From: Forficula auricularia
Taxonomy: Eukaryota > Arthropoda > Insecta > Dermaptera > Forficulidae
NCBI GenBank assembly: GCA_024734495.1
Contig: JALMQS010000841.1
Coordinates: 4,458,176 to 4,522,175, forward strand
DNA: 64,000 nucleotides
Direction of reading: 5' to 3'
Every line of letters starts with the position of its first letter. Position 1 is the stretch's first letter. This document shows positions 1 to 64,000 of this stretch, piece after piece. The notes under the pieces are model-generated. The model did not search any database. It was not told the DNA's origin and saw only the letters and a list, made by a program, of their open reading frames with translations. The position numbers and the translations under genes are program-made.

Positions 1-113
1 GAATTCAGTAAAATCTTCCAAGACATTTTGACTCATGAGAAAGGATATCATTTAGGATACACGAGAAGAACAGATAGAACTTCTAAATTAACATTACGTT
101 CCTCTTGTGAATA

Positions 114-559
114 CAGTGAAACGCCTCAAATCCGAACCCAGTAAACCCGAATTCCCGGGAAATCCGAACGAGTTTTTTTTAACAAATTTAAGTTTGACAC
201 AAAAAAACTGCCTCATCAATTTTTCAAAACTGTTACGTGATGGCGTTCTTTTAAGGTTTTATCACATTGCAAAACTCTTCAATTTTGACACGATTTTTTT
301 CCAGTCACTGATTTTTGCTTTACCAACACAAAACTCGCCAGCCAACTTTGTCAAACTTTCCCCAGCGTCCTGACGATTTAAAGCTTTCAGTTTTTGTTCT
401 ATACGTACAAGAACTGTCTTTTCGTTTGCATGCAATAATTTAAAATCAAAACATTGATCAAAACCGTTCACTTAATTAAAAAAATTTCGGCTAATCCGAA
501 CAAATTGAAATCCGAACAGGCTACAGCCCCAATTAGTTCGGATTTGCGGGATTTCACTG
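114..559 (-). mobile_element. Deleted pogo/Tigger-like element, N-terminal half
   Basis: The termini are inverted repeats (CAGTGAAACGCCTCAAATCC at the left and its imperfect inverse at the right), with TA on both sides. TA plus a CAGTG-type end is the pogo/Tigger branch of Tc1/mariner. The interior holds the start of a transposase on the minus strand, listed separately, and lacks a DDE domain. It is therefore an internally deleted, non-autonomous copy. Three more copies with the same ends lie in the window. Confidence 0.8.
262..471 (-). pseudogene. pogo/Tigger transposase N-terminus (CENP-B-type HTH)
   Basis: This is a 69-residue frame inside the pogo-like element. Residues from about 23 onward (KLKALNRQDAGESLTKLAGE, then FCVGKAKISDWKK) match the layout of the N-terminal helix-turn-helix of pogo, jerky and CENP-B proteins: a leading helix, GES, KLA..F.VGK, then ISDWKK. 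In an intact transposase this domain binds the element's terminal repeats. The CENP-B/DDE parts that should follow are missing and the frame stops soon after the HTH, so it cannot encode a working transposase. The assignment rests on motif recognition; a family search of the 69 residues would settle it. Confidence 0.75.
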
Positions 560-561
560 TA

Positions 562-1313
562 TTTCGAAAATTCCAAAAGGCTTCTCTTATTTCCTCATAT
601 GAAAAAATTTGACTCATAAAAAGTTTCGCATTTTGTTATGATAAGGATTCAAGAAGATACATGTGAGGATTGACTCTAGAAGTGGAGAAATACCCAGGGT
701 GGGAATCGAAGCTTTTTGTAAGGGTCTTAAAGGATTGAAAGTTCTAGGACACGTCGATAACCGGTAGAGAATTCCATTATCTAGGAATCCTAAGGACGGC
801 GGAATCTTATGCTCGATATGATTCTAATTCGACCAAAGAAGGGCTGGATTATACTTTTAAAACGCACATTTTTTTCACCCCTATCATTAAAATATTTGCG
901 ATTTCTCTCAAACATAAAATGTGCAAATAAATATATTGCTTTATGCAAATATTTTAGATAAAACTATAGTATATATTTTTTATTTATATTTATAAAATAG
1001 GTCGAATAATAATTGCAAATGCATAAAACTGCAGATAATCAATAATTTCAATAAAAAGTCCAATTCGTATAATATTATCTTTGTTTGGCAAAAATGCTGT
1101 TTTGTTAATTGGAATTGCGTTCATTTTTTTTTAATCACCCTGAATCTGAATATTTTATTTTTAAAATTACATTAAATAAATAAAAATGTATTTTTATTCA
1201 ATTTTCATATGATTTAAAGCAAAACAATATCAAATAAATTTTGTTAATTTAAATTAAAAAATAGAAGCTTTGATTGCACAAGATGTTTTGATTTATTTTT
1301 CTAAAAATGTAAG
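562..1313. other. AT-rich spacer, nothing recognised
   Basis: No supported ORF, RNA gene or bounded repeat was seen on either strand. A/T runs dominate from about 840 to 1300. Confidence 0.5.
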
Positions 1314-1315
1314 TA

Positions 1316-1725
1316 CAGTGAAACCCCTCAAATCCGAACCCCAGAAATCCGAACGCAAAAAAGAGAGACTTATTTATTTAGTCATAAAACAATTATGTAT
1401 AAATTCTAAATTATAACCTTATTTTACATAATTAGTTGAAAAATTAACAAAAAATTACATTTAGTATACCTAACAAAGTGTAAATAATGTGTCTACATAC
1501 TTATGTCATCCAGGATTGAAAAACGGTAAAAGTTGGTTATTGAAATTCATTAGATTAATAACTTTGAAAAAACAATGAAATAATAATAGAAACACAAAAT
1601 ATCACTTAATCTTTCATTTAATATCAGTTATCTTCAATTGTCAAAGCTGCTTTCGACTAATCCGAACAAATTGAAATCCGAACAGGCTACAACCCCAATT
1701 AGCTCGGATTTGAGGGGTTTCACTG
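1316..1725. mobile_element. pogo-type MITE
   Basis: The ends CAGTGAAACCCCTCAAATCC and its inverse are flanked by TA at 1314-1315 and 1726-1727. The interior has no ORF. The element at 13793-14183 is the same family in the opposite orientation, with recognisably homologous interiors. Confidence 0.85.
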
Positions 1726-1727
1726 TA

Positions 1728-2229
1728 CTTACATACTTATACTTTCTAAAATACAAACTGAACTAACACTCATCGAATTTATGTGCCAAACATTGCTACT
1801 TATCGAGTCATTAAGTAAAGTAAGGGTAAAATGTTTGACATTTATTTGAGTAGACGTAACTTTTATTGTTTACTCCCTTGAGAATAATTTCAATCGTAAA
1901 ATTTAGATATTCTGATGTTTAGTTTAAACTTTATGAATAACCTCGCGAGATTAAATATATAATGAACTTTCTCATTCAAATATATTACTATTTTTAATTA
2001 TTAATATTTGGACTGTTTCAAAATAAATAAAAAGACACCCTATATTTGTGTTGAAACTTTTGTGGTCAGCTTGTTGATTTTTTGGTTCGGATTACTCATT
2101 ATGTAAATAAAAAATATTTAATTAAATACTTGGTATTTATTGTTTAACGTAAAAAGATGAATTTCTCTCTATCAACAGTTATTGACTCTAAAAGTTCGAA
2201 TAAAAAAATAAATCAAAATAATAATAATT
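1728..2229. other. AT-rich spacer
   Basis: No gene or bounded element was recognised. The sequence is A/T-rich with short homopolymers. Confidence 0.5.
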
Positions 2230-2241
2230 AAGTAATACTTG

Positions 2242-2413
2242 CTTGGGGGGTCGATGAGAGCTAGGCGGTAGCGTGACAGCGAGCTAACCAGGAGACCCGG
2301 GTTCGAATCCGACTCGAGGCAGCCAGCCAAAATCTGACCCCGGGGGTAGAGACAAATTTTAAAAATATATCTGGTATCGTAATTAGGCTTATAACTAGAA
2401 AGGCCAAAAAAAA
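2242..2413 (+). mobile_element. tRNA-derived SINE, family 1
   Basis: An A-box-like segment (AGCTAGGCGGTAGCG) is followed by a B box (GGTTCGAATCC), a tRNA-unrelated body and an A-rich tail. A perfect 12-bp TSD, AAGTAATACTTG, lies at 2230-2241 and 2414-2425. Two more copies are at 43378-43577 (+) and about 27757-27949 (-). SINEs of this sort are transcribed by RNA polymerase III and moved by a LINE reverse transcriptase. Confidence 0.88.
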
Positions 2414-2520
2414 AAGTAATACTTGACAGGTAGTTGAAGATGGGTTTTTAGTTAAACTAGCCATTGTATAAATTGAAAATCATTTGAAATTTTGTCAATA
2501 GACTTGATAAGTATATAAGC

Positions 2521-3550
2521 CAGGGCTGTCCAACCCGCGAGCCGCGGGCCGCATGCGGCCAAGCACTGCAATCATTGTGGCCCAACATAAAATCATAAAC
2601 TCGCTTAAAACATTGAGATTTATATATAGAGATATATTTATTCCCTTTTTTGAAATATGAATGTACATTTGTACAATACGTGAAGCTTTCTTCAAAAGTA
2701 AAATTCACTAAAAGCAAAATTATAAGCTCAACTTATCTATATAAGATAAAAAAAAATAATGGAGTTTCGAATATTTAAAAAATTTTCTTCTCTCATATTT
2801 TAATTTTCTAAAATATTTATTATTTCATGAGACAAGGAATTGGTGTTTTCTAGAACAATCACAATTAATTGATAATTTCTCTCCCCGACTAAAACTTGTC
2901 AGACTTGTCTTTTAGATCTTTCCACATTCTTACATGTCAATAGATAATGAATAGTCATGAATTATTATATCCGTGACCCTTTTAAAAAATTAACAAAGAA
3001 TTGGGTTTTCTAGAACAATCACAATTAATTGATAATTTCTCTCCCGGACTAAAACTTGTCAGAACTTGTCATTTAATCTTTGCACGATCTTACATGTCAA
3101 TAGATAATGAATAGTCAGGGACTATTATATCCGTGACCCTTTTAAGAAATAAATTATCATTCCTCATATTCTTCTTTAATCCCATTCGATTTAAACCAGG
3201 GCTATCCAACCCGTGGTCCATTTACAGTCATAAAATTAAGAAAAATTGAATATTGTCTCTTTATTAGAATTTTATATTAATTATCTAGCCAGGAAAAAAT
3301 ATAAACAAATACTAGTACATAATATCACTTTTTCTAAGTATGTAGGTGTGTGTTTACATTTTCGAGAAGCTCTTTTCAAGTATAAAATTTACGAAAAGTA
3401 AAATTAGAAGCTCACTATGAGCTAAAAAAATAAAAAAGTTCTTATTTCTACATTAACAAATATCAATATAATTATAATATTTTATCCGCGGTCCGAGACA
3501 ATTTTTTCTTCAAATTTGGCCCGTGTAAGCCAAAAGGTTAGCCACCCCTG
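2521..3550. mobile_element. Composite hAT-like non-autonomous element
   Basis: The left end CAGGGCTGTCCAACCCGCG and right end GGTTAGCCACCCCTG form hAT-type inverted termini. They are flanked by a perfect 8-bp TSD ATATAAGC (2513-2520 and 3551-3558), the hAT duplication length. A second CAGGGCTATCCAACCCG end lies inside at 3197, so a related element is nested or fused with it. The interior holds a tandem duplication of about 150 bp (near 2843-2990 and 3003-3150). No transposase frame is present. A relative lies on the minus strand at 30519-31330. Confidence 0.82.
2843..3150. repeat. Two-unit tandem duplication inside the hAT-like element
   Basis: Both units contain TTTTCTAGAACAATCACAAT, a TTGATAATTTCTCTCCC segment, ACATGTCAATAGATAATGAA and TATATCCGTGACCCTTTTAA in the same order. 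The same pair of units appears inverted at about 31000-31315, so the duplication predates the spread of this element. Confidence 0.8.
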
Positions 3551-3819
3551 ATATAAGCAACTGATTACAAAAATTTCGTAAGCTTTTAAGTAATTACCTT
3601 ATCTTGGTATCAATTATACTGTGTTATGTATATAGGTAACTTAACTTTGGTGAAAGCTAAAACGTCTTATCTCTAAGAAAAATTTCATTTTATTTTTAAA
3701 CCTACCCTAAAAACAGATTCTCATTCTTGTAATTATATTCACTGATCTGTAACATTTCCACGCAAGAATAAACATCCTAAGCATTTTACTAATTTTTTTA
3801 TGTTTTGCATATTTTCATT
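3551..3819. other. Spacer, nothing recognised
   Basis: AT-rich sequence after the 8-bp duplication, with no ORF or repeat boundary seen. Confidence 0.4.
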
Positions 3820-4330
3820 TTCATTGACGATATTCATAGGTTGTGGGCAGGCATGCAGATTTGCGGTTGTGCCTCTCATTAATGGATTGGATCAAATGGC
3901 CCGCCCCCTGCGAGGGGGTTCGGGTTGACTGACCAGGGGGATTGCTAATGTCCAGCAATAGGGTGGACCAACATGCCTGCTTGGCATCCAAATCGATTCG
4001 TATTAAATGGTCCAAACGGTTCACTACAAAAGTGCAAAGTCAAAGAGAATCATCAATGATACATAAATATGCAAAAATCCGCCCCCCTCTGTTCATACGA
4101 TTGTAGCCAGCATCCGGCAAAATCCATTCCAAACGGAGCCCATCCAACAGATGCACATCAAATGGAGGCCGAAATCAATTAAATGAAATTTAATTTGCAG
4201 CCAGGCGTTATTATCTATCTACACATCCACAAACAATTTGTAAATACTGCCTCCACGAAGAGAAGATTATATTATTATGTACAGGCACGATTCCCCTTGT
4301 CTAGCTATTATTATCAACATTTTAACAAAT
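3820..4330. other. GC-richer unique island 1
   Basis: Composition changes sharply from the flanks and no repeat seen elsewhere in the window enters it. The 67-codon minus frame at 3821-4024 matches nothing I know. The island contains homeodomain-type TAAT/ATTA cores and a GGCGTTATTATC segment. Conserved non-coding DNA is an inference; an unannotated exon is possible but unsupported. Confidence 0.35.
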
Positions 4331-4430
4331 CCCTTTGAACGTTAATTCGAAATCCGAAACTTGTCTCCCTTCAATTCAGAAGAGACATCAAATCCAATTT
4401 TTTTTTGAAGGGTTGAAATAAAAAAAATAA

Positions 4431-4910
4431 GCTGACGTGTTCTGATGTGGCCATCCACTTGACTTTACCATACAACCTGGCCCCTCACTTATATTTGATA
4501 TTTAATAAAATTACTTCTGGGGTCCCAATGATTATGTATACAAAATTTGGTTGAGTTTGGTAAATGGCCAAGATTTTCATTTTTTGACCCTGCAACCCCT
4601 TCCCCCCATTTTGGGCGGTTAGTTTTTGCATTTTTAGACTTCTGGGTTCCCACTGATTATGTATACAAGAATTTGGTTGAGTTTGCTCAAACGGCCTAGA
4701 TTTCTAATTTGTAACCCCCTCCCCCCTTAATTCTTGGGTCGATATGCACCAAAATCTAATCAGCTCTTAATCTCAATGGACCAAAACTATGTGTGAAATT
4801 TGGTTTCGATATTCACACTAGTTTTTAGGCTAGCTCGTCCACAAAATTTGGTAACACACAGACTAACTAACAGACATTTTGACAAAACAATTATTATCTC
4901 GAAAAATATA
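4431..4910 (-). repeat. R-family repeat, 5'-truncated copy
   Basis: Reverse-strand copy of the 720-bp family at 48519-49238. It starts at the family's 3' end (GCTGACGTGTTCTGATGTGG in plus-strand reading) and runs to its TCGAGATAATAATTG region. A 13-bp sequence AT(A)8TAA occurs at 4418-4430 and 4911-4923, which may be a TSD, although it is low-complexity. Confidence 0.7.
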
Positions 4911-4923
4911 ATAAAAAAAATAA

Positions 4924-5865
4924 AAAATAAATAAAATAATAAAAAATATAAAAAAATAGAGTCATAAATGAAAGAAACTTCGAATATTTAGAGTAAGTAC
5001 TTACACAGTACAACTAATGGAAATGAATGCGTGCTGTACTTTTGGTTGCATACCTTGCAGGCAACAAGTAGGATGTCTATCCTCTTTGAATGTAACCATA
5101 GAAAATATTTAATTTGTTTATAGTTAAAATCTTGAACTAACTAATCTTGAGTACCATAACTTGAGGGCTAAATTAAAATTCTCGTTATAAAAGATAAATA
5201 TTTTAACATTCCATTTATTATAACATCTCAAAGAAATTTTTTTAACTAACATTAAAATACTTGTGTAAATAACTATTTAAGTGTTGTATATTTTAATGAA
5301 TTTAATTTAACAACTATAATAAATAAAAAAACTTTTCTCACTCACATCACTGAAATTAAATCGCGACAATTTCGTCTCCGTGACAACACGCTTTAGTTTT
5401 TATGAGCGGCGTTAAAATTTCCGTCGAGGGTTTCGCTCCCTCTTCTATAAACTGCAGCAAATAATATATTAACCAGTACATTTTTTTCTTTTACTCTGTA
5501 ATAACTAATTTAAATTTCAACCATATATAAATGTTAGAAACTTTTATCCATAAAATAATTAATTAATTTACTTTTCAAAGAATTATTTGCTTTAAATTTC
5601 ATAAGTTTTCATAGACTATTAAAATTGTCGTTGGAGTTTGAAATTATAACTTTTAGTTTATTTGTTTTTTCAAAAAATTATTAAAATAGTTTGACTAAAC
5701 TGTTTTTACTTACATTTAATAAAACACCTTTTTTGAGAAAACAAGGTTCTCTCTAGATTAGGGACAGTCACTTAAAATAAGGCCCCGTAGTCATGCCCCC
5801 TTTTTTAATATAGGGGTTTGGGGAGAGCGAAACTTAACGAAGGGAGTTAAAATATATTTTTTTCG
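4924..5865. other. AT-rich spacer
   Basis: No gene or bounded repeat was recognised. A small GC-richer patch (about 5345-5455) contains CGTTAAAATTTCCGTCGAGG. Confidence 0.4.
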
Positions 5866-6395
5866 AGATATGTATATAAAATACTTTCGTATTTTCCGCT
5901 TCCTAATCACTTTAGATTTATTCCAAAGTTGGTAACAGCTTGTATCTTATAACTTACCTAGAGACAAATCATTTATTTCCATTTTTCAATGTCAAAAATA
6001 CAAATTGCATAAATACTATATTCATATTTTAATCTATATAATTATTGACTATAAAAATCGATTTGTTTAAGATAAGATATTTTAATTAATTGTACATATC
6101 ATTCGTAAATATATTTTAATTTAATAAATTAATTATTTCAGCAACACATCCGTTTATAGTCATTTAAAATACCTCTTAGGTTAGAAAGACACATCGATTT
6201 TTATAGTCAATAATTATATATAGATTATAATATTAATATAGTATTTATGCAATTTGTATTTGGACATTGGAAAATGGAAATAAATGATTTGTTCTAGGTA
6301 AGTTATAAGATGCAAGTTGTTACAACCTTTAGAATAAATCTAAAGTGAGTAGGAAGCGGGAAATACGAAAGTATTTTATATGTATTTCATGAAAT
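5866..6395. repeat. Fold-back element, arms of about 200 bp
   Basis: The left arm (about 5866-6065) and right arm (about 6198-6395) are inverted copies. The outer parts read ATAAAATACTTTCGTATTTT and AATACGAAAGTATTTTAT, the inner parts ATTATTGACTATAAAAATCG and CGATTTTTATAGTCAATAAT. The loop is about 130 bp of A/T. There is no ORF. It is a fold-back MITE of unassigned superfamily. Confidence 0.8.
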
Positions 6396-7811
6396 AAATT
6401 TTTCATTCAAATATCTATTTTCAAAATTTAATTGTTTGGGTTTGGGGATTGATTAAGGATCCACTAGTGAAAGTTGAGATAAAGGGTCGCCATTTTTCAA
6501 ATATTCTAACCTGACTAAAATTAATTAATTTCAAAATATACCATTTGGGAAATAAAAGCAATAAAATAATTTAACTTCCTCAAAATGTTATACACAATTT
6601 AATCACACATTCTATAAAGCAATGATCTTTTTAACTATTTGATTAATTAATTCATTGCATCAGTGAATCTTCAGTTGACACGAAAAATTGACTGTTTGAT
6701 TCATCCATAATCCAGACTATAAAATTTTCACTTTTAAATTATTGGTAATGTTACTTTACGTAAACAAATTATTCTATGCTTTAATTAGGCTATAATAAAT
6801 AAAAGCGATTAGAAATATAATAATTTAAATAGCTAATTTACTTGTATAAAATATAAAAATATATATCTACTTTTATTTCAGTACAATTAAGAATAATCAG
6901 CTGCCAATTTAAATTTGAAACTAATTTCACTGTATACATACATCATTATAATACACCTACCTATTACTTTGTATTACTATATTGACTTTTAATTAAGATT
7001 CAATATGTTAACTAGGTACATGTTACATAGGTAGAAATTTTTCTTTTAATTGAATTGAAAATAAATAATTGTGCCATCATATATATTTTTACGTTTTAAT
7101 AAAATTTTGAGATTTTTCGAGTTTTTTTAATAAAAATGGGCCTTGTAATAATGATTTTTTTATAAATAAAATAAGGAAAGATTTGTGATAAAATAATAGT
7201 TAAACTAAGTAAAAATTTTTAAAAATTTGTATGATAATTCTCTGGAAAAATTTTTATATTTTCATGACCAAATAACGATAAATAATTAAACCGATGCCAA
7301 CAAGGTATTTTACTTCTTTCATCCCCGACTAATAAATCCCAAAACCGTGAATCTAAATGTCTTTTATGACTCTTCGTTTGTTAATTGGGGATTTCTAGGT
7401 CGAAATCACTAGGGCAGATTTTAAATTCAAAATTATTTATGAGGAACTATATTTTTTTCAAGTTTTTTTTTTCAAAGTCGTTATAGTATATAATTTTAAA
7501 TAATTGAAGCGCGTAAATTTGAATAATTTCTATGATTCAGTCTGCGAATTTTTCAGTTCAATAAATCATTTCATTATTATTATTATTATTTTTTTTAAGG
7601 AAATAATATATAATGTTGCACTCTTTACATAAAATAAAATTGACTATAATTTAATCACCAATTGTGAGTTGGTGCTGTTTTCTTCATTTTGATTTATAAA
7701 GAAAAATAATTATAAATATACCAATGAATTTATTTGTAAATCAAAATTGACTAACACTTACTCCCGATTGAGATCTAAGCCGCTTTATGAAAATACATAT
7801 TTTATTGTAGT
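6396..7811. other. AT-rich spacer, nothing recognised
   Basis: No supported ORF, RNA or bounded element. A short ATT repeat run lies near 7574-7590. Confidence 0.5.
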
Positions 7812-8498
7812 TTAAGGACGTTCCCTAATATAGCTCAGAAGAAGTTCGCTCTTACCTCTACTCTCACATGCGTAGAAAGGCAAAAATATTTTCACTGCGT
7901 CGTTTCTCGGATCTGGCAACATTGCATTCTTACCGACGCTAAAAGACAAAGAATAAAAAAATACACTTCATAAATCAGCTCAATGTGAAATTCCAGATGA
8001 GAACAGTATAGTTAGGCTGAGAGAATTAGCTAAAAATCTCAAATGCACCAGCTGGAGAAGTTTTTTAGATATGGAGAAATTAAGTGATTTTAGTGCGACG
8101 TTGCCAAGTCGCTATCTTTCACTTACCACGTGCCATGAGAGAAAAAAATGAAAACCATCACAAATACCTAACTTTTAACATTTTTTATACAAAACGAATA
8201 CCGCTTGATACAATTATTTTAACAGAAAAATATTTGTTATATCTTCAGTTAATGATTCTCAGTTTTTCAAAATAATTTCAAGAAAAATACTATTCTTATT
8301 TAATGAAACAGTCGCTTTAACATCAATCGGGATAGGGTTCGCGGCTTAAATATTCAAATTTCAATGGTCAATATTTACAAATTTAGTGCCGCAAGGACTA
8401 TTGAAAAAATTTCTACGTATAAAGGACACTTATAAATATGTAAATTCAAAGTTTTAAAAGAATTTCAAGAAAATCGATTTATTAGGGAACGTCCTTAA
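7812..8498. mobile_element. TTAA-bounded non-autonomous element, type a
   Basis: The ends are exact inverses, TTAAGGACGTTCCCTAATA and TATTAGGGAACGTCCTTAA, both including TTAA. TTAA duplication is typical of the piggyBac and Kolobok superfamilies. The 63-codon frame at 8084-8275 matches no transposase and is probably chance. Confidence 0.82.
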
Positions 8499-8559
8499 GT
8501 GAAAAAGATAAAAAAATTCTATTTTTTGATTGAAATTTTCGAATAATTAACCTTCTAGT

Positions 8560-9060
8560 TCTATTGGGTAATAGTTCTCTTCGTTTGAATAGCTTTAGCT
8601 TAAACCTGTTAATTATTATCTAGATAGCCATTATTATGGAATCCATTAAGAGGGGAAAGCGTATAGTATATTACATCTCATATGAAATCCGGATAATGAA
8701 CATTTTTATGATCAAATGAACATAAAAAAAGGTGGGAAAAGTAATACTTTAGGATCAAGTTTTACATCTGGCTATCAGTGAAACGGGGAATTCGCTGAAA
8801 GTGAAAACGAAAATGGAGTATGCGAAGGGATGATATCATAGTTATAATAAATAAGTGTTTGAATCTAATCAATAGAGTGATAACGCTTAAGAGTTGTGGG
8901 AATGTCGGTATTTGATGGATCTCCATCAAAAACAGCGAGTCAATGATCGATAAACATGATAGCTTTAGACAATTACGTTGAGACCATAAAAAAAGACGAT
9001 CCCGTTTTATTAACATCTATAATGGGGGTTTAATCGATTGCCTTTTCATCTTTATGAGAT
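8560..9060. other. Unique island 2, unrecognised
   Basis: Non-repetitive within the window and richer in mixed-composition motifs than the flanks (for example AATCAATAGAGTGATAACGC and ATTTGATGGATCTCCATC). The 84-codon minus frame at 8762-9016 is not recognisable. Candidate regulatory sequence only. Confidence 0.3.
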
Positions 9061-9933
9061 TTCAAAATTGAATTTTTTTGGTAAAATAAATAAATAGAAC
9101 CATTCAGAATTTAGAATTTAAATCTGAATACACTTCTCTGAATTATGATTATTTTCTAAAGGTTGGTCAAAAACTCTAGAAAATGGTCAAAAATATTATT
9201 CTTTCTTAGTGATTGTTAAGGAAGTTGTTTCGCAATAATACTAGCAAAAAGTTATAGAACAGACAATAAGGATTCATAATTAATAAGCCCAAAACTTTTT
9301 GCTGTTTATGTACCGATTCTAGCCAATCCGTGCTCGTTTGACAAATCTGGCACCATTGTAAGAGATTGAATATTTTTATATTAAAATGATAGATAAAATA
9401 CATTTTAAAAGTTAAAAAATTTCTATAAAAATCGTTTTGTTATTTTTTAACAAATGTAATCAACGCCTACGTTACACCTTATGAAAATTATAATTTTGAA
9501 AAAATCTAGCGCATGCGCGCTTTATACATCTTTCGCTGGTTAAATAAATGCGCTGTTGCCAAATTGTTTTTAGTGTAAATTTTTTTATACATTTTTCATT
9601 ATTTATTCATTATTATCTCAGAAACTGTGTTGTAACTATAAATCAAAATTGTCTTAAAATATGTATTGGTTATTGTTTAATATTGGTTTAGTTTTTTATA
9701 AAAATGGTAAGAAGGGTTTCTTAGTTATAATTAAATATGTTAGTAAATTTTCCGATATTCCGTATAGTGCAATGTATAAGAGTCTGAAAAACTATATTTT
9801 TGAAATTTAATATCTCCGGAACTATATTGTTCATAAATTTCGTTTTGCCACCAATCGATGCAGAAGTATTTAAATAATAATCTGTCTAAATTTCAAAAAA
9901 TCCTAAGAAAACTAATTTGGCGAAACAACTACC
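9061..9933. other. AT-rich spacer
   Basis: No supported feature. A GCGCATGCGCGC segment at about 9511 is the only GC-rich spot. Confidence 0.4.
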
Positions 9934-10450
9934 TTAAGGTAATACTTTCACAAATGCAAAAATTCAAGAAGTCTTTGAAACTTGGAATATAAGTCATTAA
10001 AAGTATAATAAACACACTGTTAAAATTTGAAGACTATTTACCAGTTTACCAGACCAAACATGAAATAATTGCAATTAAAAATGAAATTTTTTTACATATG
10101 GAGGATAGGGAAAGGGTGGGGAAATGATCATTATTTTATTTATTTTTTTCATTGAAGGACTTTCACCATCTTAATGAAAAACTAAAATTTGTTAGAATAA
10201 TATTTTCGGAGTAAGTTAAAAAAAAATTATTTACTTCGTAGTTTTGATAAAAAATAAAAACAAAACATATTTGGGCGATTATTTTTAGTGGAGGGGATAT
10301 AAGAACAATCTCTTGGAAACGATCCATTCATATAGAGGTAATAGTAGTGTGAGTGGTACAGTCAAAAACATAACCTCAACCGTTCATATGTATAGAGTGG
10401 TTTTGAGGCTAAAACTTTTTGTGTGGATTGTCGCGAAAGAACTACCTTAA
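9934..10450. mobile_element. TTAA-bounded element, type b, copy 1
   Basis: Begins TTAAGGTAATACTTTCACAA and ends GTCGCGAAAGAACTACCTTAA read on the plus strand without its first base. Terminal repeats are TTAAGGTAGTTCTTTC-like. The interior, which includes TTGAAGGACTTTCACCATCT and ATTTGGGCGATTATTTTTAG, is shared with copies at 23489-23938 and 35174-35712. No transposase frame. Confidence 0.88.
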
Positions 10451-10484
10451 ATAAAATTGAGGCCAATATCTCTGTCTAATATAT

Positions 10485-10711
10485 CAGGGCTGCCCACAGG
10501 CAGTATGGGTCTTAAGACGCAGAGTGCGTCATTGAAATTTGTGGGGGGGGGGGGGGGGGGGGTTGAAAATTGTTGCCTTTTAAAATTATATGCTAAAATT
10601 AAAAACGGTCAAGTCTTATAATTCAACAAAAGGTAATATAAAGCTCTTCTAATAGAAGTGGATAAAATAAAGGGGGGGGTGCTTGCTTGAAACTGCGGGA
10701 GGGCACCCCTG
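10485..10711. mobile_element. hAT-like MITE with internal poly-G
   Basis: Ends CAGGGCTGCCCACAGG and GGGCACCCCTG, with AATATAT on both sides (10478-10484 and 10712-10718), close to the 8-bp hAT duplication. The interior carries a run of 20 G (10543-10562) and a second G run near 10671-10680. Confidence 0.6.
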
Positions 10712-10781
10712 AATATATTTTTATTTAGTCTTCTGCAATGTTTCAAATCCTAAACCATACCCTATAATTTTATTTGATAGG

Positions 10782-10816
10782 GACTATAGTTTCAAAGATT
10801 AGACCTTCATCTTCAG
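10782..10816 (-). ncRNA. Hammerhead-like core (CTGAAGA...GAAAC TATA GTC)
   Basis: On the minus strand CTGAAGA is followed by T, a 6-bp stem allowing G-U (GAAGGT/ATCTTT, loop CTA), GAAAC, TATA and GTC. The order matches a type-I hammerhead with a minimal stem III. No clear stem I. Related to the pair at 15850-16060. Confidence 0.5.
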
Positions 10817-10829
10817 TCTTTCTTATATT

Positions 10830-11270
10830 TAGTTTCTATACATAAGTACTTTTCAAATGAAATGATTTACATTTTTAAAATTCCGGTTTCGATTGAAAGC
10901 TTCCTTCTGACTGTTTAATAATTAAAAATTAGGAAATTAACTCGTAGAATTAGAGGGAAAAACAAATAATTCATGTGGATATTTATTATAATTTTAGAGA
11001 AAGGTAAATTTAATTTACTAAACTTTTGTTGGAACTTCACCGAAGAAATTTAATTTTTCTTAAAATTTGTATTTTACTTAAGAAGATAAGACTTAGAAAA
11101 TTGTTTCAAAGAAAAAAATATTTATATTATTCAGAAGACACAAACTTGAATTTCTTTTTTCTACTTAAAAAACATCCAACACTGAATCACGAATACACAA
11201 AGATTGAAGATCAATGAGATACATTTCAAAAGTATTATTATTATTTTAGAGAAACAACGATTTGAATGAT
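10830..11270. other. AT-rich spacer
   Basis: No supported feature; short plus-strand frames here look like chance. Confidence 0.4.
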
Positions 11271-11274
11271 TGTA

Positions 11275-11640
11275 AATAGAATTTGATGTTCTGACAGAGG
11301 ACCCATGAAATATCCACACTTGCCGGTCAGGAAGTGGTTGGTAAATATAGTTGACGGCGACCAAAAGACGACGCCATTGAGCCGAATAAATGGACCAAAC
11401 CACGGATCGGGGGGGTCTCTTTGAAAGGGGCCCAGCCAGCCAGCCACCATACGGGCCTGATGGAATTACACTATACAAGCGACATCGAATACATTTTAAC
11501 GGGAAAATATGGCTTCCTAGAGAAAGCCAAGGGCTAATGGGGGTGGATACAAGTGCAAGGGTACGCACACAACACATAGGCGTAAATAATCTGATAAGCC
11601 CTGGGTTCCCTCTATGATAGCCGAGAACAGAAAGCACCAA
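11275..11640. other. GC-richer unique island 3, with a long minus-strand open frame
   Basis: A minus-strand frame of 159 codons (11161-11640) crosses this island. The protein has no motif I recognise, its C-terminal third is A/T-driven hydrophobic residues from the AT flank, and a 75-codon frame is open on the other strand. Locally raised GC explains the lack of stops. I treat it as non-coding unique DNA, possibly regulatory, and do not exclude an exon. Confidence 0.35.
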
Positions 11641-11867
11641 CTAAAAAATTATATTCTTTCAGGGTAAACTATTATTTTTTATTAAAATAAATCAAAAGAT
11701 AATGAAAGATACTCTCTAGGGATGATTGCTTTTCTTTGAAATATTTCCATCGCGTGCCAATTCGCTCTTTATCAATTGTGTTTTCATTTTAAATAAATAG
11801 AACCAATAAGCCATCATGACGAAAATATCCTTCTCACTCATATTCAAAGGGAAATTATATAATAAGA

Positions 11868-12290
11868 CTAGCTGCAAGGCCCGCCTTCGGTTGTCAGAAA
11901 TCACATCCCCTACAACTTTGTTTATCATAAAATTTGCCGTAGGGTTAATAGTTTAGGAGTTATTTGATAATTTTCATTCGTGCGCCCCCCCCCCCAAACC
12001 CCCTTCTGGAGTCAAAATATCAAAACGTTATATAGCTAAAAACGTAAGTTAGAAGAGCATCTGATGTAAATATGAAATTTCATAATAATCCCTTCAGCCG
12101 TTTTTACGTGAATAGTGAGCAACTTTTCGAAAACCACTGAAACATACAGACACACACACATACAGACATACATACAGGCAGGAATTTTGTTGAGGGTGTT
12201 TCCTTTCATAACTTTGCTTGAAACGTGTGCAACCAAAATTCGGCGTGATTTGGAGCAATGTACAGACAAAACCTTAATTTTATATATAAA
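11868..12290. repeat. Insect-type dispersed repeat fragment
   Basis: Starts at ACTAGCTGCAAGGCCCGCCT and proceeds through a C11 run, a CCCTTCAGCCGTTTTTACGT segment and an ACACAC/CATACAGA microsatellite. The opening phrase recurs at about 24272 and, inverted, at about 54880. Such 'AGCTG..GCCCGC' starts are common in insect Helitron- or LINE-related repeats; I cannot assign a class. Confidence 0.45.
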
Positions 12291-12472
12291 TATATAGATG
12301 TACAAATAAGTTTCGGCCGTTTGACAAAGCTGACGGTCCCACCAGTAAGTTATGATTAAAATTGTCAGAATTAAAACTTAATTATCGTAAGGTTGTATAT
12401 TTGTTAACAAAATAATCTTGAAATCTTAGTGAATTTTCATCAGTATATTATGTTTTTTTGTGTGCGAAAAAG

Positions 12473-12905
12473 TCGAGTTTTGAGCCGAATAAGCATCATT
12501 TGCGGGAGCTTTTGATTTACTTCTTCAAATTTGAAAAAATCTGCAGCTGAGGCGAATCGATTGCTTGTAGAAGCATATGGGGTGGCTGCCTTAAGTGAGA
12601 GAAGTTCCCGTGAGTGGTTTCAAAATTTTAAGAAGGGTGAATTTGATATCGAAGATAAAGAACGTCCCGGAATGCCTAAAGTGTACGAAGACGCGGAATT
12701 GAAAGCATACTAAGATTCGTGTCAAACGCTAGAAGAACTTGCACATACATTAGGAGTGACTCAAAAAGCAATTTCACATTGGTTGAAATCATTGGGAATG
12801 ATTCTAAAACAAGGAAATTGGGTTCCATATGAACTGACGCCGAGAAAGATTGAATGCCGATTTTTCACAAAACCGGTCAAAATCTTTTTGGAAACACTCA
12901 ATTGA
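12473..12905 (+). pseudogene. mariner transposase, N-terminal half, broken
   Basis: The translation follows the mariner DNA-binding region. It opens with SSFEPNKHHLRELLIYFF, whose usual initiator Met is replaced by Lys. After a frameshift near 12538 comes SAAEANRLLVEAYG, then WFQNFKKGEFDIEDKERPG. A stop at 12711-12713 replaces a Leu-rich junction, and the frame continues with DSCQTLEELAHTLGV, then KQGNWVPYEL, the mariner WVPHEL linker. Homology ends soon after and a stop closes at 12905. The catalytic DD34D domain is absent. It carries one frameshift, one internal stop and a 3' truncation, so it is dead. In an intact element this half binds the terminal repeats. Confidence is high for mariner and moderate for subfamily. 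Confidence 0.9.
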
Positions 12906-13139
12906 GAATTTAATCACATGCCAAATGTAATGTTTCTAGATTTATTATTTTAGAAAACTACAGTCCTGTAACCTGTAACAGAGAGCACAGATGGACAACA
13001 ATCTCTCAAGATAAGAGCTCAGTTTTTATTGATTTTGCCACAACTCTAAAATTGTTGAATTCCACTCCTCGAGAGCACCAAAATAATTTGGAGAAAAGAA
13101 GCAGAAGATATAAATATAATTTGATGTATATAAACTGAA

Positions 13140-13400
13140 CATGTTTACTAACAAACAGGCACTATCTCCCTAGAGGTTTAGCAGTTGCATTCCGTTGAGA
13201 TAGACGGATGACAGTATCCCGTATCTCCCTTCGATTTCATTAATCCATTTCAAGGGGTGATCGCGATATAAACGAAATTCGACCAGGTGTTTTGATTAAC
13301 CCCCTAAGCTTTTTCTAAAAGCTTTTCTCTATCCCCCGGGCGTGCTTATGCTCCCCTTATCAGTTTCCGCTGGAAATATATAATAAAATTCCAAATCACG
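13140..13400. other. GC-richer unique island 4
   Basis: Non-repetitive, with segments such as GGGGTGATCGCGATATAAAC and CCATTTCAAGGGG. No ORF. Candidate regulatory DNA only. The next 390 bp up to the MITE hold nothing recognised. Confidence 0.3.
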
Positions 13401-13792
13401 AACTACCTATACTTTACTCGGAAATCGGCACTTGGTAATTTAAAATTAGAGTGGGCAGTTTATTAACGGGTGTATCTAAACTACGTTGATCAATTCAACC
13501 TTCGGAAGACTGAATAGTTGAAAGCCATTTAGTCTAATTAATTGATTTGAAATACTTATCACAAGTGCTAATCATCTATTTATTATAAGGGCCCTCAGCT
13601 CATAACATGCGATATTAGGTATTTTCTAATAAATACTAAATTACTATTATTATATACGTTAATTCCCATCTAAATTAGATTAAATCTCTATATTGACATT
13701 TTGTGATCTGGTATTCTTCAGTTTGAGCTACCAAGAGGGTGTTGACAGCTGACCAATAGGTAGGTTTTATATGGTATATTTGTAAGTACCTA

Positions 13793-14183
13793 CAGTGAAA
13801 CCCCTCAAATCCGAACTAATTGGGCTGTACCTGTTTGGATTTCAATTTGTTCGGATTAGCCGAAAGCAGCTTTGACAATTGAAGATAACTGATATCAAGT
13901 GAAAGATTAAGTGATATTTTGTGTGTTTCTATTATTATTTCATTGTTTTTGCAAAGTGATTAACCTAAAGAATTTAAATAACCAACTTTTACCGTTTTTC
14001 AATCCTGGATGAAATAAGTATGTATAGACACTTTGTTAAATATGCTAACTGTAATTCTATGTCAATTTTTCAACTAATTATATAGGTTATACTGTAGAAT
14101 ATATACATTATTGTTTTATGACTAAATAAATTTCTCTTTTTTGCTTTCGGATTTCAGGGATTCGGATTTGAGGGGTTTCACTG
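13793..14183. mobile_element. pogo-type MITE, inverted relative to 1316-1725
   Basis: Ends CAGTGAAACCCCTCAAATCC and its inverse, flanked by TA at 13791-13792 and 14184-14185. The interior is the reverse complement of the 1316-1725 copy with scattered differences. Confidence 0.87.
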
Positions 14184-14185
14184 TA

Positions 14186-15589
14186 CAAGTATTTCATTCC
14201 TCCTTAGACGTCTTCACACCCTAAAGTCTTCTCCTAAGAACGTTATTAGGTTATAAAATTTACTTTCACTTTGTCTGTTCTAAGTGAATATGAACTTCTC
14301 AAATGAGAGCTATTAAATTGAGAAAAAAGACTACGGGATTTTCTTCTGTACAGATAATTTGCGTAAATTAAAAATGGGTGAAATATTGAAATGTTCTCTT
14401 GAAGCAAGCAAGGTTATTATTTTAGCATTTCAGGACTATAACTCGAATTCATATGTATCGCTTTTATTATTAACCGACAATTATATTGCTCTTGCTTATT
14501 TATTTAAACTAAGCAAACACACACATAACTGAACTACACCAAAAAGCAAGATTTGTCCTAGCCAAAATTGACTAGCAACCGAAAGATAAATAATTCAAGT
14601 ATAATAAAAGCAAAACACAAATATATCTCCACAATGATAAAAAAAACTCTTCCTGAAGGTGAACGGTAATCAAAGTATTATACAATACATTATCCCCAAA
14701 ATTTTAAAAATCATTTACAGTGTATGAATTATGATATTAATTCGATTGTTATTATCAGTTCATCAGGGTTCAATTTTAATGATTAATTTAAATCCACCCA
14801 AGCCATGACAACTCAACTCCAATTCAACACTTGTTGTTATTTCCACTAGATTAATTATATACGGTAATAAACATTCGAAATGAGAGGCGAGATTTTCGAT
14901 GATTTTCCTCGATTCTGAAATCAAATGAAAATTTAGTAATATTTTCTTCTATCGAGGTTAATATCCAGAGAAAGCTTCCAATGTCTGGAAAGAGCAAAAA
15001 ATCAAATGACAAATCCAACAACAACGCTATTTTTTATCATTATTTATGGATTTCTTTCCTCTCCTTTTATTTTTCAAAGCTATTATTTTTTTATATAAAA
15101 ATACTTTTTCTTTGATTATATTTATACGTACCTATATAGAAAATACCTTACTTTCAAAAGAGGTCTAGCAGTAAAGTTATCAAAAACAAAAACAAAAAAG
15201 ACAGATCGAGATATAAGGGAACAAAAAAGAATGGATGTTAGTAAAAATTCCTTCACCCTTCCAGGTAAAAAAAAGGGCTTTTTACTTCGTTTGCTACTAA
15301 CAGCTTTTGTTTTTGTCAGTCCAAAAAATTATCCCCCAAAAACCTATAAATTTTCAAACATAATAGTAATAACCCAGATAGCACACGCGCACTAGAAGAT
15401 GTCTTATTCAGCTCTTATTGTCTTTAAGATGTCTAGACGATCTCCTAGATTCTGAAAAATCTCAAAACTCACTTTACATACCAAATAGTTAACTTTCCTA
15501 CATATTTGTCATTTTTATAACTATTCTTTCTTAGTAAACATATCAATTACGTATTAATTTGTTTTTTGTATGTATTGAAGTGGTTTTTT
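14186..15589. other. AT-rich spacer
   Basis: No gene recognised. A lone CCCAGATAGCACAC at about 15374 resembles the MITE ends at 22886 and 57322, but no partner end was found. Confidence 0.45.
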
Positions 15590-15657
15590 AGATCAATTTT
15601 GATTTTGATTTGAAAATGTTATAATCTGTATTAATTGAGGCCTTATCACTGTTTAGA

Positions 15658-15694
15658 GCCCTGAAGAAGTCAACAATGTTGACGAAACGTTGGC
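15658..15694 (+). ncRNA. Hammerhead-like motif (GCC-CTGAAGA...GAAACGTT-GGC)
   Basis: CTGAAGA (15661-15667), a linker A, a perfect 6-bp stem II GTCAAC/GTTGAC with a 3-nt loop, GAAAC (15684-15688), then GTT and GGC. The GGC pairs with the GCC just before the core as stem I. Downstream sequence (AAAAGTTTTTGTTTTGCCGA to about 15766) recurs as a 50-bp insertion at 30837. Confidence 0.6.
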
Positions 15695-15769
15695 AATAAA
15701 ATATAAATTTAATTGAAAAGTTTTTGTTTTGCCGAGAGTAGCAGAGTTGTTGATTCACTAAGAGAGTTA

Positions 15770-16146
15770 GTCCTCTGCTTGATGCAAATAAACATACACA
15801 CATATATATCGAAATTATATATCTGTATATATATTATTTATTTGTTTGAGACTATAGTTTCGAAGACTTGGTCTTCATCATCAGTCTTTTTTAATTATAA
15901 ATATTATTTTTCATGGGGTCAATATCTTTAAAATTTTAACTGGCCCCCAGCTAAGTAAATTTCGAAAAATTTCATTATCCATATGGTATTGACCCCATGA
16001 AAAATAATATTTATAATTAAAAAAGATTGATGATGAAGACCAAGTCTTCGAAACTATACTCTCAAACAAATAAATAATATATATACCTACAGATATATAA
16101 TTTCGATATATATGTGTGTATGTTTATTTGCATCAAGCAGAGGACA
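15770..16146. repeat. Fold-back element with two hammerhead-like cores
   Basis: Arms of about 150 bp (15770-15920 and 15997-16146) are inverted copies; the outer ends read GTCCTCTGCTTGATGCAAAT and its inverse. Each arm carries one core: minus strand at 15850-15884 (CTGATGA, T, GAAGAC/GTCTTC stem, GAAAC, TATAGTC), and plus strand at 16027-16060, where the first base is T instead of C. The loop is about 75 bp. Confidence 0.75.
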
Positions 16147-16246
16147 ACCTCTTTGTTTCACTTTGTGAAAATATAAATTATTTGCATAAAAAATATAATT
16201 CTTATTTCCCTATAACAATTTTAATAATTTAATCGATGGACATAAC

Positions 16247-16531
16247 CTTAGACCATGAAATATATGGACACGCCCTGGTGTCGATTTCGTGAGGCCAACA
16301 TCTACTATAGAACTTGATGTCATCTGTAGGTAGGAACACCCAGAAATAGCCACTATAGGAATTCGTAGTTTAGATTATTTATTTTGGATTCCAATAATCG
16401 CAAATTAATATTAAATTAATATAACCAAAATATTTATGCCAGAACGTGACATCATCGGTAGGCGATGTTGGCCTCACTTCGCTCTGTGTGGAGAGTAGCA
16501 GGGGGCGTGTCTATATATTTCATAGTCTAAG
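16247..16531. mobile_element. TIR element with 8-bp TSD
   Basis: Terminal repeats of about 28 bp begin CTTAGACCATGAAATATATG and end with its inverse (TATATTTCATAGTCTAAG). A further inner inverted segment CGTGAGGCCAACATC / GATGTTGGCCTCAC is present. A perfect 8-bp duplication GACATAAC flanks it (16239-16246 and 16532-16539). Eight bp fits hAT or P, but the terminal bases are not the usual CAG of hAT. Confidence 0.85.
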
Positions 16532-16729
16532 GACATAACTAATAAAAATAAAAATAAATAATTACCTGATGAGAGAATTTTTTTGCTTCGATCATTAATT
16601 AATTCAACCAAGTGCCTGGTGGAGGTAAATTGTATTATTTTCGATCACCTATAAAAAACGAATTTACTTTTTTTTAATGGATTTAATTTAAGTCAAACCT
16701 TCCTGCTGCTCTCAATAATTCAATTAGTA

Positions 16730-17060
16730 CGTGTTTGATTTAACGCTCTTTCGGGCCTCTTAGCTAATTCACATCTCCGCGCTACGAAAGAAGATAGCCT
16801 TCTTTCTTTATCGAAGAGTCAGAAGCCGCGAATAGCGCATTAATGCGAGACGTGGCTATTCCTCCATTTGCGGGGGTGGTTGGCATTTTGGCATTCCGCA
16901 CCCCTTCCCCCCTGGGGTGACTTTTTATTGGTTCACGCGCCCTATTGAGACCGAATAGATTTGGTGTCGGAGACGTTTTGCACGAAAAAGACCTTCTTTG
17001 AAGAATGCCCAAGAAGGGATTCACGGGCTCAACGAGACTTAAAAGAGTCTGGCTTCTGAA
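16730..17060. other. GC-richer unique island 5
   Basis: Distinct composition, no window repeats inside. The 80-codon minus frame at 16782-17024 is proline/serine/arginine-rich and unrecognised, probably an effect of GC content. It contains TGACTTTTTATTGGTTCACG and GCGCATTAATGCG, a short palindrome with an ATTA core. Candidate regulatory DNA. Confidence 0.35.
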
Positions 17061-17346
17061 GGGGGAAGAAATTCAGGAAAACATTCCTCAGAGAGACATT
17101 TACTTATCATAGTTAATATTATTTTGAAAAAAATGATAATTTACCAAAACCATACTAAAAATATGTTCGATTGTATGTCAGAAGGGATGCCATCTCTCCC
17201 TCCATAGAAATCGAGCCCAAGTGCCGAAATCGCTAATAGCCATTTGAGTATCTTTTGAGAGAGAAATTCTTTGACATATGTCAGGCCTCTAATTGATTGA
17301 ATATTTCAGAAAAAACTTTTTTCTAATTCTAAGATTCTTCCAAAAC

Positions 17347-17946
17347 TTAAGGGAGTTCGGGACAGCTTATTTATCTGTTTGATATCCGAAAAAATCGTTT
17401 GTATTTCTGCAGAGTGACAACGTATGCCTACTAAATTTTTTAATAAAAAAATTGTTAATAATGAGATTAATTTCCAAATCTTTGTTTTGATAATATTAAT
17501 AAAAAGAATATTGAGATAAATTTTTTCTCATTATAAAAACATTTATTTAACACAAAAACGATTTCAACAGAGTTCAAATTCTACACTAGTGCTTTTGTTA
17601 TATTCTGTTTGCTCCAAATAACTTTTTATTTATACATTAATGGATAACTAATTAACCAGACTGTCAAATCTATTAAAAAATGTATCATTCGATTCATAAA
17701 AGTTGAATTATTGATCTGTATAAATTTGTTGAAAATGGTTTAATTTGTATAGAAGTTATAGCTCTTTTAAAAACTCGGTCCATTTACTTCCATGTTAAAA
17801 GGACAATTTTCAATAATTTATTTCTTGGTAATGGGGCAGACGATCAACTTCAAATTTCGGGAATAAATATTTAATACATCAATGATTCGATGGTAAAAAT
17901 TTGAGAACTTTCTTATAAAAATGATAAACAGTCCCGAACCCCTTAA
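17347..17946. mobile_element. TTAA-bounded element, type c, copy 1
   Basis: Starts TTAAGGGAGTTCGGGACAG and ends CAGTCCCGAACCCCTTAA, an inverted pair including TTAA. The interior (GCCTACTAAATTTTTTAATA, CAGACGATCAACTTCAAATT) is shared with 60418-61011 and with the truncated 54270-54877 copy. No ORF. Confidence 0.88.
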
Positions 17947-17965
17947 GTGACATGTAGAATTTAAA

Positions 17966-18330
17966 TTTTATAAATTAAAGGGTTTATTTAATCACATAAA
18001 ATAAATAAATAGAGTAATTTTAATCAATTTTCATTATTTAATTGATCGATTTACCAGACAGTTTCGGTCACTCATGGTTGACCATCTTCAGTAGTACTGA
18101 AAATTGAAACATTTTCTAAAAATTTTTTATATAATTACACAAAATAAAAACCATACAATTTCGTTCAAGCTTTGGAATTTGTCACTATTCAGTCTGGATA
18201 CATAGCTCATTCTTAATTTATTAACATGGATATTTCAATAATCGATAAAATAAATAATGATAATAATTGATTAAAATTACTCTATTTATTTATTTTATGC
18301 GAATAAATACATCCTTTAATTTATAAAATT
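17966..18330. repeat. Fold-back element, hammerhead family B
   Basis: Inverted arms (about 17966-18040 and 18250-18330) share AAATAAATAGAGTAATTTTA and its inverse. The minus strand carries a hammerhead-like core at 18052-18096. A relative, heavily interrupted, occupies 19690-20640. Confidence 0.7.
18052..18096 (-). ncRNA. Hammerhead-like motif, family B
   Basis: Minus strand: TACTA, CTGAAGA, T, stem II GGTCA/TGACC with an 8-nt loop, GAAAC, TGTC, TGGTA. The flanks TACTA and TGGTA can pair over 5 bp with G-U as stem I, and GTC sits at the cleavage position. Confidence 0.6.
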
Positions 18331-18448
18331 GTTTCTAATTCAATGTAAATCTCTCCCACATGCTTTTTTTTATTAGGTATAAAAATATGAATTAAAAACT
18401 TTATATCTGAATTACTGAGCACTCTTAAAACTTTTCAAGTTATAATAG

Positions 18449-18724
18449 AATAAAGTACAGAAAATTTTTTGGAAAATGTTATTTTTGGAACTTTTTCAAA
18501 TTTATTTTTTATTAATATAAAATACTAGGTAGGTTTCACATAAATAAAAGATCGGATGCTTGTTTAGCACGACTCAATATATATATTTCGGGGTATAAGC
18601 CCATCTTAAGGAGATCACAAAGGACACTCTTTTATTTATGTGAAACCTACCTAGTATTTTATATTAAAAAAATATTTGATAAAGTTCCAAAAAACATTTT
18701 TCAAAAAATTTTCTTTACTTTATT
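18449..18724. repeat. Fold-back element, hammerhead family C
   Basis: Arms inverted around 18590, with a core pair ACTAGGTAGGTTTCACATAA (18526-18545) and its inverse (18636-18655), extending outward with mismatches. A degenerate core (CTTAAGA, GGG/CCC stem, GAAAT) lies on the minus strand at 18572-18613 with flanks CTC/GAG. Confidence 0.7.
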
Positions 18725-19690
18725 TAATATGTTTCACCAAGAACCTACACCATTCTCCTTAAAAAAATTATAATAGAATTCTACATAGATTAATCCCAAC
18801 CATTTCAAAATATTTAAAAAACTGCTAAAACTATTATAAGAAAAAATTCAAACAACTTATAAGAAATTCTTATACAGTGAAGTTGGAAAAAAATATTAAC
18901 ACCTGAAGAATTGTACATAAATCAATCAATCAATTTTGTAAATTTGTGATGGAAATTATTACAATTAAATGATTATTTGTTATTTTATTTATTAAATATT
19001 TATTTCAAAGTATATTCCTCTAAAATATTGATTTTTAATTAATTAGGAAAATCTAAGTGAAAATCGTTTGACGCACACGCTAGTTTTTTAAAACAATCTC
19101 CAATCAATTGGGCATGTCTTGAATACGTTTATATTTTATTTACAATTATTTTCTTTTCTGATATCTAATCAAGTAACGGGATTCTTTTCCCTTTAGTCTG
19201 TTTTTCGCATTGAAATGCATTGATTTCATTCGGAGTCAAACAACCAGCGGGGCAAGTGCTTATTAATATTGGTGTTTTATAGGTGTTGCGTTTTGTGTAT
19301 TTTTGTTGACTAGTGCATTTTGGAGAATTGTTCAAACCTTCACGAGAGACAAGGTAAACATTTAAATGCAATTTTTTAAATCTTTTTGGATAATATAGTG
19401 ATTCCTAAAATAAATTTCAATACTTTCCGCATGCTTCACATTGAATAAAGTAAAAATTCAGATCATTTCTATTCTAGTTAATATTTTATAATAGAATATA
19501 AATAAAAGGAGAAAATTATTACAAATACATCAGACATTTGCTAAATAATTGTGAAATATAAGTCCGCTTTTATAAAATAAATTGTTGTTGCAGAAAGAGT
19601 GTTAAGTTTTTCAGACTTTCCGTAAATCCAGCTAGAGCCGTCCTACTAATCAATTTAAATAAAAAATTAATATACTCGTATTATTACTTT
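18725..19690. other. AT-rich spacer
   Basis: No supported gene. The 68-codon minus frame at 19165-19371 is unrecognised. Confidence 0.4.
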
Positions 19691-19812
19691 TAAATTGAAG
19701 GGTTTTCTTAGTCACAATCTAATAATAGACAATGATTTCAGTTAATTATTATTATTTATTTTATTGATTCACCAAATAGTTTCGGTCACCTCTGGTTGAC
19801 CAACTTCAGTAG

Positions 19813-20057
19813 TAACAGGTGAACCGTGACCTAATATGTTGTACACCTACTTCCACTTGTACTTCAAAATATTTCCAAGTACTTCCAAATATTTCCAAGT
19901 ATTCCAAATATTTCCAAGTAATTTCAAATATTTCCAAGTAATTCCAAATATTTCCAAGTACTTCCAAATATTTCCAATCACTTCCAAATATTTCCAAGAA
20001 CTTCCAAAATACTTCCAAATAGGTGTACACCTACTTCCAATCGCGGATCACCACTCG
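19813..20057. mobile_element. Minisatellite-bearing TIR element, copy 1
   Basis: Terminal motif AGGTGAACCGTGACC at the left and TCGCGGATCACCACTCG at the right. The core is a tandem array built on the 10-bp consensus TAYTTCCAAR, mostly in 20-bp dimers (TACTTCCAAATATTTCCAAG). The same layout occurs at 41240-41549 and 59558-59783. Open frames of 74-88 codons on both strands are by-products of the periodic repeat. Confidence 0.8.
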
Positions 20058-20139
20058 ACTGTATGTATAAATTCAAACTTCTATATTTTTTGTATTGTGT
20101 AATTGTTTAAAAAATTTACAAAATATTTTATTTGTTAAT

Positions 20140-20414
20140 TAAAGGAATCGTAGGGGAGTTGGACAAGACTTTAAATTAAATTAAATACAAGTTTTGATTA
20201 AATATGCCATACGTTTCGTTGCTATTTTGCAACTTCTTCAGTGGCTCATTTATTAAACTTATTTGTCAGGATTTTTTACTACGAGAAAAAACATTTCAAA
20301 CAATATTCTTTTTTTCTATCACAATTCATTCAACTCATCAACTAACATAAAATATAAACTTTTAAACAAATTAATTGTTTTTTATCAAAAAACTAAAAGA
20401 ATCAAATTGAACAA

Positions 20415-20450
<36 letters not shown>

Positions 20451-20512
20451 TTAATCAAAACTTGTATTTAATTTAATTTAAAGTCTTGTCCAACTCCCTA
20501 CGATTCCTTGAA
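20140..20512. repeat. Family A hammerhead-like element with inverted ends
   Basis: Inverted ends (GGAATCGTAGGGGAGTTGGA at 20144 and CCAACTCCCTACGATTCC at the right) continue about 60 bp inward. The minus strand carries GCCA-CTGAAGA, A, stem GTTGC/GCAAC, GAAACGTA-TGGC at 20206-20245; GCCA and TGGC pair as stem I. A T run of about 30 (20420-20449) lies near the right arm. Confidence 0.7.
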
Positions 20513-21059
20513 TTATTAATCATGGACACGAATAATGAAATATTTTATTTGTCTATTTTTTAAAACTACTGAAGATAGTCAACCAGAGGTGACCGAAACT
20601 GTTTGCTGAATCAATAAAATAAATAATTTTGTTAAGTGAGAATGGTGTGGGTTCTTGGTGAAACATTTTAAATAAAGTTAAGAAAATTTTGAAATTTTTT
20701 TTAGAAACTTTTTAAATATTTTAAATTTTAAAAAGTTTCTAAAAATTTTTTCTATTGAATCCTCTCTGATTTCGGAATTTAATAATATTTCTACTAAAAT
20801 CTTAGAATTTGTCCTAAAGATTAAATTCTTTCTCTTCTAATAATACTAATATAATTTCTGTTTTTGTTTCAGGTAAGGAGAATCTTTTGAGTATTTCTGC
20901 CCAATCCTTCTCTGTTCTTAAGGTAATTATTTCTTAATATTTTGGTTTAAAGGCCACATAATTTGTTACTAGAAAATAAACAAATTATTGAACTTTGACA
21001 ATTAGTTATTTGGAGAAAATGATTTTAAACCAATTATTTGTTTACATGAGGTATAGTAC

Positions 21060-21583
21060 AAGATCCCAACTTAGGTCGACCTTCACTTATCGAGTTTCCT
21101 GATGAAATTAATATTTTGATAATATAATGTATTAATAAACAAAACTTGATAGGATCAACATCCAATTTGCTCTGCATAGATATATTTTAATAAAATATAA
21201 AATAAAGTAAAAATAAATAAAAAAATAAAAATAAATTAATTAATTCGGAATAAAATGATCTACATTTTCACATATATCAATAAAGGAAAGTCTATAACTA
21301 CAAAATACTAATTTGAAGTTACCCGTTGATACCCTGTCTACCTGTATTTATGCAGGGAAAAAAGATGGCGACTCAACTTTGGCATTTTACATACATATTT
21401 TACTCTCGATTGGCAATATATTTATCCGGAAACTCGATAACTACATTTATGTAATAAAATTAACAACTTCAATTTTTTATCAAAAATAGCTATGCAGGGA
21501 AATTGGATGTCGACCCTATCAAGTTTTTTTTTATTAATTTCTTTAGGAAACTCGATAGGTGGTCAACCTAAGTCGGGATCTTA
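21060..21583. mobile_element. Long-TIR MITE, unassigned
   Basis: The left end (AAGATCCCAACTTAGGTCGA) and right end (TCAACCTAAGTCGGGATCTT) are inverted. The similarity continues inward through TATCGAGTTTCCTGATGAAA / TTTAGGAAACTCGATA and GGATCAACATCCAATTTGC / AAATTGGATGTCGACCC, about 120 bp per arm. No ORF. Confidence 0.75.
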
Positions 21584-21589
21584 GACTAG

Positions 21590-22310
21590 TAGTAGTTACT
21601 AGTATTTATGTGATTTTAAATATCTGGAATTTTATTAGCTAATTCAAATAAATTCTGCTCTCTTAGCTCGAAAATAAAATTATACTAATATCAGTTTATG
21701 CTTATTAACCACATCATGTAATTATCCCTCAAACCATGATCTTGGTCTAATTCATTTAAGCCCAAATTCACTTATAAAACTCGATTCCGAGATTAATCAA
21801 TTCATTCAAATTAAAATTCCAACACATTCTATTTAAAATCAAACCAATATCTGCGATTTAATTTTTTTTTAATTAGATTGGAAGGCATTTCGATTGGATT
21901 ATTTTCCAATATCTCATTCATTTATTTCAATGCAATTTTCTCCAATGTTTCTCTCATATGTTATTCCAATATATCTTGTAACATATTTTTTATATGTGTA
22001 TCAAGGACAAATCTTCTTCTAACTCATTTTTAATAAAATAACTTGATACAAGTTTTTATTATCCCAATACTTTTATTAAAAAACAAAAAGATACAAATGT
22101 TTGAAGCTTAAAAATGAAAAAAAAATCCCCGAGTAAGTTCATTTCAATGTAAAATTAATATTTATTTTTGATTTAATCATAGAACGGTAAATTGATGTTT
22201 TGATTTAATAATTTTTTTATTCTGGATTTTTTTAATTGATTTAATATAATTTACCATTAGATTTAATATTTTACTTAGGGAAAGTAGTAGGTTTTAGGTG
22301 AAACATGATA
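21590..22310. other. AT-rich spacer
   Basis: No supported feature. Confidence 0.45.
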
Positions 22311-22313
22311 TTA

Positions 22314-22556
22314 ATTGATAAAGTAAAGGGAGTGTAGTTTCACAGTTAATGAAATAAAACTCAAAGAGGTTTACACAAACTCAATATATTTCGGATTATT
22401 AGTCGATCATCAGGAGTTTACAGATTACAAACTGTTTTTAATCTGTAAACTCCTGATGATGATGGACTAATAATCCGAAATATATTGAGTTTGTATAAAC
22501 CTCTTTGAGATTTATTTCATTGACTGTGAAACTACACTTCCTTTACTTTATTAATT
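22314..22556. repeat. Fold-back with paired hammerhead-like cores, family C
   Basis: Nearly the whole element is two inverted arms (22314-22430 and 22437-22556) with a loop of only a few bases. Each arm carries a canonical CTGATGA core: minus strand at 22377-22419, plus strand at 22447-22492. Outer ends are AAGTAAAGGGAGTGTAGTTT and its inverse. Confidence 0.85.
22447..22492 (+). ncRNA. Hammerhead-like motif with 6-bp stem I
   Basis: AAACTC (22447-22452), CTGATGA (22453-22459), a GGA/TCC stem II preceded by an extra TGAT, GAAAT (22477-22481), ATATT, GAGTTT (22487-22492). AAACTC and GAGTTT are perfectly complementary. The sister motif in the other arm lacks the extra bases but has a weaker stem II. 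Confidence 0.6.
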
Positions 22557-22689
22557 TAGATTTAGTAGACAATTGAAAACAAAGATTTTTGTTTCTGTTT
22601 CATTTTATAAATTGATTATTTTATTTTTTACCAATTTTAATATCAATAAGCTAAGAGATTTTTTATAAGTTAAACAATAAGTAAATTTC

Positions 22690-22860
22690 TATACTAGTGT
22701 AGTCTTTTAAGACTAGCATCCATAGGTACCATCAAATCTGACCAAATCGCAGTAGTTTCTTTATATTCTCATTTTCACGATCTACTCCATACTACAGAGG
22801 TTTCATTTTTCTTTCATCTTCTTGCTTTAATATCATTAAAAAATAAATAATTAAATAAAT
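22690..22860 (+). pseudogene. LINE 3' end, fragment 1
   Basis: Aligns by eye with the better preserved copy at 26111-26335: TTTTAAGACTAGCATCCATA, CATACTACAGAGG, then a TAATATCATTAAAAAATAAA-type tail. Too degraded to translate well. Confidence 0.6.
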
Positions 22861-22885
22861 AAAAGTAAAATAGAATTATCTACAT

Positions 22886-22980
22886 CCCAGGTAACACACA
22901 ATATCCTCAGAATATTCTAAGAAGATTTAAATGTCCTTAGAATATCCTTAGAATATTCTTAGGATATTGTGGTTACCTGG
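22886..22980. mobile_element. Short palindromic MITE
   Basis: Ends CCCAGGTAACACACAATATC and ATATTGTGGTTACCTGG; the interior is an imperfect palindrome of AGAATATTCT-like units. The end resembles CCCTAGTAGCACAATG of the MITE at 57322-57438. Confidence 0.7.
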
Positions 22981-23488
22981 AATCATCTATATAGCCTAAA
23001 TATAAGTATATATAAATATATATTTTAATTTGATAAATATTTTTATAAAACTAATGAGCTGAAATTTAGCAGACATGTTTATGTTTATAAACCTCCCCTC
23101 TCTGCCAAGTTTGAACTTACTGGTGAATTTTGTAGAACGGGTATCGTGTCCCTCCAGTTTTGATTTGAAATCGGCGAGTTAAAATATTGTGTGCGTGTAT
23201 GGTGAGATTAACTTGAGCCTAAAATATTAGCACAGTTGTTCTATTATAAATAAATCTCGGATTATGGCATATAATATGCGGCAAAAAATATAAAAATATG
23301 CAGTAAAATATACAGGATGAATTTCAAAGTCATCGAAAAAATAAGTTACAATTTAATGTAAATCTTAAGTACTACGTAAAACTATAGGAGGTACTCGTGT
23401 TTTATTTTTTAAAGTAAAAGGTCTTAGTCACACAAAAAATTTCATTATGAAACAATGCATTATTATTAAAATTAACTACCTAGACCAT
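22981..23488. other. Unassigned sequence
   Basis: Includes GAGCTGAAATTTAGCAGACA and CCTCTCTGCCAAGTTTGAAC phrases of the kind found in insect dispersed repeats, but no boundary or gene can be supported. Confidence 0.3.
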
Positions 23489-23938
23489 TTAAGGTAGCTC
23501 TTTCACAAATGCGAAAATTCAAATGAAATAATTGCAATTAAAAATGAAATTTTTTACATATGGTAGATTGGGAAAGGGTGGAAAAATGATCATTATTTTA
23601 TTTTTTTTTCCATTGAAGGACTTTCACCATCTTGATGAAAAACTAATATTTCTTAGAATAATATATTCGGAGTAACTTAAAAAAAAATTGAAATGATGTA
23701 CCTCGTAGTTTTGATAGAAAATAAAAACAAAAAAAAACATATTTGGGCGATTATTTTTAGTGGGGAGGATATAAGATCAAAGGCTTGGAAACGATCCATT
23801 CATAAATAGAATGTAATAGTGTGAGAAGTACATTCAGGTTAAAAAAACATAACCTAAAATTTTAGTACCGTTCATATGTATAGAGTGGTTACGAGGCTAA
23901 AACTTTTTGTGTGCTTTGTCGCGAAAGAACTACCTTAA
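23489..23938. mobile_element. TTAA-bounded element, type b, copy 2
   Basis: Begins TTAAGGTAGCTCTTTCACAA and ends TCGCGAAAGAACTACCTTAA, including TTAA at both ends. Lacks a segment near the left end present in copies 1 and 3. Confidence 0.88.
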
Positions 23939-24677
23939 AAATTAGATGTAAATAAAGAAAAATTTAAAATACAATTAAAAAATTCAACAGAATGAATTAA
24001 TTTAGTCACTTTCACCTGAAATAAAATTAATATTTGAAGTTAATTTCCTTAAAAGTATAGCCTTAATCGGTTAACAAGTTCTTATTTTTCGAAAAAGATC
24101 TTTCGACATCTACAGAGGTGATTGGAGTATATTTGTAGGAACATAACTGGATTTTCGACTCTATATCTTCAACAATATTATTTCCCCCATTCAAGATTTT
24201 ATATATTTTTTCTAATGCTGTGAGGCCACGATTTTTTTTCGAGAATATTATATTAAAAAATTTAGTTTATACTAGCTGCAAGGCCCGCCTTCCGTGGGCC
24301 TCTTGCTTGTCAAGGCGCTTCGCCCCCTGGACTCCCGTCATTTCAACACTCTCTTTCCTCCATCCCCAACTACTCCCCTCCACTGACCCTACCCCCAACT
24401 ATTCCCTACCCACTGACCTTATCCCCAACCCCATATACTTATATAGGTACAGACATCCCATACGTAGAAGTGCCCCCTTAGCTTCATAACTCCCCCCAGT
24501 TTCATGAAAAGTCCCTCCCCCATTTTATTCAGTTCTAAAGAATTAGAATTACCTTTTGTTGACGTCCTAAGACTTGACCACATTTTATTTTTAGCATATG
24601 ATCCTAAAATGATACAATTCCTCCCCCCTGTGGGCACCCCTGTCATACGTATGATAAAGTAAAATTACAATTTTATT
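23939..24677. other. Unassigned sequence with an insect-type repeat start
   Basis: ACTAGCTGCAAGGCCCGCCT begins at about 24272, as at 11868. C-rich sequence follows, and a GGGCACCCCTG end at about 24630 resembles hAT termini. The 89-codon frame at 24220 is compositionally biased and unrecognised. Confidence 0.35.
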
Positions 24678-24962
24678 CAGTGAAACTCCTCAACTAATTG
24701 GGCTGTAGCCTGTTCGGATTAGCCGAAAGCTGGTGGTTTGGATATCTTATTGAACAAAATGGTTCTCTTTCTATCCTTGAGAAGCTGAAGAAAGTTACAA
24801 TAAAAGACGTTATTTACGTGGTTGGCAAAATACAAGTGTGAACTTACTGCGGAGATCTTGGAAGAATATTTGACTTAACCAAGATTTCGAGAAAACACCC
24901 AAACTTAAATTTAAAAAAAACTCGTTCGGATTTCCGGGGTTCAGATTTGAGGGGTTTCACTG
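24678..24962 (+). pseudogene. pogo/Tigger-like element, transposase C-terminal remnant
   Basis: Ends CAGTGAAACTCCTCAAC and TTTGAGGGGTTTCACTG place it with the pogo-type elements; TA follows at 24963-24964. The plus strand translates with interruptions as WWFGYLIEQNGSLSILEKL, KKVTIKDVIYVV and a degenerate tail. The TIKDVIY stretch matches the TLKDAIYWIAEAW-like C-terminus of Tigger transposases. This copy has kept the opposite end of the gene from the 114-559 copy. Frameshifts and stops make it non-coding. Confidence 0.7.
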
Positions 24963-25089
24963 TAGTTATTTTTCAAAAATTTTATCTGCAACTATCAAGA
25001 TTCTATATTTTTTGTTGAATTGATGTTGTCAGAAACTATTTGATGTGAATTTTAACATAAAATCATGAATATTTATCTTTACTCTGTGA

Positions 25090-25280
25090 TGTCAGAAGGG
25101 AAGGGTTGACTAAAGATCTTAAAGGAGAGAATCGAGAGACAAAAGAAGGCGTCCTGTTTTATCGCCAACCCCATCTAATTCAAAATGACGGCTTTTCAAA
25201 AGACAACTGTTTTGGATTTCTTTCACCGAATCTAACTTCACGATCAATACCTCCCCTGTCAGAACACTTGGTGTGCCATT
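25090..25280. other. GC-richer unique island 6a
   Basis: Non-repetitive; contains TTTTATCGCC, a homeodomain-type site. The 60-codon plus frame is unrecognised. Candidate regulatory DNA only. Confidence 0.3.
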
Positions 25281-25609
25281 CAATATAATTTTTTTAAATT
25301 AAATTCCGATTAAAAAAAATTTAAATATAATCCTCTTTCAAACTTTTTTTTCAAACATACTCTGGCTTCCTTTCAACTTGTAACTCAGCTCATTCATTTT
25401 TTTTAATTCTCCTCTAATTCCTATTGTTCTTCATCGAACATGTTTCTCCTGCTCCTACTCGTCTACACACAGAGTCTTGACCAAACAAAGCAGCTTTCAA
25501 AATTCCTTCCATTTCAATTTTCAATTCGATTTTACTTTCTCGCTATAGATTTAAAAATATTCTAGTTGAGCGAGCTTATGTTTTATTTGTTATTTTTTGA
25601 ATTTGGATC

Positions 25610-25850
25610 TGGATCTAGGAAGTTATTGACAGGGTCAGGAGGGGCTAAACATGCATGACAGCTCTGGACATCAAATGAAATATCGTTTCTGTTGGAATCT
25701 CCTTGTTTGAGGTTTCCCCAGGGAGCAACATCCGGACATAAATCGAGGGAAACATATTCCACATATAGATATAGATATTTTTGCCATTTGACGCTTCACT
25801 TCTTCCAAACCTTTGACATACCATGTAGTTCAAAAAATAATCGGTATTAT
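25610..25850. other. GC-richer unique island 6b
   Basis: Non-repetitive within the window. ORFs of 62 and 85 codons overlap on opposite strands and are unrecognised. Confidence 0.3.
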
Positions 25851-25901
25851 TATTTTTGTTATATTTGTTGGGTTTTGAAATTAAAGAGCAAACTTATTTA
25901 T

Positions 25902-26062
25902 CAGTCCCGGATTCAGGATCTATGGGCTCCTATATTTTTTTTTAATTAACCCAAAAAACCGCATTTTAAGCAATTATCAAAATAAAAAAAATAAAAAAAA
26001 CTAGATCCTTTGTGCGGGCCCATAGCCATAGTCTGTGTAGCCTGTGCTTAAATCCGGCCCTG
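25902..26062. mobile_element. hAT-like MITE (CAGTCCCGGATT.../...ATCCGGCCCTG)
   Basis: The end pair CAGTCCCGGATTCAGG and TTAAATCCGGCCCTG is the CAGGGCCGGATTTA type common in arthropods. Flanking octamers TTATTTAT and CTTTTTAT match at 6 of 8 positions. A second copy lies at 37337-37507. Confidence 0.65.
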
Positions 26063-26110
26063 CTTTTTATATCCTTTAACTATATATATTTATTCCTTTA
26101 ACTATATACA

Positions 26111-26335
26111 AACGCATTCGCCAATTCATTTATCCCTATGAGACTGGAACTCTCTTCCCCGACCGTCTTTCCAGCTACTTATAACCTTCAATCTTTCAAG
26201 ACCAGCATCCACAGATACCTTCGACTGCTACCCAATCCCTAAATCTCCCCTTATCTTCACGTTACAATGGTCCACCACAGACTTCAGAGGTTGTACCTTC
26301 TTGGTGCAACTTCTTCTTGTTTCAATATCATTATA
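26111..26335 (+). pseudogene. LINE reverse-transcriptase C-terminus and 3' UTR, fragment 2
   Basis: One frame (26111-26242) reads NAFANSFIPMRLELSSPTVF then PATYNLQSFKTSIHRYLRLL and a stop. This is the usual C-terminus of CR1/L2-like LINEs (FIPRTxRLWNSLP..VF...YNLQSFK..I..YL); a one-base loss explains RLELS in place of RLWNS. A non-coding 3' end of about 90 bp follows. Copies at 22690, 29045 (minus) and 37970 share the 3' end, so this LINE has inserted repeatedly as 5'-truncated copies. No intact partner is in the window. Confidence 0.75.
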
Positions 26336-26359
26336 TACAATTGAAAATTATGTATATAT

Positions 26360-26610
26360 GTTTGTATGATCCAAACGATCTGATTGGCCAATGCATAGCC
26401 AATGGCAAAGCGTTAAATTATTAGAACGATTCTGATTGGTCAGATAGTGATCGTGCTTAGCCAATGTGTTAAATAAATCTTTCCTTATTGTTGAATCAAT
26501 TTCATTCAGCACATTCTTTCAATACTTACAGAGGGTATGAACGAGACGCTCCCCGCCAGGGGTTAGGTGACCTCGGGCCGAAGGCCCGGTCGTCAGTTAG
26601 TTAACTATAA
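26360..26610. other. Unassigned GC-richer segment
   Basis: Contains repeated CTGATTGG/AGCCAATG phrases (GATTGGCCAATG, TAGCCAATGG, GATTGGTCAGA, TAGCCAATGTG) and CTCGGGCCGAAGGCCCGG, a short palindrome. No gene recognised; may be a short repeat or regulatory DNA. Confidence 0.3.
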
Positions 26611-26769
26611 CATTGTTAAACATTCAATATCTAAATTTCCACGGGACAAAACCAATACAAGTTCCACAAGAGCGTCATGACGGCATGACGCCTCTCTCTC
26701 CTCATGTCAACAGCCTACAAAGCCAAATCCCCCAGATCAGCCGACTAGGGGATTCCACCCTAAACAAAA

Positions 26770-27750
26770 TAATAATATATTTAAATACATTTATTATTTC
26801 AACAATATTCAGACGAATTAAATTAATATAATAGGATACAAGGTGTTTCGTGAAATAAAACCTAATTTAATTGCGTTTTCCTTATAATCCAAACATATTT
26901 GAAATCAAAAACAAAAAAAAATCCCTTTTCTAGTATAACTTTTGAGAAATTTATTATTTTAACTTCAATTCTAAATATGCATAGATATAAAAAAATTTAA
27001 ATATGTTTAAAATTAAATCTTTTATGAATTCCTACTTAAATTTGAATTCACAATCAAAATTAAAAATTCATTGTCAAAAATAAAATAAAACAACACACCT
27101 ACATATAAAACAATTTATATATAGGTATATATAATATATTTTTGGAACAATTAAAATATTTTAAAATTTTTTGTAAATTTATACATTGAATTTTTTATAT
27201 TATAGAACAACTTTTCTTCTGTTGAATTCATTTTTTTCTTTTAAGAAAAAAATAAATATTATTTTGCTTTCTGTGCATCATGTTTACTTATTTATGTGTA
27301 CTCCAAAACAATGGGACAACAACAAAAGATTTGTCTGTTCAAATAAACGAAATGGAATTTTATATTGAATTTGTGTTTTATAAATATTTTCTTTATCAAT
27401 AAGACTTTGTCAAATATAAAATAAATATTTAAATTAGAAAAAAACAAAAGAACAAAAAAAAACAAACACAAACGAACTAGTATTGTATAGTCTCAACGAA
27501 TCATTTACAACTCGTTTTTTAACTACCCTTTAAATTTAGTAAGTTTTTTATAAGTTATTTGTTTTGATTTAAAGCGAAAAAATTATAACTTTGACACCCT
27601 CGAAAAAATCTGAAATATGTATGTTGTCTGAATTTTTGATTGAAATTAGTTAAAATCACTATAGGGTGACATCTATTCAAGATATTTAGAATCAATAATT
27701 AAATGCGAATTCCACCCTTAACAACTATTGACAAATGCTTAGACTCTCGT
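26770..27750. other. AT-rich spacer
   Basis: No supported feature. Confidence 0.45.
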
Positions 27751-27756
27751 TGTGGA

Positions 27757-27949
27757 GTTTTTTTTTCTTTTTTTTTGGCTTTTCGGCCTTTCTAGCCATA
27801 AGCCATTTACGATACTAATTATTTTATTTAAATTTTGTCTCTACCTCGGGGGTCAGATTTTAGCCGGATGCCTCGAGTCGGAATCGAACTCGGGTCCTCT
27901 TGGTTAGCTGGCTGACATGCTAGCGCCTAGCCTACCCGACCCCCCCCCC
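27757..27949 (-). mobile_element. tRNA-derived SINE, family 1 (minus)
   Basis: Reverse complement of the SINE at 43378-43577: T-rich tail at the left, a B box read as GGAATCGAACTC, an A-box region CATGCTAGCGCCTAGCC, and the head GACCCCCCC at the right. No clean TSD can be read. Confidence 0.82.
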
Positions 27950-27959
27950 GTTAGCAGAG

Positions 27960-28680
27960 TTAAACAAATAAACAAACATGCCTACTCTTATGGGGAAAAA
28001 TTTTGTTCACCGTTACCCATAGCGCCTCCAGAGGTTGCTGATTTTTTTGCAATAAATTATCCAGAAATGCACTTTTTGAAGTATTCGATTCTAATAAGTC
28101 CAATATGAATTTCATTAAATAGAAGTATAGAATAGCTTCATTAGTAAAGTGCAAGTATTCACCAAAAATACTAGATTTGGGGTCTCTGAATCTCACAAAA
28201 TGTTTAAAAATCATTGGTCTGTTATACCTCAAAAAAGAAAAAAAAATATAACTTACAAAATTTATTTTATAGTAGAGGTTGATTCTATTGAATAAATCAC
28301 TTCGAGTATCCTCTACTAAATCCGAAATGTTATGAACAATTTTTTGCTACTTGGTTTTATTCCCCGAAGAAGTGAATACAACCCTTCTCTTTTATGGAAA
28401 AAAAATATTCATAAAATCATTACATCTGAGTAGAAGAAGAGGCTCTCGGTGATTTTTCCAAATTATTGTTACCTTAAATTAGTTAAGCCAATTGAGAAGT
28501 AACAACGAGGTGTCGGTTCGAATTGGTCACAATAACTATACCCTTTAAATTAAGTGAGTTTTTTTTTAATTTTTAAAATAAGATTTCAAATATTTATTTT
28601 AATTTAATTAATTTATAACACCTCGAATTAAGGAGAAGACACTCTAGCGTTTTTTTTTCTTCAAATTATACCTAGTTTAA
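27960..28680. other. AT-rich spacer
   Basis: No recognised feature; overlapping 63- and 90-codon frames on opposite strands look like chance. Confidence 0.35.
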
Positions 28681-28713
28681 ATTAGTTAAACCAAAGACTA
28701 CTGCGGAAGATTG

Positions 28714-28938
28714 CTACAGACAAAGCGCAGGCTTGTCTAGCGAGCAGAGGGTGAAGGAAGCATCATCAGACAGAATCATGTTCAAACCAGTTACGGCACG
28801 TTCACTGTTTGCCAGAAGCAGTATCAGTTCGTTCATTTCATACCTACCTTGTTTCATAGGAGCCCCTGCTATATAGACAACTATATTGGCAGCTCTGTTA
28901 ATGGCATAACTACCCTGCGATAAAAAGGCGTAAGCCAT
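28714..28938 (-). CDS. Unrecognised 74-codon open frame in unique DNA
   Basis: The product begins MAYAFLSQGSYAINRAANIV and continues through VYIAGAPMKQGRYEMNELIL to a Cys/Leu end. Its composition is balanced, unlike the A/T-driven peptides elsewhere: mixed charged and polar residues, no runs, low Lys/Asn/Ile. A stop lies directly upstream of the Met, and another frame is open just before it (MDKWLTPFYRR), so a frameshifted older coding sequence is possible. I do not recognise the family. An exon, a decayed gene or an endogenised fragment all remain possible, as does chance in a GC-richer island. Confidence 0.3.
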   Translation of the reverse strand: MAYAFLSQGSYAINRAANIVVYIAGAPMKQGRYEMNELILLLANSERAVTGLNMILSDDASFTLCSLDKPALCL

Positions 28939-29044
28939 TTATCCATTTTTACGAGGTTTCTGTTAGAATTGGCACACCAAGACTACCCCATTATAAATTT
29001 TTTTTTTTTTGTTAATTTTCTATATAAGACTTCGAATATTTATT

Positions 29045-29305
29045 TTTATTTATTTATTTTTTAATGATATTCAATATAAAATGGTGCTGCGCTCATGAAG
29101 ATGCAAATCCTGTAGTCCGTGGCGGACCCTTGCATCGTGAAAATAAAAATGAGGATAGTGAAATATTCTAGGAATTAGAGTGGAAGGTACCTGTGGATGC
29201 AAGTCTTGACAGAGTGAAGGTTATATATCTCAGGAAAGATGAATGCGGATAGTTCCAGTAGAAGTTATAGACTATAGAGGTAATCGAGTTGGTGAATGCG
29301 TTTAT
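29045..29305 (-). pseudogene. LINE 3' end, fragment 3
   Basis: The minus strand matches the fragment at 26111-26335. It has AACGCATTCACCAACTCG, AGATATATAACCTTCACTCT, CTTGCATCCACAGGTACCTT, CGCCACGGACTACAGG, then AATATCATTAAAAAATAAAT at the tail. Frames are disrupted. Confidence 0.65.
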
Positions 29306-29449
29306 CCAATATAAACATATTATAATACCTATTTATATCAATTTATCATTATTTCCAACATTATGGAACTTTATACATTAGAAGAGCTGAAGGAGGCCCA
29401 TACTCACGTTTGACCAGGGGACCAAAATTTCTCTGGGCAGCCCTGAAAG

Positions 29450-29990
29450 AGAAACATTTGGTATTCCAATAAAAGTTTGAATATTTTTTTAAATAAAAGA
29501 TTTAGATATGTATCTAATTTAAAGGTAAATTTTCTTTATTTATTACAAAATAATTATGTTACATGATCTTTGTGTCTACAAATTTTATAAACATTGATTA
29601 TTTGTGAGAGAAGTTTTATAAGCTTATTTGAAAAAATTAAAAATCTAAAATCTATGAATTTGAAACTCGAACACTACATTTGTATAATTTTTTTTATGAA
29701 AACGAAATGTCAATTGTGTACGTTAAACAGCTAGAATATTTGCTTAGATTTGCTTAGGGTTTATTACGGAGTTAAAATGAGTGTTTAAAAATAAATCAGT
29801 TTTACACTTTATATTCGTTTAAATGAGATTGGTATGTTACTAGTCCCTTCTTGATTTTCTCAGCCTTTCTACTTTGTACCAAATAAACCAATTCATTCTT
29901 GGTATCAAAGAAGAGAAAATTAGTTTTATCGTTTTCTAAAATTCTCCCTTTATATTCCCGATATCTCAAATAAAAAAAAAAAATTATCAA
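29450..29990. other. AT-rich spacer
   Basis: No supported feature. A CTGGGCAGCCCTG at about 29433-29445 looks like a solitary hAT-type end. Confidence 0.4.
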
Positions 29991-30340
29991 TAAATCGAAC
30001 GGATTGGGTCTTTTCTCTTCTGGAATCGCAATGGATTCGATTTGCTAAAGGAAATCTTTTGAACATTTCGAAAAGGAAACATGCGCCGCCCATATTGTCT
30101 CGTGCGAGGTTTCGAGGACCCACGGTCACTATCGACCCGTGCAGCCCTCCGACCCTAAAAGCTTTAAACCCCCTAAAATCCTCAACCCCTAATCTCGGGG
30201 AGGCCACGCGATCCCCGAGTTAGCTCCCCATAAGGCCCAAGGCTCTTATCTGATATCGTCCCGACACTTTCCGAATTCCCCGACACCAACATATGGCCAT
30301 TAACTCTTTATTAAATTGTGATTTATGTCTTCGGGCTACG
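29990..30340. other. GC-richer unique island 7
   Basis: No window repeats enter. The 85-codon minus frame at 29950-30207 is not recognisable and its tail runs into a poly-A-derived Phe stretch. Candidate regulatory DNA. Confidence 0.35.
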
Positions 30341-30518
30341 TGTTTTTCGTTCTTTTCATATTCATTGGTCCTTATCTATAAATTTTTAATCAATCCTCTT
30401 GATTAAACATACTCGTACTCTTCAGTTATTTTATTCAGATATTTTCCAAAGAATTCTTGAAAATTCCGACGCGAATATCATGTAACTTTTAATTGGGAAA
30501 TTTTTGTTCTGTCTAGAT

Positions 30519-31330
30519 CAGGGGTGTCCAACCCTTTGGCTTACACGGGCCATATTTGAAGAAAAAAAATTCTCTCCGACCGCGGATAAAAATTATAATT
30601 CAATTGATATTTGTTATTCTAAAAAGATAGTTAATAATATAGAAATAAGAACTTTATTATTTTTTTAACTCATAGTGAGCTTCTAATTTTACTTTTATAC
30701 TCGAAAATAGCTTCTCCTATATTTCAATAAAAACCTACATACTTACAAAAAGTGAAATTATGTATTTGAATTTGTTTATATTTTTTCCTCGCTAGATAAT
30801 TAATATAACATTCTAATAAAGAGACAATATTCAATTGAAAAGTTTTTATTTTGCCGAGAGTAGCAGAGTTGTTGATTCATAAAGAGAATATTCAATTTTT
30901 CTTAATTTTATGACTTTATATGGGCCACTGGTTGGACAGCCCTGGTTTAAATCGAATTGTATTAAAGAAGGATATGATGAATGATAATTTATTTTTTAAA
31001 AGGGTCACAGATATAATAATCCTTGAATATCCATTAACTATTGACATGTAAGACGTGCAAAGATCTAAAAGACAAGTCCTGACAAATTTTAGTCCGGGAG
31101 AGAAATTATCAATTAATTATGATTGTTCTAGAAAACCCCAATTCCTTGTTTATTTTTTAAAAGGGTCACGGATATTATGCCTGACTTTCCATTATCTATT
31201 GGCATGTAATAACCTGCAAAGATCTAAAAGACAAGTCCTGAAAAGTTTTAGTGCGGGAGAGAAATTATCAATTAATTGTGATTGTTCTAGAAACCCCCAA
31301 TTCCTTGTCTCCTGAATAATAAATATTTTA
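30519..31330 (-). mobile_element. hAT-like element related to 2521-3550, minus copy
   Basis: The left end CAGGGGTGTCCAACCCTTTG and an internal inverted end GGTTGGACAGCCCTG (about 30932-30946) bound the inner element. Beyond it come two tandem units as in 2843-3150, on the opposite strand (30990-31315). The far outer end is missing. A 50-bp insertion lies at 30837-30886. The 86-codon frame at 31055 spans the two units and is a by-product. Confidence 0.75.
30837..30886. mobile_element. 50-bp insertion with 11-bp target duplication
   Basis: AATATTCAATT occurs at 30826-30836 and 30887-30897, on either side of a 50-bp segment containing TTTGCCGAGAGTAGCAGAGT. Related element copies lack the insert. 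The same 50 bp follow the hammerhead-like motif at 15658-15694. Confidence 0.75.
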
Positions 31331-31339
31331 GAAAATTAA

Positions 31340-32080
31340 AATATGAGAGAAGATCTCGAATCTAGTAGTTGACCATCTCTCTTAATTTTCTATAGTAAAT
31401 ACAATTAGTTTGGCCTAAAAGAATTTTCAATAACTTTCCATTCTTGAGCTATCATGAGTATCAGAACAACAGATAATTTTCTCAAAAAATTTGGAATAAG
31501 CAAAAAAATAAATAAATACAAATTTGAGTCTATTTATTAAAACTAACCAGCAGGAAAGTCCCACGTCGTTAACAAATACTCTACAAATTGATATTTTGAT
31601 TTCAACCTGCTTTTTTCCTCAACTACTGATGATGCATCGATTTTGGTGAGTTCAATCTCTCTTCTACATTTTAATATCGACATTCGATGACATTTTTTCA
31701 ATTTCTCGATTCTAATCGAAATCCTGATATAATTAATCCCCTAAAAGACTTGTCATTTCAAAATCCCTCCATCCTCGGCTGTGGTTAACACAGACTAATT
31801 TATACATACCTACATATATACATACATATAATGTAACTATTGAATCTGACTGAAAATTGACTTTCTATGATTTGTGGTGGAATTTCCATTAAATATTTGA
31901 TTACGAAGGAGAACATTAAATATACCCTTGACCAAACTAACATTCCATTATCAACGATTCCTAGTATGAATTGGATTCTCAAATATAGATTTAAATTTGA
32001 GGAAACTGGAACATTTCGCAAAGACTCTTAGCAACAATAATGGAAGGAGTTTTATATGAAAAACTTATAATAATCACTGA
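31340..32080. other. Spacer with mixed composition
   Basis: No gene or bounded element recognised. Part of it (31550-31790) is less AT-rich and may be unique DNA. Confidence 0.35.
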
Positions 32081-32656
32081 TTAACAAAAATTTCTCCCTT
32101 AAACCTAACAATGGATTCCAGCAAAGTTTTATACTTTGATTCTCATCCGATTTTTACAACACCTCAGAGTTTTGAGATATTATCGGTCAAAATGACGAAA
32201 AAGGCCATTTTGACCTATTTTCGATTCCCATTAGATATTAAACAGCAATATTTGTAATCAAAATATTTTATTGACTTGTTTGTAGCTCAATTAGAACTCG
32301 AGTTATAACTTAAAAACTAAAACTACGTCATTATAAAGGATAATAAACAGAGTAAAAACATAAGGTCTTAGATTTTTAGTTATAATTCAACTTCTAATTC
32401 AGCTAAATACAAGTAGTAATCTGAAAATCAAAGAGAAAGCTGTTTTCTATTAAGTCAACAAAATATTTTGATTTCAAATATTGCTGTTTAATATTTGATG
32501 GCACTTGAAAATAGGTCAAAATGGCCTTTTTCGTCATTTTGACCGATAATATCTCAAAACTCTGACTTGTAAAAAATTGGGAAATTGCATGATTATCAGC
32601 GTATAAAACTCTACTGGAATCCATTGATAGGTTTACGGGGAGAAATTTTTGTTTAA
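32081..32656. repeat. Fold-back element, arms of about 200 bp
   Basis: TTAACAAAAATTTCTCCC at the left is inverted as GGGGAGAAATTTTTGTTTAA at the right. Inner parts match too: ATATTATCGGTCAAAATGAC and its inverse, and TTAAACAGCAATATTTGTAA and its inverse. The loop is about 150 bp. The 73-codon minus frame at 32403 lies in the right arm and is incidental. Confidence 0.82.
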
Positions 32657-32659
32657 TTT

Positions 32660-33300
32660 TTGTCCAACAGTGTAATATGGAAATATATAAGGTTATTTAG
32701 ATTAAATGAGTATGCATTCTAACTATTCTAAAAATTGTCAAAATTCTAGCCGCCTTTGGAAGTTCAAATATAAAGAAAATAATAAGAAAAGTGATAGACA
32801 AGTTCTAACAGGTAAAGCTAATAAAATGGTAGTATTAAATTTTTTAGAGAGTTATAGTTTTGTTTAATATTTAGGTGTGCCGCAAATGTTTCAAGATAAT
32901 TTTAGTTTGAGAAACACTGAATTAGGTGCTATATATTTCACCCTTTTCACCTCAAACAACTCGTTGACAAAAAATTATCAAACCACTAACATTTGCTGAA
33001 AATAAATAGTTTTGAAAATGTTTGAATTTTTCTCTCAAATCATATACTTATTTAAAACAAGATTTGGTGATTATATTCTAGTTTTTGAGCCTGCTGAAGC
33101 GGCAAAGTGATGCTAAATAAGCACTTCCTAAACATTTCTTCTAACTTCCTGATTAGAATTTATTTATTGGTTCCTCGATTCTATATATATTTATTTTTTG
33201 TTTTCTCGACCAACAGGTTGAGTATAAACCGATCTCTCATGGGTAATGATCAAAGATAATATTTCCATGCATCTTTTTTCTTTTAAATTATTTCCAGTTG
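32660..33300. other. AT-rich spacer
   Basis: No supported feature. Confidence 0.4.
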
Positions 33301-33960
33301 GTATCTTCTCTTGATTTTCTTTTAAATAGATTAATAGAAAGAGCTGAAGGGAGGAGATCAATCAAGTTCCATGGAACTCGACGAAGGGCTTGGCGTTGCA
33401 TAAAGTGTTTTTCTTAAGTGCGGAAGTCTTTGGGTGATTTCTTCTCTCTACCCCTCTTTTTGGGGAAGTTTTACTCAGCGGAAAAAATCAGAGAGAGAAA
33501 AAGATGCCGCAAAAGAAGGGCTCATTTTGCCCTTGCTAATTTATATTTTCCAGCCGGATGAACAGCATCGCTTCATGAACATTTTATTTAACTTTCTCGC
33601 AGACGAAAGTAGTAAGCGTCGACATCCGTGGAGAATAACAACAATTTCCTTTAATACAATGTTTCGTTTTTTGTAAAGAAAAATTAGTAATTATTACAAG
33701 TGAAGTTTGATTAAAGCCTTTTCCTCCTCCAGGGTCGGTCGGTGGTTTTGGCCACCCCTATCTCACCGCCAGCAAAGGCAAACTTGTCGACCAACTTTGC
33801 CAAATTACCGACTGCCTCCCTGTGGCTTAAGAACACCGCCGAGATCTCGGATTGTTTAGATTGTAGATCTAATCAGATGTCCAAATGCCATCCATCTCCT
33901 GTCACTTAAGCCAAATCATATAGTGAAGAACGAGAGTCGGTGTTTCACCATAACTTGTAA
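33300..33960. other. GC-richer unique island 8
   Basis: The longest repeat-free, GC-richer block in the window. The 80-codon plus frame at 33434-33676 is not recognisable. Contains TTGCTAATTTATATTTTCC and TTGATTAAAGCC, homeodomain/TCF-like sequences. Candidate regulatory DNA. Confidence 0.35.
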
Positions 33961-33984
33961 CAATTAATGCAAATTAAAACATTA

Positions 33985-34134
33985 AAAAAAATAAACTGAT
34001 GTGGCCATCAACATGACCCTACCATACTGTCCCCTCTCTTATATTTAATATTTAATAAAATCATTTATAATAGGGGGAGATTAAAAAAATGAAAATCTAG
34101 CCCTTGGACCAAACCCAACCGAATTATGTAAAGG
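33985..34134. repeat. R-family fragment
   Basis: ACTGATGTGGCCATCAACAT and the following 130 bp match the 3' end of the R family on the minus strand, then switch to a plus-strand piece (AATGAAAATCTAGCCCTTGG). A further minus piece resumes after the fold-back at about 34545-34640, so this copy is rearranged. Confidence 0.55.
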
Positions 34135-34540
34135 TTGCAGTAAAAACGAGTTCTTACTAGTTAAAACGTTTTTCACTGAATACCATTGTGACAACTAGAA
34201 TTTACTGATGTTGTTTGAGTTTGGTCCAAAGGTCTAGAATCTTCATTTTTGGTATTCCGCCTCATTTTGGGAGTTTATTTTCAAAAGATTTTTAAACGAA
34301 AATGTCAAAAATTACATCCTCTACTTTAGCTGCTAAGTGTAGAGCATGTAATTTTTGACATTTTCGTTTAAAAATCTTTTGCAAATAAACACCCAAATTG
34401 AGGCGGAATGTCAAAAATGAAGATTCTAGACCTTTGGACCAAACTCAACCACATCAGTAAATTCTAGTTGCCACAAAAGGTATTCAAGGAAACGCTTTTT
34501 AACTAGTAAGAACGGGTTGTTAATACGGTTTTTACTGCAA
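34135..34540. repeat. Fold-back element S, copy 1
   Basis: Ends TTGCAGTAAAAAC and GTTTTTACTGCAA. Arms of about 190 bp are inverted, the centre being AAATGTCAAAAATTACATCC ... ATGTAATTTTTGACATTTTC. A second copy lies at 50937-51344. No ORF. Confidence 0.83.
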
Positions 34541-34659
34541 TATATAAAATTTGCTTGAGATTAATCTAAAGGCCTAGATTTTCATTTTTTAACCCTACAC
34601 CCCCTATTTTGGGCGGTTCATTTCTGAATTTTTAGTCTCCTGGGGGCCCAATTCTGAGT

Positions 34660-34990
34660 ATTAAATGGAAGGCAGTCCAAGGATAAATAAAAATATAATT
34701 CCCAATAAAAGCCGTTTTGGAACATCATGCCTTTTCTTGAGGGTTCAAAGGGTCAATGAAGGAAGCATATAACAATATCCCATCTTGTCCCATTTTTCAG
34801 TCCTCATGGGAGTTGAAGGGATATTTCTGGTATTGTCATCATCAATAGAATGATTAATGAATCCTTCAGTGATCATTTGAAGCCTGAAGAAGAAGGGAAG
34901 ATCCTTCGAAACGTCGGTTAAGTTTTTTCTTTTTAAATCATTGATTCAGAATGTACCATAAGATAATTTTGGGGGTCTAAATTTTAAAAT
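34660..34990 (+). repeat. Family E hammerhead-like element
   Basis: Starts with the GGAAGGCAGTCCAAGGATAA segment also seen at 40907, 52768 and 54167. A core at 34882-34917 reads GC-CTGAAGA, AGAAGG...CCTTC stem, GAAACGTCGGTT. Stem I pairing is poor. No ORF. Confidence 0.6.
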
Positions 34991-35173
34991 CTATAATTTA
35001 TTATCTTCTCAAAATGATTTGTTGTCAAAATTTCCAAGTTTCAAAATGTATATCTCCCCTTTATTTCTGTCTTTCCCAAAGTAGGCACATACTAAAAATG
35101 GAAGGGGGGGGATTTATAAAACATCTTCTACAATTTTTATTGAAAATTTATTTCTGAGACAAAAGTATTATAC

Positions 35174-35712
35174 TTAAGGTAGTTCTTTCACAAATGCAAA
35201 AATTCAAGAAGTCTTCGAAACTTGGAATATAAGTCATTAAAAGCATAATACACATACTGTTAAAATTTGAAGACGATTTACCACACCAAACATGAAATAA
35301 TTGCAATTAAAAATAACATTTTTACATAGGGTAGATAGGGAAAGGGTGGGGATATGATCATTATTTTATTTTTTTTTCATTGAAGGACTTTCACCATCTT
35401 GATGAAAAACTAATATTTGTTAGAATAATATATTCGGAGTAACTTAAAAAAAAATTAAAATTATTTACCACGTAGTTTTGATAAAAAACAAAAAAAAACA
35501 TATTTGGGCGATTATTTTTTGTGGAGTGGATATAAGCACAATGGCTTGGAAACGATCCGGCTAATTTGTGTGTATCTATATAGAGATTTCGTAGTGTGGG
35601 TGGACAGTCACGTTAAAAAAACATAACCTAAAATTTTAGTTCCGTTCATATTTATAGAGTGCTTACGAGGCTAAAACTTTTTGTGTGGATTGTCGCGAAA
35701 GAATCTCCTTAA
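35174..35712. mobile_element. TTAA-bounded element, type b, copy 3
   Basis: Begins TTAAGGTAGTTCTTTCACAA and ends TCGCGAAAGAATCTCCTTAA. Interior collinear with 9934-10450. Confidence 0.88.
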
Positions 35713-36480
35713 ATCAATTTGAAAAAAGTTCAGATCTCCGAAAAAAATGAAATTATTATTAATTGAATAAAGATTTCACGAAATTATTAATTACGCAGGT
35801 GACAATTAAAAAAAATTCTATTTTTCATTTAAACAAGAAAGTTTCCAGAATTTTAGACAAATACTAGTACTTAGAAATTTTAATTAATTTCAAAATTTCA
35901 CCTGGAGAGTCTAACATTAAAAAATCATCTAGTTCATCAATCACCAACCACAAACCACCAATCAGACAATTAGATTTGACATATAATAAGAAATTGAAAT
36001 GCAAATTAAAAATTAACGAGACATTCGTATACAGTTCATTTGTCTATTTTTCTTGAAGGGGAGAAACGACGAAAGTCAATTGGGGGTTGTTTTTTTAAGA
36101 CGACAAAAAATAGAACTCTAATAACAAAGAAGACGAAAGATAAATGACAGGTTAATGATATCAAATTAATGAGAAATGTCGAAGAAGGCATACAATTTTA
36201 ATTCATTTCACTAATAGGCTGTTATCAATTGATGAATAAATAAATGAAGACGCCATTGATTTTTTTATTTGGATTGCCCAGTGGCTGTTTTGGAGTTCTG
36301 GATTTGTTCAAGTTCAGATAGAATAATGAAACATACGCAGACTTACATTGAAACAAATATATTAATATTATATTGATTAAATTAAATATAACATTTATTT
36401 CTAATACTCTAATAGTTAATGATAGAGATTAGATTGCCTTCTTTTCGGCTTACAACAGATCAGTTGGCCTAATCAGAATT
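35713..36480. other. Spacer, nothing recognised
   Basis: AT-rich with some mixed-composition stretches (about 36030-36310). No ORF or repeat boundary. Confidence 0.4.
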
Positions 36481-36492
36481 TTTTTACTTTAT

Positions 36493-37063
36493 CATACAGG
36501 GTATGGTCAGGTATTGTAATCGTGCATAAAAAAGTGTATTTTTCCTTCTTTTTGTTCAAAATATCTCAAAAACGGCTGAAAATATTTTGATTAAAAAAAT
36601 TGAGCGAAACCATGGCCATTCGGCCAACAAAAAAGCCCTAATAAGTGAACATCGAAAAAATTATATTTTACGAGATAATAATTGTTTTGTCAAAATGTCT
36701 GTTAGTCTGTGCGTTACCAAATTTTTGTGGACGAGGTAGCTCAAAAACTAGTGTGAATATGAAACCCAAATTTCCCACGTAGTTTTGGTCCATTGAGATT
36801 AAGAGTTTATTAGATTTTGGTGCATATCGACCCAAAATTAAGGGATGTGGGGGGGGGGGGGTTAAAAATTAAAAATATAGGCCATTTTAGCAAACTCAAC
36901 CAAATTTTGTATACATAATCAGTGGGACACCAGAAGTCTAAAAATGCAAAAACTAACCCCTTCCACTACAGGATTATAAATAATTTTATTAAATATTAAA
37001 TATAAGTGAGGGGCCAGGTTGTATGGTAAAGTCAAGTGGATGGCCACATCAGAACACGTCAGC
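36493..37063 (+). repeat. R-family repeat, copy 2 (internally shorter)
   Basis: Starts CATACAGGGTATGGTCAGG and ends ACACGTCAGC, the same limits as 48519-49238, but has only one of the two internal tandem units. Flanking 9-mers do not match well. Confidence 0.78.
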
Positions 37064-37120
37064 TTATTTATAATAATTTTTAAAGAGTTCCGAGTTGGTT
37101 CAAGGTAAAACATTTTAATA

Positions 37121-37156
37121 ATAAAAGTAAGTAAAAAATTTTTTACTTACTTTTAT
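37121..37156. repeat. 36-bp perfect palindrome
   Basis: ATAAAAGTAAGTAAAAAA followed at once by its exact reverse complement, with no loop. Outside it GGTAAAACATTTT and GTTTTTTTAACTTGG are also roughly inverted, so it may be the centre of a decayed fold-back. Confidence 0.85.
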
Positions 37157-37336
37157 GCGTTTTTTTAACTTGGAACCTCTGTCTTTTTCTCTGGTTTATC
37201 TGCAAATTATAATAGAATCTGTAATCGAATTTCGACTTACTATAAGCAAAAATAAACTACCTAGAATTCGTAAAAATTATTAAAATTTTACACAGTTACT
37301 CTTAAAAATCTTGCGAAAGAAATTGATACAAATATT

Positions 37337-37507
37337 CAGGGCTGTATTTAGGATCTGTGGTCCTCTAGGTTGTACCTGTGGTGCGAGCCCTACCGGGAAA
37401 AATATATTTTTTTTCAATTAATCTACAAAAACCGCATTTTTCAGAAACCCTTTGTGGGCGGGACCATAGGCTGCAGCCTAGGTAGCCTAGGTTTAAATCC
37501 GGTCCTG
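37337..37507. mobile_element. hAT-like MITE, second copy
   Basis: Ends CAGGGCTGTATTTAGG and GTTTAAATCCGGTCCTG, related to 25902-26062; the interior shares AAAACCGCATTTT. No TSD can be read. Confidence 0.6.
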
Positions 37508-37683
37508 CAGCTATGTACCTGAAATTAAAGTTCTTGTAAATTTTAAACGTAGTATAAATTAAAAAATGGACCGAATGTTTTCTACATTTGATTCACGATG
37601 AATCAAATGTAGAGTTTTGTCAAATATTGAGTGAAAATAATATCTGAACTTATATATTTCTAACTTGAAATAATGATTTTAAA

Positions 37684-37867
37684 TAAATTTTATAATTTTT
37701 CCCATTAATATATCAAAGAATAATTGATAAATCAATGAGAATTGTTTTTGACCGCGCTTATTTGACAATTATTCAAATATCTTTTTCAAATAAGCGCGGT
37801 CAAAAACAATTCTCATTGATTTATCAATTATTCTTTGATATATTAATGAGAAAAATTATAAAATTTA
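37684..37867. repeat. Near-perfect 184-bp palindrome
   Basis: Arms of about 88 bp differ at about one position near the outer end, with a very short A/T loop near 37775-37788. The inner arm contains TTTTTGACCGCGCTTATTTG and its inverse. Such high arm identity suggests a recent origin or gene conversion. Confidence 0.88.
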
Positions 37868-37969
37868 TTAAAAAATGGGTTTAAATTTTTTTAAAATACA
37901 CTAAAAATTTGCAGAAAATAAAACGATTTTCAAACATTCAACACCCCTTCCCGATTAAATTAGATACTA

Positions 37970-38290
37970 GTAGATCAATCGCATTTTCTAGCTCATTTAT
38001 TCCTATGACTTCTACAGACTATATAACTCTCTTCCCACGTCCATCTTTCTGGCGACATATAACCTTCAGTTTTTCAAGACCTGAATCCACAGATACCTTC
38101 AGCGCTGACTCAAATCTGAATCCCTGAAATTTCTTCTTTTCACAATGCAAGTGTCAAGCCTTAACTACAGGACTTGCACATTTTTGGTGCAACATCTCCT
38201 TGCAATTTCTCTACAGTGACTAAATAATTTATTTTTAATAGTGTCAGTGAACATATAATATATTTAAATACAAATTTATTTCCCGTGCTT
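37970..38290 (+). pseudogene. LINE 3' end, fragment 4
   Basis: In one frame FIPMTSTDYITLFPRPSFWR and HITFSFSRPESTDTF align with the 26111 fragment. The non-coding tail (AACTACAGGACTTGCACATT, TTTTGGTGCAAC) also matches it. Truncated at the 5' side. Confidence 0.65.
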
Positions 38291-38399
38291 TTTATTGACT
38301 TTTGTAATAAAAGCCTTATTTTTAAAAAGTATTTTTTTATTTTTGTTTTCTTAATAATAAATATTAATTCGATTATTGAATGAAATACTACCCCCAAAC

Positions 38400-38930
38400 C
38401 CTAACTCGAACTTATACCTACAACTTATTCCGATCATAATTATAAGGATTCATTGGTTATATAAAGTTGTTCATTAGTCTTTAATTAAGAATCAAATTTC
38501 ACCAGGTTGAATTTTTTACTTTTAAACTTTGAACCAACAAAACTCTGCCCCTCTTTTTTTGTTTCAAACAAACTTGAAAGCTTAATGAAATTTACGAATT
38601 AAAAATTCATCAATATTTCCATATTACCTAATATAAAAAATAACAATAATAATAAAAATAAAATATGTTTCCGTGGTTTGAGAATTCCTCACGTTTTTAT
38701 ATATTTTATTTATTCCTCAACTTAAGTTTAACAATTTATAGCTTGATATTTTAGAGGGAAAATGTGGTCAAAATATTTTATTCAATCAAATATTAAAATT
38801 TTTTTTGTTTATTCTTCTTTAGAAATCTTTGAAATATGTATAAAAATAATTTCCAAGTATATTTTTGCTTTCATTCACATATCGAAACATGAAAGTTAAA
38901 GTATTACATTCACTCTTAAAGAAATTTGAA
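38400..38930. other. AT-rich spacer
   Basis: No supported feature. Confidence 0.4.
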
Positions 38931-38934
38931 CCCC

Positions 38935-39233
38935 GAAAGTTAAATAATATGATCAATAATTTCTTATGTTAATTCTACATATTAGGAAATTATTTTATTA
39001 TTTTTTGAAAAGGAAAAATAAATTGAGCATCCGACGTGATTCGAACCCATTCTCCTCCTTTAAGCGAAGAGCGGCTTACCAAACGAGTAAAGCTACCGTA
39101 AAGGAGAGAGACACCAGTTCGAATCCCGTCGGATGCTCAATTTATTTTTCCTTTTCAAAAAATAATAAAATAATTTTCTAATATGTAGAATTAACATAAG
39201 GAATTATTGATCATATTATTTAACTTTCGCGGT
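38935..39233. mobile_element. Double-headed tRNA-SINE palindrome, family 3
   Basis: Two copies of one SINE tail face outward (arms about 38935-39045 and 39122-39233, nearly identical inverses). Between them lies a tRNA-like head. On the minus strand the head reads TAGCTTTACTCGTTTGGTAA, an anticodon-like arm, GGTTCGAATCACGTC and GGATGC. On the plus strand the end AGTTCGAATCCCGTCGGATG is also present. The left unit alone matches 52555-52735. Confidence 0.75.
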
Positions 39234-39479
39234 TCAAATTGGTTTAAGAAAAAAATTAAAACTAAAAGTTTAAAAGTTAATTTGTCTATTACATTCACTT
39301 TTTGAAATGTTCTATTTTCAGTTTTTTATCCGCAAAACCATAAGTTATTTATTTGCACTCGGAAAACTCCTGGTAATCGTATTCGATGCTCTTAAATAGA
39401 AATTGAGTGTAGCACGATAAAAGTCAAAAATTATCCGAAAATTCAATAGTGTACCGAATTTTGAAAAAGTTTTCCTTTT

Positions 39480-39827
39480 TAACCGACTTCAAAAAAGGAG
39501 GAGGTTCTCTATTCGACTGAATTTTTTTTTGTGCCTATGTACCTCATATCTCCGCCAATTGTGAACCGATTTTGAAAAAAATAATTGCATTGGGTTCAGT
39601 CTACCTTCCGATTGGTCCTATTTTTTTCATAGGTATTAGACCTTTTTTGTTAGGTTTGTTTAGGCCTAACTTCTTTGTTTATGAACCGATTTCGATGATT
39701 CTTTTTTTATTCGAAAGGGGGTATCTTAGGGATGGTGCCATATTAATTTGGTCAAGTTCTGATGATATGATCACTATTAATAACATCACTAAAAAGAGAA
39801 AAATAAAAATAATTTTTAAGAAAAAAT
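39480..39827. repeat. Insect-type 'ACCGACTTCAAAAAAGG' repeat segment
   Basis: Opens AACCGACTTCAAAAAAGGAG, continues GTGAACCGATTTTGAAAAA and a later ATGAACCGATTTCGATGATT. This phrase is widespread in insect genomes. The 85-codon frame at 39572 is incidental. Confidence 0.55.
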
Positions 39828-40170
39828 AAAACCGACTTCAAAAAAATTAAATGCAACAAATAAAATACACTAAAAGGTATAGAATAATTAATAACTTATT
39901 TAGTTACAACTAAACTACGAAATATTAACATGAAATTACTTTTTGTAGTCGGTGCCAAACAAACTATTCCTATAAGCGTGCGTACCCACCAAACGTACTA
40001 AATAAGATCCGCCGAGTGTGATTCATAAAAGGTATATGTTTGACACCGACTTCAAAAAGTAATTTCATGTTAATATTTCGTGGTTTAGTTGTAACTAAAT
40101 GAGTTAATAATTATTTTATACCTTTTAGTGTATTTTATTTGTTGCATTTAATTTTTTTGAAGTCGGTTTT
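39828..40170. repeat. Fold-back joined to the ACCGACTTC repeat
   Basis: Arms of about 128 bp (39828-39956 and 40043-40170) are inverted, ending AAAACCGACTTCAAAAAAAT and its inverse, with AACATGAAATTACTTTTTG and its inverse inside. The loop (about 87 bp) is GC-richer and contains AAGCGTGCGTACCCACC. Confidence 0.83.
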
Positions 40171-40199
40171 ATTTTTTTCTTAAAATTTTTTTTTTTAAT

Positions 40200-40620
40200 T
40201 TAATCTTCCCAAAAGTAAGCAATTTTATATGAGTCTAAATCGCCTGAGAGAATGTGCTTCAAAGAGGTTATTTTATTTTTTCGTTTGGCACTAGATCGAT
40301 GGTCAAGAACTGTGCGTGACAAAATGGCTCATTTCAAGCCCCTTGATACTCTCTCTGGAACGTTCAAGTGGCATAAATGAATGACTGAATGAACTCCTCT
40401 ACAATTATCATTTCCTTCAAGAGAAATATTTTCTGTCATAATAAAGACCACGATATTTCACTGCAACTCAAATTCAGTCTCTTCTTTCTACCCCCCCCCC
40501 ATCCCTTGTTCACATTCTCATTTAATAAATCTCGTCACTTTTTCTTTACTTTTTTTCATAAGATATTACCTTCCCGTTTAATGAAATGTCCAAAATCTAA
40601 AAGTGTGTGAAATATCTTTC
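40200..40620. other. GC-richer unique island 9
   Basis: No window repeats; contains AGGTTATTTTATTTTTTCG and GGCATAAATGAATGACTG. The 73-codon frame is unrecognised. Candidate regulatory DNA. Confidence 0.3.
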
Positions 40621-40893
40621 AACTCGTAAATTTTTTAACTACTGTTAGAATTTTCTTAGAGTTTGTAAATTTATTATTAACTTTTTTATGCCAATAGTTT
40701 TTAATTTTTTTCTTTTTTTAATTATCAAAATTGAAAAGTTTTTACACTTGAAAAAGTTTACCTATCTGACTGACTTTATGTTGCTTTATTAGAGTAGTTT
40801 TTCTATTCTTGATTAATTATATACCTGTGTATATAATTAAATACAAATTTTATTTTATTTATTTTCTTAGAAAGACGGACTGGTAAGCGAAAT

Positions 40894-41146
40894 AAGTAGA
40901 TTATAATGAAAGGCAGTCCATAAATTATTTAAATTTTTATTCAAATCCCGACGTTTCGGAGACCTTTTCTCTACTTCTTCAGGGTATTGAATAGTTATTG
41001 ATGGGTGAGTATAACTCGGCTCCCATATATTCACCCATCAATAACTATCCAATACCCTGAAAAAGGAGAGAAAAGGTTTCCAAAACGTCGGAATTTGAAA
41101 AAAATTTAAATGCTTTATGGACTGCCTTTCATTATAATCTACTTAA
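40894..41146. repeat. Family E fold-back with paired hammerhead-like cores
   Basis: Two inverted arms of about 115 bp meet at 41018-41025. Outer ends are TAGATTATAATGAAAGGCAG and its inverse. The minus-strand core at 40946-40985 has CTGAAGA, an imperfect stem, GAAACGTCGG. The plus-strand core at 41056-41090 has lost G12 (AAAAC), so it should be dead. Confidence 0.78.
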
Positions 41147-41239
41147 ATACAAATATTTTAAAAAACAAACTAGAAATGTTTATTAAAAATCCAAAAGTAT
41201 CAGAATAAATTCTCAGCTATGATCTATGATAGCTGCTTT

Positions 41240-41549
41240 CGAGGGGTGATCCGCGATTGGAAGTAGGTGGGTACACCACACCTCTTTGGAAGTATTTTGG
41301 AAGTACTTGGAAATATTTGGAAGTACTTGGGAGCATTTGGAAGTGCTTGGAAATATTTGGAAGTACTTAGAAATTTGGAAGTACTTGGAAATATTTGGAA
41401 GTGCTTGGAAATATTTGGAAGTACTTGGAAATATTTGGAAATACTTGGAATTACTTGGAATACTTGGAAATATTTAGAAGTACTTGTAAATATTTGTAAG
41501 TGTAACTGGTAGTAGGTGTACAGCATATTAGGTCGCGGTTTACCCCTTG
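41240..41549. mobile_element. Minisatellite-bearing TIR element, copy 2 (largest)
   Basis: Starts CGAGGGGTGATCCGCGATTG and ends TCGCGGTTTACCCCTTG, an inverted pair. Flanks GCTGCTTT (41232-41239) and GTTGCTTT (41550-41557) match at 7 of 8. The core is CTTGGAAATATTTGGAAGTA-type repeats in the opposite orientation to the other two copies. Frames of 63-100 codons on both strands come from the repeat. Confidence 0.85.
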
Positions 41550-41559
41550 GTTGCTTTTA

Positions 41560-42640
41560 AAACGACTATTTTTTCAAATTTTCATTGATAAAGAGAATAT
41601 TTCTCCTGAAACGTTTGGATTTTTAATAAACTTTTCTAGATTTTTACAAAAAAATTATTTATATACACAAAACAATAAATAAAACTTTATGAAAATTAAA
41701 AAATTGATTATTTTCAAAAATAATTCGTAAATAAAACAAAATTACAGTGTTTTTAAAAGGATTAATAACTAAACTAAAAAAACAAGTTCAAATCAGTTTT
41801 TTTGCTTAAAGATTAAGTGATTGATAAAGACCTTAATTATTTTTGTGAAACATACCAAAAAAAAATTTCCACTAAAAAGTAAAAGAGCATACAATCCCAA
41901 TCAATTTTATTCCAATGTTATTCCCCTTTATTTTTTGGCTAATATGGAGAAGGTGTAAAATTCCTTAAAAACTGAAATGTGTTGGTTTTTATTTCAGGAC
42001 ATGTTATAGCTTCTGAAAAACAGCGGAATCGTTAATAAATATAAAATGTAAATTTTAAGCTAGTAACTTATTTAGTTACTGAACTACATTTAATTGACAA
42101 AAGGACAGACAGATAGACATTATAGCGACACAAATAGTATTCTATATTAGTTTTTAAACGGAAACCAAAAAACTAAGGCGTACAGAAAAATTATGAACTT
42201 AAAAAATCCTTTAGGATTGATCATCTTCATAAGTTTCACTAACAAAGTTTCAATAAAAGAAAAAATAAGAAGAAAAGTAAATTTATTGATTTAAAATACA
42301 AACGATATACAACCTGAAAATATAACAAATGAGAAATGTATTAGTTTTAATGATACACAGTAGACTACAAGTGTCATCTATTAGTATAATCAGGAAATAG
42401 AGTACTACCAGAAATATTTATTTTAATTATGGATAACATACACCATCTATTAGTAAAACATGGAAAGTCAGTAAGAGAAAATTAATATTTAGATACTAAA
42501 TAAAAATAATCTAGAAAATAAAGAAGAAAAGAGACTTGGATTATATTATGATACATTATTTTCTAAAAAAACTCAAGATTATTAACAAAAAAAATAAAAG
42601 TCTTGAATGATTTTCCATTTTTAAGCGTCTTGATTATTAT
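41560..42640. other. AT-rich spacer
   Basis: No supported feature. Confidence 0.45.
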
Positions 42641-42649
42641 ATGTTACCG

Positions 42650-42835
42650 GCTGCGAAGCTAATTGTAAAAAAAGTACTTGACTCTGAGACCCCTATGGAC
42701 CGGGGGTAGAATAAGTCCATAGTATCCTCTGCTTGTCGTAAAAGGCGACTAAAAGGGGTTGGATGTGGGGCTAACAAGCTCAATCCGTAAAAAACCTTCC
42801 AGTCATGGAAGCAAGCATTTGCTTCCATTCAACAG
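42650..42835. repeat. 'AGGCGACTAAAAGG' dispersed repeat, copy 1
   Basis: Contains TGTCGTAAAAGGCGACTAAA, CTCAATCCGTAAAAAACC and TTCCAGTCATGGAAGC. The same ordered phrases recur at 56140-56260. The class is unknown to me. Confidence 0.45.
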
Positions 42836-42943
42836 GGAGAAGAATATTATAATAAGAGATAAAACAAAAATAATATATTAAGATTCTAAAGTAAAAAAAA
42901 CTATTCTTCTTTGGGAATCTTCCCATATAATGAAACTTGGATT

Positions 42944-42982
42944 ATATGTTTACTTGGCTGCGAAGCAGCCAAGTAAACATAT
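42944..42982. repeat. Perfect 18-bp hairpin with GAA loop
   Basis: ATATGTTTACTTGGCTGC, loop GAA, then the exact inverse. No T-run or gene end is associated with it. Confidence 0.85.
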
Positions 42983-43377
42983 TTACACGTTACGCTCGAT
43001 CTGAGTGTAGCAAAACCGCCTGGTTTTGATTGGGAGTTGCCTCTCCCTAAGTAAGTTCTTTCACTTCTTAATAATAAAAATTTGGATCTCATATATATAT
43101 TTCATTCATGCAGGGAATGCGATCCGCACCTCTGATGCAATTTTTAATCTGTTCATAAAAATTTATTCAGGAATTATATTAAAATCCCAATTAGAATATT
43201 AAACAATAGAATTTTTGGCAAATTTTAAATAAAATAGAATCGGAATTGATTCTAAAATAAGAGAGAAAAACATTTTTGATTTACTTCGTTTGACAATCAC
43301 AACTAATAAACATATCAATTAAACAATATAATGCCAACAATGGACATGTTTGAATTCAAATTTATCATATTTTAACT

Positions 43378-43577
43378 TGGGGGTCGGGTAGGCTAGGCGG
43401 TAGCATGTCAGCCAGCTAACCAAGAGGACCCGAGTTCGAATCCGGCTCGAGGCATCCGGCTAAAATCTGACCCCCGAGGTAGAGACAAATTTTAAAAATA
43501 AAAATAAATAGTATCGTAAATGGCTTATGGCTACCATGGCCGAAAAGCCAAAGAAAGGGAAAAAAAAAAAAAAAAAA
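43378..43577 (+). mobile_element. tRNA-derived SINE, family 1
   Basis: Head GGGGGTCGGGTAGGCTAGG, A-box region GCTAGGCGGTAGCATG, B box AGTTCGAATCC, body, then an A tail. The 11-bp TSD ATATTTTAACT is at 43367-43377 and 43578-43588. Confidence 0.9.
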
Positions 43578-43789
43578 ATATTTTAACTAAATTTTTAATA
43601 ACAAATTTCAATTAAATTTCATATTGTCATTTGCTTGGTGTAATTCTTAAATTCATTTATTTAATGATTTTTATCAAGGGATGCTTGACCCAGGGCGTAG
43701 AGGTCGCTCCTAATTAATTTCAACTGAAATCAAAGGGTACTGAAAGCGCTTATGCATGGGCGTGCGATAAATAAATAATAAATCGTATT

Positions 43790-46080
43790 TATTTATTTAT
43801 TTATTTATTTATTTCAACGGCATGTGCCTTTAAAAACATTACAAAAAGTAATACAAAGAAACACTACTTAGTAAAAAGTAGAGAAAAAAACAATAATGTT
43901 AAACATACAAATACTAAACAACAATACAGAGTAAATCAGATATAATAATTATGATAGTGAGTATTTAAATATATGAAAGTGTGTTTATTTTTATAATTCT
44001 AGACATTCTGTTGGTATCTATAGTAAAATTCAAAACGCATGTTTTTTGGGAAAGGGCGTTATAAGCGATGCTTAATCTATAAATAGGGTTGGTTTCGGAA
44101 TGACGTGTAAATGGAACTGGTGGATAGAATGGTTGATTCTGTCGTAGTGGGTACGAGGGATTGTTCAGTGGAAAAAGAATTTTAAGCTCAGGACAACGAA
44201 TGGCATCAGACATAATTTTAAAAGTGAATAAGTTGTCGGAAGCAATCATAGACGAAAGAATAGTTGACATGTCGAAAGTTTCAGCGATTTTCAAGTAGTC
44301 ATGATCGTATCTAGACATAGGGCTACCAGAGAGAGACGCCAGATGTCTCAAAACTTTATGCTGAATTCTTTCAAGTCTAGCTATGTTGGTTTTTAGATTC
44401 GGTCTCCAGATTGTTGAAGCATACATTACGACAGATTTAATCAAACTTATGTATAGGTATCTGATACAATTGGGGCTCCTAAAAGCTTTAGTGTTGCGAA
44501 ATATGAACCCCCAAGTTCGGTTAGCTTTACTAACCACATGATTAATATGTTCATTAAACGTGAGCTTTGAGTCAAAGGTGACACCAAGGTCTTTGATTGA
44601 AGTTACTCTAGTGCAATAAGAAGTATCGTCCAGATAGTAATTGTATGAGATAAAATATTCCTTTTTTGAGAATGAAATGGTGAAGCATTTGTCAAAATTT
44701 AGAAAAAATAAGTTTGCTTTGCACCAGATAGTTAAGTTTTTTAGGTCGGATTGTAGCTTGTTGCAGTCTGAAACTTTAGAAATGTCAAAAAACAATTTGA
44801 TATCGTCTGCGAATAGCAATATATTGCAATGTTGAGTTACATTGACCAGGTCATTAATAAATAAAAGAAACAATAGGGGACCAATGTGGCTACCCTGAGG
44901 GACCCCAGAGGGTGCTAAGAATTGTTGGGATACCGCGCCATTGATTCGGACGATTGAATATCTATCGGAGAGATAATTTCCAATCCATAGAATTATATTA
45001 GTTGGAAGATTAAAGTACTTAAGCTTTAGCAACAAAATTTCATGATTGATGAGGTCAAAGGCTTTTTTAAAATCAAGGTAAATAGCGTCGAGTTGTGTAT
45101 TTTTGTTAAGGCTGAGGAAAATAGAATTTGTGAATACAGTAAGATTAGTGACAGTTGAACGAGAATGTACAAATCCATGCTGTTTACTGGAAATCGCATC
45201 AGAGCAAATTAAAAGAATCTTGTTGTACATAATCTTGTCTAATAATTTTGGTATCGCACTTATTATAGCTATTGGTCTGTAATTTCTGATGTTATTGCGT
45301 GAGCCACTCTTGAAAACGGGAGTAATAAATGATTTTTTCCATAGTTCAGGTAGAAATTTTTCTTCGAGAGAGAGGTTGAATAATATAAGTAAGGGTTTAA
45401 TAAGAGACAAAGAACAGTTTTTGACTATAAAAGCAGGTACACCATCAGAGCCGACGGTGAGAGAGGGCTTCAATTCCTTTAATGCAGTGATTATTTCTTC
45501 CTCGGAAATTGTAATTGGAATATTACTAGCATGTTTATCGGGGACTAGAGTATTTGCACAATAGTTGGCAATAGTGTCTGAGTCAAATGTTACATTTGTT
45601 GTAGCCAAGCTATAGACATTTTTAAAGAATTCAGCAAAAAGATTGGAAATCTGTGCATCATTGGAGCCATTGAATTCATCGAGGAACATGCTGAAGGATA
45701 TCCCTTTGTGCCCCTCTTGCATTAATGAAGTTCCAGAAGATTTTTATATTGTTTGGCACATTAGATTCAATATTTGAAATATAGGTAGAATAACAAAGTG
45801 TGGCCTCGGCTTTACACAGAGACCTTAAAGTTTTTGAAATCATTATAATTTGTTTCACTCTGATTACTCTTGTAATTCTTATGGGCAATTTTTGTTAATT
45901 ATTAGCGAAATAAGTTTCTTAGAAAACCATGATGGATATCCAGCACTATTGCAATGCATTTTGAGGCATGTTTCTGCTATGAGGGACATTATTATATCAT
46001 AAAACCTCGTTACCGCAGAAGATAAATCTAAATTACATAAAGTGGTATTCCAATCAATTTCTTCAATTTTTGACTAAGGA
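43790..46080 (-). mobile_element. Degraded jockey/CR1-type LINE, 5'-truncated
   Basis: The 3' end is an (AAAT)n tail (plus-strand TTTA repeat at about 43790-43813). Going upstream on the minus strand come a short 3' UTR, the reverse-transcriptase frame (43965-45722), and in other frames the linker before it: KIEEIDWNTTLCNLDLSSAV then FYDIIMSLIAETCL then GYPSWFSKKLISLI (about 46070-45890), then SNVPNNIKIFWNFINAR (about 45770-45710). At least two frame changes interrupt it. No intact endonuclease was seen above about 46100. Confidence 0.85.
43965..45722 (-). pseudogene. LINE reverse transcriptase (long open frame, partial ORF2)
   Basis: 585 residues. RT motifs are in order: a finger/template region (KSGSRNNIRNYRPIAIISAI, residues 138-157), HGFVHSRST (182-190), motif A AIYLDFKKAFDLINH with catalytic D217, GVPQGSHIGPLLF (273-285), motif C LLFADD with D306 and D307. 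The thumb and a C-terminal region (RLERIQHKVLRHLA, later SRYDHD) follow. No RNase H domain, as in jockey and CR1 elements. The apparent start Met is not native: coding homology continues upstream in another frame (FWNFINAR), so a frameshift near 45700-45720 separates them. RT catalysis is intact by eye, but without a joined endonuclease the element cannot be autonomous. A related C-terminal piece is at 55540-56017. Confidence 0.9.
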
Positions 46081-46445
46081 CTTCAATGCTGCATCTTGCA
46101 AAATTATAACTGACCCATTTTGATTTTTTAAAGAACTCAAATGACGGTGACACAGTAGTACTAGACGTATCGGAATAATATAGAAAAGCGTTGCGTAAAG
46201 ATTTTTTTTATTGTATGGCTCAAATTGTATTTTGATTTGGCTTCTGTCGTCTGATGCAGTCCCCGCTCTCATAGCACAGGCCCGGAAAATGACATTCATA
46301 TTAGCTAATTTTCGGGCGCCACCGGCGTCCCTTCCATGGCTAATTGCATTAGGCTAATTCTAGACCAATCAAAAAGTTAAGCAATCTTAATCAGCTCAGA
46401 GACCAACTCCTAATCGGTTACCGCTCTCTGGAATGTTTCGAAAAA

Positions 46446-46475
46446 TATATAAATATATATATATATATATTTTTT
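46446..46475. repeat. (AT)n microsatellite
   Basis: An uninterrupted AT run after ATATATAAATATATATA. Confidence 0.7.
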
Positions 46476-46550
46476 TAATAAATAATTAATTAATCTTCAA
46501 TCATAAATTAATAATTTTTGAAAAGCTTATTGAATATAATTTTTGTTTTT

Positions 46551-47118
46551 CAGAGGATGAGGAACAAAATAAGTGTTTATTTACGCCTTATCAATTGCAA
46601 CGTTTCGCCACTTTTATTGCAGCTTCTTCAGGCTCTACAAAGGAGCAAATACATATATCAAAAAAACACATTCAAAAACAAAAATTCACCCAACTCAAAA
46701 TCAATTTCATATAAGTATACCTTGATAAATAAAGCTCCAAACACTTTGTCAATTTTTTTAAGCTCTGCCATTATTATACATACAGACAGATAATTTTACC
46801 AGTGAAATTGCAAAAGTTATAATTGTATATTTTTTGATATTGGTGTTTTTGAGTTGTTGATGATAAAATAGAGATGTATTCGAGTGTCTGTATGTATAAT
46901 AATGGCAGAGCTTGAAAAAATTGACAAAGTGTTTGGAGCTTTATTTAACAAGGTATATATGAAATTGATTTTGAGTTGGGTGAATTTTTGTTATTGAATG
47001 TGTTTTTTTGATATATGTATTTGCTCCTTTGTAGAGCCTGAAGAAGCTGCAATAAAAGTGGCGAAACGTTGCAATTGATAAGTCGTAAATAAACACTTAT
47101 TTTGTTCCTCATCCTCTG
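46551..47118. repeat. Family F fold-back with paired hammerhead-like cores
   Basis: Arms of about 245 bp (46551-46797 and 46880-47118) are inverted; ends are CAGAGGATGAGGAACAAAAT and its inverse. The minus-strand core is at 46597-46633, the plus-strand core at 47036-47073: GC-CTGAAGA, A, GCTGC...GTGGC stem, GAAACGTT-GC. The loop is about 80 bp of A/T. The 91-codon frame at 46518 is incidental. Confidence 0.82.
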
Positions 47119-47204
47119 AAATACAAAAATTACATTAATAAATTATGGAACTGAATCCCAATGATGACTTATTGAATATTTATTTCTAAATATTATAAAT
47201 TATA

Positions 47205-47425
47205 ATACATAGCGTCCTATTTATTCTCATTTCAATGATAGCCAAAAGTTTATTACACAGGAGTTTTTTGACGGGTTATAGTGGTGTTTCACACTTTTGT
47301 TAACCTCCTGAAGAAGGGCTCGTAACCCGAAATATGTATAGAGATAAATAAAAAAATCTCCAAAATATAATTTAAAATTTTTTTTAATTTTTATTTCCTC
47401 TTTGTGACACACCACTTGTTCGTTT
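47205..47425 (+). repeat. Family C hammerhead-like element, single copy
   Basis: Contains the core at 47305-47343, then GAGATAAATAAAAAAATCTC and TCCTCTTTGTGACACACCAC, which recur near 50510-50590. A related TTTCACTATAAATCAACACC phrase occurs at 47607. Confidence 0.6.
47305..47343 (+). ncRNA. Hammerhead-like motif with AUA at the cleavage position
   Basis: CTC, CTGAAGA (47308-47314), stem GGG/CCC with loop CTCGTAA, GAAAT, ATGT, ATA, GAG. CTC and GAG pair as stem I; AT...AT closes a 2-bp stem III around ATGT. Confidence 0.6.
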
Positions 47426-47825
47426 GTTTATTAACAACTCATTATTAATAATGGAAAAAATAAATAGTAATTGGCATTGTTTTGGATCATGTGACTGGTG
47501 TCATAGAGATAGTAATTAAGAGTCAAACTACTAATCACCCAGAATACCTCCGCCATTTCATAGGACCGCTTTTGGCGCGTCCATACCCGTCAAAAAACTC
47601 CTGTGTTTCACTATAAATCAACACCGCTTTCCCTAAATGTTAAAAGTTTATTATTTATTTATTTCCAATTGTCTATAAGATCGGTGAATGTTAATTTATT
47701 TGATTTAAGAAATGACATTTGCCATGTTTTCGGGAAAAATTAAAATTGTGTAAACATAATATCTTTTTATTATAACAATTTTAAATTATGTTATTTAATT
47801 TTTTCATATAAGTATAACATAAGTT

Positions 47826-48018
47826 TTTTTTTATTTATTGTCATCGCGAACAAAGGCCATTTGACAACAAATCAGTAAAGTGTTAGTAGGGTATGTGAGG
47901 GAGCCGAGTTTTAGCCGGTAGAAATTTTATATGCTAGCCAGGCTCGAACCCAGGCCTTCCGCTTGAACATCGTCATCAACGATGCTGAAGCGGAGCCAGC
48001 TCGGTCAACCTGACTCCC
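47826..48018 (-). mobile_element. tRNA-derived SINE, family 2 (minus)
   Basis: A perfect 12-bp TSD ATAACATAAGTT lies at 47814-47825 and 48019-48030. On the minus strand a head ATGGGAGTCAGGTTGACCGA, a B box GGGTTCGAGCC, a body, then an A-rich tail (plus-strand T8). Different from family 1. Confidence 0.85.
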
Positions 48019-48199
48019 ATAACATAAGTTATATAGGAAAAAAATTCAATTGATTATACAAAAAGAATAGTAAAAAATGAATGAATAATTACACTTCTAG
48101 CTACAACTGGAATGAAAATAAATATATATTGTATACAATAAATATTTGAATAAGATAATTAATAATTATTTCTATATCCATAGTATTCTTTCCAATCTC

Positions 48200-48440
48200 A
48201 TTCTATTACTAGGCAGGTTTTTATTTTATTTATCATCATAGATACTAATGCGGCTTATTAAGGTAGGTCAGACTGAGTGGCTGGGCTGCCTTGGGGCTTC
48301 CTAATCTACAATAATCCGTTAAGAGGCTCGAGATCGCTCTTGGCTGCTGTATACATTATCTATCATAAAATTAAGTCGCAGTCTCCTATCAATTACTAGA
48401 TGCATAGTTGATTTTAGGACACAAGTAATTACTTCCTTTC
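48200..48440. other. GC-richer unique island 10
   Basis: No window repeats or ORF; contains CGGCTTATTAAGG and AAGAGGCTCGAGATCGC. Candidate regulatory DNA. Confidence 0.3.
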
Positions 48441-48518
48441 ACGGGTCAATTTTAAAAATAAAATATATTCTATAACATTATAAGGGGAAAACATTTCCAA
48501 TAAATATTATTATTTTAC

Positions 48519-49238
48519 CATACAGGGTATGGTCAAGTATTGTAATCGTACATGAAAAAAGTGGTTTTTTTTCCTTCTTTTTTTTCGAAATATCTCAAAA
48601 ACGGCTGAAATTATTTTGATTAAAAAAATTGAGCAAAACCATGGCATTTCGCTCTACAAAAAAGCCCTAATAAGTGAACATCGAAAAAATTATATTTTTC
48701 GAGATAATAATTGTTTTGTCAAAATGTCTGTTAGTTTGGTCGTCTGTTTGTCCGTTCTGTGCGTTACCAAATTTTTGTGAACGAGCTAGCTCATAAATTA
48801 GCGGGAATATTGAAACCAAATTTCACACGTAGTTTTGGTCCATTGAGATTAAGAGCTGATTAGATTTTGGTGCATATCGACCCAAAATTAAGGGGGGTGG
48901 AGAGGGGGTTAAAAATTAAAAATCTAGCCCATTTGAGCAAACTCAACCAAATTTTGTATACATAATCAATGGGACCCCAGAAGTCTAAAAATGCAAAAAC
49001 TAACCGCCCAAAATGGGGGATGGGGGAGTGTATGGTCAAAAAATGAAAATCTAGGCTCTTGTACCAAACTCAACCAAATTTTGTATACATAATCAGTGAC
49101 GCCCCAGGAGTCTAAAAATGCAAAAACTAACCCCCCTCCCCTACATGATTATAAATAATTTTATTAAATATTAAATATAAGTGAGGGGCCAGGTTGTATG
49201 GTAAAGTCAAGTGGATGGCCACATCAGAACACGTCAGC
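48519..49238 (+). repeat. R-family repeat, longest copy, 9-bp TSD
   Basis: Begins CATACAGGGTATGGTC, ends GAACACGTCAGC, flanked by TTATTTTAC at 48510-48518 and 49239-49247. No terminal inverted repeats and no ORF. It contains two tandem units of about 125 bp, each with CAAACTCAACCAAATTTTGT and GTCTAAAAATGCAAAAACTA. Other pieces: 4431-4910, 33985-34134, 36493-37063, 59857-59936. Confidence 0.82.
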
Positions 49239-49369
49239 TTATTTTACTGTTGATTCCAATTGAAAATTAAAAGCAATTCTTGAAATAGTTAGTTTTATTA
49301 TCTATCGATTTACTAAGTTTTTGAAAGAACAAGCCTCACAAATGAAAAGTTAAACCAAAAGAGCCCTTA

Positions 49370-49760
49370 ATAAAGATTGCGCCGTTTTCACGTGATCTCG
49401 ACGATTGACTGGGGGGGTACATTGGGGTGCGGGAAAAAGGAAAGGTACAGTGACTTCAAAAAGGAACGAACTACTTGTTCGTTTTAATGGTGGCTGTTTG
49501 TAGCAAAGGTGTAGGTGTAGGTGGTCGACCCTGCCGTTTCAGTTCCCGTTGCTCCCCTGGCCCCCTGGGCCCCTGTGAATGCGCCTTCGGGCAAGTCCTC
49601 AACTTGGGGAAGAGCATCAAGCCGCAACTTATCTTTATCTTTATTGCCAGTCAGCCACATTTATGTCTCTATCGTTGCCGAATGGCGTTAAATTTTACTT
49701 CACACATCAAACGCGTTCATACCTTTTAGTCTTTGTTTTGAACCTTTTATGTTCGACAGA
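49370..49760. other. GC-richer unique island 11
   Basis: Two frames (84 and 117 codons) overlap here but neither is recognisable, and the longer runs into AT-rich Lys/Asn/Leu sequence. Contains AATGGCGTTAAATTTTACTT; a similar CGGCGTAAATTTTACATC is in the 55.2-kb island. Candidate regulatory DNA. Confidence 0.35.
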
Positions 49761-49939
49761 ATGTTTGCGCAAAGCTAACATGAAATCGATTTTTCTTAAC
49801 TTTGTTCAGGTAAATAAATTATACAATATGTATATGACTCAATACTCAAACGTGGAATATTTTTTGTTAAATAAAATATTGGTTAAGTCATTTTCAAGAT
49901 ATTTAGAAAAAATTAAAAAAGTACTTAAATAAAGTACTA

Positions 49940-50340
49940 ATGTTTGTAGGCCGATATGTACCAAAAACTAATCAGCGCTTCATTTTGTTAAACTAATGGT
50001 AGGTTTTCAATTTCATTTCAATCGGTGTAACGGTGTGGAAAAAATCGTGGGCCAAAAAAACGATAACATCCATCCATCCATCCATCCATCCATCCATCTA
50101 TCCATACATACATACATCCAAACGCACTAAATGAAAAAATCGTACTTTTTGGCCCAATGTAATTTTTGGCAAAACCGTCACGTGCTAAAATTCAACCTAA
50201 TTGAATACTACAATTTGTGACTTTAATTGAGTCTATGGGTTCCGTAGTCTTTACCTGAGGACCCTTGGAAGTCGCGCTTGCCGAGAGACCGATTACAATA
50301 CTTCCCCCATGCTTCGCATTCGATAAAGTAAAAAACCAAA
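49940..50340. repeat. Dispersed repeat with (CATC)n microsatellite
   Basis: Contains CCGATATGTACCAAAAACTA, a CATC/CATA tandem run at about 50068-50120, and a right end CCATGCTTCGCATTCGATAA. The end resembles CGCATGCTTCACATTGAATA at about 19428. Class unknown. Confidence 0.5.
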
Positions 50341-50499
50341 AAAACTATGTCTTATGATAAATAATTCCATCCATCCAGCCCAGAAAAAAATTCTAGTCAA
50401 AAATTGGTCTAATATTTTTATTTTAACAAAATGGCTAAGGGGCTAGTATTGTATGAAAATGGAATAAATATAATTCTTATATTTTATTTAATCTATTTT

Positions 50500-50735
50500 A
50501 TTAGACGAGATAAACACGTTTACGAAATATATATAAAACTAAAAAATCTTTGTATTTAATTTTCTCCTTGTGAAACACCACCAACTCCAACCTAATTTAA
50601 TTTTAACAATGTTTCACTATAAACCAACACCGCGTTCCCTAAATTTTAGAGATAAACACGTTTCGAGGGTATTTACCTCAGATTTTCATCAGTGCACGCC
50701 CGTGCTCTTTTTGATGTTTGGTGTTCAGAATCTAA
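50500..50735. repeat. Family C-like element with a minus-strand hammerhead-like core
   Basis: Holds a CTGATGA...GAAAC core on the minus strand at 50655-50697 (stem GAGG/CCTC), plus phrases shared with 47205-47425 (TCTCCTTGTGAAACACCACC). Stem I is weak. Confidence 0.45.
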
Positions 50736-50936
50736 ATTAAGGGTTCCCAAACTTTTTCATAGCGGGTCCTTATTTTAACAAGAATTCTATTGAGGAATCT
50801 CTCTCCTCATACTGCTCTTGTAGCTGCAACTAGAGAAATTCCTTTCATCATACTGAGATTCTAACAATAATGATAGCCAACTTATCGAAATGATGGAATT
50901 GTGAAACTAGATTTTTTCTCGAATTCTCATAGTGTA

Positions 50937-51344
50937 TATGTAAAAACCCGTTTTTAGTAAGAATGAGTTCTTACTAGTTAAAACGATTTTCATGGAATAC
51001 CTTTGTGCCAACTAGAGTTTACTGATGTTTGTTGAGTTTGGTTCTAAAATCTTCATTTTTGACCTTCCGCCTCATTTTGGGTGTTTATTTTGAAAATTGT
51101 TAAGCGAAAATGTCAAAAATTAGAAGGAAAGTTGCAGAGGATGTAATTTTTGACATTATCGTTTAAAATTTTTTGAAAATAAACACCCATAATGATATGG
51201 AAGATCAAAAATGAAGATTTTAGATCTTTGAACCAAACTCAACCAACATCAGTAAATTCTAGTTGCCACAAAGGTAGGTATTCAGTGAAACTCGTTTTAA
51301 CTAGCAAGAACCCGTTCTTACTAAAAAACCGGGCTTTACTGCAA
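50937..51344. repeat. Fold-back element S, copy 2
   Basis: The right end GCTTTACTGCAA matches copy 1; the left end has lost TTGCAG. Inverted inner segments AATGTCAAAAATTAG and ATGTAATTTTTGACATTAT. Confidence 0.78.
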
Positions 51345-51346
51345 CA

Positions 51347-52265
51347 TATAACTCTATGGTAACTTTATTTTTGAACCTTCAAATGTGACACACTAGCCCA
51401 ATTATCAAAAAAATTAGTAAGCATTTTGTATAGTCTGGAAATGGAACTATGTATTAAAAAAAAACTGTATGTACTATATTAGAAATGATATCATTGTGTG
51501 TGTATCAAATACTGAGGCCAGATATGAGAAGGTAATTTCAGAAAAACATGCACATGCGTGAATTTTTGAAATTTATTGTATGACTCTTAACTGTTTCTTA
51601 CTAAATTAATTCAACAACATTTTACACAAAGTGTTTTTTCATTTATTTTTACGATTTAATATCTTTGATTAATTGATAGATCTCATAAGAATTTGTAGAC
51701 ATTTACAGAGATCTTTGGCTTGGTCGAAGTATAAGCATAAATAAAAACATTACTAATATCCGATTTAAACTAATATGTACAAATGTTTTATTTTGTAGAT
51801 ATGTAGGTAATACATCCTAGAGAATGTTAAACATCGTTTTCGAAATATTACTCTTCCCAGTTACTAGTGTAAGTTCCTCAATTTAGATGCTAAATCTAAA
51901 TAATTATACTGTTAGGTGTAAAAATATATTCTTTTTCTCGTGTTTATGGATCATAGCTTTAATTAATTAGAATTGGCTTCCGAGATACGTTTATCAAATT
52001 AAATAAGAATATTTGAATTAAAAGAGGCTACTTTAGGTGAATATCAGGGGTCGGCCGTTATTTGTACAGGCTATGTCAACCAGAGTCCGAGTTCTAGTTA
52101 AGTTATAACAATAAACACATGTTGCCTAAGCCCGGCTTAGTGTAGGTATATACAAGGCTAAAACTCTATGGTAATTTTATTTTTGAACCTTCAAATGTGA
52201 AAGACTCGCCCAGTTAGCAAAAAAATTAGTAAGGAGTGGAACTATGTATTAAAAATTGTATATAC
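51347..52265. repeat. Direct repeat pair (51347-51480 and 52158-52265)
   Basis: Both copies run AACTCTATGGTAACTTTATT / AACTCTATGGTAATTTTATT, then TTTGAACCTTCAAATGTGA and AAATGGAACTATGTATTAAA / GAGTGGAACTATGTATTAAA, the second with a deletion. The 680 bp between hold no gene. Confidence 0.7.
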
Positions 52266-52280
52266 TTGTGCACAGAAATG

Positions 52281-52490
52281 GCGGGAATTGGACAAAATTA
52301 AAAACGCAGAGTTTTTATTAAATGAGCCAGACGTTTCGTCAATTTATTTTGACTTCCTCAGTGGTCCATTTTATCACTCTTTGTCAAAATGATAAAATGA
52401 GCCACTGAGGAAGTCAAAATAAATTGACGAAACGTCTGGCCCATTAAATAAAATCTCTGTGTTTTTAATTTTGTCCGATTCCCTGCTATT
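52281..52490. repeat. Family A fold-back with two hammerhead-like cores
   Basis: Arms (52281-52374 and 52390-52490) are inverted around 52382; outer ends are GCGGGAATTGGACAAAATTA and its inverse. Minus-strand core at 52326-52365, plus-strand core at 52401-52450. The arms differ at few positions. Confidence 0.85.
52401..52450 (+). ncRNA. Best-formed hammerhead-like motif
   Basis: GCCA (52401-52404), CTGAGGA (52405-52411), linker A, stem II GTCAA/TTGAC with loop AATAAA, GAAAC (52439-52443), GTC (52444-52446), TGGC (52447-52450). GCCA and TGGC form stem I; GTC is the classical cleavage triplet. Stem III is reduced to at most one or two pairs. Confidence 0.65.
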
Positions 52491-52554
52491 CCTGTTACAC
52501 ATTTACTATGAATGGGAATGATACAACATTGTATATACTAGTTTAGAAGCAATT

Positions 52555-52735
52555 TGAAGTTAAATAACGTAATCAATAATTTATTGTGTTAATTCTACAT
52601 AATTATTTAGAAAATTATTTTATTATTTTTTGAAAAGGAAAAATGAATTAAGCACCCGACGGGATTCAAACCCGTGTCTCTCATCTCCTTTAGTCGAAGA
52701 GCGCCTTTACCAACTAGGCCAACGGATTTTAAAAA
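52555..52735 (-). mobile_element. tRNA-derived SINE, family 3
   Basis: On the minus strand the head reads TGGCCTAGTTGGTAAAGGCG (A box), an anticodon-like arm CTCTTCGACTAAAGGAG, and a T arm ACGGGTTTGAATCCCGT followed by CGGGTGC. The body is the same as the arms of 38935-39233. The 5' acceptor strand is missing. Confidence 0.75.
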
Positions 52736-52949
52736 TATTTTCTTTTGAAACCGACTGGTAGAATTCAATGGAAAGGCAGCCCAAGAATAATGAAAAATAA
52801 ATTTATGAATAAAATAATTTATTCAAACGACATTTTAATCTTCATAATTATTTTATTTGAAATTTTATTTTTCATTATCATTGACTGACCTTTCTATTGT
52901 ATGTAGTTTGTTTTCCTTTTTGAGTGTACTTGAATCAAAATCGTGTTTT

Positions 52950-53351
52950 TTAAAATTTTTCTTTTCTAAATTTAAAAAACTGTACATGAGTAAATTCTAG
53001 GATTAACTGATATGCAGGCTTACAGTATAAGAACCCCACCTTCGAAATCTTTAGCATGCCTGTCACGTTTAAAATAGTATTATCGATTTTCGAAGGTAAA
53101 AAAAGATTTGGACTTTTAAATGGCAATGTGATTAGCATAATCAGAGAATTCGTTCTCGATCTTGAGGGTAGCAAGGTAGAGTAGCAGTAGCAGCTACTTA
53201 CTTGGCTGTCTGCCTCTTCAAAGTAATCAAATGAATTTATTTTATATAATTTTTGCTCCCATCTTTTGCATAAATGAATTTTGATTAAGGATGATAAAAG
53301 AAAAAAAAATATGAAAAGGAAAAGGAAAACTTTGTAATTATTCAAATTCAT
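52950..53351 (-). other. Unrecognised 133-codon frame, probably chance
   Basis: The product starts with a Lys/Phe/Leu-rich hydrophobic run (VFLFLFIFFFLLSS) that comes from an A-rich tract, then unremarkable sequence. No motif, no homologous copy. A small secreted or membrane protein cannot be excluded. The segment before it (52765-52900) is a decayed family E repeat. Confidence 0.2.
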
Positions 53352-53399
53352 GTATATGTTCTAACTATATTTTAAAATTAAACTTAACTGGATTTATAT

Positions 53400-54160
53400 C
53401 TATTACAAATAGACAGATCTGTCAGAAATGAAATTTGGAAAATATCAAATCAGATTCTAACAATAAACTAAATAAAAAAAATAAATTAAACACCACTCAT
53501 TTTTTTTACATAATCCGCTCACTCTTGTTCATAATAATTATAAGTTAGGAATTATAAAGGACAAATCTTGAGATCACCGTTTTATTTCTGTATTCTTACC
53601 TACATTATAAAATGAGATCATTTTTAAATAAAACAATGAAGTTCTGTCGTTTCACAATTTTTATTGAAAATTCAAAGACCTTGCTCGCTTTTATATTCAG
53701 TCTAAATAAATATATTTGCCATGGATATTTAATATAAATTTTTGAATGTGTGAATTTCTATCTTCAGGTAAAAATGGAAACAACTAATTGAATTAAAATT
53801 AAATTGTGACTAAATTCTTAATAAATATCTTTGGGAAATACAATATTTATGTTAATCTGTAGATGAAAGACTTTTGAAACTATATAGCTTCAAATAAATA
53901 AAAAATATTTATACTTATTAATTAAAATGCCAGTTGTCCCTAATACCTTACAGTTTCATATAACGTACAAGTAGGTACTATTTTGGATGATCTTAGAAAA
54001 AATTAACTTTGTCCAATAAATATCTCAAGCATTTATTAATATTTTAAAATTATCTATTTTTTTAATTTTACTTAATATTTTATGAAAACATACTTGAAAT
54101 CATATACTATTAATAAAAGTAGTTATTCTTTTTGAGACTTGTTTGTTGGTAGAAATGGAG
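53400..54160. other. AT-rich spacer
   Basis: No supported feature. Confidence 0.4.
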
Positions 54161-54269
54161 ACCCAGCTCAAGGATAATGAAAAGTAGAAAATAATTTGCT
54201 TTGAAATTTTATTTTCAATCTTTTTAAAAAATCGAACGTCTTGGATAATTTTCGCTCCTTCTTCAGGGC
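54160..54269 (-). repeat. Family E hammerhead-like element, decayed
   Basis: GGAGACCCAGCTCAAGGATA start, ending CTCCTTCTTCAGGGC; the core pairing is lost (GAAAA in place of GAAAC). Confidence 0.45.
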
Positions 54270-54877
54270 TTAAGGAGCTCGAGACAGCTTATCTATCTGG
54301 TTGATCTAGGAAAAAATCTTTTGTATTTCTGAAGAGTGCCAACTTCTGCCTACTAAATATTTTAATAAAAAAATTGTTAATAATGAGGTTAATTGCGATT
54401 AAAAATCTTTGTTTTTATAATATTAATAAAAAGAATATTGAGATAAATTTTTTCTCATTATAAAAACATTTATTTAACACAAAAACTTATTCAAGAAATA
54501 GAGCTGGAATTCTACACTAGTGCCTTTGTTATATACACCTCAAAGCATTATTAAGTGAATAAATAAATAAATAAATATTCTCTTGGCTGCAAATAACTTT
54601 TTATTTTTACATTTATTAACAACTAATTAACTAGACTGTCAAATCTATTGAAAAATATATCATTCGATTCATAAAAGTTGAATTATTGAAAATGGTATAA
54701 TTTGTATAGAAGTTATTATATAGTTAGTTATAGCCCTTTTAAAAACTCAGTCCATTTACTTCCATGTTAAAAGAACAATATTCAATAATTTATTTTTCGG
54801 TAATGTGGACAGACGATCAACTTCAAATTTCGGGAATAAATATTTAATGCATCAATGATTCGATGGTAAAAATTTGG
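54270..54877. mobile_element. TTAA-bounded element, type c, copy 2 (right-truncated)
   Basis: Starts TTAAGGAGCTCGAGACAGC and is collinear with 17347-17946 until about 54877, where the right end is replaced by TTGGCGAAGGCGGGC. It carries an extra stretch with AATAAATAAATAAATAAAT. Confidence 0.8.
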
Positions 54878-55069
54878 CGAAGGCGGGCTTTGCAGCTGGT
54901 TGATATATAATTTGATTCTTGTAGTCTTTATAGCTTCCAGTTTGTGTTTCTTTCCAAGTCTAACATTCCACAGATTATTTATCCTTTTTCAAGTAATTAG
55001 GTGCAAAATAAATGCTAATAAAAATCCGACAATTCACAATGATATATTGAGATAATAAAATCTCGCAAG

Positions 55070-55450
55070 TAGAGTGGGTTGTTGGTGCAGCCAAAGCAGC
55101 ATCAGCAGCAGCAGAAGAGGCCTCCGGCGGGATGGTGAGGATGCCAAGTAATTCATGGGCAAAACATGTATCCTTGCTGCCATTACAGTGGCTCCCACCT
55201 CGACGGCGTAAATTTTACATCATCGAATGAGGAAAGCAAGTAAAAGGCGTGGATACTGTAAACAGAAAGAGCAGTTTATGAATGCAGACAAGTCCGAGAG
55301 GGAGAGTTGAGAAAAATTGAAATACGAGTACAATAGAAAAGGAAATCCCATACAGTTCAAAGATATTGGGAACAAATGGGCGAGAAAAAATCGCAGACTT
55401 TGAAGAAACATACTCAGTTTTTGTAGCAGATGCTGATACCATACATACAG
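55070..55450. other. GC-richer unique island 12
   Basis: Contains GCAGCATCAGCAGCAGCAG and a CTGCCATTACAGTGG segment. The two overlapping minus frames (75 and 63 codons) are unrecognised. Candidate regulatory DNA. Confidence 0.35.
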
Positions 55451-55539
55451 AGATATTTGAAATTTATATACTCACTCGAGATAATATATATTTTTTATTT
55501 TATTTCCAATTCAGCGTTTTTTTTATAGTATAAATTATA

Positions 55540-56017
55540 TTACTGATAATCCAATGTCAAGATTTAATCATGACTACATCTTGCTGCTGAGTCTTTCTGC
55601 CTAGCTTCTGTTAATTCCTGTATGATCGCTTCTGATTGTATATTTGTGTATAAAATTATGTCGGATCAGGTGAAATGTACAGAGCTTGCTGGTCTCTTTC
55701 CTGTATATAGCCCTAATTATGTATTAAATAGTATAATGCCATTCTATCCAGAGATGCCTACTGGTAGACATTCTGAAAGAAATCCTGTCTTCAGATTCTG
55801 TCATTGTTACAATGAGTTAGCACAAAAATTGGGTAACCCTCAGGAATTTTCTTTGGAAATTAATAAGGTATCAGCTTAATTCAAGAACCTCACACTTATT
55901 TATGAATAATTAATGTAATGCTGATGTATAATTATGTAATATATGATGTTGATGTATAATTTTATAATTTTGTAAATTGAGACTTTTAGCCGTTAAAAAA
56001 ATGAATAAATAAATATT
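55540..56017 (+). pseudogene. 5'-truncated LINE, C-terminus and tail
   Basis: One frame gives TDNPMSRFNHDY. After frame changes 55622-55879 reads MIASDCIFVYKIMSDQVKC, then MPFYPEMPTGRHSERNPVF, matching the C-terminus of the LINE at 43965-45722 (MIASDNLFTFKIMSDAIRC, RHSETNPIYRL). An AATAAATAAAT tail follows at about 56003-56017. Same or sister family, plus strand, dead by truncation. Confidence 0.88.
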
Positions 56018-56129
56018 ATCTAGAACTTGTTCACTTAGTATCGTTAATATTAACTATTCATTGAGCCAAAGAAATGTCTTAGAACCTGGATTTTAAAGAA
56101 GGGATTTTTCTGACTGTGTTTTCATCTGT

Positions 56130-56300
56130 GGAGTGGGTCTACAATATTGCACAGTATCAGCACCAGTGTCGTAGAAGGCGACTAAAAGGTGTTTTACATA
56201 AGGTAAACAGCCTCATTCTGTAAAAACTTCCCAGCTACGGAGCATCGCATAATCTCGGAATATTACCAGGAACAGAGCTAAACGATTCTAAAGCAGGCCA
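56130..56300. repeat. 'AGGCGACTAAAAGG' dispersed repeat, copy 2
   Basis: GTGTCGTAGAAGGCGACTAA, CCTCATTCTGTAAAAACTTC and CCAGCTACGGAGC parallel the 42650-42835 copy. Confidence 0.45.
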
Positions 56301-57320
56301 TTGGAACCTCTAGAGTCAAGCAATGAAAATAAGGTAGTCTGTGTTTTAATCTGAATTTCGATACCCACCATAATTTAAAATCAGAAAATAATTAGTGAGT
56401 TATTCCTAAGTGCCAAAATATTTGTATAGCCAAAACTAAGAACTGATAGTATTTAGAGTCCTCTAGCTTTAGAATGAAAAGATGAAAAATCAGAAAAAAT
56501 AATTAAGTACCATGAACAATCGAACGGTTTGTAGATATGCATTGAAATATGTCAAACAAATTTCTATTAAAAAACTATTCCACTGTTTTGATTTTCTACA
56601 TCAAATCGTTCCTTGATAAAAAATGGAAAAATATTTACATAGTATACCGAGTCTTTAGTATTCACTTTTGTTTCTCCATAAATTTAATCAATTTAATTAA
56701 ATATACATATATTTATATTAATTCAATTTTCTTATATTTAGCTTAAAAATAATGAATAATTTTTAAGATTTTTTTTGTCTTCATCACTTTGAATACCTAT
56801 ATCTATAGTCTACTCCTAAGTATGTAGATATGGAATTTTATGTTGGGAAAATTCTTATTTTTTCGAATTACACAGTCAAAAATAAATATTCATGAATTAT
56901 AAAATGCAAAAGAGGAACAAAATTTATCTTGAAATTAAATTTTTGTTTTTCTTTTGATCTTTTTTTTAAAAAATCAATTACCTGCCCTAGAGCAAATTGA
57001 ATATAGAATTTATTTAAATTTAATAATACTATAAATGAACATAAAAATAAAAATATGAAGTAAATAAAGTTCAGGCTGTTAGAAAAACAAGCTAAAAAAT
57101 AGCATATATTTTTTTTTAATCAAATGATGTTTCTAACTAGACAATCAAGGGCAGTTATCAATCGAATGTTATAATATACCAATAAATTAACAATTTATAT
57201 TATTAATAATTATTAAGGCAGTTCTAGTGTACCTAGCCTTGAAAAAGTTTTCACTTTTTAATATTTAATCTGTTGGTGAGCGATCCTTTCATTAGAATAT
57301 GATCAATGAAAATAATAATA
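56300..57320. other. AT-rich spacer
   Basis: No supported feature. Confidence 0.45.
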
Positions 57321-57321
57321 A

Positions 57322-57438
57322 CCCTAGTAGCACAATGTTTCAAACTATATAGTAACTATATTGTCTCTATATAGATTTTGAGAATCTATATAGGCACTAT
57401 ATAGTTACTATATAGTTTGAAACATTGTGCTACTGGGG
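57322..57438. mobile_element. Palindromic MITE, CCC(A/T)AGTAGCACA type
   Basis: Starts CCCTAGTAGCACAATGTTTC and ends with the inverse, GAAACATTGTGCTACTGGGG. Arms of about 50 bp with ACTATATAGTAACTATA inside. No ORF. Confidence 0.83.
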
Positions 57439-57964
57439 AAAGGGCGCGGATACAATGATCTCCCTATTTTTATATTTAAGGTGAATTGCATGGATGGAAA
57501 ATACAAGTTAAAACCTGTCCAAATACAATCTCAGACCTGTTTCAGACTATTAGAGATTATCTTAATTTCTATTATTCTAGGAATGAACTTGTGCCCTCAG
57601 ACCAAAATGATACTCGTTATATAGAGAGAGAATATTCGGTTCAGACAAAAATGTACAAAAGAAATTACTTGTTGCGGATTTACTATCAAACGTAGCTTGA
57701 CGTAGTTTTTACTTTTTCTTCTGTTTCTCTTTCTTTGTATTTTTAATCGCGTCGAGAAATCCATTAAAATTTAGTTTACAATTAACTTTGCCGTGGCAAC
57801 ACTTAATTTTTTTCAAATAACCGGGACAAAATGACAATCTGACCAGCACACCAAGTCATCTTCTCCATTGATAGTTTCCAAATGAACCAAATATTAACAA
57901 TAATTGTGTTTTACCGCAACACGATGAAAATAAATAATAAAAAATTATTAATAAATGAATTTAT

Positions 57965-58112
57965 TTAAGGACCAATCATAGATTTTAGAGAAAATATTTT
58001 TACATTGCATAACTAGCGAGCCGTTAGCGCTTGCGTTCGATTCCTAATGGGACGAACCTCTCTGATATGCAATGTAAAAATATTTTCTCTAAAATCTATG
58101 ATTGGTCCTTAA
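57965..58112. mobile_element. TTAA-bounded fold-back with tRNA-like loop
   Basis: TTAAGGACCAATCATAGATT at the left, the exact inverse at the right, arms of about 50 bp. The loop (about 58014-58068) holds TAGCGAGCCGTTAGCGC, an A-box match, then TTGCGTTCGATTCCTAAT, a B-box match. Confidence 0.82.
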
Positions 58113-59557
58113 GTAAATTATTTATTAAAAGTATATGTCTGGGTTGATTTTTTAAAAAATTTCCATCATTTTTCAAAAAAGAAACGCAAAAAATGCTTAA
58201 ATCTTTGCATTCATTATTTAAAAAAAAATTATTGTTTAAAAAACAAGCATAAAGACAAAAGTGTGTTTTTTAGTTTTTATAAACTATAATTTATTTTACT
58301 TTTAGTTTTAATAAAATATATTTTATTCCAATTATATTGGCTGGCAAAATGGGTGTGTGCCCGATGCCAATAAATAATATAAAAAAAAAATTTTATTCCA
58401 ATAGTCTTATTAAGACTAAGATCATGGGAACCCCTGCAGGGTAGGCTTCTGAAATCCACCAACGTCAATTCGATTGCGTATGTTACAGGATTTAATGGAT
58501 AATTAAGAAATAATGAATTTCAAAAAAAGATTTTCTAATTTTGTTTTCATACAGACATAGTTAGTTTGTTAGTTACATACAAGTAAAGCTAATAATAAAA
58601 GCGTGTTAATAAGCCGGCCAAGTGCGAGTAGGTCTCACCGAGGTTTTCGCACCTTATATCTTCCAAAATACTTGAGATATCAAATTCTTTTTTATTTGTC
58701 ATTAATAAAGAGAGAAAATTAAATTTCTCCAATTTTTAAAATAATTTTAAGATAAATAGTCATTTTTAAACTGACAAATACAAAAGTCACCAAAGCTCTC
58801 TCACATAGTCATTTTGTATTATACCATAGATAAAAATATTATATATTATTATAGATATTCATAAAATAATAAAATTTTCATATAAAAATCGAAGAGAGCT
58901 GTTATTTCTAATAAAATAGTCTCATAATTAAAAGGAGTATTACTGTATTATTATTATTATTAATTACTAATTACTAATGGGCCAAAGATTAAGAAGGTCC
59001 TTTCTCTCCAGATGAGTCAAAAGAAGTGTAGTATCTAATATTTAATAAAATAAGTTAAAATACAAATGAAAAATAATAGAATTAAAAAATAAATAGTATG
59101 AAAGCCGTAAATGTTTGAAATAAAAACAATTATAAAAAATAATTAAATACAAGAGTTAGTTTGATTTATTCAAATCAGCTGATAATAACTCTTGTGTGAT
59201 TTGGCAATACGTTGTATTACTACTGTATATGTTTACATCCAAACATAGCATTTATGTGATTTTTAAAGTAAATATCTCAGTAAATTCGACGGTCAATGAT
59301 ATATTTTATTGCAAAAAAAGAAACTTACATGTTTCAAAAAGCTAATTTTTAGTTTGTTTTTTTAACTTTATATAATCAACTAATAGTAGTATAATTCAAG
59401 AGAAAGTGTCAAGATCTTAATTTTCCATAAGACTAAGAAAATTTTACATTTTAAAATTTTTATTTTCAAAAATTTGCACGCTAATGTGTGATTGAAACTT
59501 CACCAAAGCATATATATAGACTTAAACTATTGTAAAAAATTAAGTTATAGTTATAAT
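58113..59557. other. AT-rich spacer
   Basis: No gene. AAGCCGGCCAAGTGCGAGTA at about 58612 is a phrase common in insect dispersed repeats, but no boundaries can be read. Confidence 0.4.
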
Positions 59558-59783
59558 CGAAGGGTGAACCGCGACCTAATATGCTGTACACCTTCTTCCA
59601 CTTGTACTTCCAAATATTTCCAAGTACTTCCAAATGTTTCCAAGTACTTCCAAATATTTCCAAGTAATTCCAAAATTTTCCAAGTAATTCCAAATATTTC
59701 CAAGTACTTCCAAATATTTCCAAGTACTTCAAAAATACTTCCAAAGAGGTGTACACCTACTTCCAATCGCGAATCACCCCTCG
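59558..59783. mobile_element. Minisatellite-bearing TIR element, copy 3, 8-bp TSD
   Basis: Starts CGAAGGGTGAACCGCGACC, ends TCGCGAATCACCCCTCG, with perfect flanks GTTATAAT (59550-59557 and 59784-59791). The core is TACTTCCAAATATTTCCAAG-type repeats. The frames of 71-120 codons across it are repeat by-products. Confidence 0.9.
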
Positions 59784-59856
59784 GTTATAATCTAATATTT
59801 TTTATTTTACATTGGCGGCGAAAGGACCTCCTTAAGTGGGGGGTTATTTCCTAAAT

Positions 59857-59936
59857 AATTATTTTATTAAATATTTAATATAAGAGAGGGGCCATGTGCA
59901 TGGTAAAGTCATGTGGATGGCCATATCAGCTTATTT
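59857..59936 (+). repeat. R-family 3' end only
   Basis: TTATTAAATATTTAATATAA, GGTAAAGTCATGTGGATGGC and the end ATATCAGCTTATTTT match the last part of 48519-49238. Confidence 0.65.
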
Positions 59937-60079
59937 TCTTTTGAAATTATCCTCCTACAAAGGTCCATGCTCATAAACTCTCTATTACTATGCAAATTGT
60001 TTTTTTATTATGCACAGATATTTATTTGGACATACACCTTGATGATATTTAAAAGTCTTATGACTTTTTTGTATTTCTC

Positions 60080-60340
60080 TTATTAAAAGAATAAATAATT
60101 GAATAGAAGCCGACACAGAATAGAGACAAATGGGGCATTGGTCCATGTCAAAGGTGAACAGGCAATCTTTCGATCAGGATGGGGGATCGCTATTAGTTGT
60201 GCGCTGAAGAAATGTTGGGGAGCAATCGAGCGGAAGAGTCTCGTCAATTGTGACAAACGGACCGGAGCAAAATAAATAGACACCTACGCAACTAGCTATG
60301 CTTATTAAAAGGAAATTGAGAGGAAACAAGCGGAAAAAGA
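60080..60340. other. GC-richer unique island 13
   Basis: No repeats. The 66-codon minus frame at 60083-60283 is unrecognised. Candidate regulatory DNA. Confidence 0.3.
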
Positions 60341-60417
60341 TGCACGGTTAAAAAAGTTTTATTAGTTCCGATAAAATATTGCTAAATATTTTATTCTATA
60401 AAATAGACATTGCAATA

Positions 60418-61011
60418 TTAAGGGAGTTCGAGACAGCTTATCTATCTGGTTGATCTACGAAAAAATCTTTTGTATTTCTGCAGAGTGACAACATCTGCCT
60501 ATTAAATTAAAAAAGATTGTTAATAATGAGGTTAATTTCGAATAAAAATCTTTCTTTTGATAATATTAATAAAAAGAATATTGAGATAATTTTTTTCTCA
60601 TTATAAAAATATTTATTTAACACAAAAACGGTTTCGAGAAATAGAGTTGGAATTCTACACTAGTGCTTTTGTTATATTCTGTTAACTTTTTATTTTTACA
60701 TTTATGAATAACTAATTAACTAGACTGTCAAATCTATTGAAAAATATATCGTTCGATTTATAAAAGTTGAATTATTGATCTGTATAAATTTCTTGAAAAT
60801 GGTATAATTTGTATAGAAGTTATAGCTCTTTTAAAAGCTCGGTCCATTTACTTCCATGTTAAAAGGACAATTTTCAATCATTTATTTCTCGGTAATGAGA
60901 CAGACGATCAACTTCAAATTTCAGGAATAAATATTTAATACATCAATGATTCGATGGTAAACATTTGAGAATTTTCTTATAAAAATGATAAACAGTCCCG
61001 AACCCCCTTAA
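60418..61011. mobile_element. TTAA-bounded element, type c, copy 3
   Basis: Starts TTAAGGGAGTTCGAGACAGC, ends CAGTCCCGAACCCCCTTAA; collinear with 17347-17946. Confidence 0.88.
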
Positions 61012-61374
61012 AAGCAAGAGCGATCTTAGCTATACAGGGTGTTTAGAAAATGGATTCCAAGACTTCAGGGCGTGATTCCCCACATCAAAATTAGATGAAA
61101 AGATCCAATATACATAAAAAAACGTTTCGTTTTGTATCTTGAGAACGGATGTAGATATCTTTATGAAATTTGGTACACATGTATTTAACTACATTATCTA
61201 CTATTTAATAAAATACCTAAATTTTACCTTGAAAATTTTCAAAATGTCGGCCATTTAAAATTTTAATTGTGAATAACTTTTTAATCTTTCATTTTATTTC
61301 AATTAGTATTATTAGATATAATTTTATCCTTTTTATTGTGATCAAAAGGACACCTTATTTTTCAAGATCCTATA

Positions 61375-61545
61375 TTTATTTATTTTTTGACTTCTTCAGT
61401 GGCTCACTAAATGACTCAATTGTCTGATGTTATTGAGTTAGCCGTTGAAGAAGTCAAAAAATAAAACAACGAAACGTTTGGCACATTAAAATTCGGTTTA
61501 TAATAATTTAATTCTTACCCAATTCCCTACGATTTCAATTAAAGA
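61375..61545. repeat. Family A hammerhead-like element, degraded
   Basis: The plus-strand core at 61441-61482 has GCCG-TTGAAGA (C3 changed to T), stem GTC.../...AAC weakened, GAAACGTT-TGGC. The inverted half at 61388-61410 keeps only GACTTCTTCAGTGGCTCA. Confidence 0.6.
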
Positions 61546-61689
61546 ATTTTAAGTATGTATGCAATTAATGAAACATGTTTATATTTATTTTGTAGGGTGG
61601 TTGATAACAAGTAATCGATAAGGCAATCGATTCCTTAAAATTTTCAAATTTAGACATTTCTATTTTGCAATTATTTAATAAATCGTCTC

Positions 61690-62160
61690 GAATTCAGGTA
61701 AATGTCGTATTGCAAAGCCAGCGTTTCATTTGAAAGTTAATTAAGTTTGATATCGGTAATCCAGCATGAGCCCAGCACTAAGATGTGAAATAATAGAGGA
61801 GGCTTAACCTACAATGTGTTCTCTCGAGGACAATGGCCGCCTTGTACTCCAGAGTGGCAGGCGAGGGTGTAAACCCTTTATCGGTGCAAATACATATAAC
61901 AGAGAACTAGAGGCCTCAAGGGCTCTCGCTCTTCCATCTATCTCTCTATAGCTGCGGATAAATATAAAATGACGATAGAATTTATGAACTGATAAAAGTG
62001 GCCAGCAAGCCCCTCGCAGAAGAATATTAAAAGTTATATATTCCGGAGAGGATAGATAAATATCGGATAGGCTTTGTTGTCCAGCTGTTTCTATTCGATA
62101 TTTGAAATACAATCCAGTTAATAATCTAAAACAAGTGAAATTATAGGGATAGGTATCGTG
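61690..62160. other. GC-richer unique island 14
   Basis: No window repeats. The 102-codon minus frame at 61804-62112 has a mixed composition but no recognisable motif. Candidate regulatory DNA; an exon is not excluded. Confidence 0.35.
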
Positions 62161-63040
62161 ATTTATTTCTATCGAATTTATAAAATGATTTATTATTTAA
62201 CATAGGGTACTATATACCAGATACGGGGATTAAATTAAATAGCAAATGAATTAAAGAGCTTAAGAAAATAAGACAATTATTAGTCTTAAAAAAGTCTTCG
62301 ATTTTTAAAACTGTTGTCAAAAAAGTATTTTTCATTAAATTAAACAAATTAAAAAATCTAGTCCACATATCCTTATTTTGAGAAATTGAAGTTCAAAGTT
62401 TTCAGATCCATTGTTTTTAAATCGACATAGTTCATTTATTACACTGAGTTTTAGAAGATACACAACTAAAAATACTATGGGACCAAGTGGACTTGGTTCA
62501 TTTGTAAAAAGAAAGTCTTTTGTACATTAAAAGAGTTACAAATTTTTAAAAAATAGACTTGGTTCACTCCAATTCTCAGCCGACGAATATATAGGCCATT
62601 ATACGAGTACATATAGGAGATTTATTTTATAAATAAAAAACCTAATTATAAAATTTACTTGAAAATAATTTTTTTGAAGTGAAAGTAAGTAGGTTTAAGA
62701 AAAAGGGCCCTTATCTCCACCTGGTCATAATTAAGCTAATGAAGCATCACCTGTTTCTAGAGAAACTACTTATCAAAACGCTTTTTGCCCCGTCAAAAAA
62801 TTCAAAAAAATTGACTCAATTTTTGAATATTTAGAAGTAAAAAAGACTTAGTTTTGAGTATAGTTCCTTAAATTTTGACAACTTTTAAGCAGACGAAAAT
62901 AAGGGATTTCTTCTATTTTTACCCTCGCTATTATTCAATTCCGAATGAAAATTTACTGCTGAATTCAAATATGTAATCAAAAATTATACCCGCATTTAAA
63001 TCATATTTTTGCCATTCCTGAAAAAACTGGTAGGTGAAGA
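62160..63040. other. AT-rich spacer
   Basis: No supported feature. Confidence 0.45.
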
Positions 63041-63425
63041 TAAGGGGACGTCCATAAATTACGTCACACGAATTTCAAGATTTTTAGACCCTCCCCCCTA
63101 TGTCACATTCTGTCCCATGTTCAATGAGCCCCCTTGTATTGTGACGTCACAATATCACTTTTATTATTTATTTGAAAAAAAATTAAGTGTTTTTATAAAA
63201 ATTGCTTGCTTACAATTTTTCGTCTAGATTTATTTTACCAACATTTTTAGGTTGGAATAATATAATAATAACCTGAAATCTAAAAAATATATTTGAAAAT
63301 TTTTAAAACTTTTTAATTTGACTTTTGTGACATCACAATTTTTAAGATCCCCGGGTCCCATTTTGTCACAAATCTGAGATGCCCTCCCCCCTTACAGTGT
63401 TACGTAATTTATGGACGGCTCCTTA
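63041..63425. mobile_element. MITE with GTCCATAAATTACGT termini
   Basis: TAAGGGGACGTCCATAAATT at the left and AATTTATGGACGGCTCCTTA at the right are inverted. Just inside lie ACGTCAC and GTTACGT. This terminus is widespread in arthropods. The 72-codon plus frame at 63009-63227 overlaps the left end and is incidental. Confidence 0.8.
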
Positions 63426-63518
63426 GGACACTTTTCCCTGACACTATTACATATATCTTTGAGTACGAAATAAATAATTCGTTCTATGATGTGTATGTAT
63501 GTGATGTGTATGTATGAG

Positions 63519-64000
63519 GATAAGTCAAAAATTACTTACACTTTTCGTTCTAGAACTTTATTAAACTAAGATAGGTGTACAACAGATACATTATTTTCCG
63601 ATACAGTCTCCACCTTTAGCAATGCACTTGGTCCAGTAAGCCACAAGCTTCCGGATGCCTTCCTGGTAGAAGGTTTTCGGTTGGTCATGAAGCCACTTTT
63701 GCACCGCATCCCGAACGTCCATGTCCGAGGCAAATCGACGACCTCTCAAAGCTTCCTTGAGCGGTCCAAAGAGATGAAAGTCTGAAGGAGCGAGATCTGG
63801 GCTGTAGGGAGGGTGTTCCAGGGTCTCAAAGTTGACGGTCGCCCAGCTGCCTCTTTTTGTGTTACGCTCGTTCAGCCAGTTTTAAACCTCGTTTAAACCA
63901 CTTTTTTACCTCGTTGCTCCTCTTTGGTGCAATCTGACATGCTTATGCTGTTGTAGCTAGACGACAACTGACGCGATCGTGATTAAATTCCGCACATGTG
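63519..64000 (-). pseudogene. Internally deleted mariner element, runs off the window
   Basis: On the minus strand the C-terminal frame reads NWLNERNTKRGSWATVNF, then HPPYSPDLAPSDFHLFGPLK, EALRGRRFASDMDVRDAV, QKWLHDQPKTFYQEGIRK and a stop near 63590. SPDLAPSD with its Asp is the third catalytic block of mariner DD34D transposases. Further along the minus strand, near 63940, a start MSDCTKEEQR is followed almost at once by a frame break, so most of the gene (HTH and the first two Asp) is deleted. The 3' terminal repeat is probably GAGGATAAGTCAAAAATTAC at 63519. The other end lies at or beyond 64000. Distinct from the mariner at 12473. Confidence 0.9.

Follow-up and report, generated by a model that had tools for sequence, protein, structure and literature searches.

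Hammerhead-like cores of Forficula auricularia lie in short inverted insertions attributed to Penelope-like retrotransposons

The hammerhead-like cores found in a 64,000-nucleotide stretch of the Forficula auricularia genome (the window) are identified here, on the evidence of the DNA sequence, as minimal hammerheads of the type found in Penelope-like elements (PLEs), and the repeats that carry them as short inverted 'solo pLTR' insertions of Penelope-type retrotransposons. We consider it very probable that the cores are hammerhead ribozymes of GIY-YIG PLEs and that the surrounding repeats are short insertions that the PLE machinery produced from the pLTR portion of the PLE RNA. A further reading, which we regard as likely, is that the Penelope hammerheads work in vivo, where they would set the 5′ ends of the RNA being reverse transcribed, that priming of every insertion takes place at two distinct fixed sites, each serving one side of the DNA break, and that the acting variant has an extra base between CUGANGA and stem II. 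The element class was already known; what is new is the scale and two rules, namely, one tail per insertion and arm starts at the cleavage site.

A CTGANGA-like box with GAAAC/T downstream of it was confirmed at all 21 positions of the original prediction. The core matched exactly at 16 of these positions, had one change at 16027, 18572, 19770 and 61441 and had one change in each half at 41056. Stem II complementarity had been claimed for the whole set and was upheld for 15 of the 21 cores by a descriptor allowing at most one mismatch and requiring at least 3 flush base pairs in stem II; the cores at 20564, 22377, 40946, 41056, 50655 and 61441 were missed. With an exact CTGANGA, 11 hits were detected in the window versus a mean of 0.4 (maximum, 3) over 20 dinucleotide shuffles. 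The one-mismatch form gave 29 hits versus a shuffle mean of 9.65 (maximum, 14), and the reversed window gave 6, indicating that these looser hits are partly due to chance. A genome-wide motif search was performed on the 1.06-Gb genome and yielded 62,652 plus 63,165 core matches (125,817 in all), while the reversed core pattern, used as a control, yielded 3,246 plus 3,194 (6,440).

As in the canonical hammerhead, a CUGANGA and GAAA core is present around three helices, with a short stem III; stem II, in contrast to the canonical form, does not directly follow A9. The bulged base before stem II for which the original prediction allowed was not occasional but nearly universal, with a single additional base separating CTGANGA from stem II in 83 of 86 hits within 264 kb (the window plus loci L009 to L028) and the other three hits fitting two bases. 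This base was A in 42 and T in 33 of 75 exact hits. Insertions at this point in known hammerhead alignments are given as at most one or two bases (PMC10085705). Rfam at gathering thresholds gave no matches in the window, and a search of 52290-52480 at an E value of ≤10 gave 99 matches, none to a hammerhead; the best were miRNA-hairpin models, because this insertion is one long palindrome. The departure from the canonical hammerhead through the additional base and the absence of an Rfam hammerhead match both count against the ribozyme assignment. In most of 20 tabulated flank clusters, stem III consisted of about two pairs, in the form AC(GT), ACTATAGT or AT(AT)nAT, and in one cluster the pair was absent. 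Stem I, which played no part in finding the core copies, had a mean of 2.35 bp over the 20 clusters versus 0.97 bp with shuffled partners (maximum of 1.95 in 2000 shuffles), although the fit was poor for the cores at 10789, 34884 and 50660. This excess of pairing argues that the cores are not merely descended from one shared string and supports the predicted selection for hammerhead structure over several repeat families. The flanking sequences had been described as unrelated, which does not apply to the GAAGAC and GAGGGC families, whose tails have sequence in common.

No protein-coding partner had been seen for the cores, and this was correct inside the window. Elsewhere in the genome, the suggested search for Penelope-like RT/GIY-YIG ORFs detected the partner, with identical cores beside the ORFs. 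One PLE (L034) contains an 858-aa ORF with matches to RVT_1 (1.6e-16) and GIY-YIG (8e-6) and is arranged as tandem units 2909 bp apart, with a core in both successive units; a tandem pLTR arrangement was also evident in C563, where three matches were spaced by 2908-2909 bp. The L034 core is identical to that at 15857-15884 of the window. Identity to the L034 pLTR was 88-99% for the best-matching copies, 90% for the window copy and 75-85% for older copies. A downstream core was present at all six sampled GIY-YIG loci (a small chosen sample out of 150 scored), which fell into three families, and one of these loci (L036) matches the window cores at 46602 and 47038. Two window families were thus tied to a PLE ORF, GAAGAC by alignment and GCTGC by an identical core plus adjoining bases.

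Most of the cores proved to lie in outward inverted arms of single insertions, an arrangement that had not been recognized. Outward inverted arms are an already known PLE signature. An inverted partner arm was present for 15 of the 21 cores, and flanking duplications of 9-15 bp were found at eight window insertions with inverted arms. The GAAGAC PLE family is represented by an inverted solo-pLTR insertion at 15710-16167, between copies of TSD AAAATATAAATT at 15698-15709 and 16168-16179. Its left arm is long (tailed) and carries the minus-strand core at 15857-15884, while its right arm is short and carries the plus-strand core at 16027-16054, in which C3 is changed to T. This insertion splits an older GTCAAC-family arm with a plus-strand core at 15661-15688, and the empty site is shown by two uninterrupted relatives. 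The GCTGC-family insertion at 46538-47167 (TSD CTTATTGAATAT at 46526 and 47168) has cores at 46602-46631 (minus) and 47038-47067 (plus). Other inverted insertions lie at 52267-52527 (TSD ATTGTATATACT at 52255 and 52528; cores at 52333-52361, minus, and 52405-52433, plus), at 40849-41142 (TSD TTAAATACAAAT at 40837 and 41143; C3 at 40982, minus, and 41057, plus) and at 18452-18767 (TSD TTATAATAGAAT at 18440 and 18768), the last having a minus-strand core at 18585-18610 with stem III in the AT..AT form and one 5′-truncated arm (18628-18767). The insertion at 19664-20666 (C3 at 19809, minus, and 20569, plus), flanked by a 10-bp repeat, TTTAAATAAA, at 19654 and 20667 that is weak alone, is host to a nested inverted insertion at 20136-20537 with a minus-strand core at 20213-20241, a truncated partner arm and TSD AAATATTTTATTTGT at 20121 and 20538. 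An insertion of the GAAAT/AT..AT type at 22266-22555 (C3 at 22413, minus, and 22453, plus) is flanked by a 9-bp repeat at 22257 and 22556, also weak alone. The minus-strand core at 18061-18091 has a truncated inverted partner arm (18240-18330) and lacks a clear TSD. The remaining cores are single: a plus-strand core at 34884-34912 with a diverged (74%) inverted match at 34713-34789 to an arm of another family and, with no partner arm found, cores at 10789-10816 (minus; ∼84% like the L034 PLE over 56 bp), 47308-47333 (plus; stem II GGG/CCC, stem III AT..AT), 50660-50692 (minus; weak, with stem II offset) and 61445-61475 (plus; degenerate, TTGAAGA).

Across the sampled loci, the insertions consisted of head-to-head inverted arms, with flanking duplications usually of 11-15 bp. 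The near and far 3′ end points of paired arms were mostly 30-50 nt apart; in L034 PLE coordinates, the short arm ended near 731 and the tailed arm near 778. A partner arm was found for 73 core copies, and removal of doubles and of copies with no 9-bp match left 44 rows. The asymmetry count drew on the 31 rows whose match was 11 bp or longer and omitted the 13 whose match was 9-10 bp. All 31 counted insertions had one short and one tailed arm, the inequality being 22-68 nt in 30 and 151 nt in one; some of these matches, including that of the 151-nt row, are AT-rich and may be due to chance, and random pairings gave a match of at least 11 bp in ∼13% of 400. The 13 excluded rows included near-equal arms at L013:6438 and window 18061 (differences of 9 and 6 nt) and one difference of 173 nt, and these outliers are taken as chance matches. 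One short and one tailed arm were likewise read by eye at 20 of 20 further junction sites, a small chosen sample out of 1214 counted (the L054 element is the same as one in L028). At the L055 junction site, the short end extends into an AT repeat. The asymmetry looks as if each DNA end had taken a different reverse transcription start. Near-palindromes were present at many insertion centres, and paired arms often began at different points and were truncated independently.

Many of the arms without a core started at the first base beyond the predicted hammerhead cleavage site. Arms beginning at the predicted cleavage product were detected at the head-to-head junctions of three families and accounted for 47 of 100 arms in the GAGGGC family, 43 of 100 in a second family and 11 of 22 in a third. 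For 19 of the 47 GAGGGC-family arms, the start can be placed only to within 3 nt because TCG is common to both sides of the junction. Among 26 selected truncated arms, 6 started at the cleavage site, with an expectation of 0.23. These 26 arms were hand-picked for an unambiguous cut position, a length of at least ∼45 bp, ∼85% identity and starts up to +120. Those left out were the AT..AT stem III families, two short GAGGGC-family arms (+61 and +65), low-identity arms (e.g., L014 +27, L022 +38, L027 +78, L018 +44 and L027 +16), window 30888 (+126) and window 16168, where an interrupted arm resumes. AT-rich chance matches overwhelmed a looser anchor scan for arm starts, and that scan was excluded from the tallies. 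Three pattern families and a single arm from a fourth thus had genomic ends at the predicted GUH cut site. Among the 35 GAAGAC-family sites with a cleavage-site arm, 24 distinct centres were seen, which argues for independent events. These starts suggest hammerhead RNA cleavage in the animal. The core was kept in about two-thirds of the tabulated arms, at loci mostly picked for cores; hence, cleavage is not obligatory.

In the mechanism that we propose, PLE RNA would be transcribed from tandem pLTRs and the PLE enzyme would cut both target strands. The two DNA ends would then prime synthesis at two separate start sites near the beginning of the ORF, one site for each end, and each cDNA would extend to the RNA 5′ end, which may be the 5′ palindrome close to where the transcript starts or else a hammerhead-cleaved end. 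The two cDNA ends would be joined bluntly, with filler, or via microhomology of a few bases. The inserted copies would be by-products rather than working ribozymes, as their own transcripts would fold as one long hairpin.

Several other explanations were weighed against this mechanism. Cleavage-site starts could reflect stops of the reverse transcriptase at a folded, uncut hammerhead, and the commonest GAGGGC-family junction does have one arm ending near the base of stem II, by a stop or a microhomology join. A block at stem I should, however, halt synthesis 3′ of stem I and not between copied base 1.1 and base 17; moreover, the same start position was found in families of differing local sequence (TCGTT, TCAAAC and GGTTTG), and none of 100 GAAGAC-family arms started at 24-33, making this explanation unlikely. 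Multiplication of one old inverted copy as a unit, with inheritance of identical centres, would account for the single centre common to 19 of 50 listed GAGGGC-family sites. This possibility has only a slim chance of being right, as, among 13 sites with the common centre, 4 had the tail on one side and 9 had it on the opposite side, and the 50 GAAGAC-family sites had 37 distinct centres.

The inequality of the two ends bears on two further alternatives. Self-priming of a single cDNA (snap-back) has been proposed as the origin of the inverted structure in Adineta vaga PLEs (PMC3846280) and would fit the near-palindromes at many centres. It predicts equal 3′ ends on both arms, whereas one tail per insertion was found in 31 of 31 and 20 of 20 cases and arms often differed in start point; snap-back was, therefore, rejected as very unlikely. 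MITE-like DNA transposons, whose terminal inverted repeats happened to contain a hairpin motif, would also be short, inverted and TSD flanked, with variable centres. Cut-and-paste movement implies matching ends, but the ends were unequal in both of these sets, and the sequences match PLE pLTRs with independently truncated arms. A DNA transposon origin was rejected because of the unequal ends and can hardly be correct.

Where insertions end at the predicted cut site, the genome itself provides evidence of cleavage. If our reading of paired priming and hammerhead cleavage is true, this genome documents ribozyme cutting and paired priming at base resolution. The one-tail rule bears on how PLEs handle two DNA ends, and both rules are testable in further PLE-rich genomes. 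There is also a caution, as retrotransposon footprints can take the form of short TSD-flanked inverted repeats, which are readily classed as MITEs.

Minimal type I hammerheads with a reduced or absent helix III have reportedly been described in PLE pLTRs by Lunse, Weinberg and Breaker in 2017 and by Cervera and De la Pena in 2014, and dimeric action has reportedly been proposed for these small hammerheads. The reduced stem III is matched by the cores described here. Metazoan retrozymes are presented as non-coding retroelements with type I hammerheads, forming short tandem repeats whose hammerheads are canonical and make loop contacts (PMC7229834), whereas the present elements are inverted pairs with minimal cores; canonical retrozymes were rejected, as no core was found in any of the tandem arrays examined. 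The Poseidon element PAc of Anolis is described as a GIY-YIG PLE that carries a hammerhead where pLTR and ORF meet, has two internal reverse transcription start sites and shows cutting and extension of both DNA strands (PMC11167929). In that account, the lizard hammerhead cleaved only with protein present, mutation of the ribozyme did not prevent insertion in vitro and no RNA-seq reads ending at the hammerhead site were reported, whereas genomic insertions start there in the present case. These lizard results, as reported, weigh against the explanation favoured here. For Penelope of Adineta vaga, the description of Arkhipova et al. 2013 (PMC3846280) includes head-to-head inverted pLTRs with a 31-bp tail on one, TSDs of 8-10 bp, 5′ palindromes, solo pLTRs and pLTRs that mobilise other sequence in trans. 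The window copies resemble these elements in having inverted pLTRs, a tail on one and a short TSD. The rotifer account covers few copies and calls the tail optional, whereas >100,000 cores are present here, with one tail per clear-TSD insertion.

A core-like string was present at all 21 window positions named in the original prediction (exact in 16/21), while the complementary stem II also attributed to these positions was confirmed for 15/21 (at least three flush pairs) and was not recovered by the descriptor at the other 6. An exact descriptor detected 11 matches in the window, whereas 20 shuffled versions averaged 0.4; with one mismatch allowed, the window had 29 matches, the shuffled versions averaged 9.65 and the reversed window had 6. 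Across the 1.06-Gb genome, CTGANGA...GAAAC matched 125,817 times and the reversed pattern 6,440 times, an excess of ∼119,000. An ∼160-bp unit, present as two tandem copies at 2832-3150, contains CTGACAA...GAAAT yet has no hammerhead core; related motif pairs spaced 159 to 160 bp occur there and at ∼31079-31265 in opposite orientations.

A single base separated CTGANGA from stem II in 83/86 matches and was an A or T in all 75 exact matches. Stem I, which was not part of the criteria for finding copies, paired over 2.35 bp in 20 flank clusters compared to 0.97 bp with shuffled partners and reached at least 3 bp in 10/20 clusters (shuffle mean of 2.0, maximum of 7), the clusters being partly related and, hence, not fully independent. 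Stem III was AC/GT or AT/AT with a short or absent loop and was self-complementary in most copies, matching the expectation for ribozymes acting as dimers. A separate branch, in which GAAAT and an AT..AT stem III replace GAAAC and AC..GT, was represented at 18585-18610, 22377-22481 and 47308-47333 of the window and in loci L013, L018 and L023; no PLE ORF was traced for this branch.

The original prediction had also proposed a search for Penelope-like RT/GIY-YIG ORFs, and this search located a source element. All 150 candidates scored, out of 3423 first-look candidates, passed the GIY-YIG cut-off, with open frames of up to 864 aa. Contig C563 contained three GIY-YIG matches spaced 2.9 kb apart, and in locus L034, cut from this contig, an 858-aa ORF carried both RVT_1 and GIY-YIG, and two consecutive units each had a core. 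This core was identical, letter for letter, to that at window 15857-15884, and the surrounding pLTR exhibited 90% identity to the window copy, up to 99% to others and 75 to 85% to older copies. For six further loci of the 150, sequence beyond the 3′ end of the ORF was inspected; all six had a core, belonging to the GAAGAC (four loci), GAGGGC (one) and GCTGC (one) families, the last being the family of window 46602/47038. Two window families, those of the 15857-15884 core and GCTGC, were tied to an ORF in this way. A 592-aa open frame at 43965-45743 on the minus strand encodes a LINE-type reverse transcriptase (RVT_1, 2.4e-28), whose best three database matches were 61 to 91% identical; Pfam ruled out a GIY-YIG PLE.

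Cores tended to occur as outward inverted pairs. Neighboring cores <600 bp apart were ordered minus then plus in 24/34 cases from the window plus 20 loci picked for their listed matches, in 16/21 close pairs (<600 bp) among the matches listed genome-wide and, at <1000 bp, in 4/7 cases from a contiguous 114 kb (the window and L029 to L033). An inverted partner arm, often 5′-truncated, also accompanied 19/38 cores not arranged in such pairs, and a partner arm was present for 15/21 window cores. TSDs of 12 to 15 bp were detected at six window insertions and weaker repeats of 9 to 10 bp at two more. The 15661 element is interrupted by an insertion at 15710-16167, and the flanks of this insertion, joined with one TSD copy, aligned continuously with L014 and L017, two relatives that lack the interruption. 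A solo copy (52240-52560) was predicted to fold as one hairpin (−163.6 kcal/mol, z −22); because of this predicted fold, inserted copies are taken to be products rather than working ribozymes.

Other repeats and frames were observed in the window and the sampled loci. A 20-bp minisatellite (GTACTTCCAAATATTTCCAA or its complement) forms arrays at 19859-20018, 41286-41501 and 59604-59745, the first lying inside the 19809 element immediately 5′ of its core, and a 127-bp unit is repeated 1.8 times at 48907-49136 with a G-rich stretch at the end. Loci L018 and L019 contain BPTF/NURF301 exon-like frames interspersed with such insertions, indicating that insertions lie within or adjoining a host gene; among its few named matches, the L019 exon was most similar to insects (Timema tahoe, 79%; Ranatra chinensis, 75%; Lygus hesperus, 68%).

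In a selected sample, 6/26 truncated arms began exactly at the predicted cleavage product (0.23 expected), or 4/19 when counted by insertion (P of ∼3 × 10−4). Genome patterns restricted to head-to-head junctions with ≤30 bases between anchors, a design biased toward short inner arms yet toward no single base, detected 1214 GAGGGC, 172 GAAGAC and 11 GGAGGG sites, and reversed controls of these patterns detected 0 sites. Among the first 50 GAGGGC sites listed, 47/100 arms started at base 35 and 16 at base 36; of the 47 starts, 19 could be placed only to within 3 nt, due to the arm joining cDNA that had passed through the core, with TCG in common. Among the first 50 GAAGAC sites listed, 43/100 arms started at 35, 10 at 36, 2 at 34 and none at 24 to 33, while 20 did not extend past the anchor. 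All 11 GGAGGG sites were included; 11/22 arms started at the predicted cut product and 8/11 sites had such an arm. Junctions were blunt (AACGA/TCGTT), overlapping (AACGTT), filler-containing or TCG-sharing. The TCG-sharing sites probably did not arise by copying of a single unit, as the tail was on one side in 4 and on the other in 9 of 13 fetched sites. At two centers, C5:9766777 and C4:3507888, a cut-site-like junction is repeated (AACGATCGTTATAACGATCGTT and AACGTTATGTCGTTATATCGTT), as would follow from capture of a third short cDNA.

The core was retained in ∼2/3 of arms in the arm-start survey. In the portion of PMC11167929 consulted, a lizard PLE hammerhead cut in vitro only with protein, insertion persisted in hammerhead mutants and RNA-seq gave no reads terminating at the hammerhead site; these data suggest that cleavage is probably dispensable for insertion. 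Judging by titles and abstract openings, no paper listed in literature searches mapped the ends of PLE insertions onto hammerhead cut sites, which is not a claim of absence from print.

All 31 insertions whose TSD measured 11 bp or more had unequal arms, differing by 22 to 68 nt in 30 and by 151 nt in one; this count excludes 13 rows with weaker 9- to 10-bp matches, two of which had near-equal arms. A further 20 sites, read by eye, all combined a short arm with a tailed one (the short end of L055 merges into an AT repeat), and a TSD of 11 to 16 bp fitted the arm ends at 16/20. Short arms ended at ∼731 and long arms at ∼778 of the PLE, at the ORF start. If each DNA end chose its site independently, unequal arms would be expected in at most half of insertions. 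The part of PMC11167929 consulted describes two RT start sites in vitro, with no apparent difference between strands. The tail is described as optional in the part of PMC3846280 consulted, whereas one tail was observed here in 31/31 and 20/20 insertions.
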